This document shows positions 1-64,000 of a stretch of DNA of 64,000 nucleotides, piece after piece. This DNA comes from Amphiura filiformis. Taxonomy: Eukaryota; Echinodermata; Ophiuroidea; Amphilepidida; Amphiuridae. The notes under the pieces are model-generated. The model did not search any database. It was given only the letters and a program-made list of their open reading frames with translations, and had not been told where the DNA came from. A program made the position numbers and the translations under genes. How positions within the stretch are numbered: position 1 is the first letter of the stretch; the number at the start of each line of letters is the position of its first letter. The DNA is taken from assembly GCF_039555335.1 (NCBI RefSeq), contig NC_092628.1:32495727-32559726 (forward strand), given 5' to 3'.

Positions 1-548
1 TTTTGATTTACATTCATCAAGAAGTGATTTTAAATGCAAACTGCGAAATGGGCCTCAATGAACAGAGCATATCCAGATTTTGCAAATTATGTTTATTTTT
101 TTAAACTTGTTTAGCCAGTCTATTCTCAAAATGAATACAAAGAGAACCTGTACAAAATAATGGGAATGTGATTTGATGAAATGGCGCGATGTATCATGTT
201 GCAAAGGATTCTGGGATGGATAAGATGTCTTCTCTGCCCCCAAGATGTGACATGAAAATACCATGTTTTTCATGTCAGTTTATTAAAATGTTTAAATAAT
301 ACAATTATTAGGCTATAAAAAATCCTTATGCGTAAAATTCGTGCACATTAGGTTATTTTCACAATTTTAAAGTCATGATTTTTGTTTATTTTCATTTTTT
401 CCCAACAAAAAGCCGCAAAATAAAACTCAAATTTTGGCTACTTGCTTCGACGTGTTTTGAAAGAAGAACATGAAAATAAAAGACTTCACAACTCAAGGTA
501 TGGTCTGTTTGTGATTTCTTTCTTTAAACAGTCATACAGCACATTGTA

Positions 549-1770
549 AACATCTCAAAAATGTAATTATACCCTCCTTTAAATAATGGCCATTATTCAA
601 AAACGGGCTATCGTATTACAAATCTGTAAAATGCGTTGCAAGCAGAATTTATTACTTTTTTGAGATGTTTATATGGATGTGACAGTATCAAATGCAATAG
701 AAGTCAGGCCAAAAAAAGTGTTTGTTTGCCCAGACACGACCGACCCAAAAAATCAAAAAACATCAAACACTTTTTTAAACAATGATATAAAAATAAAGAA
801 AATTATGTTTTTTCTATAAAAATGCCAAATGACACTTGAAAGTTAATATTCCTGACAATCACAGCTTTCATTTTTCCCTTTTAGCCCTCCCCCAACAATA
901 TTTTACCATCAATCAACATCAATATAGAGAACCAAACAAGTATACCATGTATACGGTCTGGGATTTTGTACTCCAGCTCGTCATCCTTGCAACAAGCATG
1001 TGCATTCATTCTGAATTTATTCTGAATCTTTATCAAGATTTTGTTGCCACGGATTAAAAACTTCAGATGGTAAGGTTAAAATACATTCATACACTCCTAT
1101 ATCAAAGCAGCCAATCAGAAAAGTGGTTAGAAAAGTACGCGGAGTGCACTGATTGTGTATAATATGCACTCCGCGTACTACACGCAGTGCTTTCGCACAG
1201 GTTAGCATCGCGTAGGATTGATTCATTTTCGGGCGGGTTGATGGATATTTATAGTCTGGTCCTATTTTCCAACATTTTTAGTGATAATTTTGTTATGAAA
1301 TGAAAACAGCAAAAATCATGTGTTTTTTTTTCTTCTCGGTGTATGAAATAGATTTTAATGAACGTGTATTACCTGTTGCTTGAGACATTAGACAAAATAA
1401 GGCACTTGTGCTGGTGTTGATGCGTCTAATGCGCAAGCCCCGAAATTAGACGCATCAGCGCGCGTGCATTATTTTTGTCTTAATTTCTCCCATTCATTAA
1501 TCTATAGGCCTAATTAAAGTTTGACACTTGCTGCAACACGTGTACAGATCTAAAAAAAAGAAAAAAAAAGGGAAATCGACCTACTCCTTTCTACCCCGTG
1601 TGATGAGCAAACAAACACTTTTTGTGGCCCAATTGCTACAAATGAGGTGTCAAAATGCGCAAAAATAAATTCTGCTTCCAACGCATTTTACAGATTTGTA
1701 ATACAATCGCCCGTTTTTGAATAATGGCCATTATTTAAGAGGGGTTAGTTACTTTTTTTGAGATGTTTAG
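549..1770. mobile_element. TIR element with ~180-bp inverted arms
   Basis: Sequence around 549-730 (AACATCTCAAAAA, then a segment with AATGGCCATTATT) reappears inverted around 1613-1770, ending GAGATGTTT. The interior holds no convincing reading frame. It looks like a non-autonomous DNA transposon lying in the first intron of the CAP-like gene, 27 bp from its donor site. The family was not identified. Confidence 0.6.
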
Positions 1771-1796
1771 TTGCTGACTTTAATTAAATCACTTAC

Positions 1797-2060
1797 CACT
1801 TTAAGCATAAAAGAAGCTGGTGGATCACTGTTTCCTCGCAATTCGTTGTGTTTGGCCAAAATTTCATTCTGCTCTATTGAAGTGAAAGGATAAGTTCCGG
1901 GGACTTCGTTAAAACCGGGTCCGTCACCACGCTTTTCATTTGGAAGAAAATTTAAAAGTCTATTAATGTCTTCATCAAACAAATCATCGCTCGCTAAAGT
2001 TGCTTTGGAGAAAATCGCAAGGATTTCGAAAAGAAAGAGAAGCTCTTTTAAGCACTGCAT
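1797..2060 (-). CDS. CAP/CRISP-family secreted protein, first coding exon (partial)
   Basis: The 88-codon exon opens with ATG at 2060 and ends at 1797 in phase 0, followed by a consensus GTAAGT donor (complement of 1791-1796). Residues 1-24 form a hydrophobic signal-peptide-like segment (LLFLFEILAIF). After an acidic linker comes EILAKHNELRGNSDPPAS, which matches the first helix of CAP (SCP/TAPS, Pfam CAP) domains, where an 'ILxxHNxLR' motif followed by 'PxASxML' is typical of CRISP and GLIPR proteins. The remaining CAP strands and any Cys-rich hinge must lie left of position 1, as no following exon was found in 1-1790. Members are secreted sterol- or lipid-binding or venom/immune proteins; which type this is cannot be told from one exon. 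Confidence 0.72.
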
Positions 2061-2147
2061 GATGAAAACAGCAGAAATATTTAGATTGCTGAATGGTGCG
2101 CGTTTGAACTTGGATATGTTTTTATTTGTCTTTTTTTTTGTTAGTTA

Positions 2148-2170
2148 TGACGTCAGAAAGGCGGGGCCAA
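2148..2170 (-). promoter_or_regulatory. CRE palindrome and GC-box upstream of the CAP-like exon
   Basis: A perfect TGACGTCA (2148-2155) is followed by a GC-rich GGCGGGGCC. Both sit 90-110 bp upstream of the minus-strand ATG at 2060. CRE/ATF and Sp-type sites at this distance fit a proximal promoter, but no TATA box or initiator was identified and function is inferred from position only. Confidence 0.35.
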
Positions 2171-2463
2171 ATAAGCGCCAATATTTCCTCAAAATCAAAT
2201 GATTTAAGATGAGCAAAGTACCATCATGGTAAAACTACATTGTACTTTGTACATTTCGTGTCAGCTATCAGTAGTTTTGCAAACACACCCCCGGATGCAT
2301 CTAATCATTCGTGTTATGTGTCAATCACTTATTTTTTAAGAAAGATAAATCCACAATAATGCGGGTAGGCTTTTTATTACAGAGAGGTAAATGAAGAAAG
2401 TAACACAATCATCTAAGCACTTGTTGATGTTCACGCACGATTGCTGACTCAGAAAGATGACAT

Positions 2464-2515
2464 TGTTTTGTATGTTTGTTTATTTGTTTGTTTGTTTATT
2501 TGTTTGTTTGTTGTT
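2464..2515. repeat. (TTTG)n/(TTTA)n simple repeat
   Basis: Interrupted run of TTTG and TTTA units. The surrounding stretch 2171-3699 contains no exon I could support; a shorter TTTG run recurs near 3190-3210. Confidence 0.7.
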
Positions 2516-3699
2516 TTAATCGTGATAATTGTCACCTCAACCTCATTGACCTGGTTTCAGTGATGAGTGATTGTAGGCCTATTAGTATTACTCACCAATT
2601 CCAGACAAATACAGTTCTATTTTATTGGCATTAAAATACTATAATGTGAGTGTTTTGCAAAATAAAACATTGATTCACAGTTTCAAATTAAGTTGTAATG
2701 TTACAAAAAAAGGAATAAGAAAAGGAACTAACTTTTTTTATCATAATGTTTTTATCTAGTTTACGCGGAAGCTTTTGAAATCGATACATTTTTACATGAA
2801 TTTTGCCTTACATTTTGAATTATACCTAAAATTATGAATATTAGCTTAAAATTATGAATTTTATCCTAATTTTTTGAATTTTACCTCAGATTATTGGGGA
2901 GGCCTAGAGTACTTGGGCCCCTCACCAAAAATTATTGAGGGGCCGGGCCCCAGCCCCCCCGATAATGCATGTAAATCCTTTAGGGTATCTTCAAATTGTC
3001 CGTTTTTTTTTACTTGGGTGATGTGATGTCCTGTCTTGTACTGTTCTGTCTGTCGATACCCATTAATTCTTTAGCATAATATATTTGAAACTTATTTATT
3101 ATTGTACTTTATCATTGTACACATTAAAATTGTAAGTAAGTTAAATTTCCATCTTGTTCAGATTGGGTGCTGTGCTGTAAGCTTCACGCTTTTTTGTTTG
3201 TTTGTTTGTTGTTGTATTTTGCGGCATCCACATCTCTTCACTCTTCATATTCTTATGGGTTATCTTATAGTAATATCATATGTATTCTTTATCTTGCATT
3301 TTCCGTTTTTATAACATTGATGTGAATTGAGATGAAAGCAAATATATTTGAACTTGAACTTTAATAACGAACCTTGGACGTACTTTGGAAACCACATGGT
3401 ATGACAGAACCATAAGGCAGAGGAAGAGATTTCTGATTTTATCCATATTTTCCTAAAACAGTGCATTTGTTCTTGATGCATTAGGACTTGAAGAAAGGTC
3501 AAATCTAGCATCTTGATCCGACATATGGCGCGCGACTATTCAATGCTTTTGTTGGTAGAATTTAATGGCAAAAATAAAAATTTCGCCAATCTAATGACCC
3601 CCCTGCCCAAAAAAAAAAAAAGAGTAGTTAGAGTTTGACCCAGTCAAAAATGTTCCGATTTTGATAAAGATTGCTCAAAGTTGGCTTGTGTGAATTTAC

Positions 3700-5660
3700 G
3701 CAAGAGGGTTACTCCATATGAAATCAAGGAGGCGTCCCACCTGACCCCCTCAGATTTGCTTTATATTTTAGTCATATGTTGTACCTGTAAAAATATTAAA
3801 ACCTGCAAATTTGAGGTCTGTAGCTCTTGCGGATTTTCTGTGGCAGCCATTTAAAGTTGGAGTAGGGGGGTCTAAATTTGGACCCAAAAGTTGCCCTTTA
3901 AATAAATTTCATCTTTGGGAGTCTGTGCCTTCTTTATAAAAAGAGAGAGAGGTCTAAGACTTTGTATACACACTAACTGCATGCCCAATTTGTCAAAAAA
4001 TAAAAAATAAAAAAATTCTGTAATTGCGCGTTGTGTCACGGGGTCATTAAATATGCAAGAAAAATGCAAGGTTTTGTAAACTGGCAAGTTTAACCCTCTT
4101 AAATTCACATTTTTGTCACATTAATTATTTTTTGTTATCACTGATGCTATATATAGGATAAATACAATGCATATCCAAAAATTGAGGTCACAACTCATTT
4201 ACATTTCGAACAGCGCCCTCACGAAGATGACATTTATTGTAAATTCAACATTTTCAGGGGCCCAAAGTCGATGTGGTCCACTTTCAAAATTTATAAAACA
4301 TCACTTTTATATAACTACTAGTCTTAAATTCCAACTTTGCTAAGTCCCAGTAATTGTATAGGTTGACTTCATATAAAACAACAAGCCCAAAGTTGACCAT
4401 TTTCTTATGATTGCATGTAGCGCAAATGTGCCGAATTCGGAAGGCTTGAAAGTCAAATTGGCCCCAATATTGAAAATAAAATAAAATAAAAGTAAATAGG
4501 GGCAATATCTACGCATCTAGTCATTTATTTTCAATATTGTGGCCATTTTGACTTTTAAACCTTCCGAATTCGGCACATTTGCAGTACATGCAATCATAAG
4601 AAAATGGTCAACTTTGGGCTTGTCGTTTTATATGAAGTCAACCTATAAAATTACTGGGATTGAGCAAAGTTGTAATTTAAGACTAGTAGTCATATAAAAG
4701 TGATGTTTTATAAATTTTGTAGGTTGACCACATCGACTTTGGGCCCCCTGAAAATGGTGAATTTTGCATTAATTTTCATCTACACCAACTTTAAATGGCT
4801 ACCATAGAAAATCTGTATATATTGAAAATGAAATGGAAATAAAAGTAAATAGGACCAATAACTACTCGTCTAATCATTTATTTTTAATATTGTGGCCAAT
4901 TTGACTTTCAAGCCTTCCGAATTCGGCACATTTGCACTACATGCAATTATAAGAAAATGGTCAACTTTGGGCTTGTCATTTTATATGAAGTCAACCTATA
5001 CAATTACTGGGACTTACCAAAGTTGTAATTCAAGACTAGTAGTTATATAAAAGTGATGTTTTATAAATTTTGAAGGTGGACCACATCGACTTTGGGCCCC
5101 TGAAAATGTTGAATTTGCAATAAATTTCATCTTTGTGAGGGCGCTGTTCGAAATGTAAATGAGTTGTGACCTCAATTTTTGGATATGCATTGTATTTATC
5201 CTATACATAGCATCAGTGATAACAACATATAATTAATCTGACAAAAAATCTGAATTTAGGGGGTCTAAACTTGCCAGTTTACAAAACATTACATTTTTTC
5301 TTGCATATTTAATGACCCCGTGACACAACGCGCAATAACAGAATTTTTTTATTTTTTATTTTTTGACAAATTGGGCATGCAATTAGTGTGCATACAAAGT
5401 TTCAGACCTCTCTTTCTTTTTATAAAGAAGGCACAGACTCCCAAAGATGAAATTTATTTAAAGGGCAACTCTTTGGTCCAAATTTAGACCCACCTACTAC
5501 AACTTTAAATGGCTGCCACAGAAAATCCGTAAGAGCTACAGACCTCAAATTTGCAGGTTTGTAATATTTTGACAGGTACAACATATGACTACAATATAAA
5601 GCAAATCTGAAGGGGTCAGGTGGGACGCCTCCTTGATTTCATATGGAGTGACCCAAGAGT
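3700..5660. mobile_element. ~2-kb foldback (palindromic) element with a third internal copy
   Basis: The left arm (about 3700-4500) and right arm (about 4870-5660) are near-complete inverted copies: 'CATATGAAATCAAGGAGGCG' on the left pairs with its complement near 5625-5645. A third block, about 4530-4790, repeats the inner part of the right arm in the same orientation, so the element reads left arm, partial right arm, right arm. Short open frames inside mirror one another and are not genes. Confidence 0.8.
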
Positions 5661-7634
5661 AAGTTGGGGTCATATTGACGCGCAAGTAACAAAACCGAAT
5701 CATTTTCGCAAATTATAAGCCGAACAAACTTTAGTAGCTGAACTTGCTGCTGTTTATATTTGTTTGAACAACTTTCTACAATGCGCAACATTAACCGTCC
5801 ATTTGTTGCCGAAATGAGTAACATGTAATTGTATGTAGATGGTTCTGGTTTTAATCCATCGAAATATTAAATCACAATAACGACAGAAATTTATTAACTA
5901 AATCAGATTGAATCCTTTTAATATTTTCTTTTAACTTAATGGTAACAGATACATAATGATATACCATACCAGAATCATCCATGCATATCCTTTTTTTTTC
6001 CAACTAACAACATTACATAGGTCAGGTCGAATTCGCACCTAGAAAGAAAAGTGAAACCGTACGTTTTCATGTTAACCAGGATCTGTGTTAATGGAATCCA
6101 TGTGATCAAAATTAATATTTAGTTTACGGTTTAGTGAAGACTCCTAAAATACTCAGTAATAAAAGGTAAGATTTCAAATTAAACAACACTGTATGTAATA
6201 ACATTCTTATAACTATAATTATACTGAACATTGCAATGATTAGGCCTATACTGATTTGCTAGGCCTACGTAGTTTTGTAATGCATGCGTGGTAGCTCTCC
6301 GAGGTATGTGAATGTAAAAATTAGGTCTTTTGAAAGAAAAAAACAACAACTCTGAATTCCAATCCTTCTAATAAAGTGAAGCCCCTTGACAATCCAAACT
6401 TACACAACATTTGATTAATTGTTGATACATAGATTATAATCTATAATAAATTACTGAGTTTGGCGAATTGGTAAGGCTAAAATCTTCTACGTTTTACATT
6501 AATTTCGGAAAACGGATTTTTGCATTGCGTAGAGTAAGGTTGTCCTCACCCCAATAAAACGTCCAATTTTGTTTATGTTTACGTTAATGGTGTCAAATAA
6601 TGTTAATTAGTTTAAAAAGCACTGGCAGCGCACTGTGAGCTAAAACTTGTCACACCAACACAATACACTAATGTTGACATAGCTTGAAATATGCCTTCTG
6701 TCCTGCCATCGGTGTGAGGATAATATGCATGTAGTCTGTACCATTACAGGACACAGTAGAAGTATACCTGTAGTCTCAGCTATTACATGACACAGTAGAA
6801 ACTCAATTAACATCTATTGTTTATTCAACTAATTTGTCAACATTAGCATGTATTCTGTGTTCAACAGTGTCTATTTTTATGGAACAGTAGAGTGTTTGTT
6901 TATTGAATTAGTTTGTAAACAAAGCTTTTAAATTGAAGGACAAATTAATCAGGATTGCCAAACCTGTGGTTTGGTAACCCAAATGGATGAATTCTCAATT
7001 TCACTGAGACTTCAGTCTGGAATACAGTCACACAGTATTATACCAGGGACTGTATATGAACACCTACGGTGGATATGATATGGTGGCAAGAAGATGGTTC
7101 ACGATCTAATTGCAATTTCAAGCCATTGATTTACATGGAAAGGATACTAAATATTATATTTCTAAAAGATAATCTCCTCTCATACCATTAATCACATTTA
7201 CATGTACACAAAATATACAAAATTTACAAACCGCGAAAGACTGTGACAGCGAAAGACGGGTGATCGCTAGTTGTATAAATTGTACAGTATTCTGCCATTG
7301 CAGGCATGGCATTAAGGCTCCACATACGGCCGCGTTACATTATGCAGTATGCTTCGACTATATTTATACACGTATTTATAAATACGCACACCACCACCTG
7401 TAGATAGGAAGTCTGGAAGTGGCCTTCGACACAGCGTGTAGTCTTCCTGTATAATGCAAAGGCGGTAAACAATACCAGACTGTATAGCAAAATTGTCTCT
7501 TTTGTTTAACTTTGTGATATTATTGTAAACGTTTCCGATATTTTTTTGAAATACTTTCAAAATGTAGTTTTTGATAACATGTAGTTCCGAATCCCCCCAT
7601 GTGTAATAATTTTGCTATTCAATTACGGTAATAC
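5661..7634. other. Intergenic, no gene seen
   Basis: AT-rich sequence with stops in all frames. No splice-bounded exon, RNA gene or clear repeat was recognised. CACGTATTTATAAATACG near 7367 is a short palindrome whose core recurs near 8325 and 31258. Confidence 0.5.
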
Positions 7635-8239
7635 TTAAGGTTGGTCTGAACCCTGGAATTATGGAAACTTTCGGGCCTCATAACTTCTAAATTGTTGGTC
7701 TAAAGTATATAAAAGTATACATATTTAGAATGGCAAAGACTTGATAAGTTCATCTGTGAGGTCAAATTTGGGCCAAAATGCCATTTCTGGCCCAAAATCC
7801 CAAAAATAATGGTTTTTGGCCCACTTCTTGGGCCAAAATTGTTGTTTTTATTCATTTTTAAAAACTAGATCAAAATATCTAGGACCCGGTTTTTTTTTCC
7901 ATTTTTTGGAATTTTGACCAATTTCACCAAAAATATTTGAAATTTGGGCCAAAATCGGGCTTTTTATGATTTTTTTGAAAAATCAGCATTTTTTGACCAT
8001 TTTTGGTGCAAATTTCTCAAAATTGGTCGAAATTCAAAAAAATGAAAAAACCGGTCCTAGATATTTTGATCTAGTTTTTAAAAATTAATAATAAAAAAAA
8101 AAAATTTGGCCCAAGAATTTTTTTTGTTAGGATGCACAAAAAAGAAGTATATATGTATACTTTTATATACTTTAGACCAACAATTTAGAAGTTATGAGGC
8201 CCAAAAGTTTCCATAATTCCAGGGTTCAGACCAACCTAA
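7635..8239. mobile_element. 600-bp foldback element
   Basis: The ends TTAAGGTTGGTCTGAACCC and, inverted, GGGTTCAGACCAACCTAA bracket an almost fully self-complementary 605-bp segment, with both arms containing a match of AAAGTATATAAAAGTATAC. No coding capacity. Confidence 0.75.
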
Positions 8240-8514
8240 TTTGATGATATTTATCTAAAGAGTTCCTATACATGTAATGGCATGAGGATTTAGTTACGCT
8301 TGCTGGTCGTCCCCAAGGGTCACGTGCGTATTTATAAACACGTATAGCCGAAGGTAGCTGTTATGGTGCGAAAGGATGCGGGTTCGAACCCCGGCGGTAG
8401 TTAGTACGCTCTCTTGTAAAAACTGGACAATGAACTTAATTGTCTCGATGTAACCCGTACAAAACTCGGGGAGCTGATCCGGGCTGCGAAGGTCATTTGT
8501 GAAATGTGTATAGT

Positions 8515-8706
8515 TCACAAACACTTGTTAGGGGGGCCTGATGCAAAAAGGGGGCCTTGAAATGTTTTGACCTTCCTAAGGGGGGCTGAAAAAATGACCA
8601 CAAATTTTCCTGGGAAAATTGAGTTTATATGCTTTTCTATGGGGCCCTGAAAAAAATTTCTCGATGATTTTTTTGGCATCAGACCCACCGCCAACAAGTG
8701 TTTGTG
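8515..8706. mobile_element. Short MITE upstream of the CARD gene
   Basis: Inverted ends TCACAAACACTTGTTAG and its near complement (AACAAGTGTTTGTGA) flank a 192-bp segment rich in G and C runs. It ends only 40 bp before the putative splice acceptor of the CARD exon. Confidence 0.55.
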
Positions 8707-8756
8707 ACTGACGGTCCCTAACCTGAACTTTGATATTAATCCACAGTCCAAAGAAT

Positions 8757-9069
8757 ATGGAAGGTACTAAAGAATTTACACTTGTGGGTAAGATCCTCTC
8801 AGAAGCTTCTGGAGTTCTAAGCAAGACGTTACAACCTAAAGATATACTGCGGAGTCTCAAAGCTAAAAGTGCACTGACACCCGATGATGTTGAAATCATT
8901 GAAAATGAAGCAACTGATACAGACAAGGTGGATAAACTACTTGAGACTCTCAGGCGAAAACCCATCTCAGCTTACGCTACTTTTATGAAAGTTTTAGAGG
9001 AAGAGCGAGAAGATCTGTATGAAAAAGTCAAGGAAATAGAAGATAAATACAACTACAAGCGTAAGCCAG
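8757..9069 (+). CDS. CARD gene exon 1 (CARD domain)
   Basis: Codes for 104 residues plus one base (phase 1), with donor GTAAGA at 9070. It carries the whole CARD. The reading frame stays open upstream through the CCACAG acceptor, so Met at 8757 is the simplest but not the only start. Confidence 0.8.
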
Positions 9070-12000
9070 GTAAGAAATGACACATTACCATCTTCATTAG
9101 ATGTCTTATATATGGGCATGATGGCCAAAATTAGACTTCTCCGTAGTCCACTTGCCGCACACTCTTAAAACTCTGATTTAATTAAATTGTGCACAATTGA
9201 TAAATTTTCACATCTGTCGGACTTTCGCGAATAATGAACTGGTAGATTCTAAAAACAGAATTGTTCAGTAGTTAAAAGTGCCATTATAATATGTTGCATT
9301 CAATAATATAAGCCTACGTATACTTACTGTCACTAATAATATAATTATATAAACTTTTTCATAACCATTTACTGGTATTTTGATGTAATTAATATCAGTA
9401 CAATTTCGAGTTCAACTGAATGTGTTCATCTTGATTAATAACATATATTTTTATTTATCAAAAAACGACTATGGCATAGTCTATGGCCAAATAGACCGGT
9501 ACGGTTGTGGTACACAATAGAGAGGTTGCTTTTTCCAAACGCCGTACGCCCGTCTATCTATTCAAAATCACTCTCCAATCTAGGATGATACTACGAAGTT
9601 GACGTTCATATCATCTAAACAATGCTAAAGGGTTAGAGATAATGGTTATAAAAAGCTAAGGGTCAGATACCAAAATCTTGCTTTGGATGAATGGGGTAAA
9701 GTGGGGGTAGGTTGTCGGCCACCAACCTGTAAGAAATCGCGATGTTTCAAATGTTGAGTTGGGAAAAAAAAGGAAGACGATAGAATTAATTTCATGAAGC
9801 CTGCGTGTAGAGCGCTAGAAAAGTTAAGTTTTAAGGCTGCATGCGAAAAAATCTATATAAATATGTATTCAAACGGGGTATCAAAGTTTTCTTATTGTAT
9901 TCTTTTAAATTTTCAGTTGGACAAGTGTCTCCGAGACAAAGAAATGACACTCCTCATGTTCCTGGTAAGCATGGTAAGTTGCATAATGTTCATATGAATA
10001 TGAGGATCATTAGATGGTTGAAGAAACAGTTGATTCATGTAACCCCGGACATGTAACTTGTGATGCATATTTAATTTTGTTACATATCACCACTAATGAA
10101 GAGACCTCTATATGAACAGTAATTACGCTCTTAAATACTTTACACCACTAAAGTCCTTTACACTGATGCCGACATTAGTTGTTCTGCCTTTGATTATCGC
10201 TTCATGTTTTTCTTTTAATCATTGTGTTATTGTTTTGAACACAGATCCCCAACCCGGAAAAGAATCATCTGGTATGTTGAAATCATTATGTTCAGTTATT
10301 ACAGCATCAATTATTCCTTCTGGTATGGTATTGTATTTGGGTATTACTAAATGGAACGATTTTTTTAATCTTACATGCCCAAGAAGGGCTTTTATTTTCC
10401 TGTGCTCAAAGAAGAAAACAAAAACAAAACAAAAACATACATCACACACAATTATTTTACACTACATTGATCAAATAAATACACTAGATGAAATACAAAA
10501 TATATCAAAGTTTACATTCATACATGTATAAATGATAACCATGATAACGTACACTATACAATACAAAAAGTTTCCAAAACACCCCACTTGCAAAATGGAA
10601 CGAATGGACAACTGTTGTAATGTTTAAAAAAGAGAGAGGGAGAGAAAACTGTCAATCTAAAATGCAATAATAAAGACACAGATACGATGATGTATTTATA
10701 TTGGCCTTTTCGAAGTATGGCGGACACAATAGGATGGCACTGCACGAAATGGGCAAAGGCTTTTGAATTTGGTGGGTTTTACCCATATTGAAGACTGTCC
10801 TCATATTGTCATGATTGTGTACGCCATATCTCGAAAAGGCTAATCCCAGCAAACACAAAAACGTTTAAAAACGTTTTAAATAAGTTATATTTTGGGTTTT
10901 GGTTTAGGTTTAGGTAAAAACGTTTTAATAACATTAAAATGTCGGCTCATGAAATCGTTTTAAAACGTTATATATGAAAACACACTACAGCAATATTTTT
11001 AAAATGTTTTCGAAATGTCAATGTAAATTGTTTTTGCAAACATATTTGGCCAAATATTTTGTCAACACTTAAATAACATTATATTAAGATATTTGCACCC
11101 AGCAAACACAGAAATGTTCTAAAAATGTTTTTTACAAAACGTTTGAATAACATTTAAATGTCGGGTTATATAAAGGTCGTGAAAACATTTTTAAAACGTT
11201 ATTGTAAATATTTTGGGCAAACATTTTTGCAAAATATTTTTTCAACCCCAAAATAACATTCTGTTTTGAATGACTTGTACCAAGTTTTCAAAAATGTTTT
11301 TGGAATGTTATTAAAACGTTTTTATACCCTTTATATAACCTGACATTTAAATGTTTTCTGTAAAACATTTGTGTTTGCTGTGCAGTAAATTACCAACAAA
11401 TGTTATTTAATGTTATGAAAACGTTTCATACCATTAATGTACCCTCTATATAACCCGACATTTAAACGTTTTCTGACAACCTTTTATAACCTTTTGCGAA
11501 TTATGTCGAAAACGTTTTGTGTTTGCTGGGTGAGTAGAAACAATATGAACAGCATCTTCTGTTTCTTTTTATTTAAAACAGGGCCGATAAATGTAAATGA
11601 GCTACGAAATATGACAGCCGAATTGGTGAAAGTTGTTACAGAGAGTAAGGTCGTACGATGGAAACAAGATTCATTTGTGGGCTTTGGTGGAGACCGAGAA
11701 CAGACTTACAAGGAATGCATCTACAAGACTGAAAAGGGCAATGTTATAGTATTCGTGCAGTCTGATTTTGAGACCCGAAGCAGAATTGCATTTGATAGTG
11801 GATTTCAGGTAAAATACCATTCTAAAATACCACTCTTTTTCTCCTTTCACAAATTGAGAGTATGAAATGTTTTAAGGCTTTTCAGCCCCGGAATCAGCAT
11901 GTTCTGTGTCAATATGGCAAGAACAATTTTGCAGCAAAAGCAACTTTTCAGCATGTTCTGCATGTGTTAACATCACAAATCTACATTTTAGCTCATTGGT

Positions 12001-12452
12001 CAACTTTCACTAAAGAAGTTTTGACTTAAAACTAACCCACTGTGGAAAAGCAGAACTAGATGGTAGGGTAATACCGTATTATTGTGGTGAATAATAATGG
12101 GTGAAACTTTGACAAAGAAACCGAACATTTGAAACACTTACTCCCCCCACCCACACTGTGTCCCGTGTTCTCTTCCAGTCCACGAAATAACTTTTAACAG
12201 TATATACTAGAGCCTATGCGAAATCTTTCGTTCGTCTTAAAGTTGTTTCTTATTTGCTTCTGTTTTCAGTATGGCCTAACAAAAGCTTACCAGCTTTTCT
12301 TCGTGCTTCACGACAAACGACAGAAGCCGTATCAGAAACGGTTTCAAATCACACCGACAAGCGACACTTTGTTGGCTAGATACGATAAGACTAACCAACC
12401 ATCAGCGCTGGATGTATCTTGGATGTTTGGAAAATATCTGCGTGAACTCTAA
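8757..12452 (+). CDS. CARD-domain protein, 5 exons, 265 aa
   Basis: Exons: 8757-9069, 9917-9964, 10245-10271, 11582-11808 and 12270-12452. Each intron is GT-AG and phases are 1,1,1,0; the total of 798 nt gives 265 codons and a TAA. Residues ~8-95 form a CARD: predicted helices run through 'VGKILSEASGVLSKT', 'DILRSLKAKSALTPDD', 'IIENEATDTDKVDKLLETL' and 'AYATFMKVLEEER', the usual six-helix layout with a 'KVDKLLETL' helix 4. A charged, Pro-rich linker follows on two tiny symmetric exons. The last ~135 residues form an alpha/beta-looking domain with strands 'NVIVFVQS' and 'AYQLFFVLHDK'; I do not recognise it. CARDs make homotypic contacts in apoptosis and innate immune signalling. The start at 8757 lies 10 nt after an acceptor-like CCACAG, so a 5' exon may exist. 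The next gene, 16 kb downstream on the same strand, is a Death-domain channel. Confidence 0.75.
9917..9964 (+). CDS. CARD gene exon 2 (linker)
   Basis: Sixteen codons, phase 1 on both sides, between TTTTCAG and GTAAGC. A second in-phase donor 9 nt on (exon end 9973, GTAAGT) would add three residues, a possible NAGNAG-like alternative at the 5' site. Confidence 0.55.
10245..10271 (+). CDS. CARD gene exon 3 (micro-exon)
   Basis: A 27-nt, phase 1-1 exon (DPQPGKESS) between AACACAG and GTATGT. It can be skipped without a frame change. Confidence 0.5.
10845..11530. mobile_element. Nested MITEs with CCCAGCAAACAC termini
   Basis: CCCAGCAAACACAAAAACGT at the left end and its inverted match ending GTTTGCTGGG at 11530 bound the outer element. 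A second pair (about 11098 and 11384) bounds an inner copy. The interior is filled with AAAACGTTTT-type motifs. It lies in intron 3 of the CARD gene; a fragment of the same family occurs near 28915-29040. Confidence 0.75.
11582..11808 (+). CDS. CARD gene exon 4 (unrecognised domain, first half)
   Basis: Opens after AAAACAG in phase 1 and ends in phase 0 before GTAAAA. It codes for an amphipathic helix (LRNMTAELVKVVTES) followed by strands around 'SFVGFGG' and 'NVIVFVQSDF'. Confidence 0.75.
12270..12452 (+). CDS. CARD gene exon 5 (C-terminus)
   Basis: Phase 0 after TTTTCAG, 60 codons and TAA. It continues the domain of exon 4 (AYQLFFVLHDKR; basic 'KPYQKRFQ') and ends MFGKYLREL. No AATAAA was found close downstream. 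Confidence 0.72.
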   Translation, partial: YGLTKAYQLFFVLHDKRQKPYQKRFQITPTSDTLLARYDKTNQPSALDVSWMFGKYLREL

Positions 12453-12679
12453 AATAATACTTATATGGCTATTTCGTGGGTGCTAATAATCGCAATATCG
12501 ATGGTGACGGCAATGGTCCGACAAATTCTGTCAGTTTTTTCTTTAGCAATAAGGGGCAAAATGGAGGAGAAAACTGTTCCAAAGAATTAAATGTTGGCTG
12601 TTGCAATATCAATATACAGGTGTATGTATATCTTGAGCTTTAAACTATTGAACTGTCCCTTGACTGCAGTTCACTGTAC

Positions 12680-12695
12680 GGCTCTTTTCAGAGCC
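12680..12695 (+). other. Histone-type mRNA 3' stem-loop
   Basis: GGCTCTTTTCAGAGCC is identical to the consensus 6-bp stem/4-nt loop of replication-dependent histone mRNAs, and is followed by ACC as in the canonical element. No histone gene lies nearby. It sits 228 bp past the CARD stop codon. The flank GTTCACTG resembles the flank of three copies at 45.1-45.3 kb, so it is probably a dispersed repeat copy. Confidence 0.7.
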
Positions 12696-13619
12696 ACCGA
12701 ATTCAACAGTAGGAAATGGTATCTGCAATGTCTGCTATAAACTACTTTGACTCTTTTCAGGTCACGTATCACTGGACAAGGGTAGTCCGCTATGATGATC
12801 TACAGAGTTTATTATTTTTGTCAATTTGTTGTTCTTTACAGTGTAAACGGGAGCATATTTTGTATGTAGCTGAATGCCAGGGTTTTAAAAAAACGTACAC
12901 TTAGTACGTTTGATGACTTGAACGGTGAAATTTGTTTGTGCGCAAAACCTTTACGAGTTATGCCAATTTAAGGGATGGGTTTATATGTGTGTAAATGGAG
13001 GAGAAATGGGAGGATTTTGGCATGTTTGCTGTGATTGTTTGCCTAGCAATATTGATCACAAGTACACAATTGATGGTGCATATCAAGGACCAAACTCTAT
13101 AGTTTTATATTTGAGCACGATCACTTCTGTAAGGTCATGGGAAATTATGTAAATCGGCTTTTATATTTGATGTTGCATATCGGCTCACGCACTTTATTTT
13201 TGTACCCAGTATTTCACAAAGTCCCTGTACTCTGATGACCCTATGACTTTTTGCTGGTATGTTGAGCACTTTAAACAATTAATTATAGTACTTACCTCCT
13301 ACTTTAGGAACATGCGTATGTCTTAATGTATGTCGACCATGTCAACAACCCAGTGTAGTTTTACATGGTTGGAAAAGTCTATTTCCTTTCGCTATTTTGC
13401 CAATCATAATTCATAAATTGTCCAACTTTTTTGACAAAAAATAGTTTTACAACTATTCCGCCAGCAAGGAAACACAAATTTATGTGTATCCAGTGCGTCC
13501 TTTACGTTTAAATAGTTCAGTTTATTGTCAAGTTGTGCCTCTATACGCCATATTTACGGAATTGATGATACGAGCTGATACGGAATTTTTGAACCCACAT
13601 TTCTTGAAATATACATTAC

Positions 13620-13763
13620 CTTTTTAACTTCTCGCCACGAAATTGGATTCATAAGAAGGTCAAATACAAGCCTTCCATTATGGCTGGTATCATCATCTCG
13701 ATTGGTGTCTTGTGTTAGTATTATTCCATATTTTGCTGGTAGAAGTTCAATGAAACCCTCCAT
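13620..13763 (-). CDS. Possible first coding exon of an unidentified gene
   Basis: A 48-codon frame starts with ATG at 13763, preceded by an in-frame TGA two codons upstream, and ends in phase 0 at AAAAAG|GTAATG. Its composition (GFIELLPAKYGIILTQ, then 'RLVFDLLMNPISWREV') looks coding, but no family is recognised and no following exon was found to the left. Confidence 0.3.
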
Positions 13764-13933
13764 AATTCACGACTACTGTCACTTGTGTTATAAACTCGAT
13801 GTGTTTACTATATTGTCGCTCGGGTCCGCGACTAATCGCAGGGACCAGTCTATCATTAGCTATTCTATACACTTTTCAATAGCCTTATTGTGATGTGTGG
13901 GAGTTTTAAAAGCCGAGCCATGAACAAAATATA

Positions 13934-14217
13934 ATGCGAGCACCCGGGGGCATCAACTTTAGAGGTGACGGTATGTGCCTGTCAATATATGCCCCTCTTT
14001 TGAAGCCGACTATACCCGATGACCAGGCACCTTCAGTTTTCAAAATATTATACCCAATGACCCCTTTTTCATTTTGATTGTACATAATTGACCCTTTTTT
14101 TTATAAAAAAAAACCCCAACGTTTTGTACTGATATGCGCCTACTTCGCGACGCTTGTACAAAATGTAGGCACATATACCCATCAATTCTAAAGTTGAGTG
14201 CCCCAGGGCGAGCGCAT
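13934..14217. repeat. Inverted repeat, CACCCGGGGGCA family
   Basis: ATGCGAGCACCCGGGGGCA and 'CTTTAGAGGTGACG' are matched in inverted form at 14185-14217. Related ends occur near 18860, 20328-20641 and 27509-27980, making this a dispersed family. Confidence 0.6.
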
Positions 14218-15982
14218 ACTGCGGGCCAATGAACAATGAGATAGTGGCTTTTCTGATATCACTTTGAGGAACTGTTGAAGTATAAATCAGCCAACGAGTA
14301 GGTGTGTCCAAATTGCACATCTTGAATTGAGACCAAGACATGCTGTTATTTCAATTGTTATATCGTTCCGGTTGGTTTATTACCTACCATTGCCTACGAG
14401 ATGCAGTTCTAAGGTGACAGAGGGACAGGTCTGCAATTCGATTCCACAACCATTCATACCTTTCATCTGTTTTATTGTATTATCGTGCGAATTGCTCCGT
14501 GGTACCTTACGGGTACCTGAATTTTATTTGAATGAAGATGACTCTGTCATGCTCGACGTCATATTGCATAATTTCTATACAGTATATGCAATAAACCAAC
14601 CAGAACAGTATAACAATTGAAATAATAGGCAGTTCTAAGATAGGTCAGAGAAGATGATAAAAGAGGAGGTCGCTCGCTGCCCACATCAAATAAATAATGT
14701 GTGCATCCGCCTATTGATGGAAATAATGATCTAATCCGATTGATCAACTAATACGATAAGTGGCTTTGCGAGTCACGACTGTCTAGCTCTAAACGGCGCA
14801 TGCCCGGATATCAATTTGTTACGTCAGTTGACCGCGAAATATAATTTCTGTATTGTTTGGCATGACCGGCTGCTAAGGTTGACCTGAGATCCCTGTGAAA
14901 TAGACCCTCATTTTGGATCCAAATAGCATTTTTGGACACGTTTGGACATAAAACGGGAGTATATGGAGAAACTGACACGAGTTTGAATTACTGATTACAC
15001 TAGTTTTAAGTTTCCGTAAACTGCCGCAAATATTCAAATACTTATCATTTAAATTTCTTTTCCTTTGACCTTATATTAATTTTACTGGAAAATTAATTAT
15101 GCTTGAATTTCCATAACTTAACAAAACTTTCGATTTTTTTTAATGGTATTTGCGATATATATCATGCTTTTTCACTCGTTTAAAAATCATGGTCACCCTA
15201 GTTAGTATTATTTTTCTTTAAAGAAAAAAAGCATGATTTGACTGCGAAATTGGGAATTTAATGATGTACTTCCGTGTGTGGAATATTTTCTCCACTAAGA
15301 GAACTACCGAATCAGTCGAGCGTGTGTCGGATGAACAGATTACCACAAAGGAAGTTTCAAGTGGTATTTTAAGTACCCCAAACAAAGAAAAGTGAATGGA
15401 GGTTAACTGTGGGTAATCGGATTATATGTTCGAGCGATCTCCTCTTTTCTCATCTTCTCTGGATAGGTTAAAGCTGTGTTCACACATGCACTTATTACCG
15501 GTAATATTTTATCTAGGCTTATGTCCGATCGAATTAAATATATCCGCTAATCCCTTAGCGCGTCCACATTTGTCGGCAATAGCGCTACACGCTGTCGAAG
15601 TTACGTAATAATCGGATTAACTACCATAGCAATAGCTGAATCATGATGATTACTTGCACCTGTAAGATTAGTATCTTTGAAAAGACCAGTATTGTATTCA
15701 ATCTATATGTTTAAATTGTTTTCACCTATTGCTATGGTAATTAATCCGATAAATTGCGTAACTTCGCCAGCGTATGTTCGACGTGTTATGTCCGATATAG
15801 CCTATAACCGGTCATAAATCCCTATTACCGGTCATAAAATTTAACCCGATTTTAAATTTTTTCACTTTCCATAAACTCCCCTCTTTAGAAAAATATACAG
15901 ACCATGCGGTAGGTATGTCATGTAAGAAAAATGCAAATTCAAAAGTTCCAAATTTCAGACCAATTTTGTATTTATGTAGGTT

Positions 15983-15983
15983 C

Positions 15984-16032
<49 letters not shown>

Positions 16033-16034
16033 TT
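15983..16034. repeat. (ATT)n microsatellite
   Basis: About 17 uninterrupted ATT units. Confidence 0.95.
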
Positions 16035-16648
16035 AGTTTGACAAAGTAGTCCCATTTTACAGTAGACATTTTATACATGTAGGCCCTACATGGTGGACAT
16101 CTTTGAAAAAATGAAAAAATAAAAAAAATAACAATGACTCCCATCATCATGCTATTTTTTTCTTGGGGGGGGTCCCAAATTTACAAAAAGTCGGCTACAA
16201 TAAAATTGCGACCTCCCCTATTTCGCCAGCAAAGATTTTATGACTCAACCCCCCCCACCGTTTGCATCCCCAACAGGCATCAGTCTTTTGGAATAAAATA
16301 AACACACTATCTGTAGTCATGTTGTGTTGTGACTCCTACATTTTAGTCATCAAAAATATTTTATGACACCCCTATTTTTCTTTCCGTATACTGGTATATT
16401 TGGGACCCCTAATCATCTTATAAAATCCAATTACATGCCTTTCTGTTATCATGCTTATGGCTTAATAAATGTCATCTCCATCTACTTCCAGGGCCATACT
16501 GCCCCCCCCCCACTGAGCCCTCTGGAGGGTTTACATTTGCTACCCCCCCTAGAAACTCGTGTAGGTCATCCCAATAAGGATTGTCAATTGCTCCTGCGCC
16601 TGAACTTTTTACCCGATCATGGAGGATGCGAGTTTTCAGTGCCTTTAT

Positions 16649-17148
16649 CTTAGGGGTGGTGCAATAATTATGTGTACGGGGGGGGGGGGTGAATTCTCAA
16701 AATGGTCTGCCAAACATCACTTGCCCCCCCCTCTGGCCGTGACAAAAAATCTTTGCACCCCCTTTCGACGTGCCAAAAAACATTTCCCATCCTTTCGATG
16801 TGCCAAAAATCTTTGCCCCCCTTACACATGCAAGATTTTGGGGAACCTGAATTTAAAACCTTAAATTGTCTTATCATATAGTGCGAGCGCAGCGAGCAGG
16901 AAATTTTGCATATTTGAACATATTCCTAACGTTTTCGTACGCCTTTTTAGGGCGTAGGCCTAATATAGAAACGGTGCCCAAAATATATGTGCCAAAAATT
17001 GCTTGCCCCCCCCTTTCGACCTGCCAAAATCACTTGACCCCCCCTTTTGACCTGCCAAAATACTTGCCCCCCTTTTGGCCTGCCATAAAATCTTTGCCCC
17101 CCCTATAATTAACCCCCCCGTACACATAATTATTGCACCACCCCTTAG
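16649..17148. mobile_element. MITE, 29-bp terminal inverted repeats
   Basis: The left end from 16649 (TAGGGGTGGTGCAATAATTA) is matched in reverse complement at the right end to 17148. The interior has runs of C and repeated 'TTTGCCCCCC' phrases that create spurious Pro-rich frames. Confidence 0.75.
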
Positions 17149-18386
17149 CATGTATCTGCTCCCCCGACCGTATGGGGAATCCCCCCTTGTCATGTAATAG
17201 CGTGGCTATCTCCTCCTAAATACTTTCTGTGTCTCTTCAAATTTTGAGGATAGCCAATGTTCCCTTGTCATTACAATTTCCCCTCTATTGCGTTTATTTA
17301 TATTAATATTTGCAGCTGCAGCCATGATGACATCACGCAGTAAATCACTCTGCTTAGTGACATTGGGGGGGGGGGGAGGGGGAGTTGGGAAAAAAATTCA
17401 AGTATAGTCAATCCAGCACCTTTTGGCGACAGAATAAGTTTTTGGTTCAATTGTGCGCGAAGCGCGCGAAAAATTTTGCTATTTTGAAGCTAAACTGATG
17501 AAATAATGGTGCAAAAGTAGAATAAATGCGCGCGAAGCGAGCGAAAATTTGCACTTTGGGGGCAAAAAATGGGCAAATATGAGGTTAATTTCGTCAGAAA
17601 CCCATTATCAGGCGTCAACATGGGGGGTGATTGTATGGACCATCCCCTGGCAAAATATTGGGGATTTATCCCCCCAATCCCCCGGATCTACGCCTATGAC
17701 TCTGCTTAAAATTTTGCGCGAGTGATATAGGCCTACTCACAGTTATATCCGACAGCCCAATAGTGCTGCATGTCCACACGTAACTACTATTACCGGACGT
17801 AACGTTTCGATCGGTCTTAACAGCTCTTAACCCTGGTCATCTTCAGCCTTAAATTTTCGGATTTAAAGCACATTACGTCGGATATAGTAATTTTTTTTAT
17901 ATCCGACGCTCATTCACACTGCCACTTATATCCGATACTATTACCGACGTAATTTAAGTCCGACTGTGTGAACAAATTGTCGGACTTAGAGCACTTTACG
18001 TCGGATATAGTTATATCCGATGCTAATTCACACTGCCACTTATATCCGATACTATTACCGACGTAATTTAAGACCGGTAATAAGTGATTTAAGTCCGACT
18101 GTGTGAACACGACTTAAGAAGAATATAACGTCATTCTGTATTATTATTCAAGGTTGTAACGTGTGTCTATGCTGTCATGTAGGCCTACCTGGCAACAGAC
18201 ACGCCCCCGGTACAAACAGATGAAATTTGTAGAAAAGCGTGATTATGACAAAAACATTAAAAATGATACTTTGAGGTATTGTTTTTTAATTTTTGTATGG
18301 CAGATCATACATACACATGTGCTGAGGTCAAAAAGGTAAAAATTTTGTTTTTGACCCCTGACTCACCTGTCATTCCAAACAACCCC

Positions 18387-18599
18387 TTAAAGGAGTATTA
18401 CATGATCCTAGTACCCTCTTTTTATGACATTTTTCAGTAGATATCCACGAAATAGTTTTTGCTAAACGAATTAATCTGCAAGTTATTTGTGTACATGTAC
18501 ATAAACATTATGTAGCCAGACGTTTCCAGTGGTATAAAGATCCTAACTTTTTGAGAAAAGTGAGAGGTTGATGCTATGGATCACGAAATGCCCCTTTAA
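18387..18599. mobile_element. MITE, TTAAAGGGGCATTTCGTGATCC family, copy 1
   Basis: Right end GGATCACGAAATGCCCCTTTAA. The core shares 'ATTAATCTGCAAG' with copies at about 37482-37731 and, inverted, at 49559-49901. Confidence 0.6.
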
Positions 18600-19094
18600 T
18601 TGTTGATGATATTTTTAAATGTTTCTTACGTGTTAATAAAGAGAAGTAATCGTCAGGAAAATGTTTCCTTACAATTTGTGTGTGTTTTTATGTGTCTTAA
18701 ACTTTTCAAGTTGAAACAGATACATTCCGTCGGGTCACGAGGTCTCATAACCCAAAGTTATTATTATTACTCACGAAATGAACTATGTTTTCTATACCCA
18801 TATCTCACATAAACAATAATATTTATCCAGTTGTTAAGAGGCTACGAATAACTCCTAATAACCCGGGGTGCTCAACTTAAGAAGTGACGGGTATGTGCCA
18901 TGAAGCAATTCCTGGAGAGGGCAATCCCTCATTTGCATGTGCCGCATTCTTATTTAAATTAGCCACTGTGTTATTGCTTAATATTCATATGTTATGGAGA
19001 GCACTTTACACCACCAGATCGGGCAAGTCATGAATAATTTAGCGTTGTGAAGCCAAATAAACTTATTATTTCCCAGGCTTGAAAAAAAATTGTA

Positions 19095-19164
19095 GGAAGA
19101 GGTGGGAATCGATCTCGGTACCTCCCGGTTAAAAAGCACAGTGCAACACCATTAAGCCAGCTAA
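19095..19164 (-). other. tRNA-like sequence (pseudo-tRNA or SINE head)
   Basis: On the minus strand it reads AGCTGGCTTAATGG (A-box-like) and, 40 nt on, GATCGATTCCC (B-box-like). A complete cloverleaf could not be drawn, so a functional tRNA is unlikely. Confidence 0.35.
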
Positions 19165-19428
19165 ATATCTGTTGTGAGATGTGTAACATTAAATCAGTAA
19201 TAAAAGAAGTAGATTCTTATTTTGGGCTCAAATTGTAGAAAAGGGGAAATGTTTTTCCCTGCTCTAAAGAAAATAAAAATTGAGATCTTTAAACAAAATG
19301 TTACGGCTCTATTGAAGAAAAAAAAGATTGATATCAAAATAACTTGTCTATTTTATATTTATTTCACGAGGCGGCATTATCACAGACGAACACTGTATAG
19401 GCTAAAAACTAGATCCTCACCACTACCC

Positions 19429-19500
19429 GCCGTCGTAGGTCAGTGGTAGAGCATCAGACTGATGATGCCAAGATTGTTGGTTCGAGTCCTCCTGTCAGCA
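19429..19500 (+). other. tRNA-like sequence, 72 nt
   Basis: Contains TAGGTCAGTGGTAGAGC (near-consensus A box/D arm) and GGTTCGAGTCC (consensus B box). The acceptor and T stems have several mismatches; the middle folds as GCATCA/TGATGC with a 6-nt loop rather than a 7-nt anticodon loop. Best read as a decayed tRNA or the head of a tRNA-derived SINE. Confidence 0.4.
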
Positions 19501-19738
19501 ATGTTTATTTTTGTGAATGCAATGCTACGATACCATTTGTTCAAATTTTTTATTTTTTTATTTATTTATTTGTTTATTTGTTGTTTTTTAATGTAAATAA
19601 TTATGTATTTATTTTGTTTAATCACTCACTCACACTCAAAGAGGGCTCTTGGTCGATCAGTTCATTTATTCATTGTTTGATGGTTGTGATACGTCTGTTG
19701 ATCGAAATTGAATATCATATAATTTATTCATTGTTTGT

Positions 19739-20078
<340 letters not shown>

Positions 20079-20327
20079 TTCCCCTCTCAGCCTGCCAAAA
20101 TATTGTGACCACCCCCTGTTGGACATTCAAATTATTGGGATTCCAAATAATGATTAAATACATCAGATTTGTAGATGTAGGCCTACAATAAGAAAACTTT
20201 AAAAAAAACTAAACCGATATTTTACTCATTATTGACCATGGTAGGCGAAATCATCAATAGTGATTAAAGAATTTTTGTTCAAAATAAAATTTCCATATCA
20301 TAAGCGTTTCCGGACATTTACTTTTAT

Positions 20328-20641
20328 CCTCCCCCCCCCCCCGGGGTACTCACGTACAAGGTTTCCCACGAAAAATCCTAAAACATGGGTCTACTGAAGA
20401 AAAAATCCTTAGACATGGGTCTCCCTTTTCCGTGCTATGTGTGAAAAGGAAAACATGCGGAAAAACATGTTGCTTTTTACTATTTTCAAGCTCAAATCCT
20501 TAGATATGGGTCCTTACTTTCCTGACAATCCTTAGATATGGGTACCTATTTTCGGTAAAATCGTGACCCTTAGAAATGGTTATGGGTTCGGAAGCTCGGG
20601 CCGCACATCCCCGGCGAAAAATAATCCAAGTACCCCCCCAG
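20328..20641. repeat. Inverted repeat with repeated 'CCTTAGAxATGGGT' phrases
   Basis: Bounded by CCCCGGGGTACTCACG and, in reverse, GTACCCCCCCAGG. At least five imperfect copies of 'CCTTAGACATGGGT' lie inside. Probably the same broad family as the elements at 13934 and 27509. Confidence 0.5.
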
Positions 20642-20914
20642 GTTATCCTAAGCCTTTTATAAAGCGTTTTAAATCGCACCCCCCCCCCCCATTTTACCCT
20701 CCCCAGGACTCAAAACTATTGCACAGCCCCTGATAATCTCTAAAATTATTCAATTGCTTTTTTCGATGGGCCTAAACTCTTGTAATAGGCCTACACATAT
20801 TAAATACAGCAAGCTGCATTCAAATTATACATGCACGATACAAGTGGTATTCCAGAAACTCTGCACATCAGTGACATCACTTAATTAATATTACTACCGG
20901 TAGTGAACAGCAAG

Positions 20915-21412
20915 CTTCAAAGCTTGAAAGTGCGCCCGCTTTACTACCTGAGAGCAATCCGGTGGCGGCGTTTCAATTTATTACTTGTTTAGAAATCCAC
21001 AAGATCAAATAGAACGGTGAGTAATGATTATTTACTTGTTTTTAAAAATAAACTTCTTAGGCCAGTAATAAACTACGTTTACGGCCGACAACTATAGTTT
21101 GAATGATATTTATTATCACACGAGGAAATAAAAACAAACGAATATGGCGCTTCACGTGACGGTAGGTCAGGTCAGTGGTCAAAGGTTTTTTATCGCTAAA
21201 TCGCTGGCTGGATATCGTATCAAATTCAAGTGATACACTACCGTCGTATTATTGACACCAATTTCTAATTTCGACATTACTATTGCGAAAGGTTATTCCA
21301 TTATCAAATTAGTAGACTTTCTGTAAAAAACAAATCATTGGTGCCTGATGGGAAATACTAGTACGCCATCACCGGATTGCTCTCAGCTCTGCTAGCTGGC
21401 GCTCTTTAAGCT
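20915..21412. mobile_element. Inverted-repeat element
   Basis: 'CTGAGAGCAATCCGGTG' near 20950 is matched inverted near 21373 (CACCGGATTGCTCTCAG); the arms extend outward to AAGCTT on each side. No coding capacity. Confidence 0.55.
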
Positions 21413-21529
21413 TGCTACTCGCATTCAACAGGCAGAGTTCGCAAAACTAACGGCGTCGTTATTTGCCAACCCTAATTAACATGATCAAGGGATCGAAATT
21501 AATTATTCATAACCGATCGATAACTGGCC

Positions 21530-24480
21530 TCATTTTCTAAGTAGCAAGCCAGCGGGATATGTCATAGGTTTGCGTTGATAATAGAACAACCGTGAATCTA
21601 GTGTCACCCCCTTGTATGTGCCCACCGACTTCGGTTGTGGAGCAGGTGACCACAAGTTTCCTCCAGCTACATAGTTGATAGCAGATATTTCACCTTGAAT
21701 TAACATGCTGCACATATTCCCCAAAATACACTGGATGTAATTCCGGAACAAGTTCGTTGCCGTCCAGGTTTCCTCTTGCCATGAGTTGGAACATACAATG
21801 CATACTCTTTAACAGGCTCATCGTCAGACAAGCAGAGTATAATTAGGGATGACCAATGAACCATCAACTTGATTAGAACACTCCCATAGACATGCAGGGA
21901 GCTCAACTGTGCACTGCTTGCACAGACATTTCTAAATTGATCTCATTCTTTTATTTTTCAATATTTTTCTGTAAAAATTGGGGAAGTTAATGCCAATTAT
22001 ATTTTGTAACTATCTTGCAAATTACAGTAACATAACTTATTTAATTTTCCTGTAAGTGTGAATCAAAATTGGTCCATCACCACAGTGCGCTTAATTGCCA
22101 GTGGCTGAGTTCAGCACTGCTCAAGAATGGCACAAAATATTCATGTCAATAATTTCAGGTGAAAAACGTGGCCTACTGAGCTGAAATTTGGCAGAGTTAC
22201 CAGTAATACCTCTATCATACCCTCTGTACAAAGGTTAAAATATTGAACAAGTAGATCTCGAGTTAAAAATTAAATCACCAGCTTCCCTTTGGAATTTCCA
22301 TATTCCTTTCGAATCATGCTAAGAAGACACCTTTCTGAACATAAATGTGAAGTTTCGTGCTCATTTGATGTATTTTTCACCTGATTTCAACCCTAAACAT
22401 TTTCTTATATTTATACCATCTGCACTGACTTGCTGCTAAACACGCACAGGAGCTGTACTTTTAAAATACGCGCCTAATCAATAATGAGTCTTTCACTCCA
22501 TTGTTAAAGTATTGTGCTCCCTTTAGCATATGGAGTGACTAGGCCCTGGAGTGTGATGGTTTTGTAGCGCATGACAGTATTCATTCAAGCATATCAAGGT
22601 CACTTATTAGCCACTTGCTGAATGGCTGGACATTATCAGCTATCAAAGAGATACCTTATGCTGCTGCCAATCACAATAGAGGTTAAACATTTTGTTAAAA
22701 CCCCAGAAGTGATATCAGGACAAAGCTGTGCATGTTGGTACTTGATTGTTTGGATTCCTATGTTGAAAATCCCTTGTATTTTTCTTATGTGTAGTGTATA
22801 TTGTTGTGGAAAAAAAGTTCACCTGGACTTTTGATTTTGTGCCACTTTGGCCATTATGGATGATTTTTGGCAAATGTTTTCTAAAAGCATGATTTCAGTG
22901 CCTCGGTTTGAAGAAATACTTAATGCTATTGACTAGTAAAGTGCCATTTCATAAGAAACCCCTTTGATACTTTCACAATATGCTTGTTTCATGTTTGCAT
23001 ATATATTAAAATAAAGAAATATAAAAAGGTAAATATATGCTTATACCAATTTTGCTCACATTGCTATATTTAGACTTTGTCAATTTATTTCGTTCCAATG
23101 ACCGGTCAGAATGGGAAACTTTGAAAATTCATAATTCGAAAAGTTTTTGACCGATTTTGACCATTTAACCACCATTGATGAGTTCTTTCCAGAAAACAAT
23201 CTTTTGTAGTAATAGGGGCAACATGAAATTATGATGGTCATCCCTAGTATAATGCCCTACTCTCTCGAGCCGCAAGGGGTGCTGTCTCTCTCAGATTGTA
23301 GATGGTAGCATTTGGTAATCTTGTCTACTCTCTTCATGTTCAGCATAATACGGTAGCATGATGTACCAAATGAGTTGATATTTTCATATCCTTAGAGATA
23401 ACACATTACTCATGTGACGCAGGTTGTGTGAAACAGTTTAACCTTGTGGAAATTGGTGTGGTAGAACTTAATACCACACGTGCTCTGTTTCCAGAAGGTT
23501 GTACAAGCAAGAGCTTTCCGTCTCTTCAGATCACTAACACAGTTGAACCCCATATCATGGAGTCTAGTTATCTGAAGTATACTTGGTCTCAGGAGGCTGA
23601 GGTTGCAAGTTGATGGTCATATACTCTGTTTTGGCTGCGCTGATAATACGTTTAAGGTCTGTTGTGCCTTAGTGGTCCTGGAGAGCTGAGACTGGGCCCG
23701 TGGGTTAGAAGACTCAAGGAGAGCGATATCATCAGAAAAGCCCAGGTTATTTAGCAATTTGGCCGGATATTGATTCTTGATTGACGTGAACAGGTCACAA
23801 CTGGACCAGACGCCTTTCCCAAAAGGTATAGGCAATAAGGATAAATAGGAGGGATCCACATCACCTTGAAGAACTCCTGTTGTTACATTATTACATCGAA
23901 GGGTTCAAAAATGCCTCCGTCAACCATACCTGCACTGCTGGAATTAGTGTAAAATACCTGCGCTGAGTGCCGCTGATGACCAATGTCTTTGGAATGCCAT
24001 AATGTATAATCGATGGAATCGAAGGCCTTTTTGAAGTCAACGAAGGTAATATAAATTTAGTCAAAGGGAGATGGTAAAGGCTTCCATAATACTTCTCAGA
24101 AATGGGGATCGGCTGTGCGCCGCAGCTGCGTCCTGAAAATCGGCCTGGTTGCTTCTTATATCAAAGCTACGTGATCTTATTGTAGACTAAAGCAGCTATG
24201 GACATAGGTGATATTCCTCTCAAGTTGGTCATCAGAGAAAGGTCACCTTTCGTTGGCAATGGGATGATAACATTGGTGATCCATTTGGCGTGGTGTAGGC
24301 TAGTGTAAATTTCTGGACAGAAAGCGTGGATGACATCAACATTTGATCACCACCTCCCTGAAGAGCCTTGGCTGTAGTGGCACAATCTGTGGCTCATTGG
24401 CTGCAATTGATCTTCCCGAGTATAGGAGGGTCAGCATAGATCGGGGAAGATCTTCTTCTTCTTCTTCCGCTGGTGGGCGG
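21530..24480 (-). pseudogene. Degenerate LINE reverse-transcriptase copy, interrupted
   Basis: Read on the minus strand from 24480: 'HHAKWITNVIIPLPTKGD' (RT motif 1 region, near 24270), 'FVDFKKAFDSIDYTLWH' (near 24040; the catalytic-Asp block typical of LINE RT), 'TTGVLQGD' (near 23870), 'GFSDDIALLE' (near 23720; a degenerate YADD box) and the C-terminal 'VKLFHTTCVT' (near 23430). After an insertion it resumes with 'DDEPVKEYALYVP' and 'GKRKPGRQRT' near 21800. Frameshifts and stops throughout mark it as dead. The clade was not determined. Confidence 0.75.
21844..23246. mobile_element. hAT-like TIR element inserted in the LINE
   Basis: Ends TAGGGATGACCA and TGGTCATCCCTA are exact inverted repeats and are flanked on both sides by GTATAAT (21837-21843 and 23247-23253), a 7-bp target duplication. 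Removing the element and one copy restores the order of LINE C-terminal motifs. No transposase is recognisable in the 1.4-kb interior, so it is non-autonomous. The YAGGG start suggests hAT, though hAT usually duplicates 8 bp. Confidence 0.75.
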
Positions 24481-27400
24481 GATACATGTAGGGGCCTGTT
24501 ATTTAAAAGTAGAATGCCCATCATCCTGTATAAAATACGGTAGAAAGCACGTACTATGTTTTACGAAAAAATACCTGGCAAGTGGGTTGCCAACATTCTA
24601 CCGTTAAAATTACAGTTGTTGCCGTAATTATATATTCTCTAAATGTAAAAGAGTGAATTTCCACTCTTTCAAGGAGTTGAACGAAGGACAACTCATTTTT
24701 GAGTGGAAAAATATATTCTCTTTTGAGAATATACAGACTACTTTTTTCAACAAAAAAGTCCTTTTAGAGTGAATTTTTTCCACTCAAAAAGGGGTTGTCC
24801 TCAATTTCACTCTCTCACTCTTTTTCAGTAATAAGGGGGACATTTCGAAAAAAGGGATAACCGGGTAGAACATTTTGCAATTCCAAATCTATTGGCCTCA
24901 AATTTACAATACACATTTGCTGAAATGAGATAATTTGAAAGTGTCTGTTTTATTTTATGGTATTTTGATGACAAACTTCTGAAAAAAAAGGGGTAATTGG
25001 GTAGCCGAGCCTAAAAATCAGTAGGGGGGGTGTCATCGGGTAGGACTTTAAAACTGAGAAGGGGAGGTCATCAGGTATATTCAATTTCAGAATGGGACCT
25101 ATTGCTAGGTATATTACCTAATAATAACATAAAAATAATCATAAGTGAACTAATCGAACATGAAGGCAAATTTGATTTGGAGTTGCGAAATATTCTTAGT
25201 ATTTAATAAGTATGAATATTTAAAGAATATCGCTACAAATGACTCACTTTTACAAAATTGTTACACTTTCTGAATCGAATAACAAGAAACAAGTGACCCG
25301 TGCGTTACTGCTTGTACTTTGTGCATTGACCCGTGTTGTCAACTGGCCACTCTACAGTGTAAAGTTGGTTCTCTTTGACGATTTTGCTGTATAGGTAAAT
25401 TGTTTAACAATTAGGCTAATAATTCAGTGCATGCTGCCATAAAATATCTTAAAGTATGACCTGCTAAATATGACGAATGGTTATGCCTAACTTAGCCTTA
25501 TACGCAAACAGAATAGTTCGGACTACCACTTGTAATTTCCGGGTTATACTGTTTACCATACCGGGCATGTTTATTCTACCACAATACGTAGTTCCAGCAT
25601 TCTTGAGTAAAGTAATATATAGGCCTATATTGACCACGGTTGTTCACTATCTTTTGTGGTGTAAACCCATACGATTTGCTTGTTTAGAAGTTGGAAACTA
25701 TCGATTTGGGTAAGTTTAAAGTTCATGGGTTTGGTGTGTTTTTAATTGTATTGCATAATGTAGTATTATTGTGATGGTATACTCGTATTTGCTGTTCTTA
25801 TCATTAAGTTTCAATTTCAGTTCTTGTTTTTTCTCTCTATAGAGTCTTGGTATTATGATTGAGATTGCATGGCTATATAATTTTGCAACAACATGGTCTG
25901 GCGATACGGAGTAAATACTAAAATGTAGACGTTGTGCCTACTTCAGGACATCAACAAACCAAAACTGCGGTTCGTACCACAGACCCCTGAGAGGGTCTCA
26001 CACGTGCTTCTTAGCATTCAATGCATGTGGATTTTGGTGTTTGTTTTGCAACATTTTACAGCAGACGACCATCGTCTGCTATACCTATCTCAGTTTCTGT
26101 AACACGTGCAACCGTCAGGCATGGAATTACAAGATATAACACACAACTCTTCCTTAGATGAGGTAGGCTGACAAACATTCGTTTTACTCATTCATCGGTA
26201 TTAATCTCATCTGATTAGTAATCTATAATTAAGCAATTCTTGTATTTTGTGTGTATGTGTGTGTATGTATTCTGATTTACGCTGCAGACACCTTAAAAAA
26301 TCAGTCCTATTTTACCAACGTTTTTATGTGAAAAAGAGCCGGGGGTAATAACTCATTCAATCATAATCTTATGGACAAAAATGTTTCCAACGAAACTTGT
26401 TACAAACTGTCAATATTTGACAACCAATAGAGGTTATCCGTGTTCTATAAGTTGCATATCCTATCAGCGACTGCTATACCTTGTTTAGGACTTTCAAAAC
26501 AAGTACCTGCATGTGCAACCATGACTGCTTCAAAATAGCCCGCCAAAGTCATGCAGGTAACACCGAGGTCGTGCATTGATTTGATTTGAATGAGGAATAC
26601 TACGGGAATCAGCGCCTTTTGTTAGAAGTCACGCATGAGTAAAGTGGATAACCTCTATTGTCTTAGGCGAAAGTCACTTTCTGTTTATAAAAGCTGGACC
26701 GCGCAAGGTCATCTGATGTAACTGATTGTGGCCATCTGGTTGATATGTTGCCCTTGACTGTACTATAACAACCACTCTCACTTCCTGCCAAACTAGTAGT
26801 ATTATCAATAGTCATTTCAGGAACAGTGATATAATATACCGTAGAGATTCACCTAATCATTTGCTAATGGCGCACTGGGCTCCTTTGACTTGGGGAGAGT
26901 TCCCTCCTCTGAAATCCCAACAAGAATTACGTGTCCGTGCCCTTATTTGCTGGTTGTATTTTGAGTTCCTCGACTAAAATGCCGACATGCTCAGGGTTTT
27001 GTGGGAACGGGTCATAAATGTGATTCACCATTAATATGTTTACGTATCTGATGTTTACTCTGCTCCTCGCTGATACATAAAACGGGACATAAAACACGTG
27101 AGTTATGAAACACATAAGATCAAGAACCATGGTCACTGATATTCATATTAAACAATAGGGTATTGCTTAACCAGCTATGTTGTCGATTATCAAAAACTGA
27201 AAAGAAATATGCCATAATAGTAGGGAATGATCAAGCCGTAGACGGGAGATGCGGGGTGTGCCCCCAAATAATATTTTTAAGTCAATTTTTTTCTGTAAAA
27301 ACGTTGAAATCAGTCCTTTTTAAAAGGAAAAATTCAAAAAGGTCTCCTCCATCCCTAAAAATGTAAATAAATCCTGGCTACGGGTCTGTGTGATGCAGTG

Positions 27401-27508
27401 TAGGAAGTACAAGTGGAGACAGTCAAATGTTGATGGACAAAAGTAATATGCATGAGCATTTTTCATAGTCCAGAAAAATTTTCTTGAAAATCCATACACC
27501 TGCTTGGT
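24481..27508. other. Intergenic, no gene seen
   Basis: Contains a local palindromic stretch at 24640-24830 (AGAGTGAA/TTCACTCT motifs) and a pair of inverted 'AGAGGTTATCC' motifs at about 26435 and 26650. No exon could be supported. Confidence 0.45.
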
Positions 27509-27980
27509 CCCCGGGGTGGGGGGCACTCCAACTTTGGAGGTGACGCGTATGTAGGGCTGTTAAGACCCCTTTTTCAGCATCGCTGTCACCCAAAGACCCC
27601 ATATTTTTTTTACGAACACATGCTCTGTCACCCGAAGACCCTTATTTTTCCATTTGATCTGTCACCCAAAGACCCTTACAAGTTCAATTTGAACAGCAAC
27701 TTTCATTTATCACTGATTTTGTTACTTATTTTGAAAAAACAAAGAAATTTGAAGCCATTTAGAACTAGAAATTCGATTTTCGAGGTTTCTGTAGCGCTGT
27801 TTTGGTTCTCACCCAAAGATTCCATTTAATAAAAAGATCATGTTCTCACCCAATGACCCCATATTTCTTACATTTTGCTCTCACCGAATGCCAAAAATCA
27901 TGCTCTCACCCAATGACCTCATATTTTTTACATTTTGCCCTACACCTATATCCATTTCAAATTGAAGTGCCCCCCCGGGC
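27509..27980. repeat. Inverted repeat with 'TCACCCAAAGACCC' units
   Basis: The outer ends are CCCCGGGGTGGGGGGCACT and, reversed, AGTGCCCCCCCGGG. Inside are several copies of 'CTCACCCAATGACC' and 'GTCACCCAAAGACCC'. Same family as 13934-14217. Confidence 0.6.
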
Positions 27981-28309
27981 TTGGTCAGTTCAGTGCATGG
28001 GGTTGTAAATGTGAGCAGCTCTTGTGTGTACTGTTGGTTGGTGGTTTCCCAAGTGTGCAATTGATCATCATGGTGGTGGTACCTGGTGTGTTCTCTTAAT
28101 TATTTGTACAGTGCCAATGGTGCAAGTTTGATTGTGCCAGGATAGCATAACCATGATCAACACGTTGAATACAATATGACACTACCATCAATCAAAGAAC
28201 TGTAAGAAGCTTGCACATCTTTTTCCTTGATTTATGTTTTCAATTTGTCAATCATCTTTATGTTTAATGTTTTGTTTTTGCGTTTCGTAAACTGTATCAA
28301 AGCGCGTTC

Positions 28310-28620
28310 TAGAATGAAGGTATTGTTTTTAGCCGCTCTAGGCCCCCTATCGTCTCATATAACACGGGCGACATCATTATTTTAAGTAGAACAACGAGGC
28401 GAAGCCAAGTTGTTGTACGCCAAAAATAATGATATCGCCCGTATTATATGAGACGATAGATGCACAGAAACTAAAACCAACCAATATTCTTATCCTCAAA
28501 CCCTTCAATTCAAATAAAATATTAATCATAAGTATTCCAAATTTTAATGAAATTAAATCCTACATTTTACAAGGAATTACCTAGGGCTTATAATCGATTA
28601 GTCCCGTTGTTACTATACAT
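28310..28620. repeat. Hairpin-bearing repeat upstream of channel exon 1
   Basis: A near-perfect hairpin (arms about 28350-28388 and 28424-28458, 'CGTCTCATATAACACGGGCG' and complement) is followed by 'AAGGAATTACCTAGGGCTTA'. A shortened direct copy lies at 30035-30215, just before exon 2. The two copies thus bracket exon 1. Whether this is a mobile element or a duplicated regulatory module is not decidable here. Confidence 0.55.
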
Positions 28621-28797
28621 GTACAATGTGAATTTCGAACTACCATCGCAAACATGACAAAAAAGCCATCAAAATCTATCAACTTAAGGTAACAAAATGT
28701 ATCAATTTAAGGTGTATCAACTTAAACTTGAACTCAGATCCTTGTGCGTACTATTTTATACGTCTCTTGTCATTTGTACTCAATGTAGACACCAAAC

Positions 28798-28899
28798 ATG
28801 GATAAGGAGAGGAAGCATTTTGTGTTCGGAGAAATTGAATTTGAAGACGTTGAAAGGACCCGTGACCAATATGATCACCCGGAAGTAAACATACCCAAG
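28798..28899 (+). CDS. Channel exon 1
   Basis: 34 codons, phase 0 end before GTAAAG. 'FGEIEFE' matches the conserved TRPM 'GxIEFEG' segment that opens the N-terminal homology region. An acceptor-like CAATGTAG at 28788 would let the exon begin at 28789 in phase 0. Confidence 0.75.
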
Positions 28900-31800
28900 G
28901 TAAAGAAACATCCAAACACAAAACGTTTTAAAAACGTTTTTAAAGGTTATATTTTGGGTTTTTAGTTTTGTTAAAAATGTTCTAATAACATTAAATATCG
29001 GATTATATAGAGGTCAAGAAAACGTTGTAAAACGTTTCGTACAAAAGCGCCACAAACATGAGTTTACTTCATTTTGACTCAAACTGTAGAATGGGTCAAA
29101 TTTGTGCTGTGAGTAATCTTGTAGACGAAATAAAGAATTTAGTACGATGCAGCAAGTTAAGTTCGTGACTTAAATAGCTAATTAGCTAAGACTTGTTTTT
29201 TAAGTGGTTGTCATCTCAAGAATTCCAGACATTATTTTCTGTTATTGAAACTTTACTCCTTTATACATGTTATATACTGCGCCAACAAAGTATCCTTACA
29301 CTTGGAAAAAATAATTACAATTTCAAAACTGAACAATATTGGGGTAAATGTTGTTTTTTTAATAGATGCACTATCTAATCCTGCACATTATGACACCACA
29401 TTGAATCCAATGTGACCTCAAGAAGTAAAGTTACAAGCAATTGAATAGACGAAGGTCCAGTTTTAAAAGTGACAAACTGGCCTATTGTACAAGGCACAAA
29501 AAAGATTCCAACAAGCGCAACAAAGCGACAGCACAGTTTCTTCAATGAAGCATTATTTAAAGCAGTTTTATTTTAGTTTTTACTTCTCTGTACTTTTCAA
29601 AACTTTCATTTTATTTGTCAGTTCTTTTGTTTCAGTTTTCTTTTGTTCCTTTTGTTTTAACTTAAAGCCAAACGCATAAATTAGCCATTCACCACTCTCA
29701 AACCAGATGTCTAGTCTGTGGAGGTTTGAATAGGCCAGTTTGTCACTTTTAACATGTTTAAAACTGGACCTTCGTCTAATCAAATGCTTGTAACTTTGCT
29801 TCTTGAAGTCACATGGGATTCAATGTGGTGTCATAATGTGCAGGATATTGTGATTATTTTTCCAAGTGTAAGGATACTTTATTGGCGCAGTATATGTAGG
29901 GTGTGCACTATTTTCAGGAATAGCCCTGTATTTATTTTCTGGAATAGCCCATTCTTATTCCTAAAAGCTAAACATAACAGTGAAATTTTATAGAGAGTGG
30001 GACAAAAAGTGGTCGCCAAAAACAATGTAATAAAGAATAACGGTATTGTTTTTAGCCGCTGTCGTGCATCTATCGTCTCATATAACACGGGCGACATCAT
30101 TATTTTAAGTAAAACAACGAGGCAAAAAGCACTTCAATTCAAATAAAAAATAACAAAAGTATAAGGAATTACCTAGGGCTTAAAATTGATTGGTCCCGTT
30201 GTTGCTATGCGGCTCCGATTGGTTCAAACAGCGAGTACGTGTATCGCGTCGATGCGCATGCGCTGAACCGTGTTTTGTCCCACGGGTAAGAGCCAATAAT
30301 ATGGCAGAAACGTTTTCAAGTGTTTAAGAATTATCTACAAACTTTTCTCAGCAAAGTAATCTAACAATATCATACTGAGAAAGAATCTACTTTTATTTTT
30401 TTCAGGCAAAATCTCAGTTTGTAAAAGTGGATCCAGATTGCGATATCGGTGAACTCATAGAAGAAATCAAAACACACTGGAGCTTGGATCATCCCAATTT
30501 GCTCATTTCTGTACTGGGTGGCGCGTGGGATTTTCCTGTAAATGATGGAGTGAGAGACGTGTTACGTCAAGGCATCATCAAAACAACTGTTGGGACAAGT
30601 AAGTAAAATCATCAATTGCATCAGTTAAGGAAGATAATACTGCCACATTTTCAACGTCACTTGATTCTGCCTTCCCTGCTTCCTCCATGCAATATTGAAT
30701 AAACGTCACCCTGCTTCCCCCATGCAATATTGAATAAAGCCATATCAGTGACAGACCTCAGACCCTTTGAATATCCATTGATGTGTTGGGCTGGAGTGGA
30801 GAAGAGTGACATAAAGGGGATGTCTTTCAATGTTTATATATATCTTATTTAATTTGGGTGAATCAAACAAAAAGTCTGACGCTCTTCCGTGATGCCCAGG
30901 GTAGGGTGTAAAGACAACCATCAGACGATAAACAGAGATTTTAAACAAGTTCTCTCAACAAAATGTTTGACTTACTTGATATTTCATCCCACATCCGTGG
31001 GATTTCATCAGAAAGTGAGGTGGAGCGGTAAACACCTAGTCATGTGACCCACGGGGTAACCCGCGGTCACATGACTTGATGATCGGTGTGTAGATGCCAG
31101 ATAGCACGTGTCTCCCTTCTGTCAACCATCAGACGTCACCCAGAGTGTGATCATCTTGATGGAACTGGCCGCAAGATCTTTGTCATATGTCACCGCATCT
31201 GTCCCACAATTAAATACAGTAATCAGTGTACTTCGGTTATATATAAATTATAAATGCGCTTTTATAAATACGCGAGTGACCACCTCAGCGCTGCTATAAC
31301 AGCTTATAGACAGTAAGTCTCGAAGTAATACGTTCTTTAATCGTTCATTGTCATGTTAGTTGAAAATTGATGCCTTGACGTTATTTTCCAGCGGCCTGGA
31401 TTCTCACGAACGGCATTAACGTGGGAGTATCAAAATATGTGGCCAAAGCTGTGAAGAAATCGAAATTGGTCAGTAAATACTTGAGGAAGAAACCCACAGC
31501 TGTAGTAACCATAGGAATAGAATCACTGAGCAATGTCAGGACAAATCAACGGGTCAAGCTGAGAACAATAAGACGAGCAACTCTTGTAAGTACCAAGGTT
31601 TCAAGTAGTTTCTTCCTAGCACTACCAGCTTTTACCTAAACTCCTCAACAAAAGTTGAGTTGGAAAGTTTTTTCAAGCATCTATATCTCAGATTATTTGT
31701 GACATGTTCATAACGTGTTTCATATCAATGGATAGCTACATTATTTCCCTTTACAATGACACCACATTTAAAACAATCACTTTTGGGTTAAAATTGATCA

Positions 31801-34800
31801 ACTTTCACCATTGCAGACGTACAAGTTTTGTTGCGGATTGTACAAGTTTTGTTGCGGATGTACACATGTGAAAAATTCCAGTTTGTACGTCCACAACAAA
31901 AAGAAGACTTTTAGCAAGGTGGTTGAAGCTGGCAGTTTTGGGACTGAACGTCCGCAATAGAGGTCAATATTCTCTGATTTTCTTGAAATTGGCAGCAAAT
32001 TGCTCATCTACTCGTGTTGATTCAGATAAAGAATAGTTTGTATTAACTACATTGTCAAATGTCTGAGATATGATATAAAAATGATTATGTAGTTGACATA
32101 ATTATTAATTACAAAACTGCCCATCGTGAAATCACATCACATCACACATAACACTGATAACATCACATCACGTGACATAGATTCTTGTTTCTGTTATACA
32201 TGTACTTGAATAATATTGATTTGATTTATGAACCATAAAATGTAGCCCTATATCAGCACCGGAATCGATGACTTTTTTGCACTGCATGCCACTTTATACA
32301 CATTTGATTTGATTTGATTTGATTTGTTCGGGTTGTGACAACCCTGGATAACCCAAGAAAGCCTCTATTGAAGCTTATTTCCATTGGGGTCCTGTTGATT
32401 TAATCGCGATTTTATATGACGAATATACATTTTCCAGACTTCTTCCATGAATGATACCAAAGCAGAAACCAAAGGCCATCGTATCCTGGATCCCAATCAC
32501 ACTCATTTCATCCTGGTAGATGATTCCGGTGACCCTGCTGCTGAATCATCAACCAAACCTCTACACAATGTACGGGAGAACTTTGAAAAGGCGATGAACA
32601 AATGTAAGCTTGCTCGTTTTTGTGTGTCTGTCTGTATATTGGTCTACTTCTTGTTTTGCTTTGTTTTAGTTTGACTTGATCTTTATGTTTATCAACCTTT
32701 TTCGTAATATTGACCACTTCACTGCTGTTGGTGACGTTTTGTACTGCTAACTCCTATTAGGCCGGAGTTGGCGAAGCAGGAAACTGAAAGTGGGGCCAAA
32801 GATGTAAATGTAGTTGTCAAGGAATTATAAGGACTATCCAGCTGAGACTATAATATGTAGTACAAGTAAAATAGAAGTATATTAGTTTAGCATTTTGCTC
32901 ATTTTAATCTGCGTAATTAATTAGAGGTTATTAGAGTTCATTTTATTTTTTTCAAGGAATTAACCCTAATTAATTATGCAGATGAACCAAATCTGTATTC
33001 GCTTTAACCAACACATCTTAAAAACCAAAAATCGCATTTTAATCAAATAACTTTTATTTGTAGCCAAGATTTAAGAGTATAATCATGGAGAACTTCAATT
33101 TCCTGGCACGTACATTAACAGAGATGGAGGTAAAACTTTTGAATGACCCTCGTGCGTAAGCAAACACACTAGGCTATAGCATGGACATAAGAGATAAGAT
33201 CTACTATTCACGTTCAAATCCGAAATCAAGTGTTGTAAAATTGCTGTCTTTATCGTGTTTATAATACAGGTTGACTTAGACTCTTACTCCATCTAAACTA
33301 TCAATGACCGTGAATAGAATAATTCACATAAAATGACCCGTTTATACCACCAATTCTGTGAATCTGTACATCTATGTTTCAGACATGGGCGAAGCCTCCA
33401 TGACAGACTTAGATGATGTCATCAATGAAATACCTTCCAATGAGCACCGTGACTTCATTAAAGCCATGCGCCTCAGTTTTCCTGAAGAAGATGAAGAAGT
33501 TTGTGCATTAGACGTCTTAAAGTCTTGGAAGAAAGATCATGGCATGAATGCCACTCGAAGGACAATAGTTCAAGCATTGAAGAGAATGAAGAATAAACAG
33601 GTTGTGAAACAAATAGAAGAGAGATGGAAAGGTACGAAGAATGTTGTTTTTTAATCTTTGAGATATTGAATATTGTACTAGTACATGACTTTGACTTTGT
33701 ACTTGTCAATCTTGGAGAATTACAGGACCGTGCCTGATGGACAACACCATATCAGTTTAAACCAGGGAAGTGAGATACTCTTACCGTTTAAACAAAGGCA
33801 CTTCCATGATGGACCCTTGTCGGATGCGATGTGACATGAGCTCTTGAGAGGGTAGTCATCTTTTAAGATAATACAATATGCTTGCATTCAGTTATAGAGC
33901 AGTTTACAATGCAACCTGGTCATATTTCTTGTAAAAGGTGCGTTTTATAGTTTTCAAATCTGTTGTAACTCAGACTATTACCATCTCTTTAATTATCCCT
34001 GTCCAGATGGGCCAGTGCCAGTCGTTTGTATCTATATTGAAGGTGGACATCATACCATAGAACATGCTTGTAGAGCAGTACAGAATGGCATGCCAATTGT
34101 AGTGGTAAACCATTCAGGACGAGCGGCAAATTTGATGGCATTGGCGTACAAAAGTGACGGGTTAAAATGGTTTGTATATCAATTCCTCTGTCATGTCTGT
34201 AATATTGATTGTTACGATGGATACGAACTCGCTCTTGTCCAGGATTATAAAAATGAGTCACAAATAATGCTGGCCTATTCCATTTGAAATACATACACAC
34301 CTATGGAAGACATAACCTTAATGCCCCACAATGGGGGTGTCGTTTTAAATGGAGTCACCCATTCAGGTAGCCTCATTTGAAATTCTCACTCTCTGTGTTG
34401 AAGATTAATGCCATGTTTTCCATAAGGGGTGTATGGATTTCAGGAGGGAAAGCTCAAATATATAGAGGGCCTATGATCTCATAAAGCCGTAGTGTAGTGC
34501 ATAGCCTTTTTTATTAAAAATAATAGCACAAACCGCTTTGCCTTTTATTCCATTTGCTCCTGAGAAATACTATATGTCATACAAACTCGAACTTCCTTAG
34601 CTCAATGTGACTACAAATTTAGACGTACATATCCTAGGCTTATACACGTACTATAAAGAGTGTGCTTTCTTCGTTTTGCGATTATCGATCTGGGTTCACC
34701 CTGCATGGAAATGGGTTTTTAGGATGTTTAAGGGCTGGGGTATGAACGTTTGGACAGTATCTATTTTGGGACATTAGAGCACATCAGACATATCGAATTG

Positions 34801-37800
34801 CATTCTGAATACGAAGAATGTCATTCTGATATCAAATAATTTTGGTTTTTTGAAATTCGCAATTTAATACACATTTTATGGCAAATCATTAAAAATTGAT
34901 ATTTTTGATATTTAACAGTACTCGAAGTAAACTTTACAAATCTGATGATTTATACTTAACGTGTATGTAGGTGGGATGAAAAGCCGACGATCAATTGAAA
35001 ATTTTGACCTTTCGTATTGAAGATATGGATTTCTTTTTCCAAAACACCAAAAAAAATTAGGTCTTTTGGGGAAAAAAATCCATATCTTGAATATGAAAGG
35101 TCAAAATTTTCAATTGATCGTCGGCTTTTCCTCCCAGCTACATACACTTTACAAATATATCATTAGATTTATACAATTTACTTCGAGGACTGTTATATAT
35201 CAAAAATTTGAAAAATATCAAATTTTTATAATTTGTCATAAAATTTGTATTATATTGTGATTTTCAAAAATGAAAATTATTTGATATCAGAAAGACATGC
35301 TTCGTATTCAGAATGCAATTCGATAGGTCTGAGGTGCTCTCATGTCCCATAAAAAATACTGTCGAAATGCCATAAACGCTCATTCTAGATCCCTTAATTG
35401 AATGACAATAATTCTCATGAGAACGTTCAATGTTAATATGCATCATAGAAATATTTTATTTTTATTCCGATACACTATAATAATGGTTTTTTCTTTTTAA
35501 TCTCTCAGGGAGAATGAGAAATTGGAATATAAACTTCGGAGAATCACTCCCAAAGAGGTAGTTCAATCCGTATTAAAGTTAATCCAATCATCTCTAAGTG
35601 AGCATCGGAAACGAATCCTATGGCACATCTACGATGGGACTAATTCAAACCTAGAAATAGACCAAGTCATTCTCAAAGCTCTAATGCAAGGTAGGTGTTG
35701 TACATGATATATCCTGATATATTTGTTAGCAGTCTGGTCCAACTGCCTGACCAGGCAACACTCCCCGAGCAGGGAACCTTAATGCTCTGCATGCTAGCCA
35801 TGCGCTTCAATGGAAAAAGTTCAAGTTTTGAAATATTTTCTCAAAATATCAAGAGCTATCTTAAGAACTACTGAATCAATACTAGGCTTGTTTGTACTCA
35901 TTTTAATGCATTTTTCATGCTGATTCCAAATATGGTCATGAAAATTTACATTTCTGAAATTTTTGAATTTTGACATTTTTTTGAAACTTGTCGTCTGCAG
36001 TCGACACCCGCGTGAAGAGAGTTAAGATACTTATTCTATGGAACACATTGCACAGTTTTCCAGTTCAGTAGTTTAGAGAAGTAGTCAAGTGACCATTCAC
36101 ACTCAGTTACACTCAGCACAGTGTTGCTCACTATGCAGCCTTTCCGCCCATGGAGGGACGGGAAACGGATTCCGTTCAGTGTACCATGCGAGTTGCAATT
36201 GCTGGTTACAATTACAAATTATCCTCAGCTATCGTTAGACCCTGGTAGGAATCCCAGCACAGTTAAGACACTAGAAATGCCAACATAAATCAACAAAAAA
36301 CATTATTTAAACAAATGTTAAAAAAATTAAAAAAACGGAAATCGTATACTTTGATCTGTTCTAGCATTCTAGCTACATTTCCAAACAAATATCACATTTT
36401 TCTTAAAATTCCTGTATAAATGATTCTCAACACTACACAGACATTATCCTCGAACAATTATAGCAATTAAGTACAATACGTAAGTTATACAAATACGTAG
36501 ATGTATAGTTTTTATTTATTTTGTCCATAAGTACTTTGGCACTTGACACCATATGTAACGAAAGACTTGTTAGCAACAAAATGTAAAAGTAAAAGTGGTT
36601 ACGAGCAGTCGTTTCGTTACCTGAAGTCGTGTCTTAGAGTGAAGTGTATTGTACGCACTTGCAATATTTGTGTGTTGCGTTGCTATTGCTCCTTGATGTC
36701 TGCAATCTTGCTCTGTTGTTTCTTCTCCATTAGATCCTTGAACATTTTGAACGTTAAGCCTTTTTTGCAGCTCTATTACGAAGTCTTTTCGACATCTTTT
36801 ATTGAGCACGAATATACGAAACGGTGAAACTGTTGAACAGAAAGATAATAATCAATGTTCCTAGTGATAGAAAACTAGCAATGCCATATATAACGATTGG
36901 AAACTCTTTATTTGATTCTCCTGGGGTAAAACCTGTACCATGAGCGAAAAGGTACAATATGATGAGTTTTGTACTCCACAGCTGCAATGACATAGCGAAT
37001 CTGTTACGCAGAGATTGTCTGCGCATTTTGTTGAAGCTACACATAGCAATAAGACCACCTAGAAGCACCGTAAAAAGCTCCAAGTGTCGAAGTAAATAGT
37101 TCGATTCACTGGCACCAATGTTATCAATATAGCAGCGCGAATAAAGCCATGAAAATAATCAGCACAATATATCTGCAACGGCTAGAGTTAGTAATACTAT
37201 CACCGTATTAGTTTTATGCGTCCGAATGTGATGAGAATAAGAGTGTTAGCTGGTACGCCGGTGAGAAAAATGATGCAGTCGTATGCAATATAGATGATAT
37301 CTTTCGTCCTCATTTTCCAAGGGAACCGAGAAGCACAAATCAATAGGTGCGTATAGCATTAAAGCGTATGTATTGTATTATACATGAAGGCACATCACAT
37401 TAATTCGTCACTTCAAGTTTCTTTAAACCGCAACAAGTGAAATTACGAAATGAAAAAAGCTTCTTCCTAAAATTTCAGTTGATTCCTATTTTGTGTTTGC
37501 GAGTTATGCATGATTATGTGTATACTGCTCCGTAGACAACGTGTTGTAATGTCGTACTGATGCACCAGAACGTAATTCAAATTTCACAATATTTTTGCTA
37601 AATGAATTAATCTGCAAGAAATTGTTTGTAAATAAACATCATGCAGCCAGAGGTGTCCAGTGACATGAAAATATTAACCTTTTTGAGAAAAGTGGTCGAT
37701 AATACTGGGGATCTCGAAATGCCCTTTTAAAATCTAGATGAGAAGAAATATTGATTATGCGGAAAAGGAGAGTGTCAAGTTTAATTTGCTATATAGTTAA

Positions 37801-40800
37801 ACTCAAGTGCTTAGTGCGCCCAAACAGTACTCTCGTGTGCGCTAGGTCGCATAATTCAGTAGCATATATAGAAATGTAATGAATAAGTTAATTAAGTTGA
37901 AATTAATATTTCCTGCTAATAGTAGCTATTATAGTAGCGCCAGTTCTGAGGTTAACTAGTCCAAAAATAAGGTTAGCTAATCAAAAACAACTCGGTTCGC
38001 TAGTCCGAAAAATGAAAAGGGTTTGCTGGTCTGAAAGTTATCATAGTTATGGTAGGATTCGGAATTGGGTTAGGGTAAGGGTTTCGGACTAAATCGCAAC
38101 TTTTAACTAGCGCACTATAGCGAATATGGACCAAAACGGACTGTTTTACGGAGTCTCTTGACATGGTGTGGTCTTTTTAACACTGTTTGGTATGGATCTC
38201 GACAACTATAGTAGCTCTATTTGAGGATGTGCTCAATTCATGCAGCTCATGGTCTGCTTCGGAAGTACAGGCAAACTCGAAGGAGGGGGTTTCTATAACA
38301 ACACTCTCGGCTTTTTCCTTCCAACAACTTTTTAATTCAGGATCAGGGGGAGATTTCATTGGAGGCGGATCAACTACCATTTCAATCGCGCGAGATGGCC
38401 CATTAATGGCAGCTTCGTCCCTGATAAACTGTGGTGCTACCATTTTTATTCTATTAAGACCAAGCCGACATTTAAGCTTACTACAAAATTGCCGTTGTTC
38501 CGGTCCCTTCTCATCCGTTTTCTTTTTCAAGTTACGAAACTCTGCTTTAAATTTTGTGGTCGTAAAGTATATAAATGCGTTGACAATGTGATTAAGTCGG
38601 AAAAAATCTTTGACGATCAGAAAAATACGTAGATTGTATAGTTCGTTTTATTTTGTCCATAAGTGTTTCGTCGCTTGAAACCATATGTAACGAAAGACTT
38701 GTTAGCAACAAAAATGCAAAAGTAAAAGTGGTTACGAGCAGTCGTTTAGTTACCTGAAGTCGTGTCTTAGAGTGAAGTGTATTGTACGCACTTGCAATAT
38801 TTGTGTGTTGCGTTGCTGTTGCTCCTTGATGTCTGCAATCTTGCTCTGTTGTTTCTTCTCCATTAGATCCTTGAACATTTTGAACGTTAAGCCTTTTTTG
38901 CAGCTCTATTGCGAAGTCTCTCGACATCTTTTGTTGAGCACGAATATACGAAACGGTGAAACTGTTGAAAAGAAAGATAATAATCAATGTTCCTAGTGTT
39001 AGGAAACTAGCAATGCCATATATAACGATTGGAAACTCTTTGTTTGATTCTCCTGGTGTAAAACCTGTACCAAGAGCGAAGACTCCAAATGCAATGCATA
39101 TTAAAAGGCACAATATGATGAGTATTGTACTCCACAGCTGTGATGAGATAGTGAATTTCCTACGCAGAGATTGTTTGCGCATTTTGTTGAAGCTACACAT
39201 AGCAATAAGACCATTTAGAAGCACCGTAAAAGCTCCAAGCTGGTTAGTGAGAGCGCCATGAGTTTACACATCCACGGAAAATCGTATACAACGCATAAAT
39301 CATGTTCTGTGTCGAAGTATATAGTTTGATTCACTGGCACCAATGTTATCAATATGACAGCGCGACAGAAGCCATGAAGAAAGCAGCACAATAGATCTGC
39401 ACCGGCTAGAGTTAGTAATACTATCACTGTATCAGTTTTATTGACGCTTCTGCGTCCGAATGTGATGAGAATTAGAGTGTTAGCTGGTACGCCGGTGAGA
39501 AAAATGATGCAGTCGTATGAAATATAGATGATATCTTTCGTCCTCATTTTCCAAGGGAACCGAGAAGCACCAATCAACAGGTGTTTAATGGCATTAAAGG
39601 GTAGTATAATACATGAACGCACTTCACAGTAATTCGTCACTTCACGTTTCTTAAACCACATGCAACGGAAATTACGAAATGAGAGCAGCACGGGGAGCAG
39701 CACTCTACTACTAGTAATAAAAAAGGATGTCACACCACTGAAAAATTATAGGAAACTAAAATAAAAAGCAAAGAAATGTTTAAACTACATATTATAGAGC
39801 TCCCCAAAGATCGCGCAGTGACGTCTTCATTTGAAAATATAGCCCAATACAAACTAAGGATTCGATATTTGGATTACCTTTTAGCGAAAATGACCATTAT
39901 TTTGTTTATTCGAACAAACGACAAACAGCATTTGAAGCGTTGAAGCTTCATTCTTTATAGACACTTCTTTTAGCAAATAAAGATATCGTGGCTCTGAATG
40001 AATGGTCATGCATGATTTAAATCCTTCACTATCTATGTTTGAATTCACACTGCAGTACAAACCATTGCTGACGAATTTCTTCTACAAAAAGCGGGAAAAA
40101 AGTTGTTAGAATAAAATAGATTAAATGCTGATTTAGCGTGTTTAATGCACAGGCTAGGGAAACCTGATTACATTTCCGGAAAGAACCGCGAGATAGGAAT
40201 AATTATAAGAACTGTCAGAAGCAATAGTTTATTACTTCATTAGAAAAGGTTGAAGGACATCTCCCATTCAGCCGTGTGTGGTTAACTAACTACGTAATAA
40301 TCATAAACTCAACTTACTCAAGGGTACAGGCCAAATACACGTATCCACTCCTTTCGAAAACCGTATCTTGCTAAACAAAATTAATATTGATTTGAATATG
40401 TTATCATCATATTTCATGCAATTTTTTTTAAATTAAAAGACCGACACACGTACCGATGTCATTTCAAACAAGCATTTTGACTGTTTTGTAGTGACTCAAG
40501 GCCCAACAATGCCATTGCTACCATTCATACTACAGTTCATTCATAAAAAATATCAAATTCACTCAATAGTATCGACCATAAGGAATATTCAAGCCAAATT
40601 TGGACACCATCCGGATATATTCCCTTCATGTTCCTTGCAAATTTACAGCTATCTTCTCTTTAGATGTTTACTAAGGTATGTAGAGTGTGGCCTTCAATAC
40701 GTAAAATTGGGCAGACTATTTAGCATAATAAAGGGTTAGTTCCAGATGCACCGTGGAGCAAGGAAACTGGTTATTTGCATAGTAAACCCTTAAATCCTTT

Positions 40801-43800
40801 CTATCGCATTGTGTATAAATGATATGTCATGTCTGATTGTATTGGCTGTGGACGGCGAAATGTAAATTGGGTGATGATATCACAGCACATTAGAGTTTGT
40901 CACTCCGTGTATGGCAACTTTTTTGTTATGTTTTTTAATCGCTACCCATCTACAAAGACCCATCACTAGAGATGGAAAAGAGAGAAAACTTCATTTACAA
41001 CAATTTGGCATAAAACATCAAAAGACAGACGTGACACAGAAATATGGAAAATGAAACAAGATTTTCTGAAGGTATCAGACTACAATACAAAAATATAAAA
41101 TATAGCTCAACGTTGAAAATAGAAGCATTTTAACCAATTCGTTTTTTGATAGGTGTGGATCACTGAAAATCCCTAAGTTCACGAAATCATAATAGAAATC
41201 ATGTACCACTTAGGCACTTATTCCCATTTTACATATCAACATTATTTCTCTAATGTTAGCAATGTTATTTTCAGAAAAAAAAATGAATATGGCTACCTGC
41301 ATCAAATGTGAGGACTTGGTTGGAAGAGATATTTTATAATTTGAGTCTAGTTTGAGGGGATGAACATATTTATGTACTTCATAAATTTGCAAGAATAAAA
41401 AAAAGAAGAGAGGTATTAACGGAAAAGCATGTTATTAATAAGTGTTTTTGATGAAAGGGAAATTCGCTGTTTTCAAAACTTTCAAATTCTATGAATAAAA
41501 TGTAATTAGTTTATGAGATATGGCACTGTCGTATCACATAGCGTATCATTATTAATATAGGTTGTCAAATTGTGCATATTTTTGCAGATTAATTAGTTCT
41601 AATTAGTGAATGAATAAAAGTTTGTATTATGTTGAGAACAAAGACAGATTATACTATTGATTACCGTATATTCTTTAATAATAATAAACATATTTTACTT
41701 TGGTGCTCTCCAGTGGGTCTTCAAAAATTTGAAAAACTTTAAATGTGATTTTCTCAAAACTGCATTTTCGTCATACGACAGTTTGCCAAAACAGCGACGT
41801 AATGTAAGTCTACACCCCCCCACACACACACACACAAAATACAACATTATTTAAACTTTCAACAAATAATACTTGTTTGTACAGCCGCATGTATTGGCAT
41901 TATGGTATAAAATTAAATTGCTTGTTGAAAGTCCAAATAATGCTGTATTTTTATAGGGCATCTGCGTGAATTTGCCTTTCATCTCTATCGTCAAAAGCAC
42001 TCATTATGCATGTTAAGATGTAAAATGCTTGTAGATGGAATTCTATGGTATCTGATTAAAAACATATTTTATGACATTTATATCCTAACCAGCAAATCGA
42101 GAAGATTCGCATCGACAGTTGAATTTAGCGCAAACCTGGAACCGCCATGATATTGTCAGGACACAACTCTTCGCATCAATGAGAGAAACTATGGAATGGG
42201 AGGTACGCGGTCCAAAAAAATATCCTTTGTGGTTAGGTCTACTTTTAAAAAACTTACTCAGTCGAGAAGTATGGCTTCGCATTTGCTCACCGATAGCTTG
42301 GGACTCTAACTTCGAATGGTGAAGCTCTGTCGATGAGAAAATTCGAAGATAGACTTCTCAAGTAACTTAGAATTAATTAGAGGAGAATTTAGTCTATTCT
42401 ACAAATATAAAAAAACAAGTACAGCTGAGATAATGAAGAATTTTCAACTAAATAGTTCACCTTTTTTGCTTTTATAGTCGCACGCTTTGATACCCGGCTG
42501 GTGCATGCGATATGCCAACTATATGATTTTACTTTACGATGAAGCAGTTTTAGTATAACACTTATGTTTATCGTTCTAGGACTACAACGCGGAAAAGGAA
42601 TATTTTCAAGAAAGACTCTTAACAGTGATAGTGAACAACAAACCAGGATTTGTCCGTTTGTATCTGGGGAATGGTGCAATACACATCGAGACGTATCTGA
42701 CGAGACGGGTGCTGACGCAACTTTATTTCGAGGTAACGAATTGTGCTCAAGTCAGTATTCGTCCCGATTACTAACTTCTTGTGGGATTCAAAACATCCTG
42801 TTTTGCCAAACAAATCAGCTGATTTCTAATCCTATAGTTGGAACTAAACTGGCAATAAATATCCAATTTTAACATTTGGCCATTTTGAAAACACGTGATT
42901 TAAGTTTTGTTTGTTTGTTTTTTTAATTTTTTTTTAATTTTTTTGGTTTTGGTTGGTTGTTTCGGGTTTTTTTTCAATTAGTCAATGCATTCTAATTTTC
43001 AGCAAGCATTTCTTTTCTATTTTATAACCATGCGAACCCTTAGTTACCCCACCATAAGCAACATGCAAACGTGACGGATTGTAACCTCTCACTTTATTTC
43101 ACTTTCTAAATATAGGTCAAGAAATCTCCCTTGAAAAAGATCCTACAGCGAAAGACTTTATCTGATGCAATTCTGTCGACACTAAAGCCAACTTGTTCTC
43201 CTTGTTGCAACACTGATACGGTAAGTTCCGACACACACACCCTACACATGCGCGTATTTTTTTTTTTTTTGGGGGGGCTTTGGGGGCGACAGCCCCGGGG
43301 TAAAAGCAGGGGGCGGCCAAAATGAAGGGGCGGCGGAAGAGGAAGGGGCGGCAAAAACTAAAGGGCGGCAAAAAGAATTAGTAAATAAAAAAGGGTGGAA
43401 AAATTTGATAAAGCATAAAAATTTTTGAAAAAATGGTACTATACATCAAAATGTGTTACTTTTAGGGCGCTTGCGCCTGAAATCCTTTTTTTCTTTTTTT
43501 TTGCTCTTCACTTTTTCAAACAACCGGAAAAAAATTGGGTCAACCTTTTCGGGCTGTTGAGGAAGGGGCGGCAAAAATGAATTTTCTTCAGCCCCCGGGG
43601 TTGGGGCGGCCACGGTACGCCACTGCTACACTGCTACACACCATCCCCACCCCAGTATACATCCACCCATGAGACACGAAAGTACAAAAATTAATGCGCA
43701 CAAAAATACCTATTCTAGAAAATGTCAAACTTTACCGGTACGTTTTGTTTTTGACCAAATCTTCACGTTTCTATTTGTTTCAGGATGAAATTCCAAGCAA

Positions 43801-46800
43801 TAATGATAATGATTCTCAGGGATATTTTGGACTCAAGAAGATCGGAGACACAATACAATCGCTGACATCGAGCAACATAAATCCATACGTATCTAGCATG
43901 GACGGTAGTAGATTCAATGGTAAGGTAGTACGCTTTTTATTCCACTTGTGCACTGTATTTTTGCACTGATACAATCTCAATTACTTTGGCAAGTTTGACA
44001 TTAGCAACAATGAGTTGTACCATCAACAAGCTATTATTTACCATAACAATGATGCATAACAATATGCAGACTATTGTTCTCATTTGGGACGCAAAGGCCT
44101 CAGACAGTATTCAACTGAAATTATAATACCTTGCATCACAACACATTGCAATATCGCACAGGGAAATCAGAAACATGGGATAGTGGACTTAACACGGTTT
44201 GGAAATAAGCTCTTCATTATAAAAACCTTAGGTTAGCTGTGCAGTACTTAATGTTCAAACACTGCACTCTTGCTATCTCAATGGCAAGCTGAACGGTGCT
44301 TTTAGTTACCTATACCCAATTTCAAGTTTTTACAGTCATTTGTAATATTTGCAGTTTTAACCTTCTATATAACAATTATTTCTAATGAAACAGAAACCTT
44401 CAGGAACCCATTCCATCACCTGTTCTTGTTTGCTGTGCTAAATGGTTTCCACGAGATGGCTGAGTATTTCTGGGAGGAAGGCAATGAGCACATAGCAACG
44501 GCTTTGGTAGCACGAGAAATATACTTGGGTATGGCACGCAGACTAGAAGGAGACAAGCAGACGGAACTAGAAAATATGGCTAGGTACAATTCTGGCATCA
44601 TTAATATCATATTTTATGGATTTTACCTATAATAGGTGGAGCGTGTTAGCGTGATAGCTGTGAAGTCCCTGGTTCGAGCCCTTGCCTTTCCCAGATGGCT
44701 TTTAATGCAATTAAGTTTTTGAGTCTATGCACGCTCTCGCAGGTTCACCCGGGTACTCCACATTCATCCTATTATAGAACCGGACTTTCATCAGATAGTA
44801 AACGGGTCTTTTGTATTATGATAAATAAAAGTTCTGGAAAATGGCACACATAATGTGAGTAACCGATCAACGCCAAAAAGGGGAAAAAAGATGAGCAGTG
44901 CTTTGTCAAACATCTTTTATAGTGTTGTGTCGTTTACAAACACTCATTTTAATTTGGTATGTAATATGAATTGTGGGATAGTCTTTTACGACAGGAGTTC
45001 ATAACAATTAGTAAGTTTTAGCGGGTTTGCCGTCTGACTTCTTCAGGACAAAATACCTAGTATGAGACGTGTAGGCCGCCCCTTGCTTACTGATGGCTCT
45101 GAAAAGAGCCGTTCACTGAAGACATCCCCTTGTGAACAGTGAACAAGCAGATCTCGCCTATCTGCTAATCAGCTAATGTAAAAGTTTGTGGTGGCTCTGA
45201 AAAAGAGCCGTTCAATAAAGACCGCCACTTGTCAACGGAGGCAAGTAAAAAAGTGGTGGCTCTGAAAAGAGCCGTTCATTGAAGATTGCCCTGTGTCAAC
45301 TGAGAACAAGCCGACCAAGCAGGACCTACTCCTGACGAAAGCTTGACAGTTCTAAACTTGTCCGAAGGCGAATCCGCTAAAAACTTACTAATTGATTTAA
45401 TGTAAAATTGCGTATGTTCTTCGTATTTTATCATCATTTCATGACACATGACAATATACAACCGTTGATCTTCCCTGTAATACAATTATCTGTTCGTTTG
45501 TCATTCTTTATTAGTAAATACGAAGAGTTGGCATGCAAGATTTTAGAACAATGTCGAAAGGATCATGACAAAGATTTCAGGAAGCACGACTTATCCAGAC
45601 TATTGATGCGAGAGTTGTCGCCATTTCTGGGCGGAACTACCTGCTTAAAGTTGGCCGAATCCACAGAGAGCAGACGATTTATTGCCCATCCAAGTGTGCA
45701 GTCTTTGGTCAACGAAGTATGGCGACATGGGCTTCCTGAAGAAAAGGTAAAAACGGAGTGGAGGCGGTGGGGGTAAACATAAACGTGTGAATCGTTGTTG
45801 TAGTATAGTAGATCAAAAAGCTGGTCTCATCCGATTTTAATATTTAATATACATCATTTATAATAAACCAATACTATTGCAGATGTTGTTTTTCCATCTC
45901 TTTTGTTTTTCCTTTTTCTTTTCCAGGATCATGGATCAGGAACAGCTAACATAAAAAGGCAAGTTTTAATTTGCAAGTACATGTAATTAATTTCCCGTCA
46001 AGTACGTTACCATTTCTATTGCTTACTCATAACTTTATTAATCATTTGTGACCGTACACGACGAATGAGCAGTAAATTCCTCCCTCTAGTGTCAATTTTG
46101 TTTTATTTCGTGTTTAGAAAATATATATCATAAGCTTTAAAATGGTATATCATTTGATTTCAAAAGATATCCAGAAGCTGGGTTATGGTTTGTTGAACTT
46201 TGCTCCTTCAACAAAATGGTACCTTTTTTCGTTTCTACATGTGTCTCTTTTTCCACATTGCTTGTAATAAATATCAAACAGTCATAATTGGCGGTCATTT
46301 CAAATCATCCCCAAGTCATCGAGGTTCAGATATGTCCTGTCATTGTTAATTGTTGGATATACATATATACCTAGATAAATACAATGCTTTGTAACCCACC
46401 ACTTGAACAGGATTTAGCCAAAACAAACAAAGACCAGAGCTATTAAGAATTATATAGACATCTAAGGCAGACGCTTATTATCCTCTTAAACACTAGGATT
46501 ATTATTGGTTTAAAAGAGATACATGTCGCACCAACTTGAGGTACCAATGAATACGACCTTCATGCACATTTTACACTGTAACTCAGAATACAATTTAGGA
46601 CATTTACGGCTCATTCCTGCTGTACGGTCACATTTTTCTTAAAAGTTACATTATTCTCACTTATAATATTAATATACATGTATTATATGCCTATACCTTA
46701 ACATATATTCTTTAACACAATGAAATACACATAACATTTAAAAAGAAGCAAAAGAATTCGTTCATTTGAAAAACAGCATGTCTGTTATGTGTGGTTCTGT

Positions 46801-49800
46801 TGCAGAACATGTTTCCAGAAAACTGTTCGAGTTTGGACTGCACCGAGAACAACCTTCGCTTTCAATGTGGTATTATTAAATTACATTATATAACTATGTT
46901 CAAAAGTAAATATTGAAACGGGCATGTTGTCGAAAAGTGATGGCCGAATTTTACACTTTAAGACATCTTTTTAAAACAGTGTTTGTACTTTACATGCTTT
47001 ACGCGTGATTCCGATGTGTGTACTCGTACGCGAGTACTCATACAGGTACTCTGGAGTACCAATGGTGTAGATAAACAGCTGTACACTTTACAGTCTAGTA
47101 CCTCCAGAGCGGCAGCAAGAAGCTGGTAGTCCCGCTGGTAGTGTACATAAAAGCGGCATAAAACAAAGAAAACCAGTAAATGCTCCTACTTTTTTTTACA
47201 TTAAAACATTTTGGAAAGGCACTTTTAATTATCCGGGTTCATTAAACATCGGGTAACAAATAATGATATCTTGGTATCGCTCGAAACATTTCTTACGAAA
47301 TCTTACAAGAACTGAATAATTTTGTGCAACCCACTGTGATACATTGTGTTCGATAGCATCGGACTTTATCAAGTTGTGAATACTCTCAATCATTTGGGAA
47401 TGGTAAACGAGAGAATGAATTTATTCTTGTCAACCAGGGTGATATCCCATTATGGTGCATGCAATCAATCTGGTTAAAGAATCAACTTAATTCTCTCATC
47501 AGATTGGCGGTGGCATCACCAGCGTAGCCAGCCTTTTAGTGTGAGGGGCAAAGTCAAATTTTCGTCCCCATTTATCAATTCGTCGTCCCATTTCTAGTCA
47601 TGTAAATGAAACTTTTGTGGGGTACTTCCCCACACCCAACATTCCCCCCGGCTCCCTATGGCTATGGCACTGGGTGGCGTGCAAGTTGCACCCCTTCGGG
47701 GCCCGTCTGCTCTTCTACTTTCACACGCATGGGACCTGGCGATAAAATGTCTTTCCCGCCGTCTTGCACGCCACCATGCACATTGCACCAATCATAAAGT
47801 CAGTCCGATGGTGAATCAGACGTAACGAAGCAAATTATGTTCTTCCAACTAGAACAAAAACAAAATAATCATGATAACTAGAGAGACTTTAATCTACCTC
47901 TTTTCCAGGTATCCAATATCCTACTCTTGGCATTATTTTCCTACATACTGTTATCAAACCAAGTCTCATCACCTACCCCGTCATGGTGGGAAGTACTTCT
48001 TATAATTTGGGTCGGAACAATACTCATTGAAGAACTAAGACAGGTATGATATACGTACTTTGCATGTTTGTTAGAGGTGGACCGAAGGTGATCATTCGTC
48101 CTAATGACATCATATGGTTGACCCATGCTGACCCTCTTCTGACATTTGTGGGAGGCACTAGCTTCATTTAAACAGGCTGTGTTGGAACGTTTGAATTAGT
48201 TGAGAACTGAGATAGGATATTAATTTTGTACTCGTGACGGCAAACATATTCGCCAGCGAAGTGGTTACGTAACACCCTAGTAACTGGATCGCGTATTTTT
48301 TGGAATTGATAGTACATGTCATAGACTTTGTGTTGCAATCATTTCGATCGTGGTGCAGAACTCTAAAGCGTGATCCAGTTGGCATAGTGGTAATCGGATT
48401 ACACGTAACCCTTCGCTGGTGAATTGGTTAGATACTGTAAGTCATTAGCGTGTCACAATCTCTAAAGGGCAGTTTATACCAGTAATTTTGAATGTTTTGC
48501 TATTGCCAAAAATGCCGCCCATATGTGTCAATTCTCCGCTATACTCGACCGGTACTCGACTCGCTTGAGCATGAGTATAAGAGCCTCCACGTGTGAAGAT
48601 ATGCACTTACGGTTGCAGATTTTTATCCATAATCATGATAACACAGCTTTGATGTGGCTTGATTGTCTGCTTCTTCAACAGATATTTCACGAGGTCTTTA
48701 ATAAGAAATGGAAAGATTACATCGAAGATTACTGGAATAAGATCGATGTTATCATGCTGAATCTATTTGTGGTGGCAATGATATTTCGATTTGTACCTTC
48801 TACTAATGAGATAGGTAGACTGCTTCTCGCCTTGGATTTATTCTTCTTCTATTTTCGACAACTTCACGTGTTTACAATATCTGAAAAGCTTGGACCAAAA
48901 GTGATTATGGTGTTCAAGATGGTACGTTTATGTCTGTTACTATTGACGTGATTTAAAAAGACAATATGCTTTCCATGTTGCGCATTCGTGGATGGATCTT
49001 ATCTCAAAATCATTTACCTGTAATTTGTTACTACTTCTTTAGGATTAATACATAGTCCCAACACAAGAATCCAGCCGGGCTATAGATTCTCGAAGCTGTT
49101 GTAGTATTCAGAATTTCGATTAGCCAATCACCAGTTGAGTCGAGTCAATCTAAATTGTTGCCCTCATGAAAGCCACAACGACAAAGTGCTAACATGTTTG
49201 CCTCCCCTGGACCGGGCGATCAAGTCGCGTTTGATGATGCGTCAAGTCATTCGAGTCACTATTACTATAACATTACGGTATAGTTGAACTTTTCAATCAA
49301 AGGAATCGTATGCAGTGTTGCCCTTGGAAAACACATGCAGACCAACAATTAGGTGACTACCGCAGAATTGGCATAAAACACAGGACATTATTGAGTCCTC
49401 TTTGTGACTCGAATGACTTGACGCATCATCGGACGCGACTTGCTCGCCCTGGTCCAGGGGAGGCAAACAGATTAGCGCTTTGTCGTTGTGGCTTTCACGA
49501 GGGTAAAATTTAGATTGCCTCGACTCGACTGGCGACTTGATTCAATAAGATTTGGCGCTTAAAGGGGCATTTCGTGATCCACAGCCTCATCCCCCACTTT
49601 TCCCAAAAAAAGTTGAGATTTTTACACCACTGGATACCTCTGGCTACATAATGTTTATGTACCAAATATTTCTTGCAGATTAATTCGTTTAGCAAACATA
49701 TCGCCAAATTTGAATTTCGTTCTGGTGCACCAACGAAATTACAACACATTGTCAATGGAGCAGTGTAATACACATAATCATGCATAACTCGCAAACGCAA

Positions 49801-52800
49801 AATCGCAATCAACTGAAATTTTGGAAATAAGCATTTTTCGTGGATATCTGCTGAAAAATGTCATGAAAAGAGGATGCTAGAATCACGAAATCCTCCTTTA
49901 AGTCTTCGCGTCATTCATGTCATTGGATCTGCATTAATGTTTGATTTATTTTCCGTTCATTATGGACAATGATATGATGGACTCACCAGCCGCTAATGAC
50001 GAGTATGGACTGCAATGTTGTTTTCAAGATTATAACAAATCAAGTTAGTGGGCAATGATCACTCGCTCGTCGGTAGCGGCCAAGCTATTAGACCTAATTT
50101 ATAACACTTATAGTTAAAATTATGATCGTATAAAGTGTTGTATTAGTTTTGTTCCCGGGTTTTATTGTCCTCGGATTTTTGAAAATGTTATAGTTAATGA
50201 AACAAAAGAACTTCTAATGTATTTTTTGAATATGCTTTTAGATATTACAATATCTAATTATTTGCTTGTACCCTAGTTTGTAGACCTGGTGTTTTTCTTG
50301 AGTATCCTATTCATCATCTTACTGGGCTACGGTATAGCTGTCCATTCTATTCAGTTTCCAAAAGATACAGACGCAGCATCGTTAGTAGCAGGGATTTTAT
50401 ATAGGCCATATTTCCAGATATATGGAGAACTTTTTATAGAAGGCAGGTCAGGTAAGTATTATTTTTTGTCCTTTAATGTAACCCCGATGTAACCATTTGG
50501 TTTTCAGAATTGATCTTCCGTGATGCCCTAGACATTGGTGTAAACCAGCGGGGTGGGTCCAGTCACTTAGGCACCATATCAAATTTGGTCCTATAGAACT
50601 ATCGATGCCCGGTTAGGTACCGATGACTCTTAGCATCACTCCCTGGAGATATAATAAATTGTATCAAGCATAATAATTAACAGTGGCACAGTGTAATTGT
50701 TTTTCATTTAAATAAAACACAAAAGCACTAAGCAAATGTTCAGGGAAAGAAGTGCCATCTGTACCTCTTTCGTCACCGATAGCGCTATAGGGCCAAAAAT
50801 GATGTTGTGCCTTAATGCAGACTGTTTTAAATAAGCCATATTGACAATGATCCGTCAGATTTGTAGGTAACACAGCTTGCCGCATTTCTGGTGATCGAAA
50901 GACTGAATTCACAAGTATCATCAGGGATATGAGACATATCCCTGGTATCATTCATATTTCAGTAACAATTGTTTCTTTTTTTTAACTCAGTGCTCGATCC
51001 TGACGACAGTTGCAGTACCAATCAAACAGAAATAGAACTTGGAGCAGATCGGTGTCCAGAACATGGTCACATCGCACTAATCTCTCTGGGTTTATATATG
51101 ATGATTAGCAATGTGTTACTTCTGAACCTACTAATTGCTACATTCAGGTAAATATATTTATTACTCTGTATGTTTGTTGAGTGTGTGGTGATGCATGGGG
51201 TGGGTGGGTGTGGGTGGTTGTTATAAACGTTAGTTCTTTCCACCATATGGTATACATTTTGCATGACAAGTGCATCTAGACCTGATATAACAACAGATAT
51301 CTTCATATTTTAATTCTAGTAACACTTTTGAAACGGTACAAGAAGAAACTGACTTGCATTGGAAGTTCCATTCTTATGCCCTCACAAAGGAGTTCTTCCA
51401 GCGCCCTGATCTGATGCCTCCCTTGATTATCATTACTGATATCTACCGCTTTATAATTTGGATCATGCGCAAAGTCGGTGTGTACCGATTCCAATGGAGA
51501 CCTGAAAAGATACGTAAGTTCAACAATGCCTAAAATGGTGGATTTAAGGGCTGGGGTATGAACGTTTGGACAGTATTTATTTTGGGACATTAGAGCACAT
51601 CAGACATATCGAATTGCATTCTGAATACGAAGAATGTCATTCTGATATCAAATAATTTTGATTTTTGAAATTCGCAATATAATACACATTTTATGGCAAA
51701 TCACATTAAAAATTGATATTTTGATATTTAACAGTACTTGAAGTAAACTTTATAAATCTGATGATTTATACTTAAAGTGTATGTAGGTGGGATGAAAAGC
51801 CGACGATCAATTGAAAATTTTGACCTTTCGTATTGAAGATATGGATTTTTTTTCCCAAAACACCAAAAAAATTAGGTCTTTTGGGAAAGAAATCCATATC
51901 TTCAATATGAAAGGTCAAAATTCAATTCTCATATTCGCAATAAGGGCGCCGCCAACGGATTTTTTGATGTATCATGGGAAAAATCGTGATGTATCATGGG
52001 AAAAGGTCGACATCAAGTCCGCGCAATACGAATATTACCATGCTATTACATAGGAACACGTGACAATATTTTTAGTTGGTCAATATAACGGTATTACACG
52101 CAAATCGATAGAGAAAAAATTAATTGTGCACATTTCAAATCACATTATTAAGTATTATTGAGTATCGATTCGCGTGTAACACCTTTATTTTGACAAACTA
52201 AAAAATATTGTCACGTGTTCCTATGTAATAGCATGGTAATATTCGTATTGCGCGGACTTGATGTCGACCTTTTCCCATGATACATCACGATTTTTCCCAT
52301 GATACATCGCAAACCGCTGGCGGCGCCCTTATTGCGAATAGCGAGAATTGACCGTCGGCTTTTCCTCCCTGCTACATACACTTTAAGAATATATCATTAG
52401 ATTTATATAATTTACTTCGAGGACTGTTATATATCAAAATTTGAAAAATATCAAATTTTTATAATTTGTCATAAAATTTGTATTATATTGTGATTTTAAA
52501 AATGAAAATTATTTGATATCAGAAAGACATGCTTCGTATTCAGAATGCAATTCGATAGGTCTGAGGTGCTCTCATGTCCCATAAAAAATACTGTCGAAAC
52601 GCAATAAACGCTCATTTTGGATCCCTTAAGGAGATTGAATTTGAGCTTTTCTGGGGGGGGGGGGAGATCACTACCAATTTCAGTTATTCTCAAGTTTTAA
52701 CCATTATCTTAAAATAATTAATTAAACAGTTCTTAAAATAAGAATGCAGTATAAACGCTTACTTTATTGGACTTTTCAAGAAGAGCGATATAGTAGGCCT

Positions 52801-55800
52801 GCTCTCTTCCTCGTCCAGATGACAGTAACCGTCGCGTAGGTGACTCAAGTAGATCAGTTCACATGTATTGTATATTCGTTGTATATTCATTTTTTTTAAA
52901 TCGCGCAGCAACCAACGGCTGAATTGCACGACATTTCCATAATTATTTAAAACACTCAAATACTAAAAACATGAAAATCAATATGTAGGCTACATATTAA
53001 CCCTCGAACTACGTTGCGTCATGAAAAAACGCACACGTTCATGACGTTTGCGCCCAAACGACTTAAGCTAATCGTAGATGCATCCTTTGCGCTCATTTTA
53101 GTGATAAAAGTGTTACCTCAGCACCTTATGCGGGGTAGGACCGGCCATCAAAGATGACCATAGAGGGGGTGAGGCCCCAATGATTTTCATTTCGCTCTTG
53201 TGAAATTATTCCAAGAGCTAATGACGTTTTACTCGTTAGTTTGGTGAAAATAGTCATTTCCTTTTATATTTAGGACATAATTTGGTGAAAATCGCATTTT
53301 TATAGAATTTTTAACCGAAAATCAATTTTGCCTAGATACTTTTGTGCATAACCAGAATTTCCCAAATTTACATTGGCGCCCTCACATTATGACGTCATAG
53401 CGATATTATGTGGGGAATGTTTGTACTTGATTTGGTATCACTGGATAAAGGAGACCCATAGCTATAGTACCTAATAATATAAACGGTATATGACGTTTAT
53501 AATTGAAAATTAGGGGGTTGGTTGCAACAATCCCCTCCCCCTTCGTAGTCCGTATTACAAAATATGGCTCGGTAGTGGTTAAAGAGTTGCACTTGACTGG
53601 AATTGACACAATATTACAAATGACCGGCAAGACAATTGCTTGGAGGAGGTTGGTACATCATCTGGCTGAGAAGAGAAAATCTAGCCCAAAATATAAAGTA
53701 TGTTTCAAGTACTTGATTTGTCGTGAAGAACTAAAGACTGCACAAAAAGTAACGCAGCTGTTATAAATACGCCTATAGCTTCAGAACCAATAATGGTTTT
53801 CACCATATTGCAACATAGAAAGAAGGTTGATTTATTTGCGCGCATTTTGATACCACATTCGTCCAATTTCGTTCAATATTAACAACACGGCAGTGTTTAA
53901 AAAAAAACGAATTTAAAAGTTCCAGCTACTTGTATTGATTTGAAGTAAGCGCGAAGATAATGGAGGGTTTTACGTGTCACAATGCTTGCGTAATAACCAT
54001 TGATCGCAGTGCAACTTTTAAATTCGGGTATTCTTCTTTAAAATCACTACTGCGTTGTTAATATTGAACGATATTTGACAAATGGGGTATATCACAATTC
54101 TTTCTCTGTTGAAATATTGTGAAAACAGTTATTAGTTCTGAAGCTATAGTCTTATTTATAACAGCTGCGTTACTTTTTGTGCAGACTTTATTTGCTTAAT
54201 CCTCGTGGACTGATCTCACATGTTTATCTCACTTTGTTTGACATAATGTGCTTTATCCGTGAATCTTTCTATCTATTGAAGACCGAATTAAAAAGACTAG
54301 TTTGCATATGACGTTTTGTCAACCAGACCAAAAATGCCGTACTGCGCAAGTCATTAACCAATCACGCCGCGCCTTTGCCCTGATGTCAGACGCAAACTAG
54401 TCTTTTTAATTCTGTCTTCAATTATAGATTCTAGTTTATTTAAGGTGTAGGTGATGGCAGCCATTTTTTTAAAGTTTTGGCCATTTTATTAAAACACATA
54501 TGCTTCCCTTCAAAATGAGTCAAGGAAGCAATAAAATCACAAATATGGAAAATTTACAAGAAAATTCCACCTTTTTTATTTACCTGTAGAGAGGAAATAT
54601 AGCCGTGAGGAGGACGAGAGGCTGGTCAAATTGGCAGAATTAGTTGCTCACCGATACGTCTCACAAGCACGGCGATTGCATCAAAAAGATGCTTGTCCGT
54701 GTTGTCAATTTACTGAAATGAGGTAGGCCATATAAAACAGCGAAATATTTAATATGTCTCATTCTTAGGTACTTTGTCCTGAAAAAGTCAGAATTACTCC
54801 TGACGAAAGCTTGACAATTCTAAACTTGCCCGACGGCGAGCCCGCCTAGCTATCCTAGAATTTAGAGATGATTGATCCCAGGACCTCCAATCATGATGAC
54901 TGTCTATAAAGGACGGGAGAAAGGGTATTTCACTTCATGAAATAAAATATGATATATGTACTTGAATAAGCATTGGGATGGATCTTATGCGTCCCTTCTT
55001 GTTTTTGATAATGTGGTTATTAATGTTTTTATTCTCACCCATTACTTGTAGTAAAAGAAGAATTTTTGTTCGGCTAAATGAGTTTGATCATCTCACTGAT
55101 AAGGTTAGTTAATTTGCTTAAGATATTTCTCGTTTAAACTTTAGAATGCTTTAAGCGCTTGTTTATTTCAAAATCCTTCATGTCCTTGTTCGATGTTTTT
55201 TAAGTGAGATGTTATTAGCATCATTTCGAAAAACTTCTTTTCATATCAATCACTTTAAATGATTAAATACACATAACGATCCGACGCCATGTAAAAATCG
55301 TGAACATTCAACATGTATGGTGAACGGTCGAAGTTTTAGTGTTATAAACATCGTTTTGTCCGTTTCTGGCCTGGACCGTTTGTCATGTTTGTGGTGTGAA
55401 GTTGCAGCAAAAAAAACTATATAAACCGATAATTCTTGACACTGGTGTGTTATATATAGATAAGAGTGTAATGGTTGTGGTTCATTTGGTGTTAGTTAAG
55501 GTTTGGGTAAAGGCATGTGATTACTCGAGCCATGACTGACAATTAAGCTATGCGTATACCCAACGACAACGTCAGATCTCAGAGGCAAATACATTACATA
55601 TTACTAATTATTCAAAGGGAAGACGTGATAAACCACTAAATAGGCTACGATTTCAAATAATATCGAATCGAGCTCGGATGCCCTATTTTTTAATGCTTTC
55701 AACAATTTCAACAATATTGTTTTATTGTAATCATTTTCCAGAATAATCTACAGAATGAACAAGTATCAAATACATTGGAAAAGTCAGGAAAGTGGAGCGA

Positions 55801-58800
55801 AAACAAGTTAACCGTAGAACTTGTTTGTGAAGAGGAGGGTCAGGGTTTCGGATTTAGTATCAAAGAGCTGAAGGTATGTATTTAATTGATTTGTATTTTT
55901 TTCCGAGGTTTTGTTCCCAATTGGCGTTTGCGCAGAGGAAAATTGGGACAAAATTTGAGAATGGGTAGAGCCCTATGAACATCCATCCCACCCGAGTCAC
56001 CGCCACCTCGTCTTTATGTAGTCGAATTCGAATGCTTTCTGAAAAAGAAATGGCATATAGGCTATAGCTTGTATCTTTAAGATGGATTGGCCCAGTTCTC
56101 TGGGGTCTGGTTAAAGTATTCTACCTTTACTTTCTTCCTTCCTTTACCTAAGAAAGGTGATACCAGAGAATGTGCCAAAAATCGTACATGTATCTTTCAT
56201 CTCCCACACCAGCAAGGTATTGCTTCATTATCATTGCTGAACGAATTCGGAACCATCTAGAAAGAGAGTTACCACCAGAACAGGCAGGTTTCAGGAAAGG
56301 AAGAGGAACGAAAAACCAGATCGGCAACCTGAGGATTCTAATGGAGAAAAACATGGAGTTCCAGCAACCTCTGTTTCTCTGCTTCAGAGACTACTCCAAG
56401 GCCTTTGATTGCGTCCAGCATGAAAAGTGATGGCGCATCAAGAAGGAAATGGGATTCTCTGCACATGTGGTGGACTCATCTAATCTTTGTACCAAGGACA
56501 GAAAGCCACAGTAAGAACTGAGTGTGTAGACTCAGACTGGTTTACAACGACCAAGGAGTACGTCAGGGATGTATTTTATCACCCTATCTTTTTTAACATC
56601 TATGCAGAGTATATTATGAGATTTGCACTTGATGGATACTACGGAATGGTATAAATCGGAGGTAGTCGAATAAATAACGTTAGGTACGCTGATGATATCA
56701 CCCTCATTGGAAGGACAGCAAAACTGAACTTCAAGACCAAGTGAACATGGTAAAGGAAGCTAGTGAGGAGTAAGGACTGTTCCTTAATGTCAAAAAGACA
56801 AAGGTCATGATTTGTGGAGGGAAAACAGACCAGCAGTTAAAGGCTGATAGAGAGGACATAGAGATGGTTAAATATTTTCAACTTCCTTGGAATGAATGAA
56901 TCTTTATGAATGAATCTTTATTTCCATAATAAAAAACAACAAAATACAAAGAAATTCAACATCAAAAAAATAAAACAAGACAATTATGGAGGAGATGATC
57001 GAAAGGCCAATAAGGCCAGCATTGACCATCCCCTTACAGAACTAAATTAATACAACAACAAACAGAGTATATTAAGCCTATCACACAAGAACAAAAATGG
57101 GGCACCAAGAACTAGTTGTAAAATGAGATTAGCTGTGTTTTATATTTGTTTCGAAAATGTTTGATTGAGTTTGCTACTTTAAGGTTATCGTTCAGGGAAT
57201 TCCATAACAGTGGGCCGGTAGTCCTGATTGAATGATCAGTGAATACTTTCTTGTTTTTTGTTTGATTATACTTATTACTGTTTCTTGTGTGATAGCTATG
57301 AATATCGGATCGTTTTAGAAAGAAACTGTCAAATGAACATGGCAGTTGCTTAATAGAATATTTATACATGTATACACCTAGTTCTAGTTTGAATATATCA
57401 TATACATTGAGCATATTGAATTTATGAAATAGTGGTCCAGAATGGCTTCGATAATGGCTATTTGAAATGATTCTCATGGCCCATTTTTGGAGCAAATGTA
57501 TTTTATCAAGATATGTTTTACATGCATTCCCCCATGTAAGTATACCATAATTAATATTATAATATAATATCATAATTAAGACAAGCGTACAATAAAGCGT
57601 GTGCAAAACACGCCCAGGTATAAAAAATTTCAACTTGTTTATCATACCTATATTCCGTGAGATTGTTTTTGAGATTCCGTTGATATGGTTTTTCCATGTG
57701 AGATTTTCATCGATAATTACACCTAAAAATTTGGTTTCGGTTACCCTTTGCAAGTCACTCATTGTTGACGAAGGAGGCAGCGGTCAAGAAATCTGCTATT
57801 GCTCTTACCGACATTAGGAAAGACAGAGGAGTTTTTAGAGCAACCAAAATAAGCATCATGAATGCCCTGGTCTTTCCAATTGCTATAAATGGCTCTGAAA
57901 CATGGGCAGGGCCGGATTTACCATAGGGCCAGATGGGCCCGGGCCCAGGGCCCCCAGATTGCCCTGTGCAGTGTGCATCTTCCATTTTAGCCGAAAACAC
58001 CATGTTTTGGGTCAAAATAGGGTACACAAATAATTGCAAAATTTTGCGCGCTTCGCGCACAAAATGGCCTGTGTACAGCTTCAATTTGGGCCAAAATGAC
58101 CTAAAATTGATTTTTTCGCGCGCTTCGCGCGCAAATGTCCTAGTGCAATCTAAAAAGTGGCACATGCCTTCCTCACGGTGCGTTTGGGGCCTCCAAATTT
58201 TGGCCTGGCCCAGGGCCCCCAAAAGGTAAATCCGGCCCTGAACATGGGCCGTCGGAAGGGCAGACAGATCCATGAATTCAAGTTTTTGAAATGTGGTGCT
58301 GGCGAAAGATGCTGAGAATGTCATGGAAAGATCACAAAACAAATGAATTTGTCAGAAGACAACTTGGTGAGCATGTCAAATGTTCAGTCTGCCAGAAAAT
58401 TGATCACAATAAATTGCAGTGATTTTGGTCACATCTTAAGAAGAAATGGTGACAAGTTGGAGAAAATAATAGTTCAGGGTCAAGTTGAAAGACTTCGCAG
58501 AAGAGGCAGACAGAAGCTCCAGACAGATGGAATCAAAGAATCCACTGGACTATTCCTTACTATTTATTTATTTATTTATTTATTAGACTTCATCACTGGT
58601 ACATATATAATTATTGCACATCCAAATTTTAACAAATAAAAATATAAAAGCTTTTTTTTTTAAAAAAAACATGTTAAAAGGCCAGCGAATAGGCTGGGAT
58701 AAACAGGTGTAAATTCACCTCTAGAACCATCTCACCTAGGAAAGACCTAAATAATTTGGACAAAAGAATGGAATGCCAGAGGCAAGACCTTAAATGGGCC

Positions 58801-60805
58801 TACCATTAGGGCACCGGCAAGTAGAAAACCAAGTGCAGGTATCAGAAGGAACAAATTTGGAATAACATTGAGACTTCAAAAATGCTTGATATTTGAAAGA
58901 AGAAATGGAATTGGATAATCTGGTTTCCAGGGGCAGCTGGTTCCACAAGGGAACAATGCGGTTGAAGTATGATTGTTTGTGGGATTCAGTCTTACACCTC
59001 TGAAAAGATAACATAATAGGATCCGCAGAGAGCCTAGTAGTGGGATGGTTCTGTTGGTTTTTACTTTTAAAAACAACAAATTTATCTACATCTAAATCAT
59101 ATTGCCCCAACTTGCATCTATGATCTAAGATCACCGAGTTCCCTTCTGGATGATAGTGGAAGAAGGTCAAGACTGGTTAACCGCTCTTTATAGTCCTTGT
59201 CAGGATAGTGCATAATGAATTTGGTAGCCCGTCTTTGGACATCTTGAATAAGCTGGACATTTTGTTTTGAAGTCCCGCTCCAAAGACAGCTACCATACTC
59301 AAGGTCACTCCTGACAAGGGCAGTATAAAGAGTCTTAGTCACTTACGAATGCTTACCGTCTTGCATTGGACAGGCAGAGTTGGAACAACATCATCAAAAG
59401 GGCCACAACGGGTCAGTCAACGACTTTCATTCATGGAGGACTATCACCAAAACAATCTGTTACAGTCCTTCGATATGGATTTACTGATTTAGAAGCAAAA
59501 GCGTATCCAATGGCCCATCGAACAGTATGGATGGTATACCACGTGGTGAGACCCGCAGTACTTTTGTTTTCAACCCCTCTAAAGTAAACTTTATTTTGGC
59601 TGGGGTTACGAGGAATATATTAGCTTTCTTCAAATACCAAAATCTTTGAATTTTGATAGAGTATTGAGGCTATGAATTAGGTCACCAATCTTTACCTGCA
59701 CATTTTCCATGTTTTTAGCATTTGTGTGTGGAAGTGAAAGTGCAGTAAAACCCGGGAGTAAAACATCTCGTACTTTTTCTCCAGATTTTAATAGATTCCT
59801 CGCAAGAAATTGAGACCGTGAATGTGATTGGGGGTCTAATCCCTGGTGGTGTGGCAGGACAAGATGGCCGACTTACGGCAGGTGATAAACTTATATCCGT
59901 CAATGGAATCAATATAGAACACAGTACGAGAGAGTTTGGTGTCCAAGTGCTGAAGAATGCCGGGAACAAGATTGACATTGTCGTGACGAAGATGCGTACT
60001 GAAGACAATGATGAGGTAAGAAGATATTTAAATGTCAGCACTTTAAATCTTACAAGATCGGCCTATTTGCTCTCCGTGTGGAATCAGACCCACATTCTTT
60101 GCGATTTGGTGCCCAAGAAAAACATATGACTAGAGATGAGTTTGTTACTTTTTGCTTACATTAGGCCTAACCAAGAAAACAAAAGCAAAATATCTAAAAG
60201 CAATTTCACCCCAAAATCAACGATAGACAAACCATTCCGAAATTAAATTTGTATATGAAAATTTACTAGGGCTTGACCATGTTGACTATCTTGATATTCA
60301 CGACTAAATGATGTGTATGTTGCATTTAGAATACAAAGCAGGTCCTTCTGATATCAAATAATTTTTCCTTTTTTGAAATTCGAGATATATACAAATTTTA
60401 TGGTAAATTATTAACAAATGACATTTCAAACATTTCACAGTCCTCAAAACAGTCCTATAAATATAATGACACGACGGTAACTGGGGTGAAAAGCCGTCCA
60501 TCAATTGACAATTTTGACCTTTCGTATTGAAATGCCAACATTTTTCATTTCTAATAATTTGCCATAAAATTCGTATTATATCTCGAATTTCAAAAAAATC
60601 AAAATTGTTTGATATCAGAAGGATTCAGAATGTAATTTGATGTGTCTGATATGCTCTCAGATCCCACAAAAAAGACTGTGCAAAAAAGTGGGTGACCGAC
60701 TGACCGACCCCTAAAAGATATACCGTAATTCATAAAATTCAGTTGTATTATTTGGATTTTCATTACCATTGTACTTTTTTGTTTTTATTTCAGATATTTG
60801 TGTAG
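28798..60805 (+). CDS. TRPM-family channel with inserted Death domain and C-terminal PDZ, 25 exons, 1,243 aa
   Basis: Exons: 28798-28899, 30406-30598, 31392-31585, 32438-32603, 33383-33631, 34007-34169, 35509-35690, 42093-42202, 42580-42732, 43116-43220, 43784-43919, 44394-44583, 45515-45746, 45927-45958, 46806-46869, 47909-48043, 48682-48921, 50277-50451, 50991-51147, 51320-51513, 54590-54722, 55052-55103, 55742-55873, 59785-60015, 60794-60805. All introns are GT-AG except one GC-AG, and every junction keeps frame. Domains: SLOG/LSDAT ~11-218 and ~302-415, Death domain 219-301 inside it, TRPM helical repeats ~416-735, S1-S6 ~750-993, TRP helix ~994-1057, linker, PDZ ~1141-1232, tail IFV. TRPM channels are tetrameric plasma- or intracellular-membrane cation channels; the Death domain suggests coupling to death-fold adaptors and the PDZ to a scaffold (inference). 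No coiled coil, Nudix or alpha-kinase domain is present. Start: an in-frame TAG lies four codons upstream, but a TAG acceptor ends there too, so the Met could be internal. Confidence 0.85.
30406..30598 (+). CDS. Channel exon 2 (SLOG, first strands)
   Basis: Residues 35-98. 'HPNLLISVLGGAWDF' is the TRPM 'PxLLISVxGGxxNF' signature. It ends phase 1 before GTAAGT. Confidence 0.92.
31392..31585 (+). CDS. Channel exon 3 (SLOG, nucleotide-loop region)
   Basis: Residues 99-163. 'AWILTNGINVGVSKYV' corresponds to the family's 'AWIxTGGxNxGVxxxV'; the first Gly of the GG pair is replaced by Asn105. The rest is unusually basic. Phase 0 end before GTAAGT. Confidence 0.92.
32438..32603 (+). CDS. Channel exon 4 (SLOG, 'HTHFILVDD' strand)
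   Basis: Residues 164-218. 'LDPNHTHFILVDD' is a near-exact TRPM motif, followed by 'VRENFEKAMNK' in place of the usual 'xRxxLEKxIS' helix. It ends phase 1 before GTAAGC. Confidence 0.92.
33383..33631 (+). CDS. Channel exon 5: Death domain on a symmetric exon
   Basis: Exactly 83 codons with phase 1 at both ends (CAG acceptor, GTACGA donor), residues 219-301. 'DVLKSWKKDHGMNATRRTIV' and 'ALKRMKNKQVVKQIEERW' match helices 4-6 of Death domains, including the core Trp (267) and the Trp/Leu helix 5-6 spacing. Helices 1-3 are short ('DDVINEIP', 'HRDFIKAMRLS'). TRPM proteins normally run from the exon 4 helix directly into the exon 6 strand, so this exon interrupts the SLOG fold; its removal would restore a standard TRPM in frame. 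Confidence 0.88.
34007..34169 (+). CDS. Channel exon 6 (SLOG, 'EGG...SGRAA' strands)
   Basis: Residues 302-355. 'VVCIYIEGGHHTIEHA' and 'PIVVVNHSGRAANLMALA' align with TRPM 'VxxxxEGGPxT' and 'PVVVxxGSGRAADxxA'. The Gly before Ser and the Asp after AA are replaced (His337, Asn343). It ends phase 2 before GTTTGT. Confidence 0.9.
34729..35396. mobile_element. Foldback element, family P, copy 1 (intron 6)
   Basis: Left end TTAAGGGCTGGGGTATGAACG, right end CTAGATCCCTTAA. The two arms are complementary through 'GATATCAAATAATTTT' and an inner 'CAATTGAAAATTTTGACCTT' palindrome. Related copies: 51544-52628 and a divergent one at 60263-60712. Confidence 0.75.
35509..35690 (+). CDS. Channel exon 7
   Basis: Residues 356-416. 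'SLSEHRKRILWHIYDG' then 'IDQVILKALMQ' matches the TRPM 'KxxITVF...ExxxDIDxAILxALLK' helix that leads into the helical repeats. It ends phase 1 before GTAGGT; a 6.4-kb intron follows. Confidence 0.85.
36487..37460 (-). pseudogene. Second, decayed GPCR copy (intron 7, antisense)
   Basis: Nearly identical to the copy at 38177-39690 over TM1 (GVPANTLILITFG), TM3-TM5 and the start of TM6, but it lacks about 67 bp after TM3's start, breaks off after TM6 with a stop, and has no TM7 or tail. It is a partial tandem duplicate. Confidence 0.7.
37482..37731. mobile_element. MITE, TTAAAGGGGCATTTCG family, copy 2
   Basis: The right end is 'CTCGAAATGCCCTTTTAA', and it shares 'GAATTAATCTGCAAG' with the copies at 18387 and 49559. 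It separates the two GPCR copies. Confidence 0.5.
38177..39547 (-). pseudogene. Rhodopsin-class GPCR, intronless, two frameshifts (intron 7, antisense)
   Basis: From Met at 39547: TM1 'GVPANTLILITFGRR' (Asn1.50), TM2 'LLTLAGADLLCC' (Asp2.50), TM3 after 'WMCKLMALSL' (Cys3.25), TM4, TM5 'IVIYGIASFLTLGTLII', a 70-residue third loop, TM6 'RLLVTTFTFAFLLLT', TM7 'RLNHIVNAFIYF' (an NPxxY variant) and a ~115-residue Pro/Glu-rich tail. One base is missing near 39229 (a T run, shown by the sister copy) and one A is extra near 38650; both lie in homopolymers. The DRY motif is replaced (around 'CSFNKMR'). Either a young pseudogene or a gene with assembly errors. The ligand is unknown. Confidence 0.75.
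39734..42092. other. Rest of intron 7, no gene seen
   Basis: AT-rich; short open frames lack splice signals or motifs. A (CA)n run lies at 41817-41836. Confidence 0.5.
42093..42202 (+). CDS. Channel exon 8
   Basis: Residues 417-453. 'QLNLAQTWNRHDIVRTQLF' is the conserved TRPM 'LxLALAWNRxDIAxxxIF' block. It ends phase 0 before GTACGC. Confidence 0.92.
42580..42732 (+). CDS. Channel exon 9
   Basis: Residues 454-504. 'TVIVNNKPGFVRLYLGNGA' and 'YLTRRVLTQLY' match the ankyrin-like TRPM 'ALVxxRxEFVxLxLENG...FLTxxxLxxLY'. Phase 0. Confidence 0.92.
43116..43220 (+). CDS. Channel exon 10 (Cys-rich insert)
   Basis: Residues 505-539. It is not clearly alignable to TRPMs; it ends 'PTCSPCCNTDT', a CxxCC cluster. 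Phase 0 on both sides with good CTAAATATAG/GTAAGT sites. Confidence 0.7.
43784..43919 (+). CDS. Channel exon 11 (variable linker)
   Basis: Residues 540-584. Acidic Asn/Asp-rich start, then 'GLKKIGDTIQSLTS'. It corresponds in position to the variable TRPM linker. It ends phase 1 before GTAAGG. Confidence 0.7.
44394..44583 (+). CDS. Channel exon 12
   Basis: Residues 585-647. 'HHLFLFAVLNGFHEMAEYFW' and 'HIATALVAREIYLGMA' match TRPM 'xxLxxWAVLxxRxxMAxxxW...AxALVAxKxxxxMA'. It ends phase 2 before GTACAA. Confidence 0.92.
45005..45392. mobile_element. TIR element carrying three histone-type stem-loops (intron 12)
   Basis: 'AATTAGTAAGTTTTAGCGG' at about 45007 is matched inverted at about 45373-45392. 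Inside, GGCTCTGAAAAGAGCC (the histone 3' hairpin read on the minus strand) occurs at 45095-45110, 45193-45209 (one extra A in the loop) and 45258-45273, each with histone-like flanks (minus strand AAC before, mostly ACCAC after). The right flank 'CTCCTGACGAAAGCTTGACA' recurs near 54798. A tRNA-like B box (GGTTCGAGCCC, 44671) lies just upstream. Confidence 0.7.
45515..45746 (+). CDS. Channel exon 13
   Basis: Residues 648-725. 'YEELACKILEQCRKDHDKD' and 'GGTTCLKLAESTESRRFIAH' then 'VQSLVNEVWRHGL' follow the TRPM 'YExxAxxxLxxCYxxDE...TCLxLAxxAxxxxFIAHxxxQxxLxxxWxG' block. Phase 0 end. Confidence 0.93.
45927..45958 (+). CDS. Channel exon 14 (short, GC donor)
   Basis: Eleven residues (DHGSGTANIKR, last codon split, phase 2). 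The donor is AAAAAG|GCAAGT, the standard context of GC-AG introns; the frame into exon 15 is only kept if this GC site is used. Confidence 0.65.
46806..46869 (+). CDS. Channel exon 15 (pre-S1)
   Basis: Residues ~736-757. 'VWTAPRTTFAFNV' aligns with TRPM 'FYxAPxxKFWxNT' directly before S1. Phase 2 in, phase 0 out before GTATTA. Confidence 0.8.
47909..48043 (+). CDS. Channel exon 16 (S1-S2)
   Basis: Residues 758-802. S1 'ILLLALFSYILL', then 'TPSWWEVLLIIWVGTILIEE', the TRPM S2 'PSxxEWxxxxxxxTLxxEExR'. Phase 0 both sides. Confidence 0.93.
48251..48428. repeat. Inverted repeat (intron 16)
   Basis: 'TTCGCCAGCGAAGTGGTTACGT' is matched inverted by 'ACGTAACCCTTCGCTGGTGAA'. Small MITE-like hairpin. 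Confidence 0.5.
48682..48921 (+). CDS. Channel exon 17 (S3-S4)
   Basis: Residues 803-882. 'YIEDYWNKIDVIMLNLFVV' (S3), 'LLLALDLFFFYFRQLHVFTI' (S4) and 'LGPKVIMVFKM' (S4-S5 linker) follow TRPM exactly in order. Phase 0 both sides. Confidence 0.95.
49122..49540. mobile_element. Foldback element (intron 17)
   Basis: 'CAGTTGAGTCGAGTCAATCT' and 'GACAAAGTGCTAACATGTTTG' are matched inverted at 49460-49540; the centre carries 'CAAGTCATTCGAGTCAC' and its complement. Confidence 0.6.
49559..49901. mobile_element. MITE, TTAAAGGGGCATTTCG family, copy 3 (intron 17)
   Basis: Left end AAAGGGGCATTTCGTGATCC; right end with AATCACGAAATCCTCCTTTAA. It contains GCAGATTAATTCG, inverted relative to copies 1 and 2. 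Confidence 0.65.
50277..50451 (+). CDS. Channel exon 18 (S5 and pore helix)
   Basis: Residues 883-940. S5 'LVFFLSILFIILLGYGIA', then 'AGILYRPYFQIYGELF', the TRPM pore helix. The filter position reads Y-G-E (Glu933), as in TRPM1/3/6/7, rather than F-G-Q of TRPM2/4/5/8. It ends phase 1 before GTAAGT; a weaker donor 5 nt earlier would break the frame. Confidence 0.93.
50991..51147 (+). CDS. Channel exon 19 (outer pore and S6)
   Basis: Residues 941-992. Acidic outer-pore loop 'DPDDSCSTNQTEIELG' with Cys947 and Cys962, which could form the pore-loop disulphide of TRPMs, an NQT sequon, and S6 'SNVLLLNLLIATF' (family 'xNILLLNLLIAxF'). It ends phase 2. Confidence 0.94.
51320..51513 (+). CDS. Channel exon 20 (TRP helix)
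   Basis: Residues 993-1057. 'NTFETVQEETDLHWKFH' and 'RPDLMPPLIIITDIYRFI' match TRPM 'xTFxxVQxxxxxxWKFQ...RPxxPPPxIxxxHI'. It ends phase 1. Confidence 0.94.
51544..52628. mobile_element. Foldback element, family P, copy 2 with a nested palindrome (intron 20)
   Basis: The same ends as 34729-35396 (TTAAGGGCTGGGGTATGAACG ... GGATCCCTTAA). A second palindrome, about 51930-52350 ('CGCAATAAGGGCGCC' and complement), is inserted at its centre. Confidence 0.75.
53733..54189. mobile_element. Foldback element (intron 20)
   Basis: 'AAAGACTGCACAAAAAGTAA' and 'CGCAGCTGTTATAAAT' at the left are matched inverted at 54155-54189. Confidence 0.7.
54275..54423. mobile_element. MITE, ~149 bp (intron 20)
   Basis: The ends ATTGAAGACCGAATTAAAAA and, inverted, TTTTTAATTCTGTCTTCAAT form 28-bp terminal repeats. 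Confidence 0.7.
54590..54722 (+). CDS. Channel exon 21 (post-TRP helix, CPCC motif)
   Basis: Residues 1058-1101. 'LVKLAELVAHRYVSQARR' corresponds to the TRPM helix 'xxxWExxxxExYL'; it is followed by 'KDACPCCQFTEM', a second CPCC-type cluster. Phase 2 end before GTAGGC. Confidence 0.82.
55052..55103 (+). CDS. Channel exon 22
   Basis: Residues 1102-1119 (RRIFVRLNEFDHLTDK). Short, phase 2 in and phase 0 out before GTTAGT. Confidence 0.65.
55742..55873 (+). CDS. Channel exon 23 (PDZ, first half)
   Basis: Residues 1120-1163. 'LTVELVCEEEGQGFGFSI' is a PDZ beta-A strand, the carboxylate-binding GFGF loop and beta-B. Phase 0 end before GTATGT. Confidence 0.85.
56897..57760 (-). mobile_element. LINE 3' fragment inserted in the host LINE
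   Basis: 216-codon open frame 57762-57112 with 'ETKFLGVIIDENLTWKNHI', 'YGILTWGNACKTYL' and 'LQKWAMRIISNSHY', the C-terminal region of CR1/Jockey-type LINE proteins. The 3' end is a run of 'AAAGATTCATTC'-like units near 56897. It is 5'-truncated and unbroken in this part, hence fairly recent. Confidence 0.8.
57905..58240. mobile_element. MITE inserted in the host LINE
   Basis: 'CAGGGCCGGATTTACC' at the left and 'GGTAAATCCGGCCCTG' at the right are inverted ends; next to them 'GGGCCCGGGCCCAGGGCCCC' and its inverted counterpart. It includes 'CGCGCTTCGCGCG' motifs. Confidence 0.75.
58556..59344 (-). mobile_element. Second LINE 3' fragment inserted in the host LINE
   Basis: Minus-strand frames carry 'YTALVRSDLEYGSCLWSG' and 'IQDVQRRATKFIMHYPDKD', then 'SYFNRIVPLWNQLPLETR', the usual C-terminus of CR1-like RT proteins. 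The 3' end is (TTTA)n at 58559-58583. One frameshift separates the two blocks. Confidence 0.75.
59785..60015 (+). CDS. Channel exon 24 (PDZ, second half)
   Basis: Residues 1164-1240. 'PGGVAGQDGRLTAGDKLISV' and 'NGINIEHSTREFGVQVLKNA' are the PDZ 'GxAxxDGRLxxGDxLLxVNG' core and helix B, ending in strand 'KIDIVVTKM'. Phase 0 end before GTAAGA. Confidence 0.92.
60263..60712. mobile_element. Foldback element, family P, divergent copy 3 (intron 24)
   Basis: It shares 'CTTCTGATATCAAATAATTTT' and its inverted match near 60600-60625 with copies 1 and 2, but differs at both ends. Confidence 0.55.
60794..60805 (+). CDS. Channel exon 25 (C-terminal Ile-Phe-Val and stop)
   Basis: Phase 0 after TTTATTTCAG; codes for I-F-V then TAG. 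If this exon is skipped, exon 24 would read through to a different, longer tail ending at 60126. An AATAAA at 61453 is the first polyadenylation-type signal seen downstream. Confidence 0.55.
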   Translation: MFV

Positions 60806-63800
60806 AAGAAATCCGCAAAATGACGAGAAAATTGCTAAACTGTAATGAATACAACACGCCACAAAATGATTTTAAATTGTAAAATGGTTCTCTAGTCCGA
60901 ATATGGAAAAGGTTCGCTAGCCCGAAATAAGATTTTCTATTACAAATCTGAAAAGGGGTATTTTAAACCGAATTTGAAAAGGGTTCTCTAATCCTAAATC
61001 CATTGGTGATTACAAATCCGATTGAGGGCAAAAAGATTACCTTTCTGAGAATTGGGCTATTCCAGAAATAAGTGCACACCCCCTATTATAATAGAGGAGT
61101 AACTTTTCAATATACCGTGTCAAATGTCTGGATTTCCATATTTGGCTTTCTGAAAAAGACTGTGATTCTAGTTGCCAATTGCTACCTGGAAAAGCTTGGA
61201 AATGCAATTAAATGAATGAAAAAACACGGAATTGGCCAAAATTATCTCTCAAATTGAGGATTTCCGATTTTGAACTATTTTTCTGCTGGATTTTTCGCAT
61301 TTGGACACTTCCAAAGTCTGGATTTTCAACAATCACCACTGGACAAAAGGTCCGGAAATTCGAACTCCTCTATATGGGGTGTGCGTCTATTTTCTGGAAT
61401 ACCCCATTGCTCATTTGTCATAATAATATTATTATTATTTAATATTCCGTAAAATAAATTACCCCATCACATAGTGTATAGGTGGCGGAAATTTAAATTT
61501 TTCCATGGAGGCGCCCCCATAAAAGAAAAAATTAACTAATAACTGCCCTAATGCATCTTCCTTTTTAGTCCGAAAACTTTTTGGCCAATAAGGGAAAATT
61601 GCAAATTTTGCGCGCTTCGTGACAACCAAATACCAACATTTATCTTCATTTGCAGCTAAATAGTTTGAAATTGAAAACTTTCGCGCGCAAGTGTCCGACA
61701 GTAGGTCAAACCGGTACAAAATAAAAAAATATGCACAAACATTATACGGGCCGTTGGTCTGGTGCATATGGGTCCAGAGGATATTGGTCTAACAATTTCA
61801 GCTTTTTCAGCCTCAATCATGTCGATTACCATGAATACTCCCAACACTTAATTTTACATGCCTATGATTATTTTATATACGCTGCCTTTCCGCCTTAGCG
61901 TCACTTGTCTTGTACTGCCCACAACGTCATATGTACGACGATTGTTATGTTTTAGTGTCTTTTATGTATTATTTATTTCCACTTGACTCTATAATAATGA
62001 GTACTACTATTAGTATTAAGGTTAAGGTTATACAGGATTTTGACATTTTGTGTAGGCAAATTGGCTGCACGTAGCCACCTAAAATATTTTGTTTTTCAAA
62101 AAATAAACATGGCAGGCCTAAAAATCATACTTCATCTTAAAGTTGACACTCTAATGATTATTATTGTAATACTTTTAACGTCATAGCTCATACACAAATG
62201 TACTTTGTAAGTGTTTCAATTTGTGTTCAATTTCATGAGCATGAGGTTTTTTGGGAAAGAGGCCAGGAAAATATGGGGAGAGGGTCTGATTTCATTGCGA
62301 TTTCGTATATGTGTTACAAACAAACCAATGAAATAATGTACCTATTTATTCTTTCGATAGGTCCTCCTGATTTAAAACAGTAAGCTTACATGTTCACAGA
62401 ATGTCAATGAAAATGATGGGGTAAATGTCGTCTTTTTTGCAACAACAATATTAATTTAGTGTGCCAATATATTGACACAATTATTCCCTACATTATTTCT
62501 TTGAAGTATCAGCTAACACATGCATATCAAAATTTTATGAATCAGCTACGGGAAACATTAAAAATAATTTATTTCATATCAGCATATCAGGCCAAATGGT
62601 CCAAAATGGAGTTCTGAGATATCCACACATTTAGTTTCAAGTACTCACATTTTCTGCTATTTCACAGTATCAATTCACAATCCCATAATATTCCAGGTGC
62701 AGTGCTCCTGTATTACTACTGATAATCCTTACTGCATGGGAAGTATCAATTGATTTTCACAAAACTTGCAGAAATTGACAAATTTCTGCCAAAACTTCCA
62801 CACTATCAATATCATGTTCAAACCATGTGCTAACTTGTTTACAATGCTAGTTAATGTTGCCAGGGCCAAGGTGATAGTACTTATTTTATTGATTTTGTCT
62901 AGTATAGTGCTGGTTGAATACTCATGCTCCACTGTGTATATGCTTCAGTGATTTTAGCAATCAAATGAAAATGATAGGGTTGCCAGTTCATGCGCTGGAA
63001 TAATAATCACTATAAGGGGGCACATCACTAAATAAATGTCCCATTGAAATACATGTGAAAATACAATAAAGTAACTAGGTGCATAATAATTATGAGTCCT
63101 GGGGGAGGGTAGAATGGGGGAGGGGGGGAGCAGTTTTTGGCAAACATTTACAGTGCATCTTTATAAGGCTTAGGAAACACTACATAAACATTCAAATCTG
63201 CATCATAATATCTAGGCCATTTAAAGTTTCCACATTGGCAAAGTTAGGCTGGCCGAGAGCAGGGCCAGGGGAGGATGACAGGAAATGTTGGCATACCTTT
63301 TAAAATCTAACCCACGGGCCCCCATGTATATTTGGGATTCCCCTTCCAAAGAAAATGATAGCCCTCACACCTTCTCTTTCTTCCATGAGTTACACCAAAT
63401 GCGGAAGGATTTAGTGTAGTGTCCCCTTAAAACAAGAACTGTCTTTAAAAAAAAGAATTAGTGCTGTGGGATATCTAGAGCAAATATTGATACACAAAAA
63501 TTATTTCAAAAATACTTTGTTGATACAATTTTTTCAATCTACATCTCTGAGATGTTTAATATATACATATACTTCATAAATAAAAATTAAAAAACAAAAG
63601 ACAAGTTGAGTGGAATTTTCACCCTCCGTAACCTTAAGAGGGATTAAAATTTTCTTCAACTTGTCATTCGTTATTTACTTTTAATATTATTTTTACTTGA
63701 CCCTATTGAGTACTGCTCAATTAGTCGGATAAGTTCCATTCAACTTTTCATTTTGTTTTTTACTTATGAAGTTTTTAATTTAAATTTATGAAGTACATGT

Positions 63801-64000
63801 ATCTTATTTATTGAATACATCAGAGATGCAGATTGAAAATAAAAAGAATGTACATTTGTACCTAGTTAAATAAATTTATTAATAAATAAATTATTATTAG
63901 TGGCGTGATCTATTTTCTATTCGTGATGAAGTTATCTGCAAGTACCGCATTGTAATTAAGCAGTGCCATACCCTCAGATTATGTATCCGGGTTATGGATA
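60806..64000. other. 3' untranslated and intergenic sequence, no further gene seen
   Basis: Nothing beyond the 3' end of the channel gene could be supported as coding. Confidence 0.5.
63531..63841. repeat. Inverted repeat
   Basis: 'TTTCAATCTACATCTCTGAG' and 'ACTTCATAAATAAAAATTAA' are matched inverted at 63760-63841. Confidence 0.6.

Follow-up and report, generated by a model that had tools for sequence, protein, structure and literature searches.

A TRPM channel gene of Amphiura filiformis carries, in an order observed along its exons, a domain inserted within the SLOG (MHR1/2) region that is very probably a Death domain and, in the gene model, a PDZ domain at the C-terminus. The gene lies in a 64,000-nucleotide stretch of genomic DNA, hereafter the window. 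Two relatives carry a Death-like insert at the same place.

Gene structure and TRPM core

The corresponding NCBI protein, annotated as "TRPM5-like" (1260 aa; P0001), maps to positions 26121-60805, with 26/26 exons recovered in the window without a mismatch (Table 1); the window is accordingly A. filiformis DNA, or the same as it across these exons. Its introns comprise 24 GT-AG and one GC-AG (n = 25), the latter at 45958/46806. The original prediction had described 25 exons and 1,243 codons; this is the same model lacking exon 1 and the three opening codons of exon 2 (1260 - 17 = 1243). Its domain reading of TRPM, Death and PDZ was confirmed by Pfam profile search of the P0001 translation, Death rising above its cut-off when the exon is scanned alone. 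A tblastn survey of the window, with 120 homologues as queries (E ≤ 1e-3), gave no second TRPM copy, and a tandem copy was rejected on this result.

Table 1. Exons of the TRPM gene and the features they encode (positions in the window)
Feature	Position	Strand	Content and evidence
Exon 1	26121..26162	+	Start codon, MELQDITHNSSLDE; exact P0001 match, GT-AG junction; missed in the original prediction
Exons 2-5	28789-28899, 30406-30598, 31392-31585, 32438-32603	+	N-terminus, first part of SLOG/MHR1-2, R226; Pfam PF18139, junctions
Exon 6	33383..33631	+	Probable Death domain, 249 bp, phase 1-1, in SLOG loop; PF00531, AF2, fold matches
Exon 7	34007..34169	+	Second SLOG part, R357; junctions, alignment
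Exons 8-14	35509-35690, 42093-42202, 42580-42732, 43116-43220, 43784-43919, 44394-44583, 45515-45746	+	MHR3/4 helical region; PF25508
Exons 15-19	45927-45958, 46806-46869, 47909-48043, 48682-48921, 50277-50451	+	S1-S5 and start of pore; PF00520, alignment
Exons 20-21	50991-51147, 51320-51513	+	Remaining pore, S6, TRP helix; junctions, alignment
Exons 22-23	54590-54722, 55052-55103	+	Post-TRP helices; the point at which P0002 (paralogue) and P0003 stop
Exon 24	55742..55873	+	Linker and first PDZ part (GFGF carboxylate loop); PF00595, PDB PDZ matches, intron-23 splice scores
Exon 25	59785..60015	+	Remaining PDZ; Pfam, junctions, PDB matches
Exon 26	60794..60805	+	Last residues IFV and stop at 60805; junction

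Profile analysis of P0001 identified SLOG (PF18139; E = 4.4e-43, residues 55-234), demonstrating the presence of the SLOG/MHR1-2 melastatin domain, together with the TRPM2-like domain (PF25508; 4.6e-37, residues 471-723) and Ion_trans (PF00520; 4.7e-18, residues 773-1020). Segments S2-S6 and the TRP helix align with those of TRPMs. An AF2 model of the A. filiformis paralogue P0002 (pLDDT 82.2, 62 sequences) shows the post-TRP helices, and the best 50 of its 618 Foldseek matches are all TRPM. Among PDB sequences, the draft protein matched TRPM5 best and TRPM2 next. NCBIfam returned for P0001 the general trp model alone, below cut-off.

Residues E816, Q819, N838 and D841 are kept at the S2-S3 site of P0001, and we take these E, Q, N and D residues to be those of the Ca2+ site. 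The pore motif reads YGEL, versus FGQ in two aligned vertebrate TRPM4/5 rows, and the pore glutamate hints at divalent permeability. A Ca2+ site within the transmembrane domain has been described (PMC6759353).

By the features tested in its sequence, the window gene is a TRPM and not TRPM2. No Nudix-type Pfam match was obtained in P0001 at E ≤ 1, and PF25969 is absent from its domain listing but present for the fish TRPM2 rows P0059 and P0092. Because NUDT9-H was not found, canonical TRPM2 identity was rejected and P0001 was not filed as TRPM2.

Further elements were observed around and within the gene. A CARD ORF (8730-9077, + strand; PF00619, 3.5e-10), encoding a death-superfamily module, lies about 17 kb upstream of channel exon 1 on the same strand; a PDB search with this exon gave no match. 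Intron 8 contains a tandem duplication (36515-37460 and 38647-39689; spacing about 2.1-2.2 kb, blocks 80-98% identical) overlapping antisense ORFs that have membrane-like stretches and no confident family.

C-terminal PDZ domain

The PDZ domain itself is well defined. Pfam PF00595 matches residues 1168-1247 of P0001 (1.3e-9; 38.8 bits against a 23.2 cut-off), exon 24 encodes a GxGF-type carboxylate loop (GQGFGFSI), and 209 PDB sequences match the region with E ≤ 0.001, the PDZs of PSD-95 (Disks large homolog 4) and of InaD-like type heading the list. A protein search with this region yielded 52 rows from 784 candidates; P0001 is the sole TRPM among the matches listed, the remainder being inaD-like, Patj, lap4 or unnamed PDZ proteins.

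The splice signals point to a TRPM-PDZ junction that is probably real. The donor of intron 23 directly follows the last conserved TRPM codon and is strong (0.5% of decoys score higher), as is the phase-0 acceptor of exon 24 (0.3% of decoys score higher), on a score trained on other junctions of the same P0001 model, some of which score poorly. Of the fusion originally proposed, the PDZ domain is genuine by Pfam and PDB and its splice signals are good, while the joining to TRPM rests on one gene model.

An unlikely alternative, affecting the PDZ exons only, is that these form a separate small gene fused by annotation, the real TRPM ending near 55111. P0002 and P0003 do stop just past the equivalent of exon 23, read-through of the exon 23 donor gives DKVS-stop, position 55262 has a poly(A)-like signal (AATAAA or ATTAAA), and P0001 is also the only TRPM with a PDZ among the homologues listed. 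Against this stand the strong donor and the strong in-phase acceptor; moreover, no in-frame ATG occurs between the upstream stop at 55691 and exon 24, so that a separate PDZ gene would have to begin in a further, hidden exon. The DKVS-stop and the signal at 55262 nevertheless make a short isoform, ending as P0002 and P0003 do, possible.

The protein ends in EIFV (four-codon last exon, 60794-60805), which presumably resembles a class II PDZ ligand. Since this tail is carried by a protein with its own PDZ, self-association through PDZ and tail is conceivable. A reverse-transcriptase fragment (56161-56427, + strand; RVT_1, 6.1e-6, 26.5 bits, below the 29.6 cut-off) was observed in the intron between the two PDZ exons.

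Probable Death domain within SLOG

Exon 6 alone matches Pfam Death (PF00531) at 3.1e-5 and 24.5 bits, above the 22.6 cut-off, the match being limited to the C-terminal half of the model (48-84 of 86); in the whole-protein scan of P0001 it scores 0.0011 and 19.4 bits, below that cut-off. Three further families also match the isolated exon (E 0.0047-0.093), none of them reaching its cut-off. In a chance control with eight shuffled inserts, none gave a Pfam match at E ≤ 1. The AF2 model of the exon-6 domain reached a pLDDT of 80.5, and its top Foldseek rows are death-superfamily structures, including Fas/FADD PDB entries, none reaching E 0.001. A protein search with the Death region retained P0001 alone (1/14 candidates); this search needs shared five-residue words and missed P0002 and P0003. 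Profile and model together indicate that exon 6 very probably encodes a Death domain.

Within SLOG (MHR1/2), the insert occupies a single symmetric exon, begins about 10 residues past the equivalent of TRPM2 R302, and sits in the loop between the helix bearing that residue and the next beta strand. The P0002 model places the helices of the insert at 219-304, flanked by helix 192-212 and strand 312-316, with residues 243-263 forming a disordered loop. SLOG continues on both sides of the Death domain, which led us to reject a replacement of the one by the other, and the SLOG frame stays open when exon 6 is skipped in silico. Mis-annotation of the exon was likewise rejected, since P0002 and P0003 share the insert at the same site. 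With exon counterparts in two relatives and a site inside the nucleotide-sensing domain, the Death assignment is stronger than first claimed.

A structural spacer or unrelated helical bundle, rather than a functional Death domain, is a distinctly improbable reading: the Pfam match spans half the model, no single fold match is significant, and the insert is among the least conserved parts of P0001 (25/78 identical to P0002, 25/81 to P0003), but two of the three isolated inserts exceed the Death cut-off, the top structural rows are death-superfamily, and a smaller share of its residues (12/72) is identical to the unrelated F5/8 insert carried by P0004. For comparison, the P0001 N-terminus is 7/22 identical to P0002 and 7/23 to P0003, and the second SLOG part 37/55 identical to both. 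The P0003 insert also gave a match to a colicin-immunity family (0.013) that stays under the cut-off.

Spread and origin of SLOG-loop inserts

An enlarged segment at the SLOG loop was found in 5/120 aligned rows. Three of them, P0001-P0003, have 126-141 residues of Death-like sequence in this segment; the A. filiformis TRPMs P0004 and P0007 have 187 and 182 residues, containing an F5/8-type C (discoidin) domain. Among the other 115 rows, P0041, P0055 and P0104 are empty, P0018 has 7 residues, and 111, including P0019, have 26-52. Domains of the F5/8-C type are usually extracellular; the SLOG loop that holds them here is cytosolic. P0003 is an "lgn" sequence (1141 aa, from a 3,658-base contig), possibly also from A. 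filiformis; we infer that it is a transcript, as the contig is too short for such introns.

Two trees were reconstructed, from 49 and from 29 of the 120 rows, after removal of sparsely occupied columns, the insert among them. The P0001-P0003 group received SH-aLRT 100 in one tree and 100/99 in the other, and the P0004 + P0007 group 99 and 100/99, respectively; branching order within P0001/P0002/P0003 was weakly supported (80/43). Insert state requires a minimum of two changes on the tree. This topology suggests two separate insertions, of Death and of F5/8-C, with the Death insert apparently gained once, before the P0001/P0002/P0003 split. The name A. filiformis is borne by 12/120 aligned rows, which indicates a local TRPM expansion. 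One of these TRPMs, P0019, has three N-terminal Methyltransf_FA (PF12248) stretches and no Pfam SLOG match.

Candidate nucleotide pocket of SLOG

Human TRPM2 numbering was counted on the PDB alignment, in which Y295, R302, R304 and R358 fall at the expected motifs. The alignment shows that P0001 keeps the equivalents of R302 and R358 (R226 and R357) and has lost those of Y295 and R304. As described in the available portions of PMC6759353, Y295 of TRPM2 MHR1/2 clamps ADPR, R358 meets its phosphates and R302 its ribose, and ADPR binding shuts the MHR1/2 clamshell. The available portions of PMC6914804 report that the sea anemone channel binds ADPR N-terminally, NUDT9-H being dispensable, and that R304A+R358A abolishes ADPR activation of human TRPM2. 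An earlier study cited there found no effect of R302A+R358A in the human channel, which counts against a simple pocket reading. With Y295 lost, the ligand of the window channel may be other than ADPR, or there may be none at all.

Proposed mechanism

The domains, their order, their place and their recurrence are observed. As an overall explanation, we lean slightly towards a TRPM with Death in SLOG that is anchored by a PDZ in cis and gated via the Death domain. Subunits would form a TRPM tetramer primed by Ca2+ at the S2-S3 site, and the SLOG clamshell beside the Death domain would still set opening, driven either solely by protein contact or by a nucleotide that is not canonical ADPR. When a death-fold partner binds, or when channels cluster via their Death domains, the clamshell would shift and open probability would change, letting cations enter. 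The PDZ in cis would keep the channel within a membrane scaffold, and skipping of exon 6 would yield a channel without Death input.

Gating or assembly of the channel by the Death domain fits the anatomy, and gating is the role we prefer, tentatively and at somewhat under an even chance. The role in immunity or cell death suggested in the original prediction found no support in the sequences and papers examined. The reverse direction appears improbable: the channel would act as a sensor, in which nucleotide and Ca2+ move the clamshell, exposing the Death domain and nucleating a death-fold complex, with ion flow secondary. The anatomy is equally compatible with this, the Death domain directly following the R302 helix, and complex assembly is a common role of death domains (Fas/FADD among the PDB entries). 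Yet S2-S6, the pore, the TRP helix and the Ca2+ site align with functional TRPMs, so that channel function looks kept. Extending the preferred gating role, the SLOG loop of brittle-star TRPMs might be a plug-in socket next to the nucleotide pocket for foreign modules (Death in one lineage, discoidin in another), with death-fold assembly opening or clustering a PDZ-anchored channel that is itself a death-fold hub; we hold this more speculative idea rather doubtful.

Comparison with known channels

To our knowledge, neither Death nor PDZ domains are known in the TRPM family. With TRPM2 (TRPM-beta clade) the window gene shares SLOG/MHR1-2, MHR3/4, S1-S6, the TRP helix, the Ca2+ site and the R302 and R358 equivalents, whereas it differs in that no NUDT9-H was found, in the loss of the Y295 and R304 equivalents, in the probable Death domain of the SLOG loop and in the C-terminal PDZ. 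It resembles TRPM4/TRPM5 in the best PDB matches of the draft (TRPM5), the absence of NUDT9-H and its NCBI name; two vertebrate TRPM4/5 rows, in contrast, have SGG and TGG at the R358 equivalent and FGQ in the pore, where the window gene keeps the arginine and YGE, and these two rows show no Death or PDZ in the domain listing. P0004 and P0007 of A. filiformis likewise have a foreign domain in this SLOG loop, although it is discoidin-type and a separate insertion on the tree.

TRPM6/7 are likewise TRPMs with an added domain, in their case an alpha-kinase, and we know of no SLOG insert in them. Drosophila TRP is held by the INAD PDZ scaffold. TRPV5/6 are anchored via NHERF2/4 PDZ scaffolds, as stated in the available part of PMC12799467; in both the TRPV5/6 and the Drosophila system the PDZ resides on another protein, unlike the PDZ in cis of the window gene.

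The available text of a survey of TRPM evolution (PMC13143021) describes domain gains including NUDT9-H and alpha-kinase, with the extra domain of the TRPM6/7 chanzymes gained by fusion; in that text "PDZ" and "Amphiura" are absent, "death" is used solely in an unrelated sense, and the species table represents the echinoderms by Asterias and Strongylocentrotus. TRP channel, transient receptor, death domain and PDZ go unmentioned in the A. filiformis genome paper (PMC11310086). The open literature searched, partly as titles and abstract openings and partly by term in full or partial texts (PMC13143021, PMC11310086, PMC8195603 and PMC12799467), describes no TRPM with its own Death or PDZ domain, in agreement with the original prediction.

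If the proposed arrangement is true, a Death domain in a ligand-sensing domain would provide a direct physical link from death-fold signalling to a cation channel in one polypeptide. The insertion of two unrelated domains at one site amounts to a natural experiment on the acceptance of new inputs by the TRPM clamshell, and it points to a place in TRPM SLOG where engineered insertions may be tolerated.
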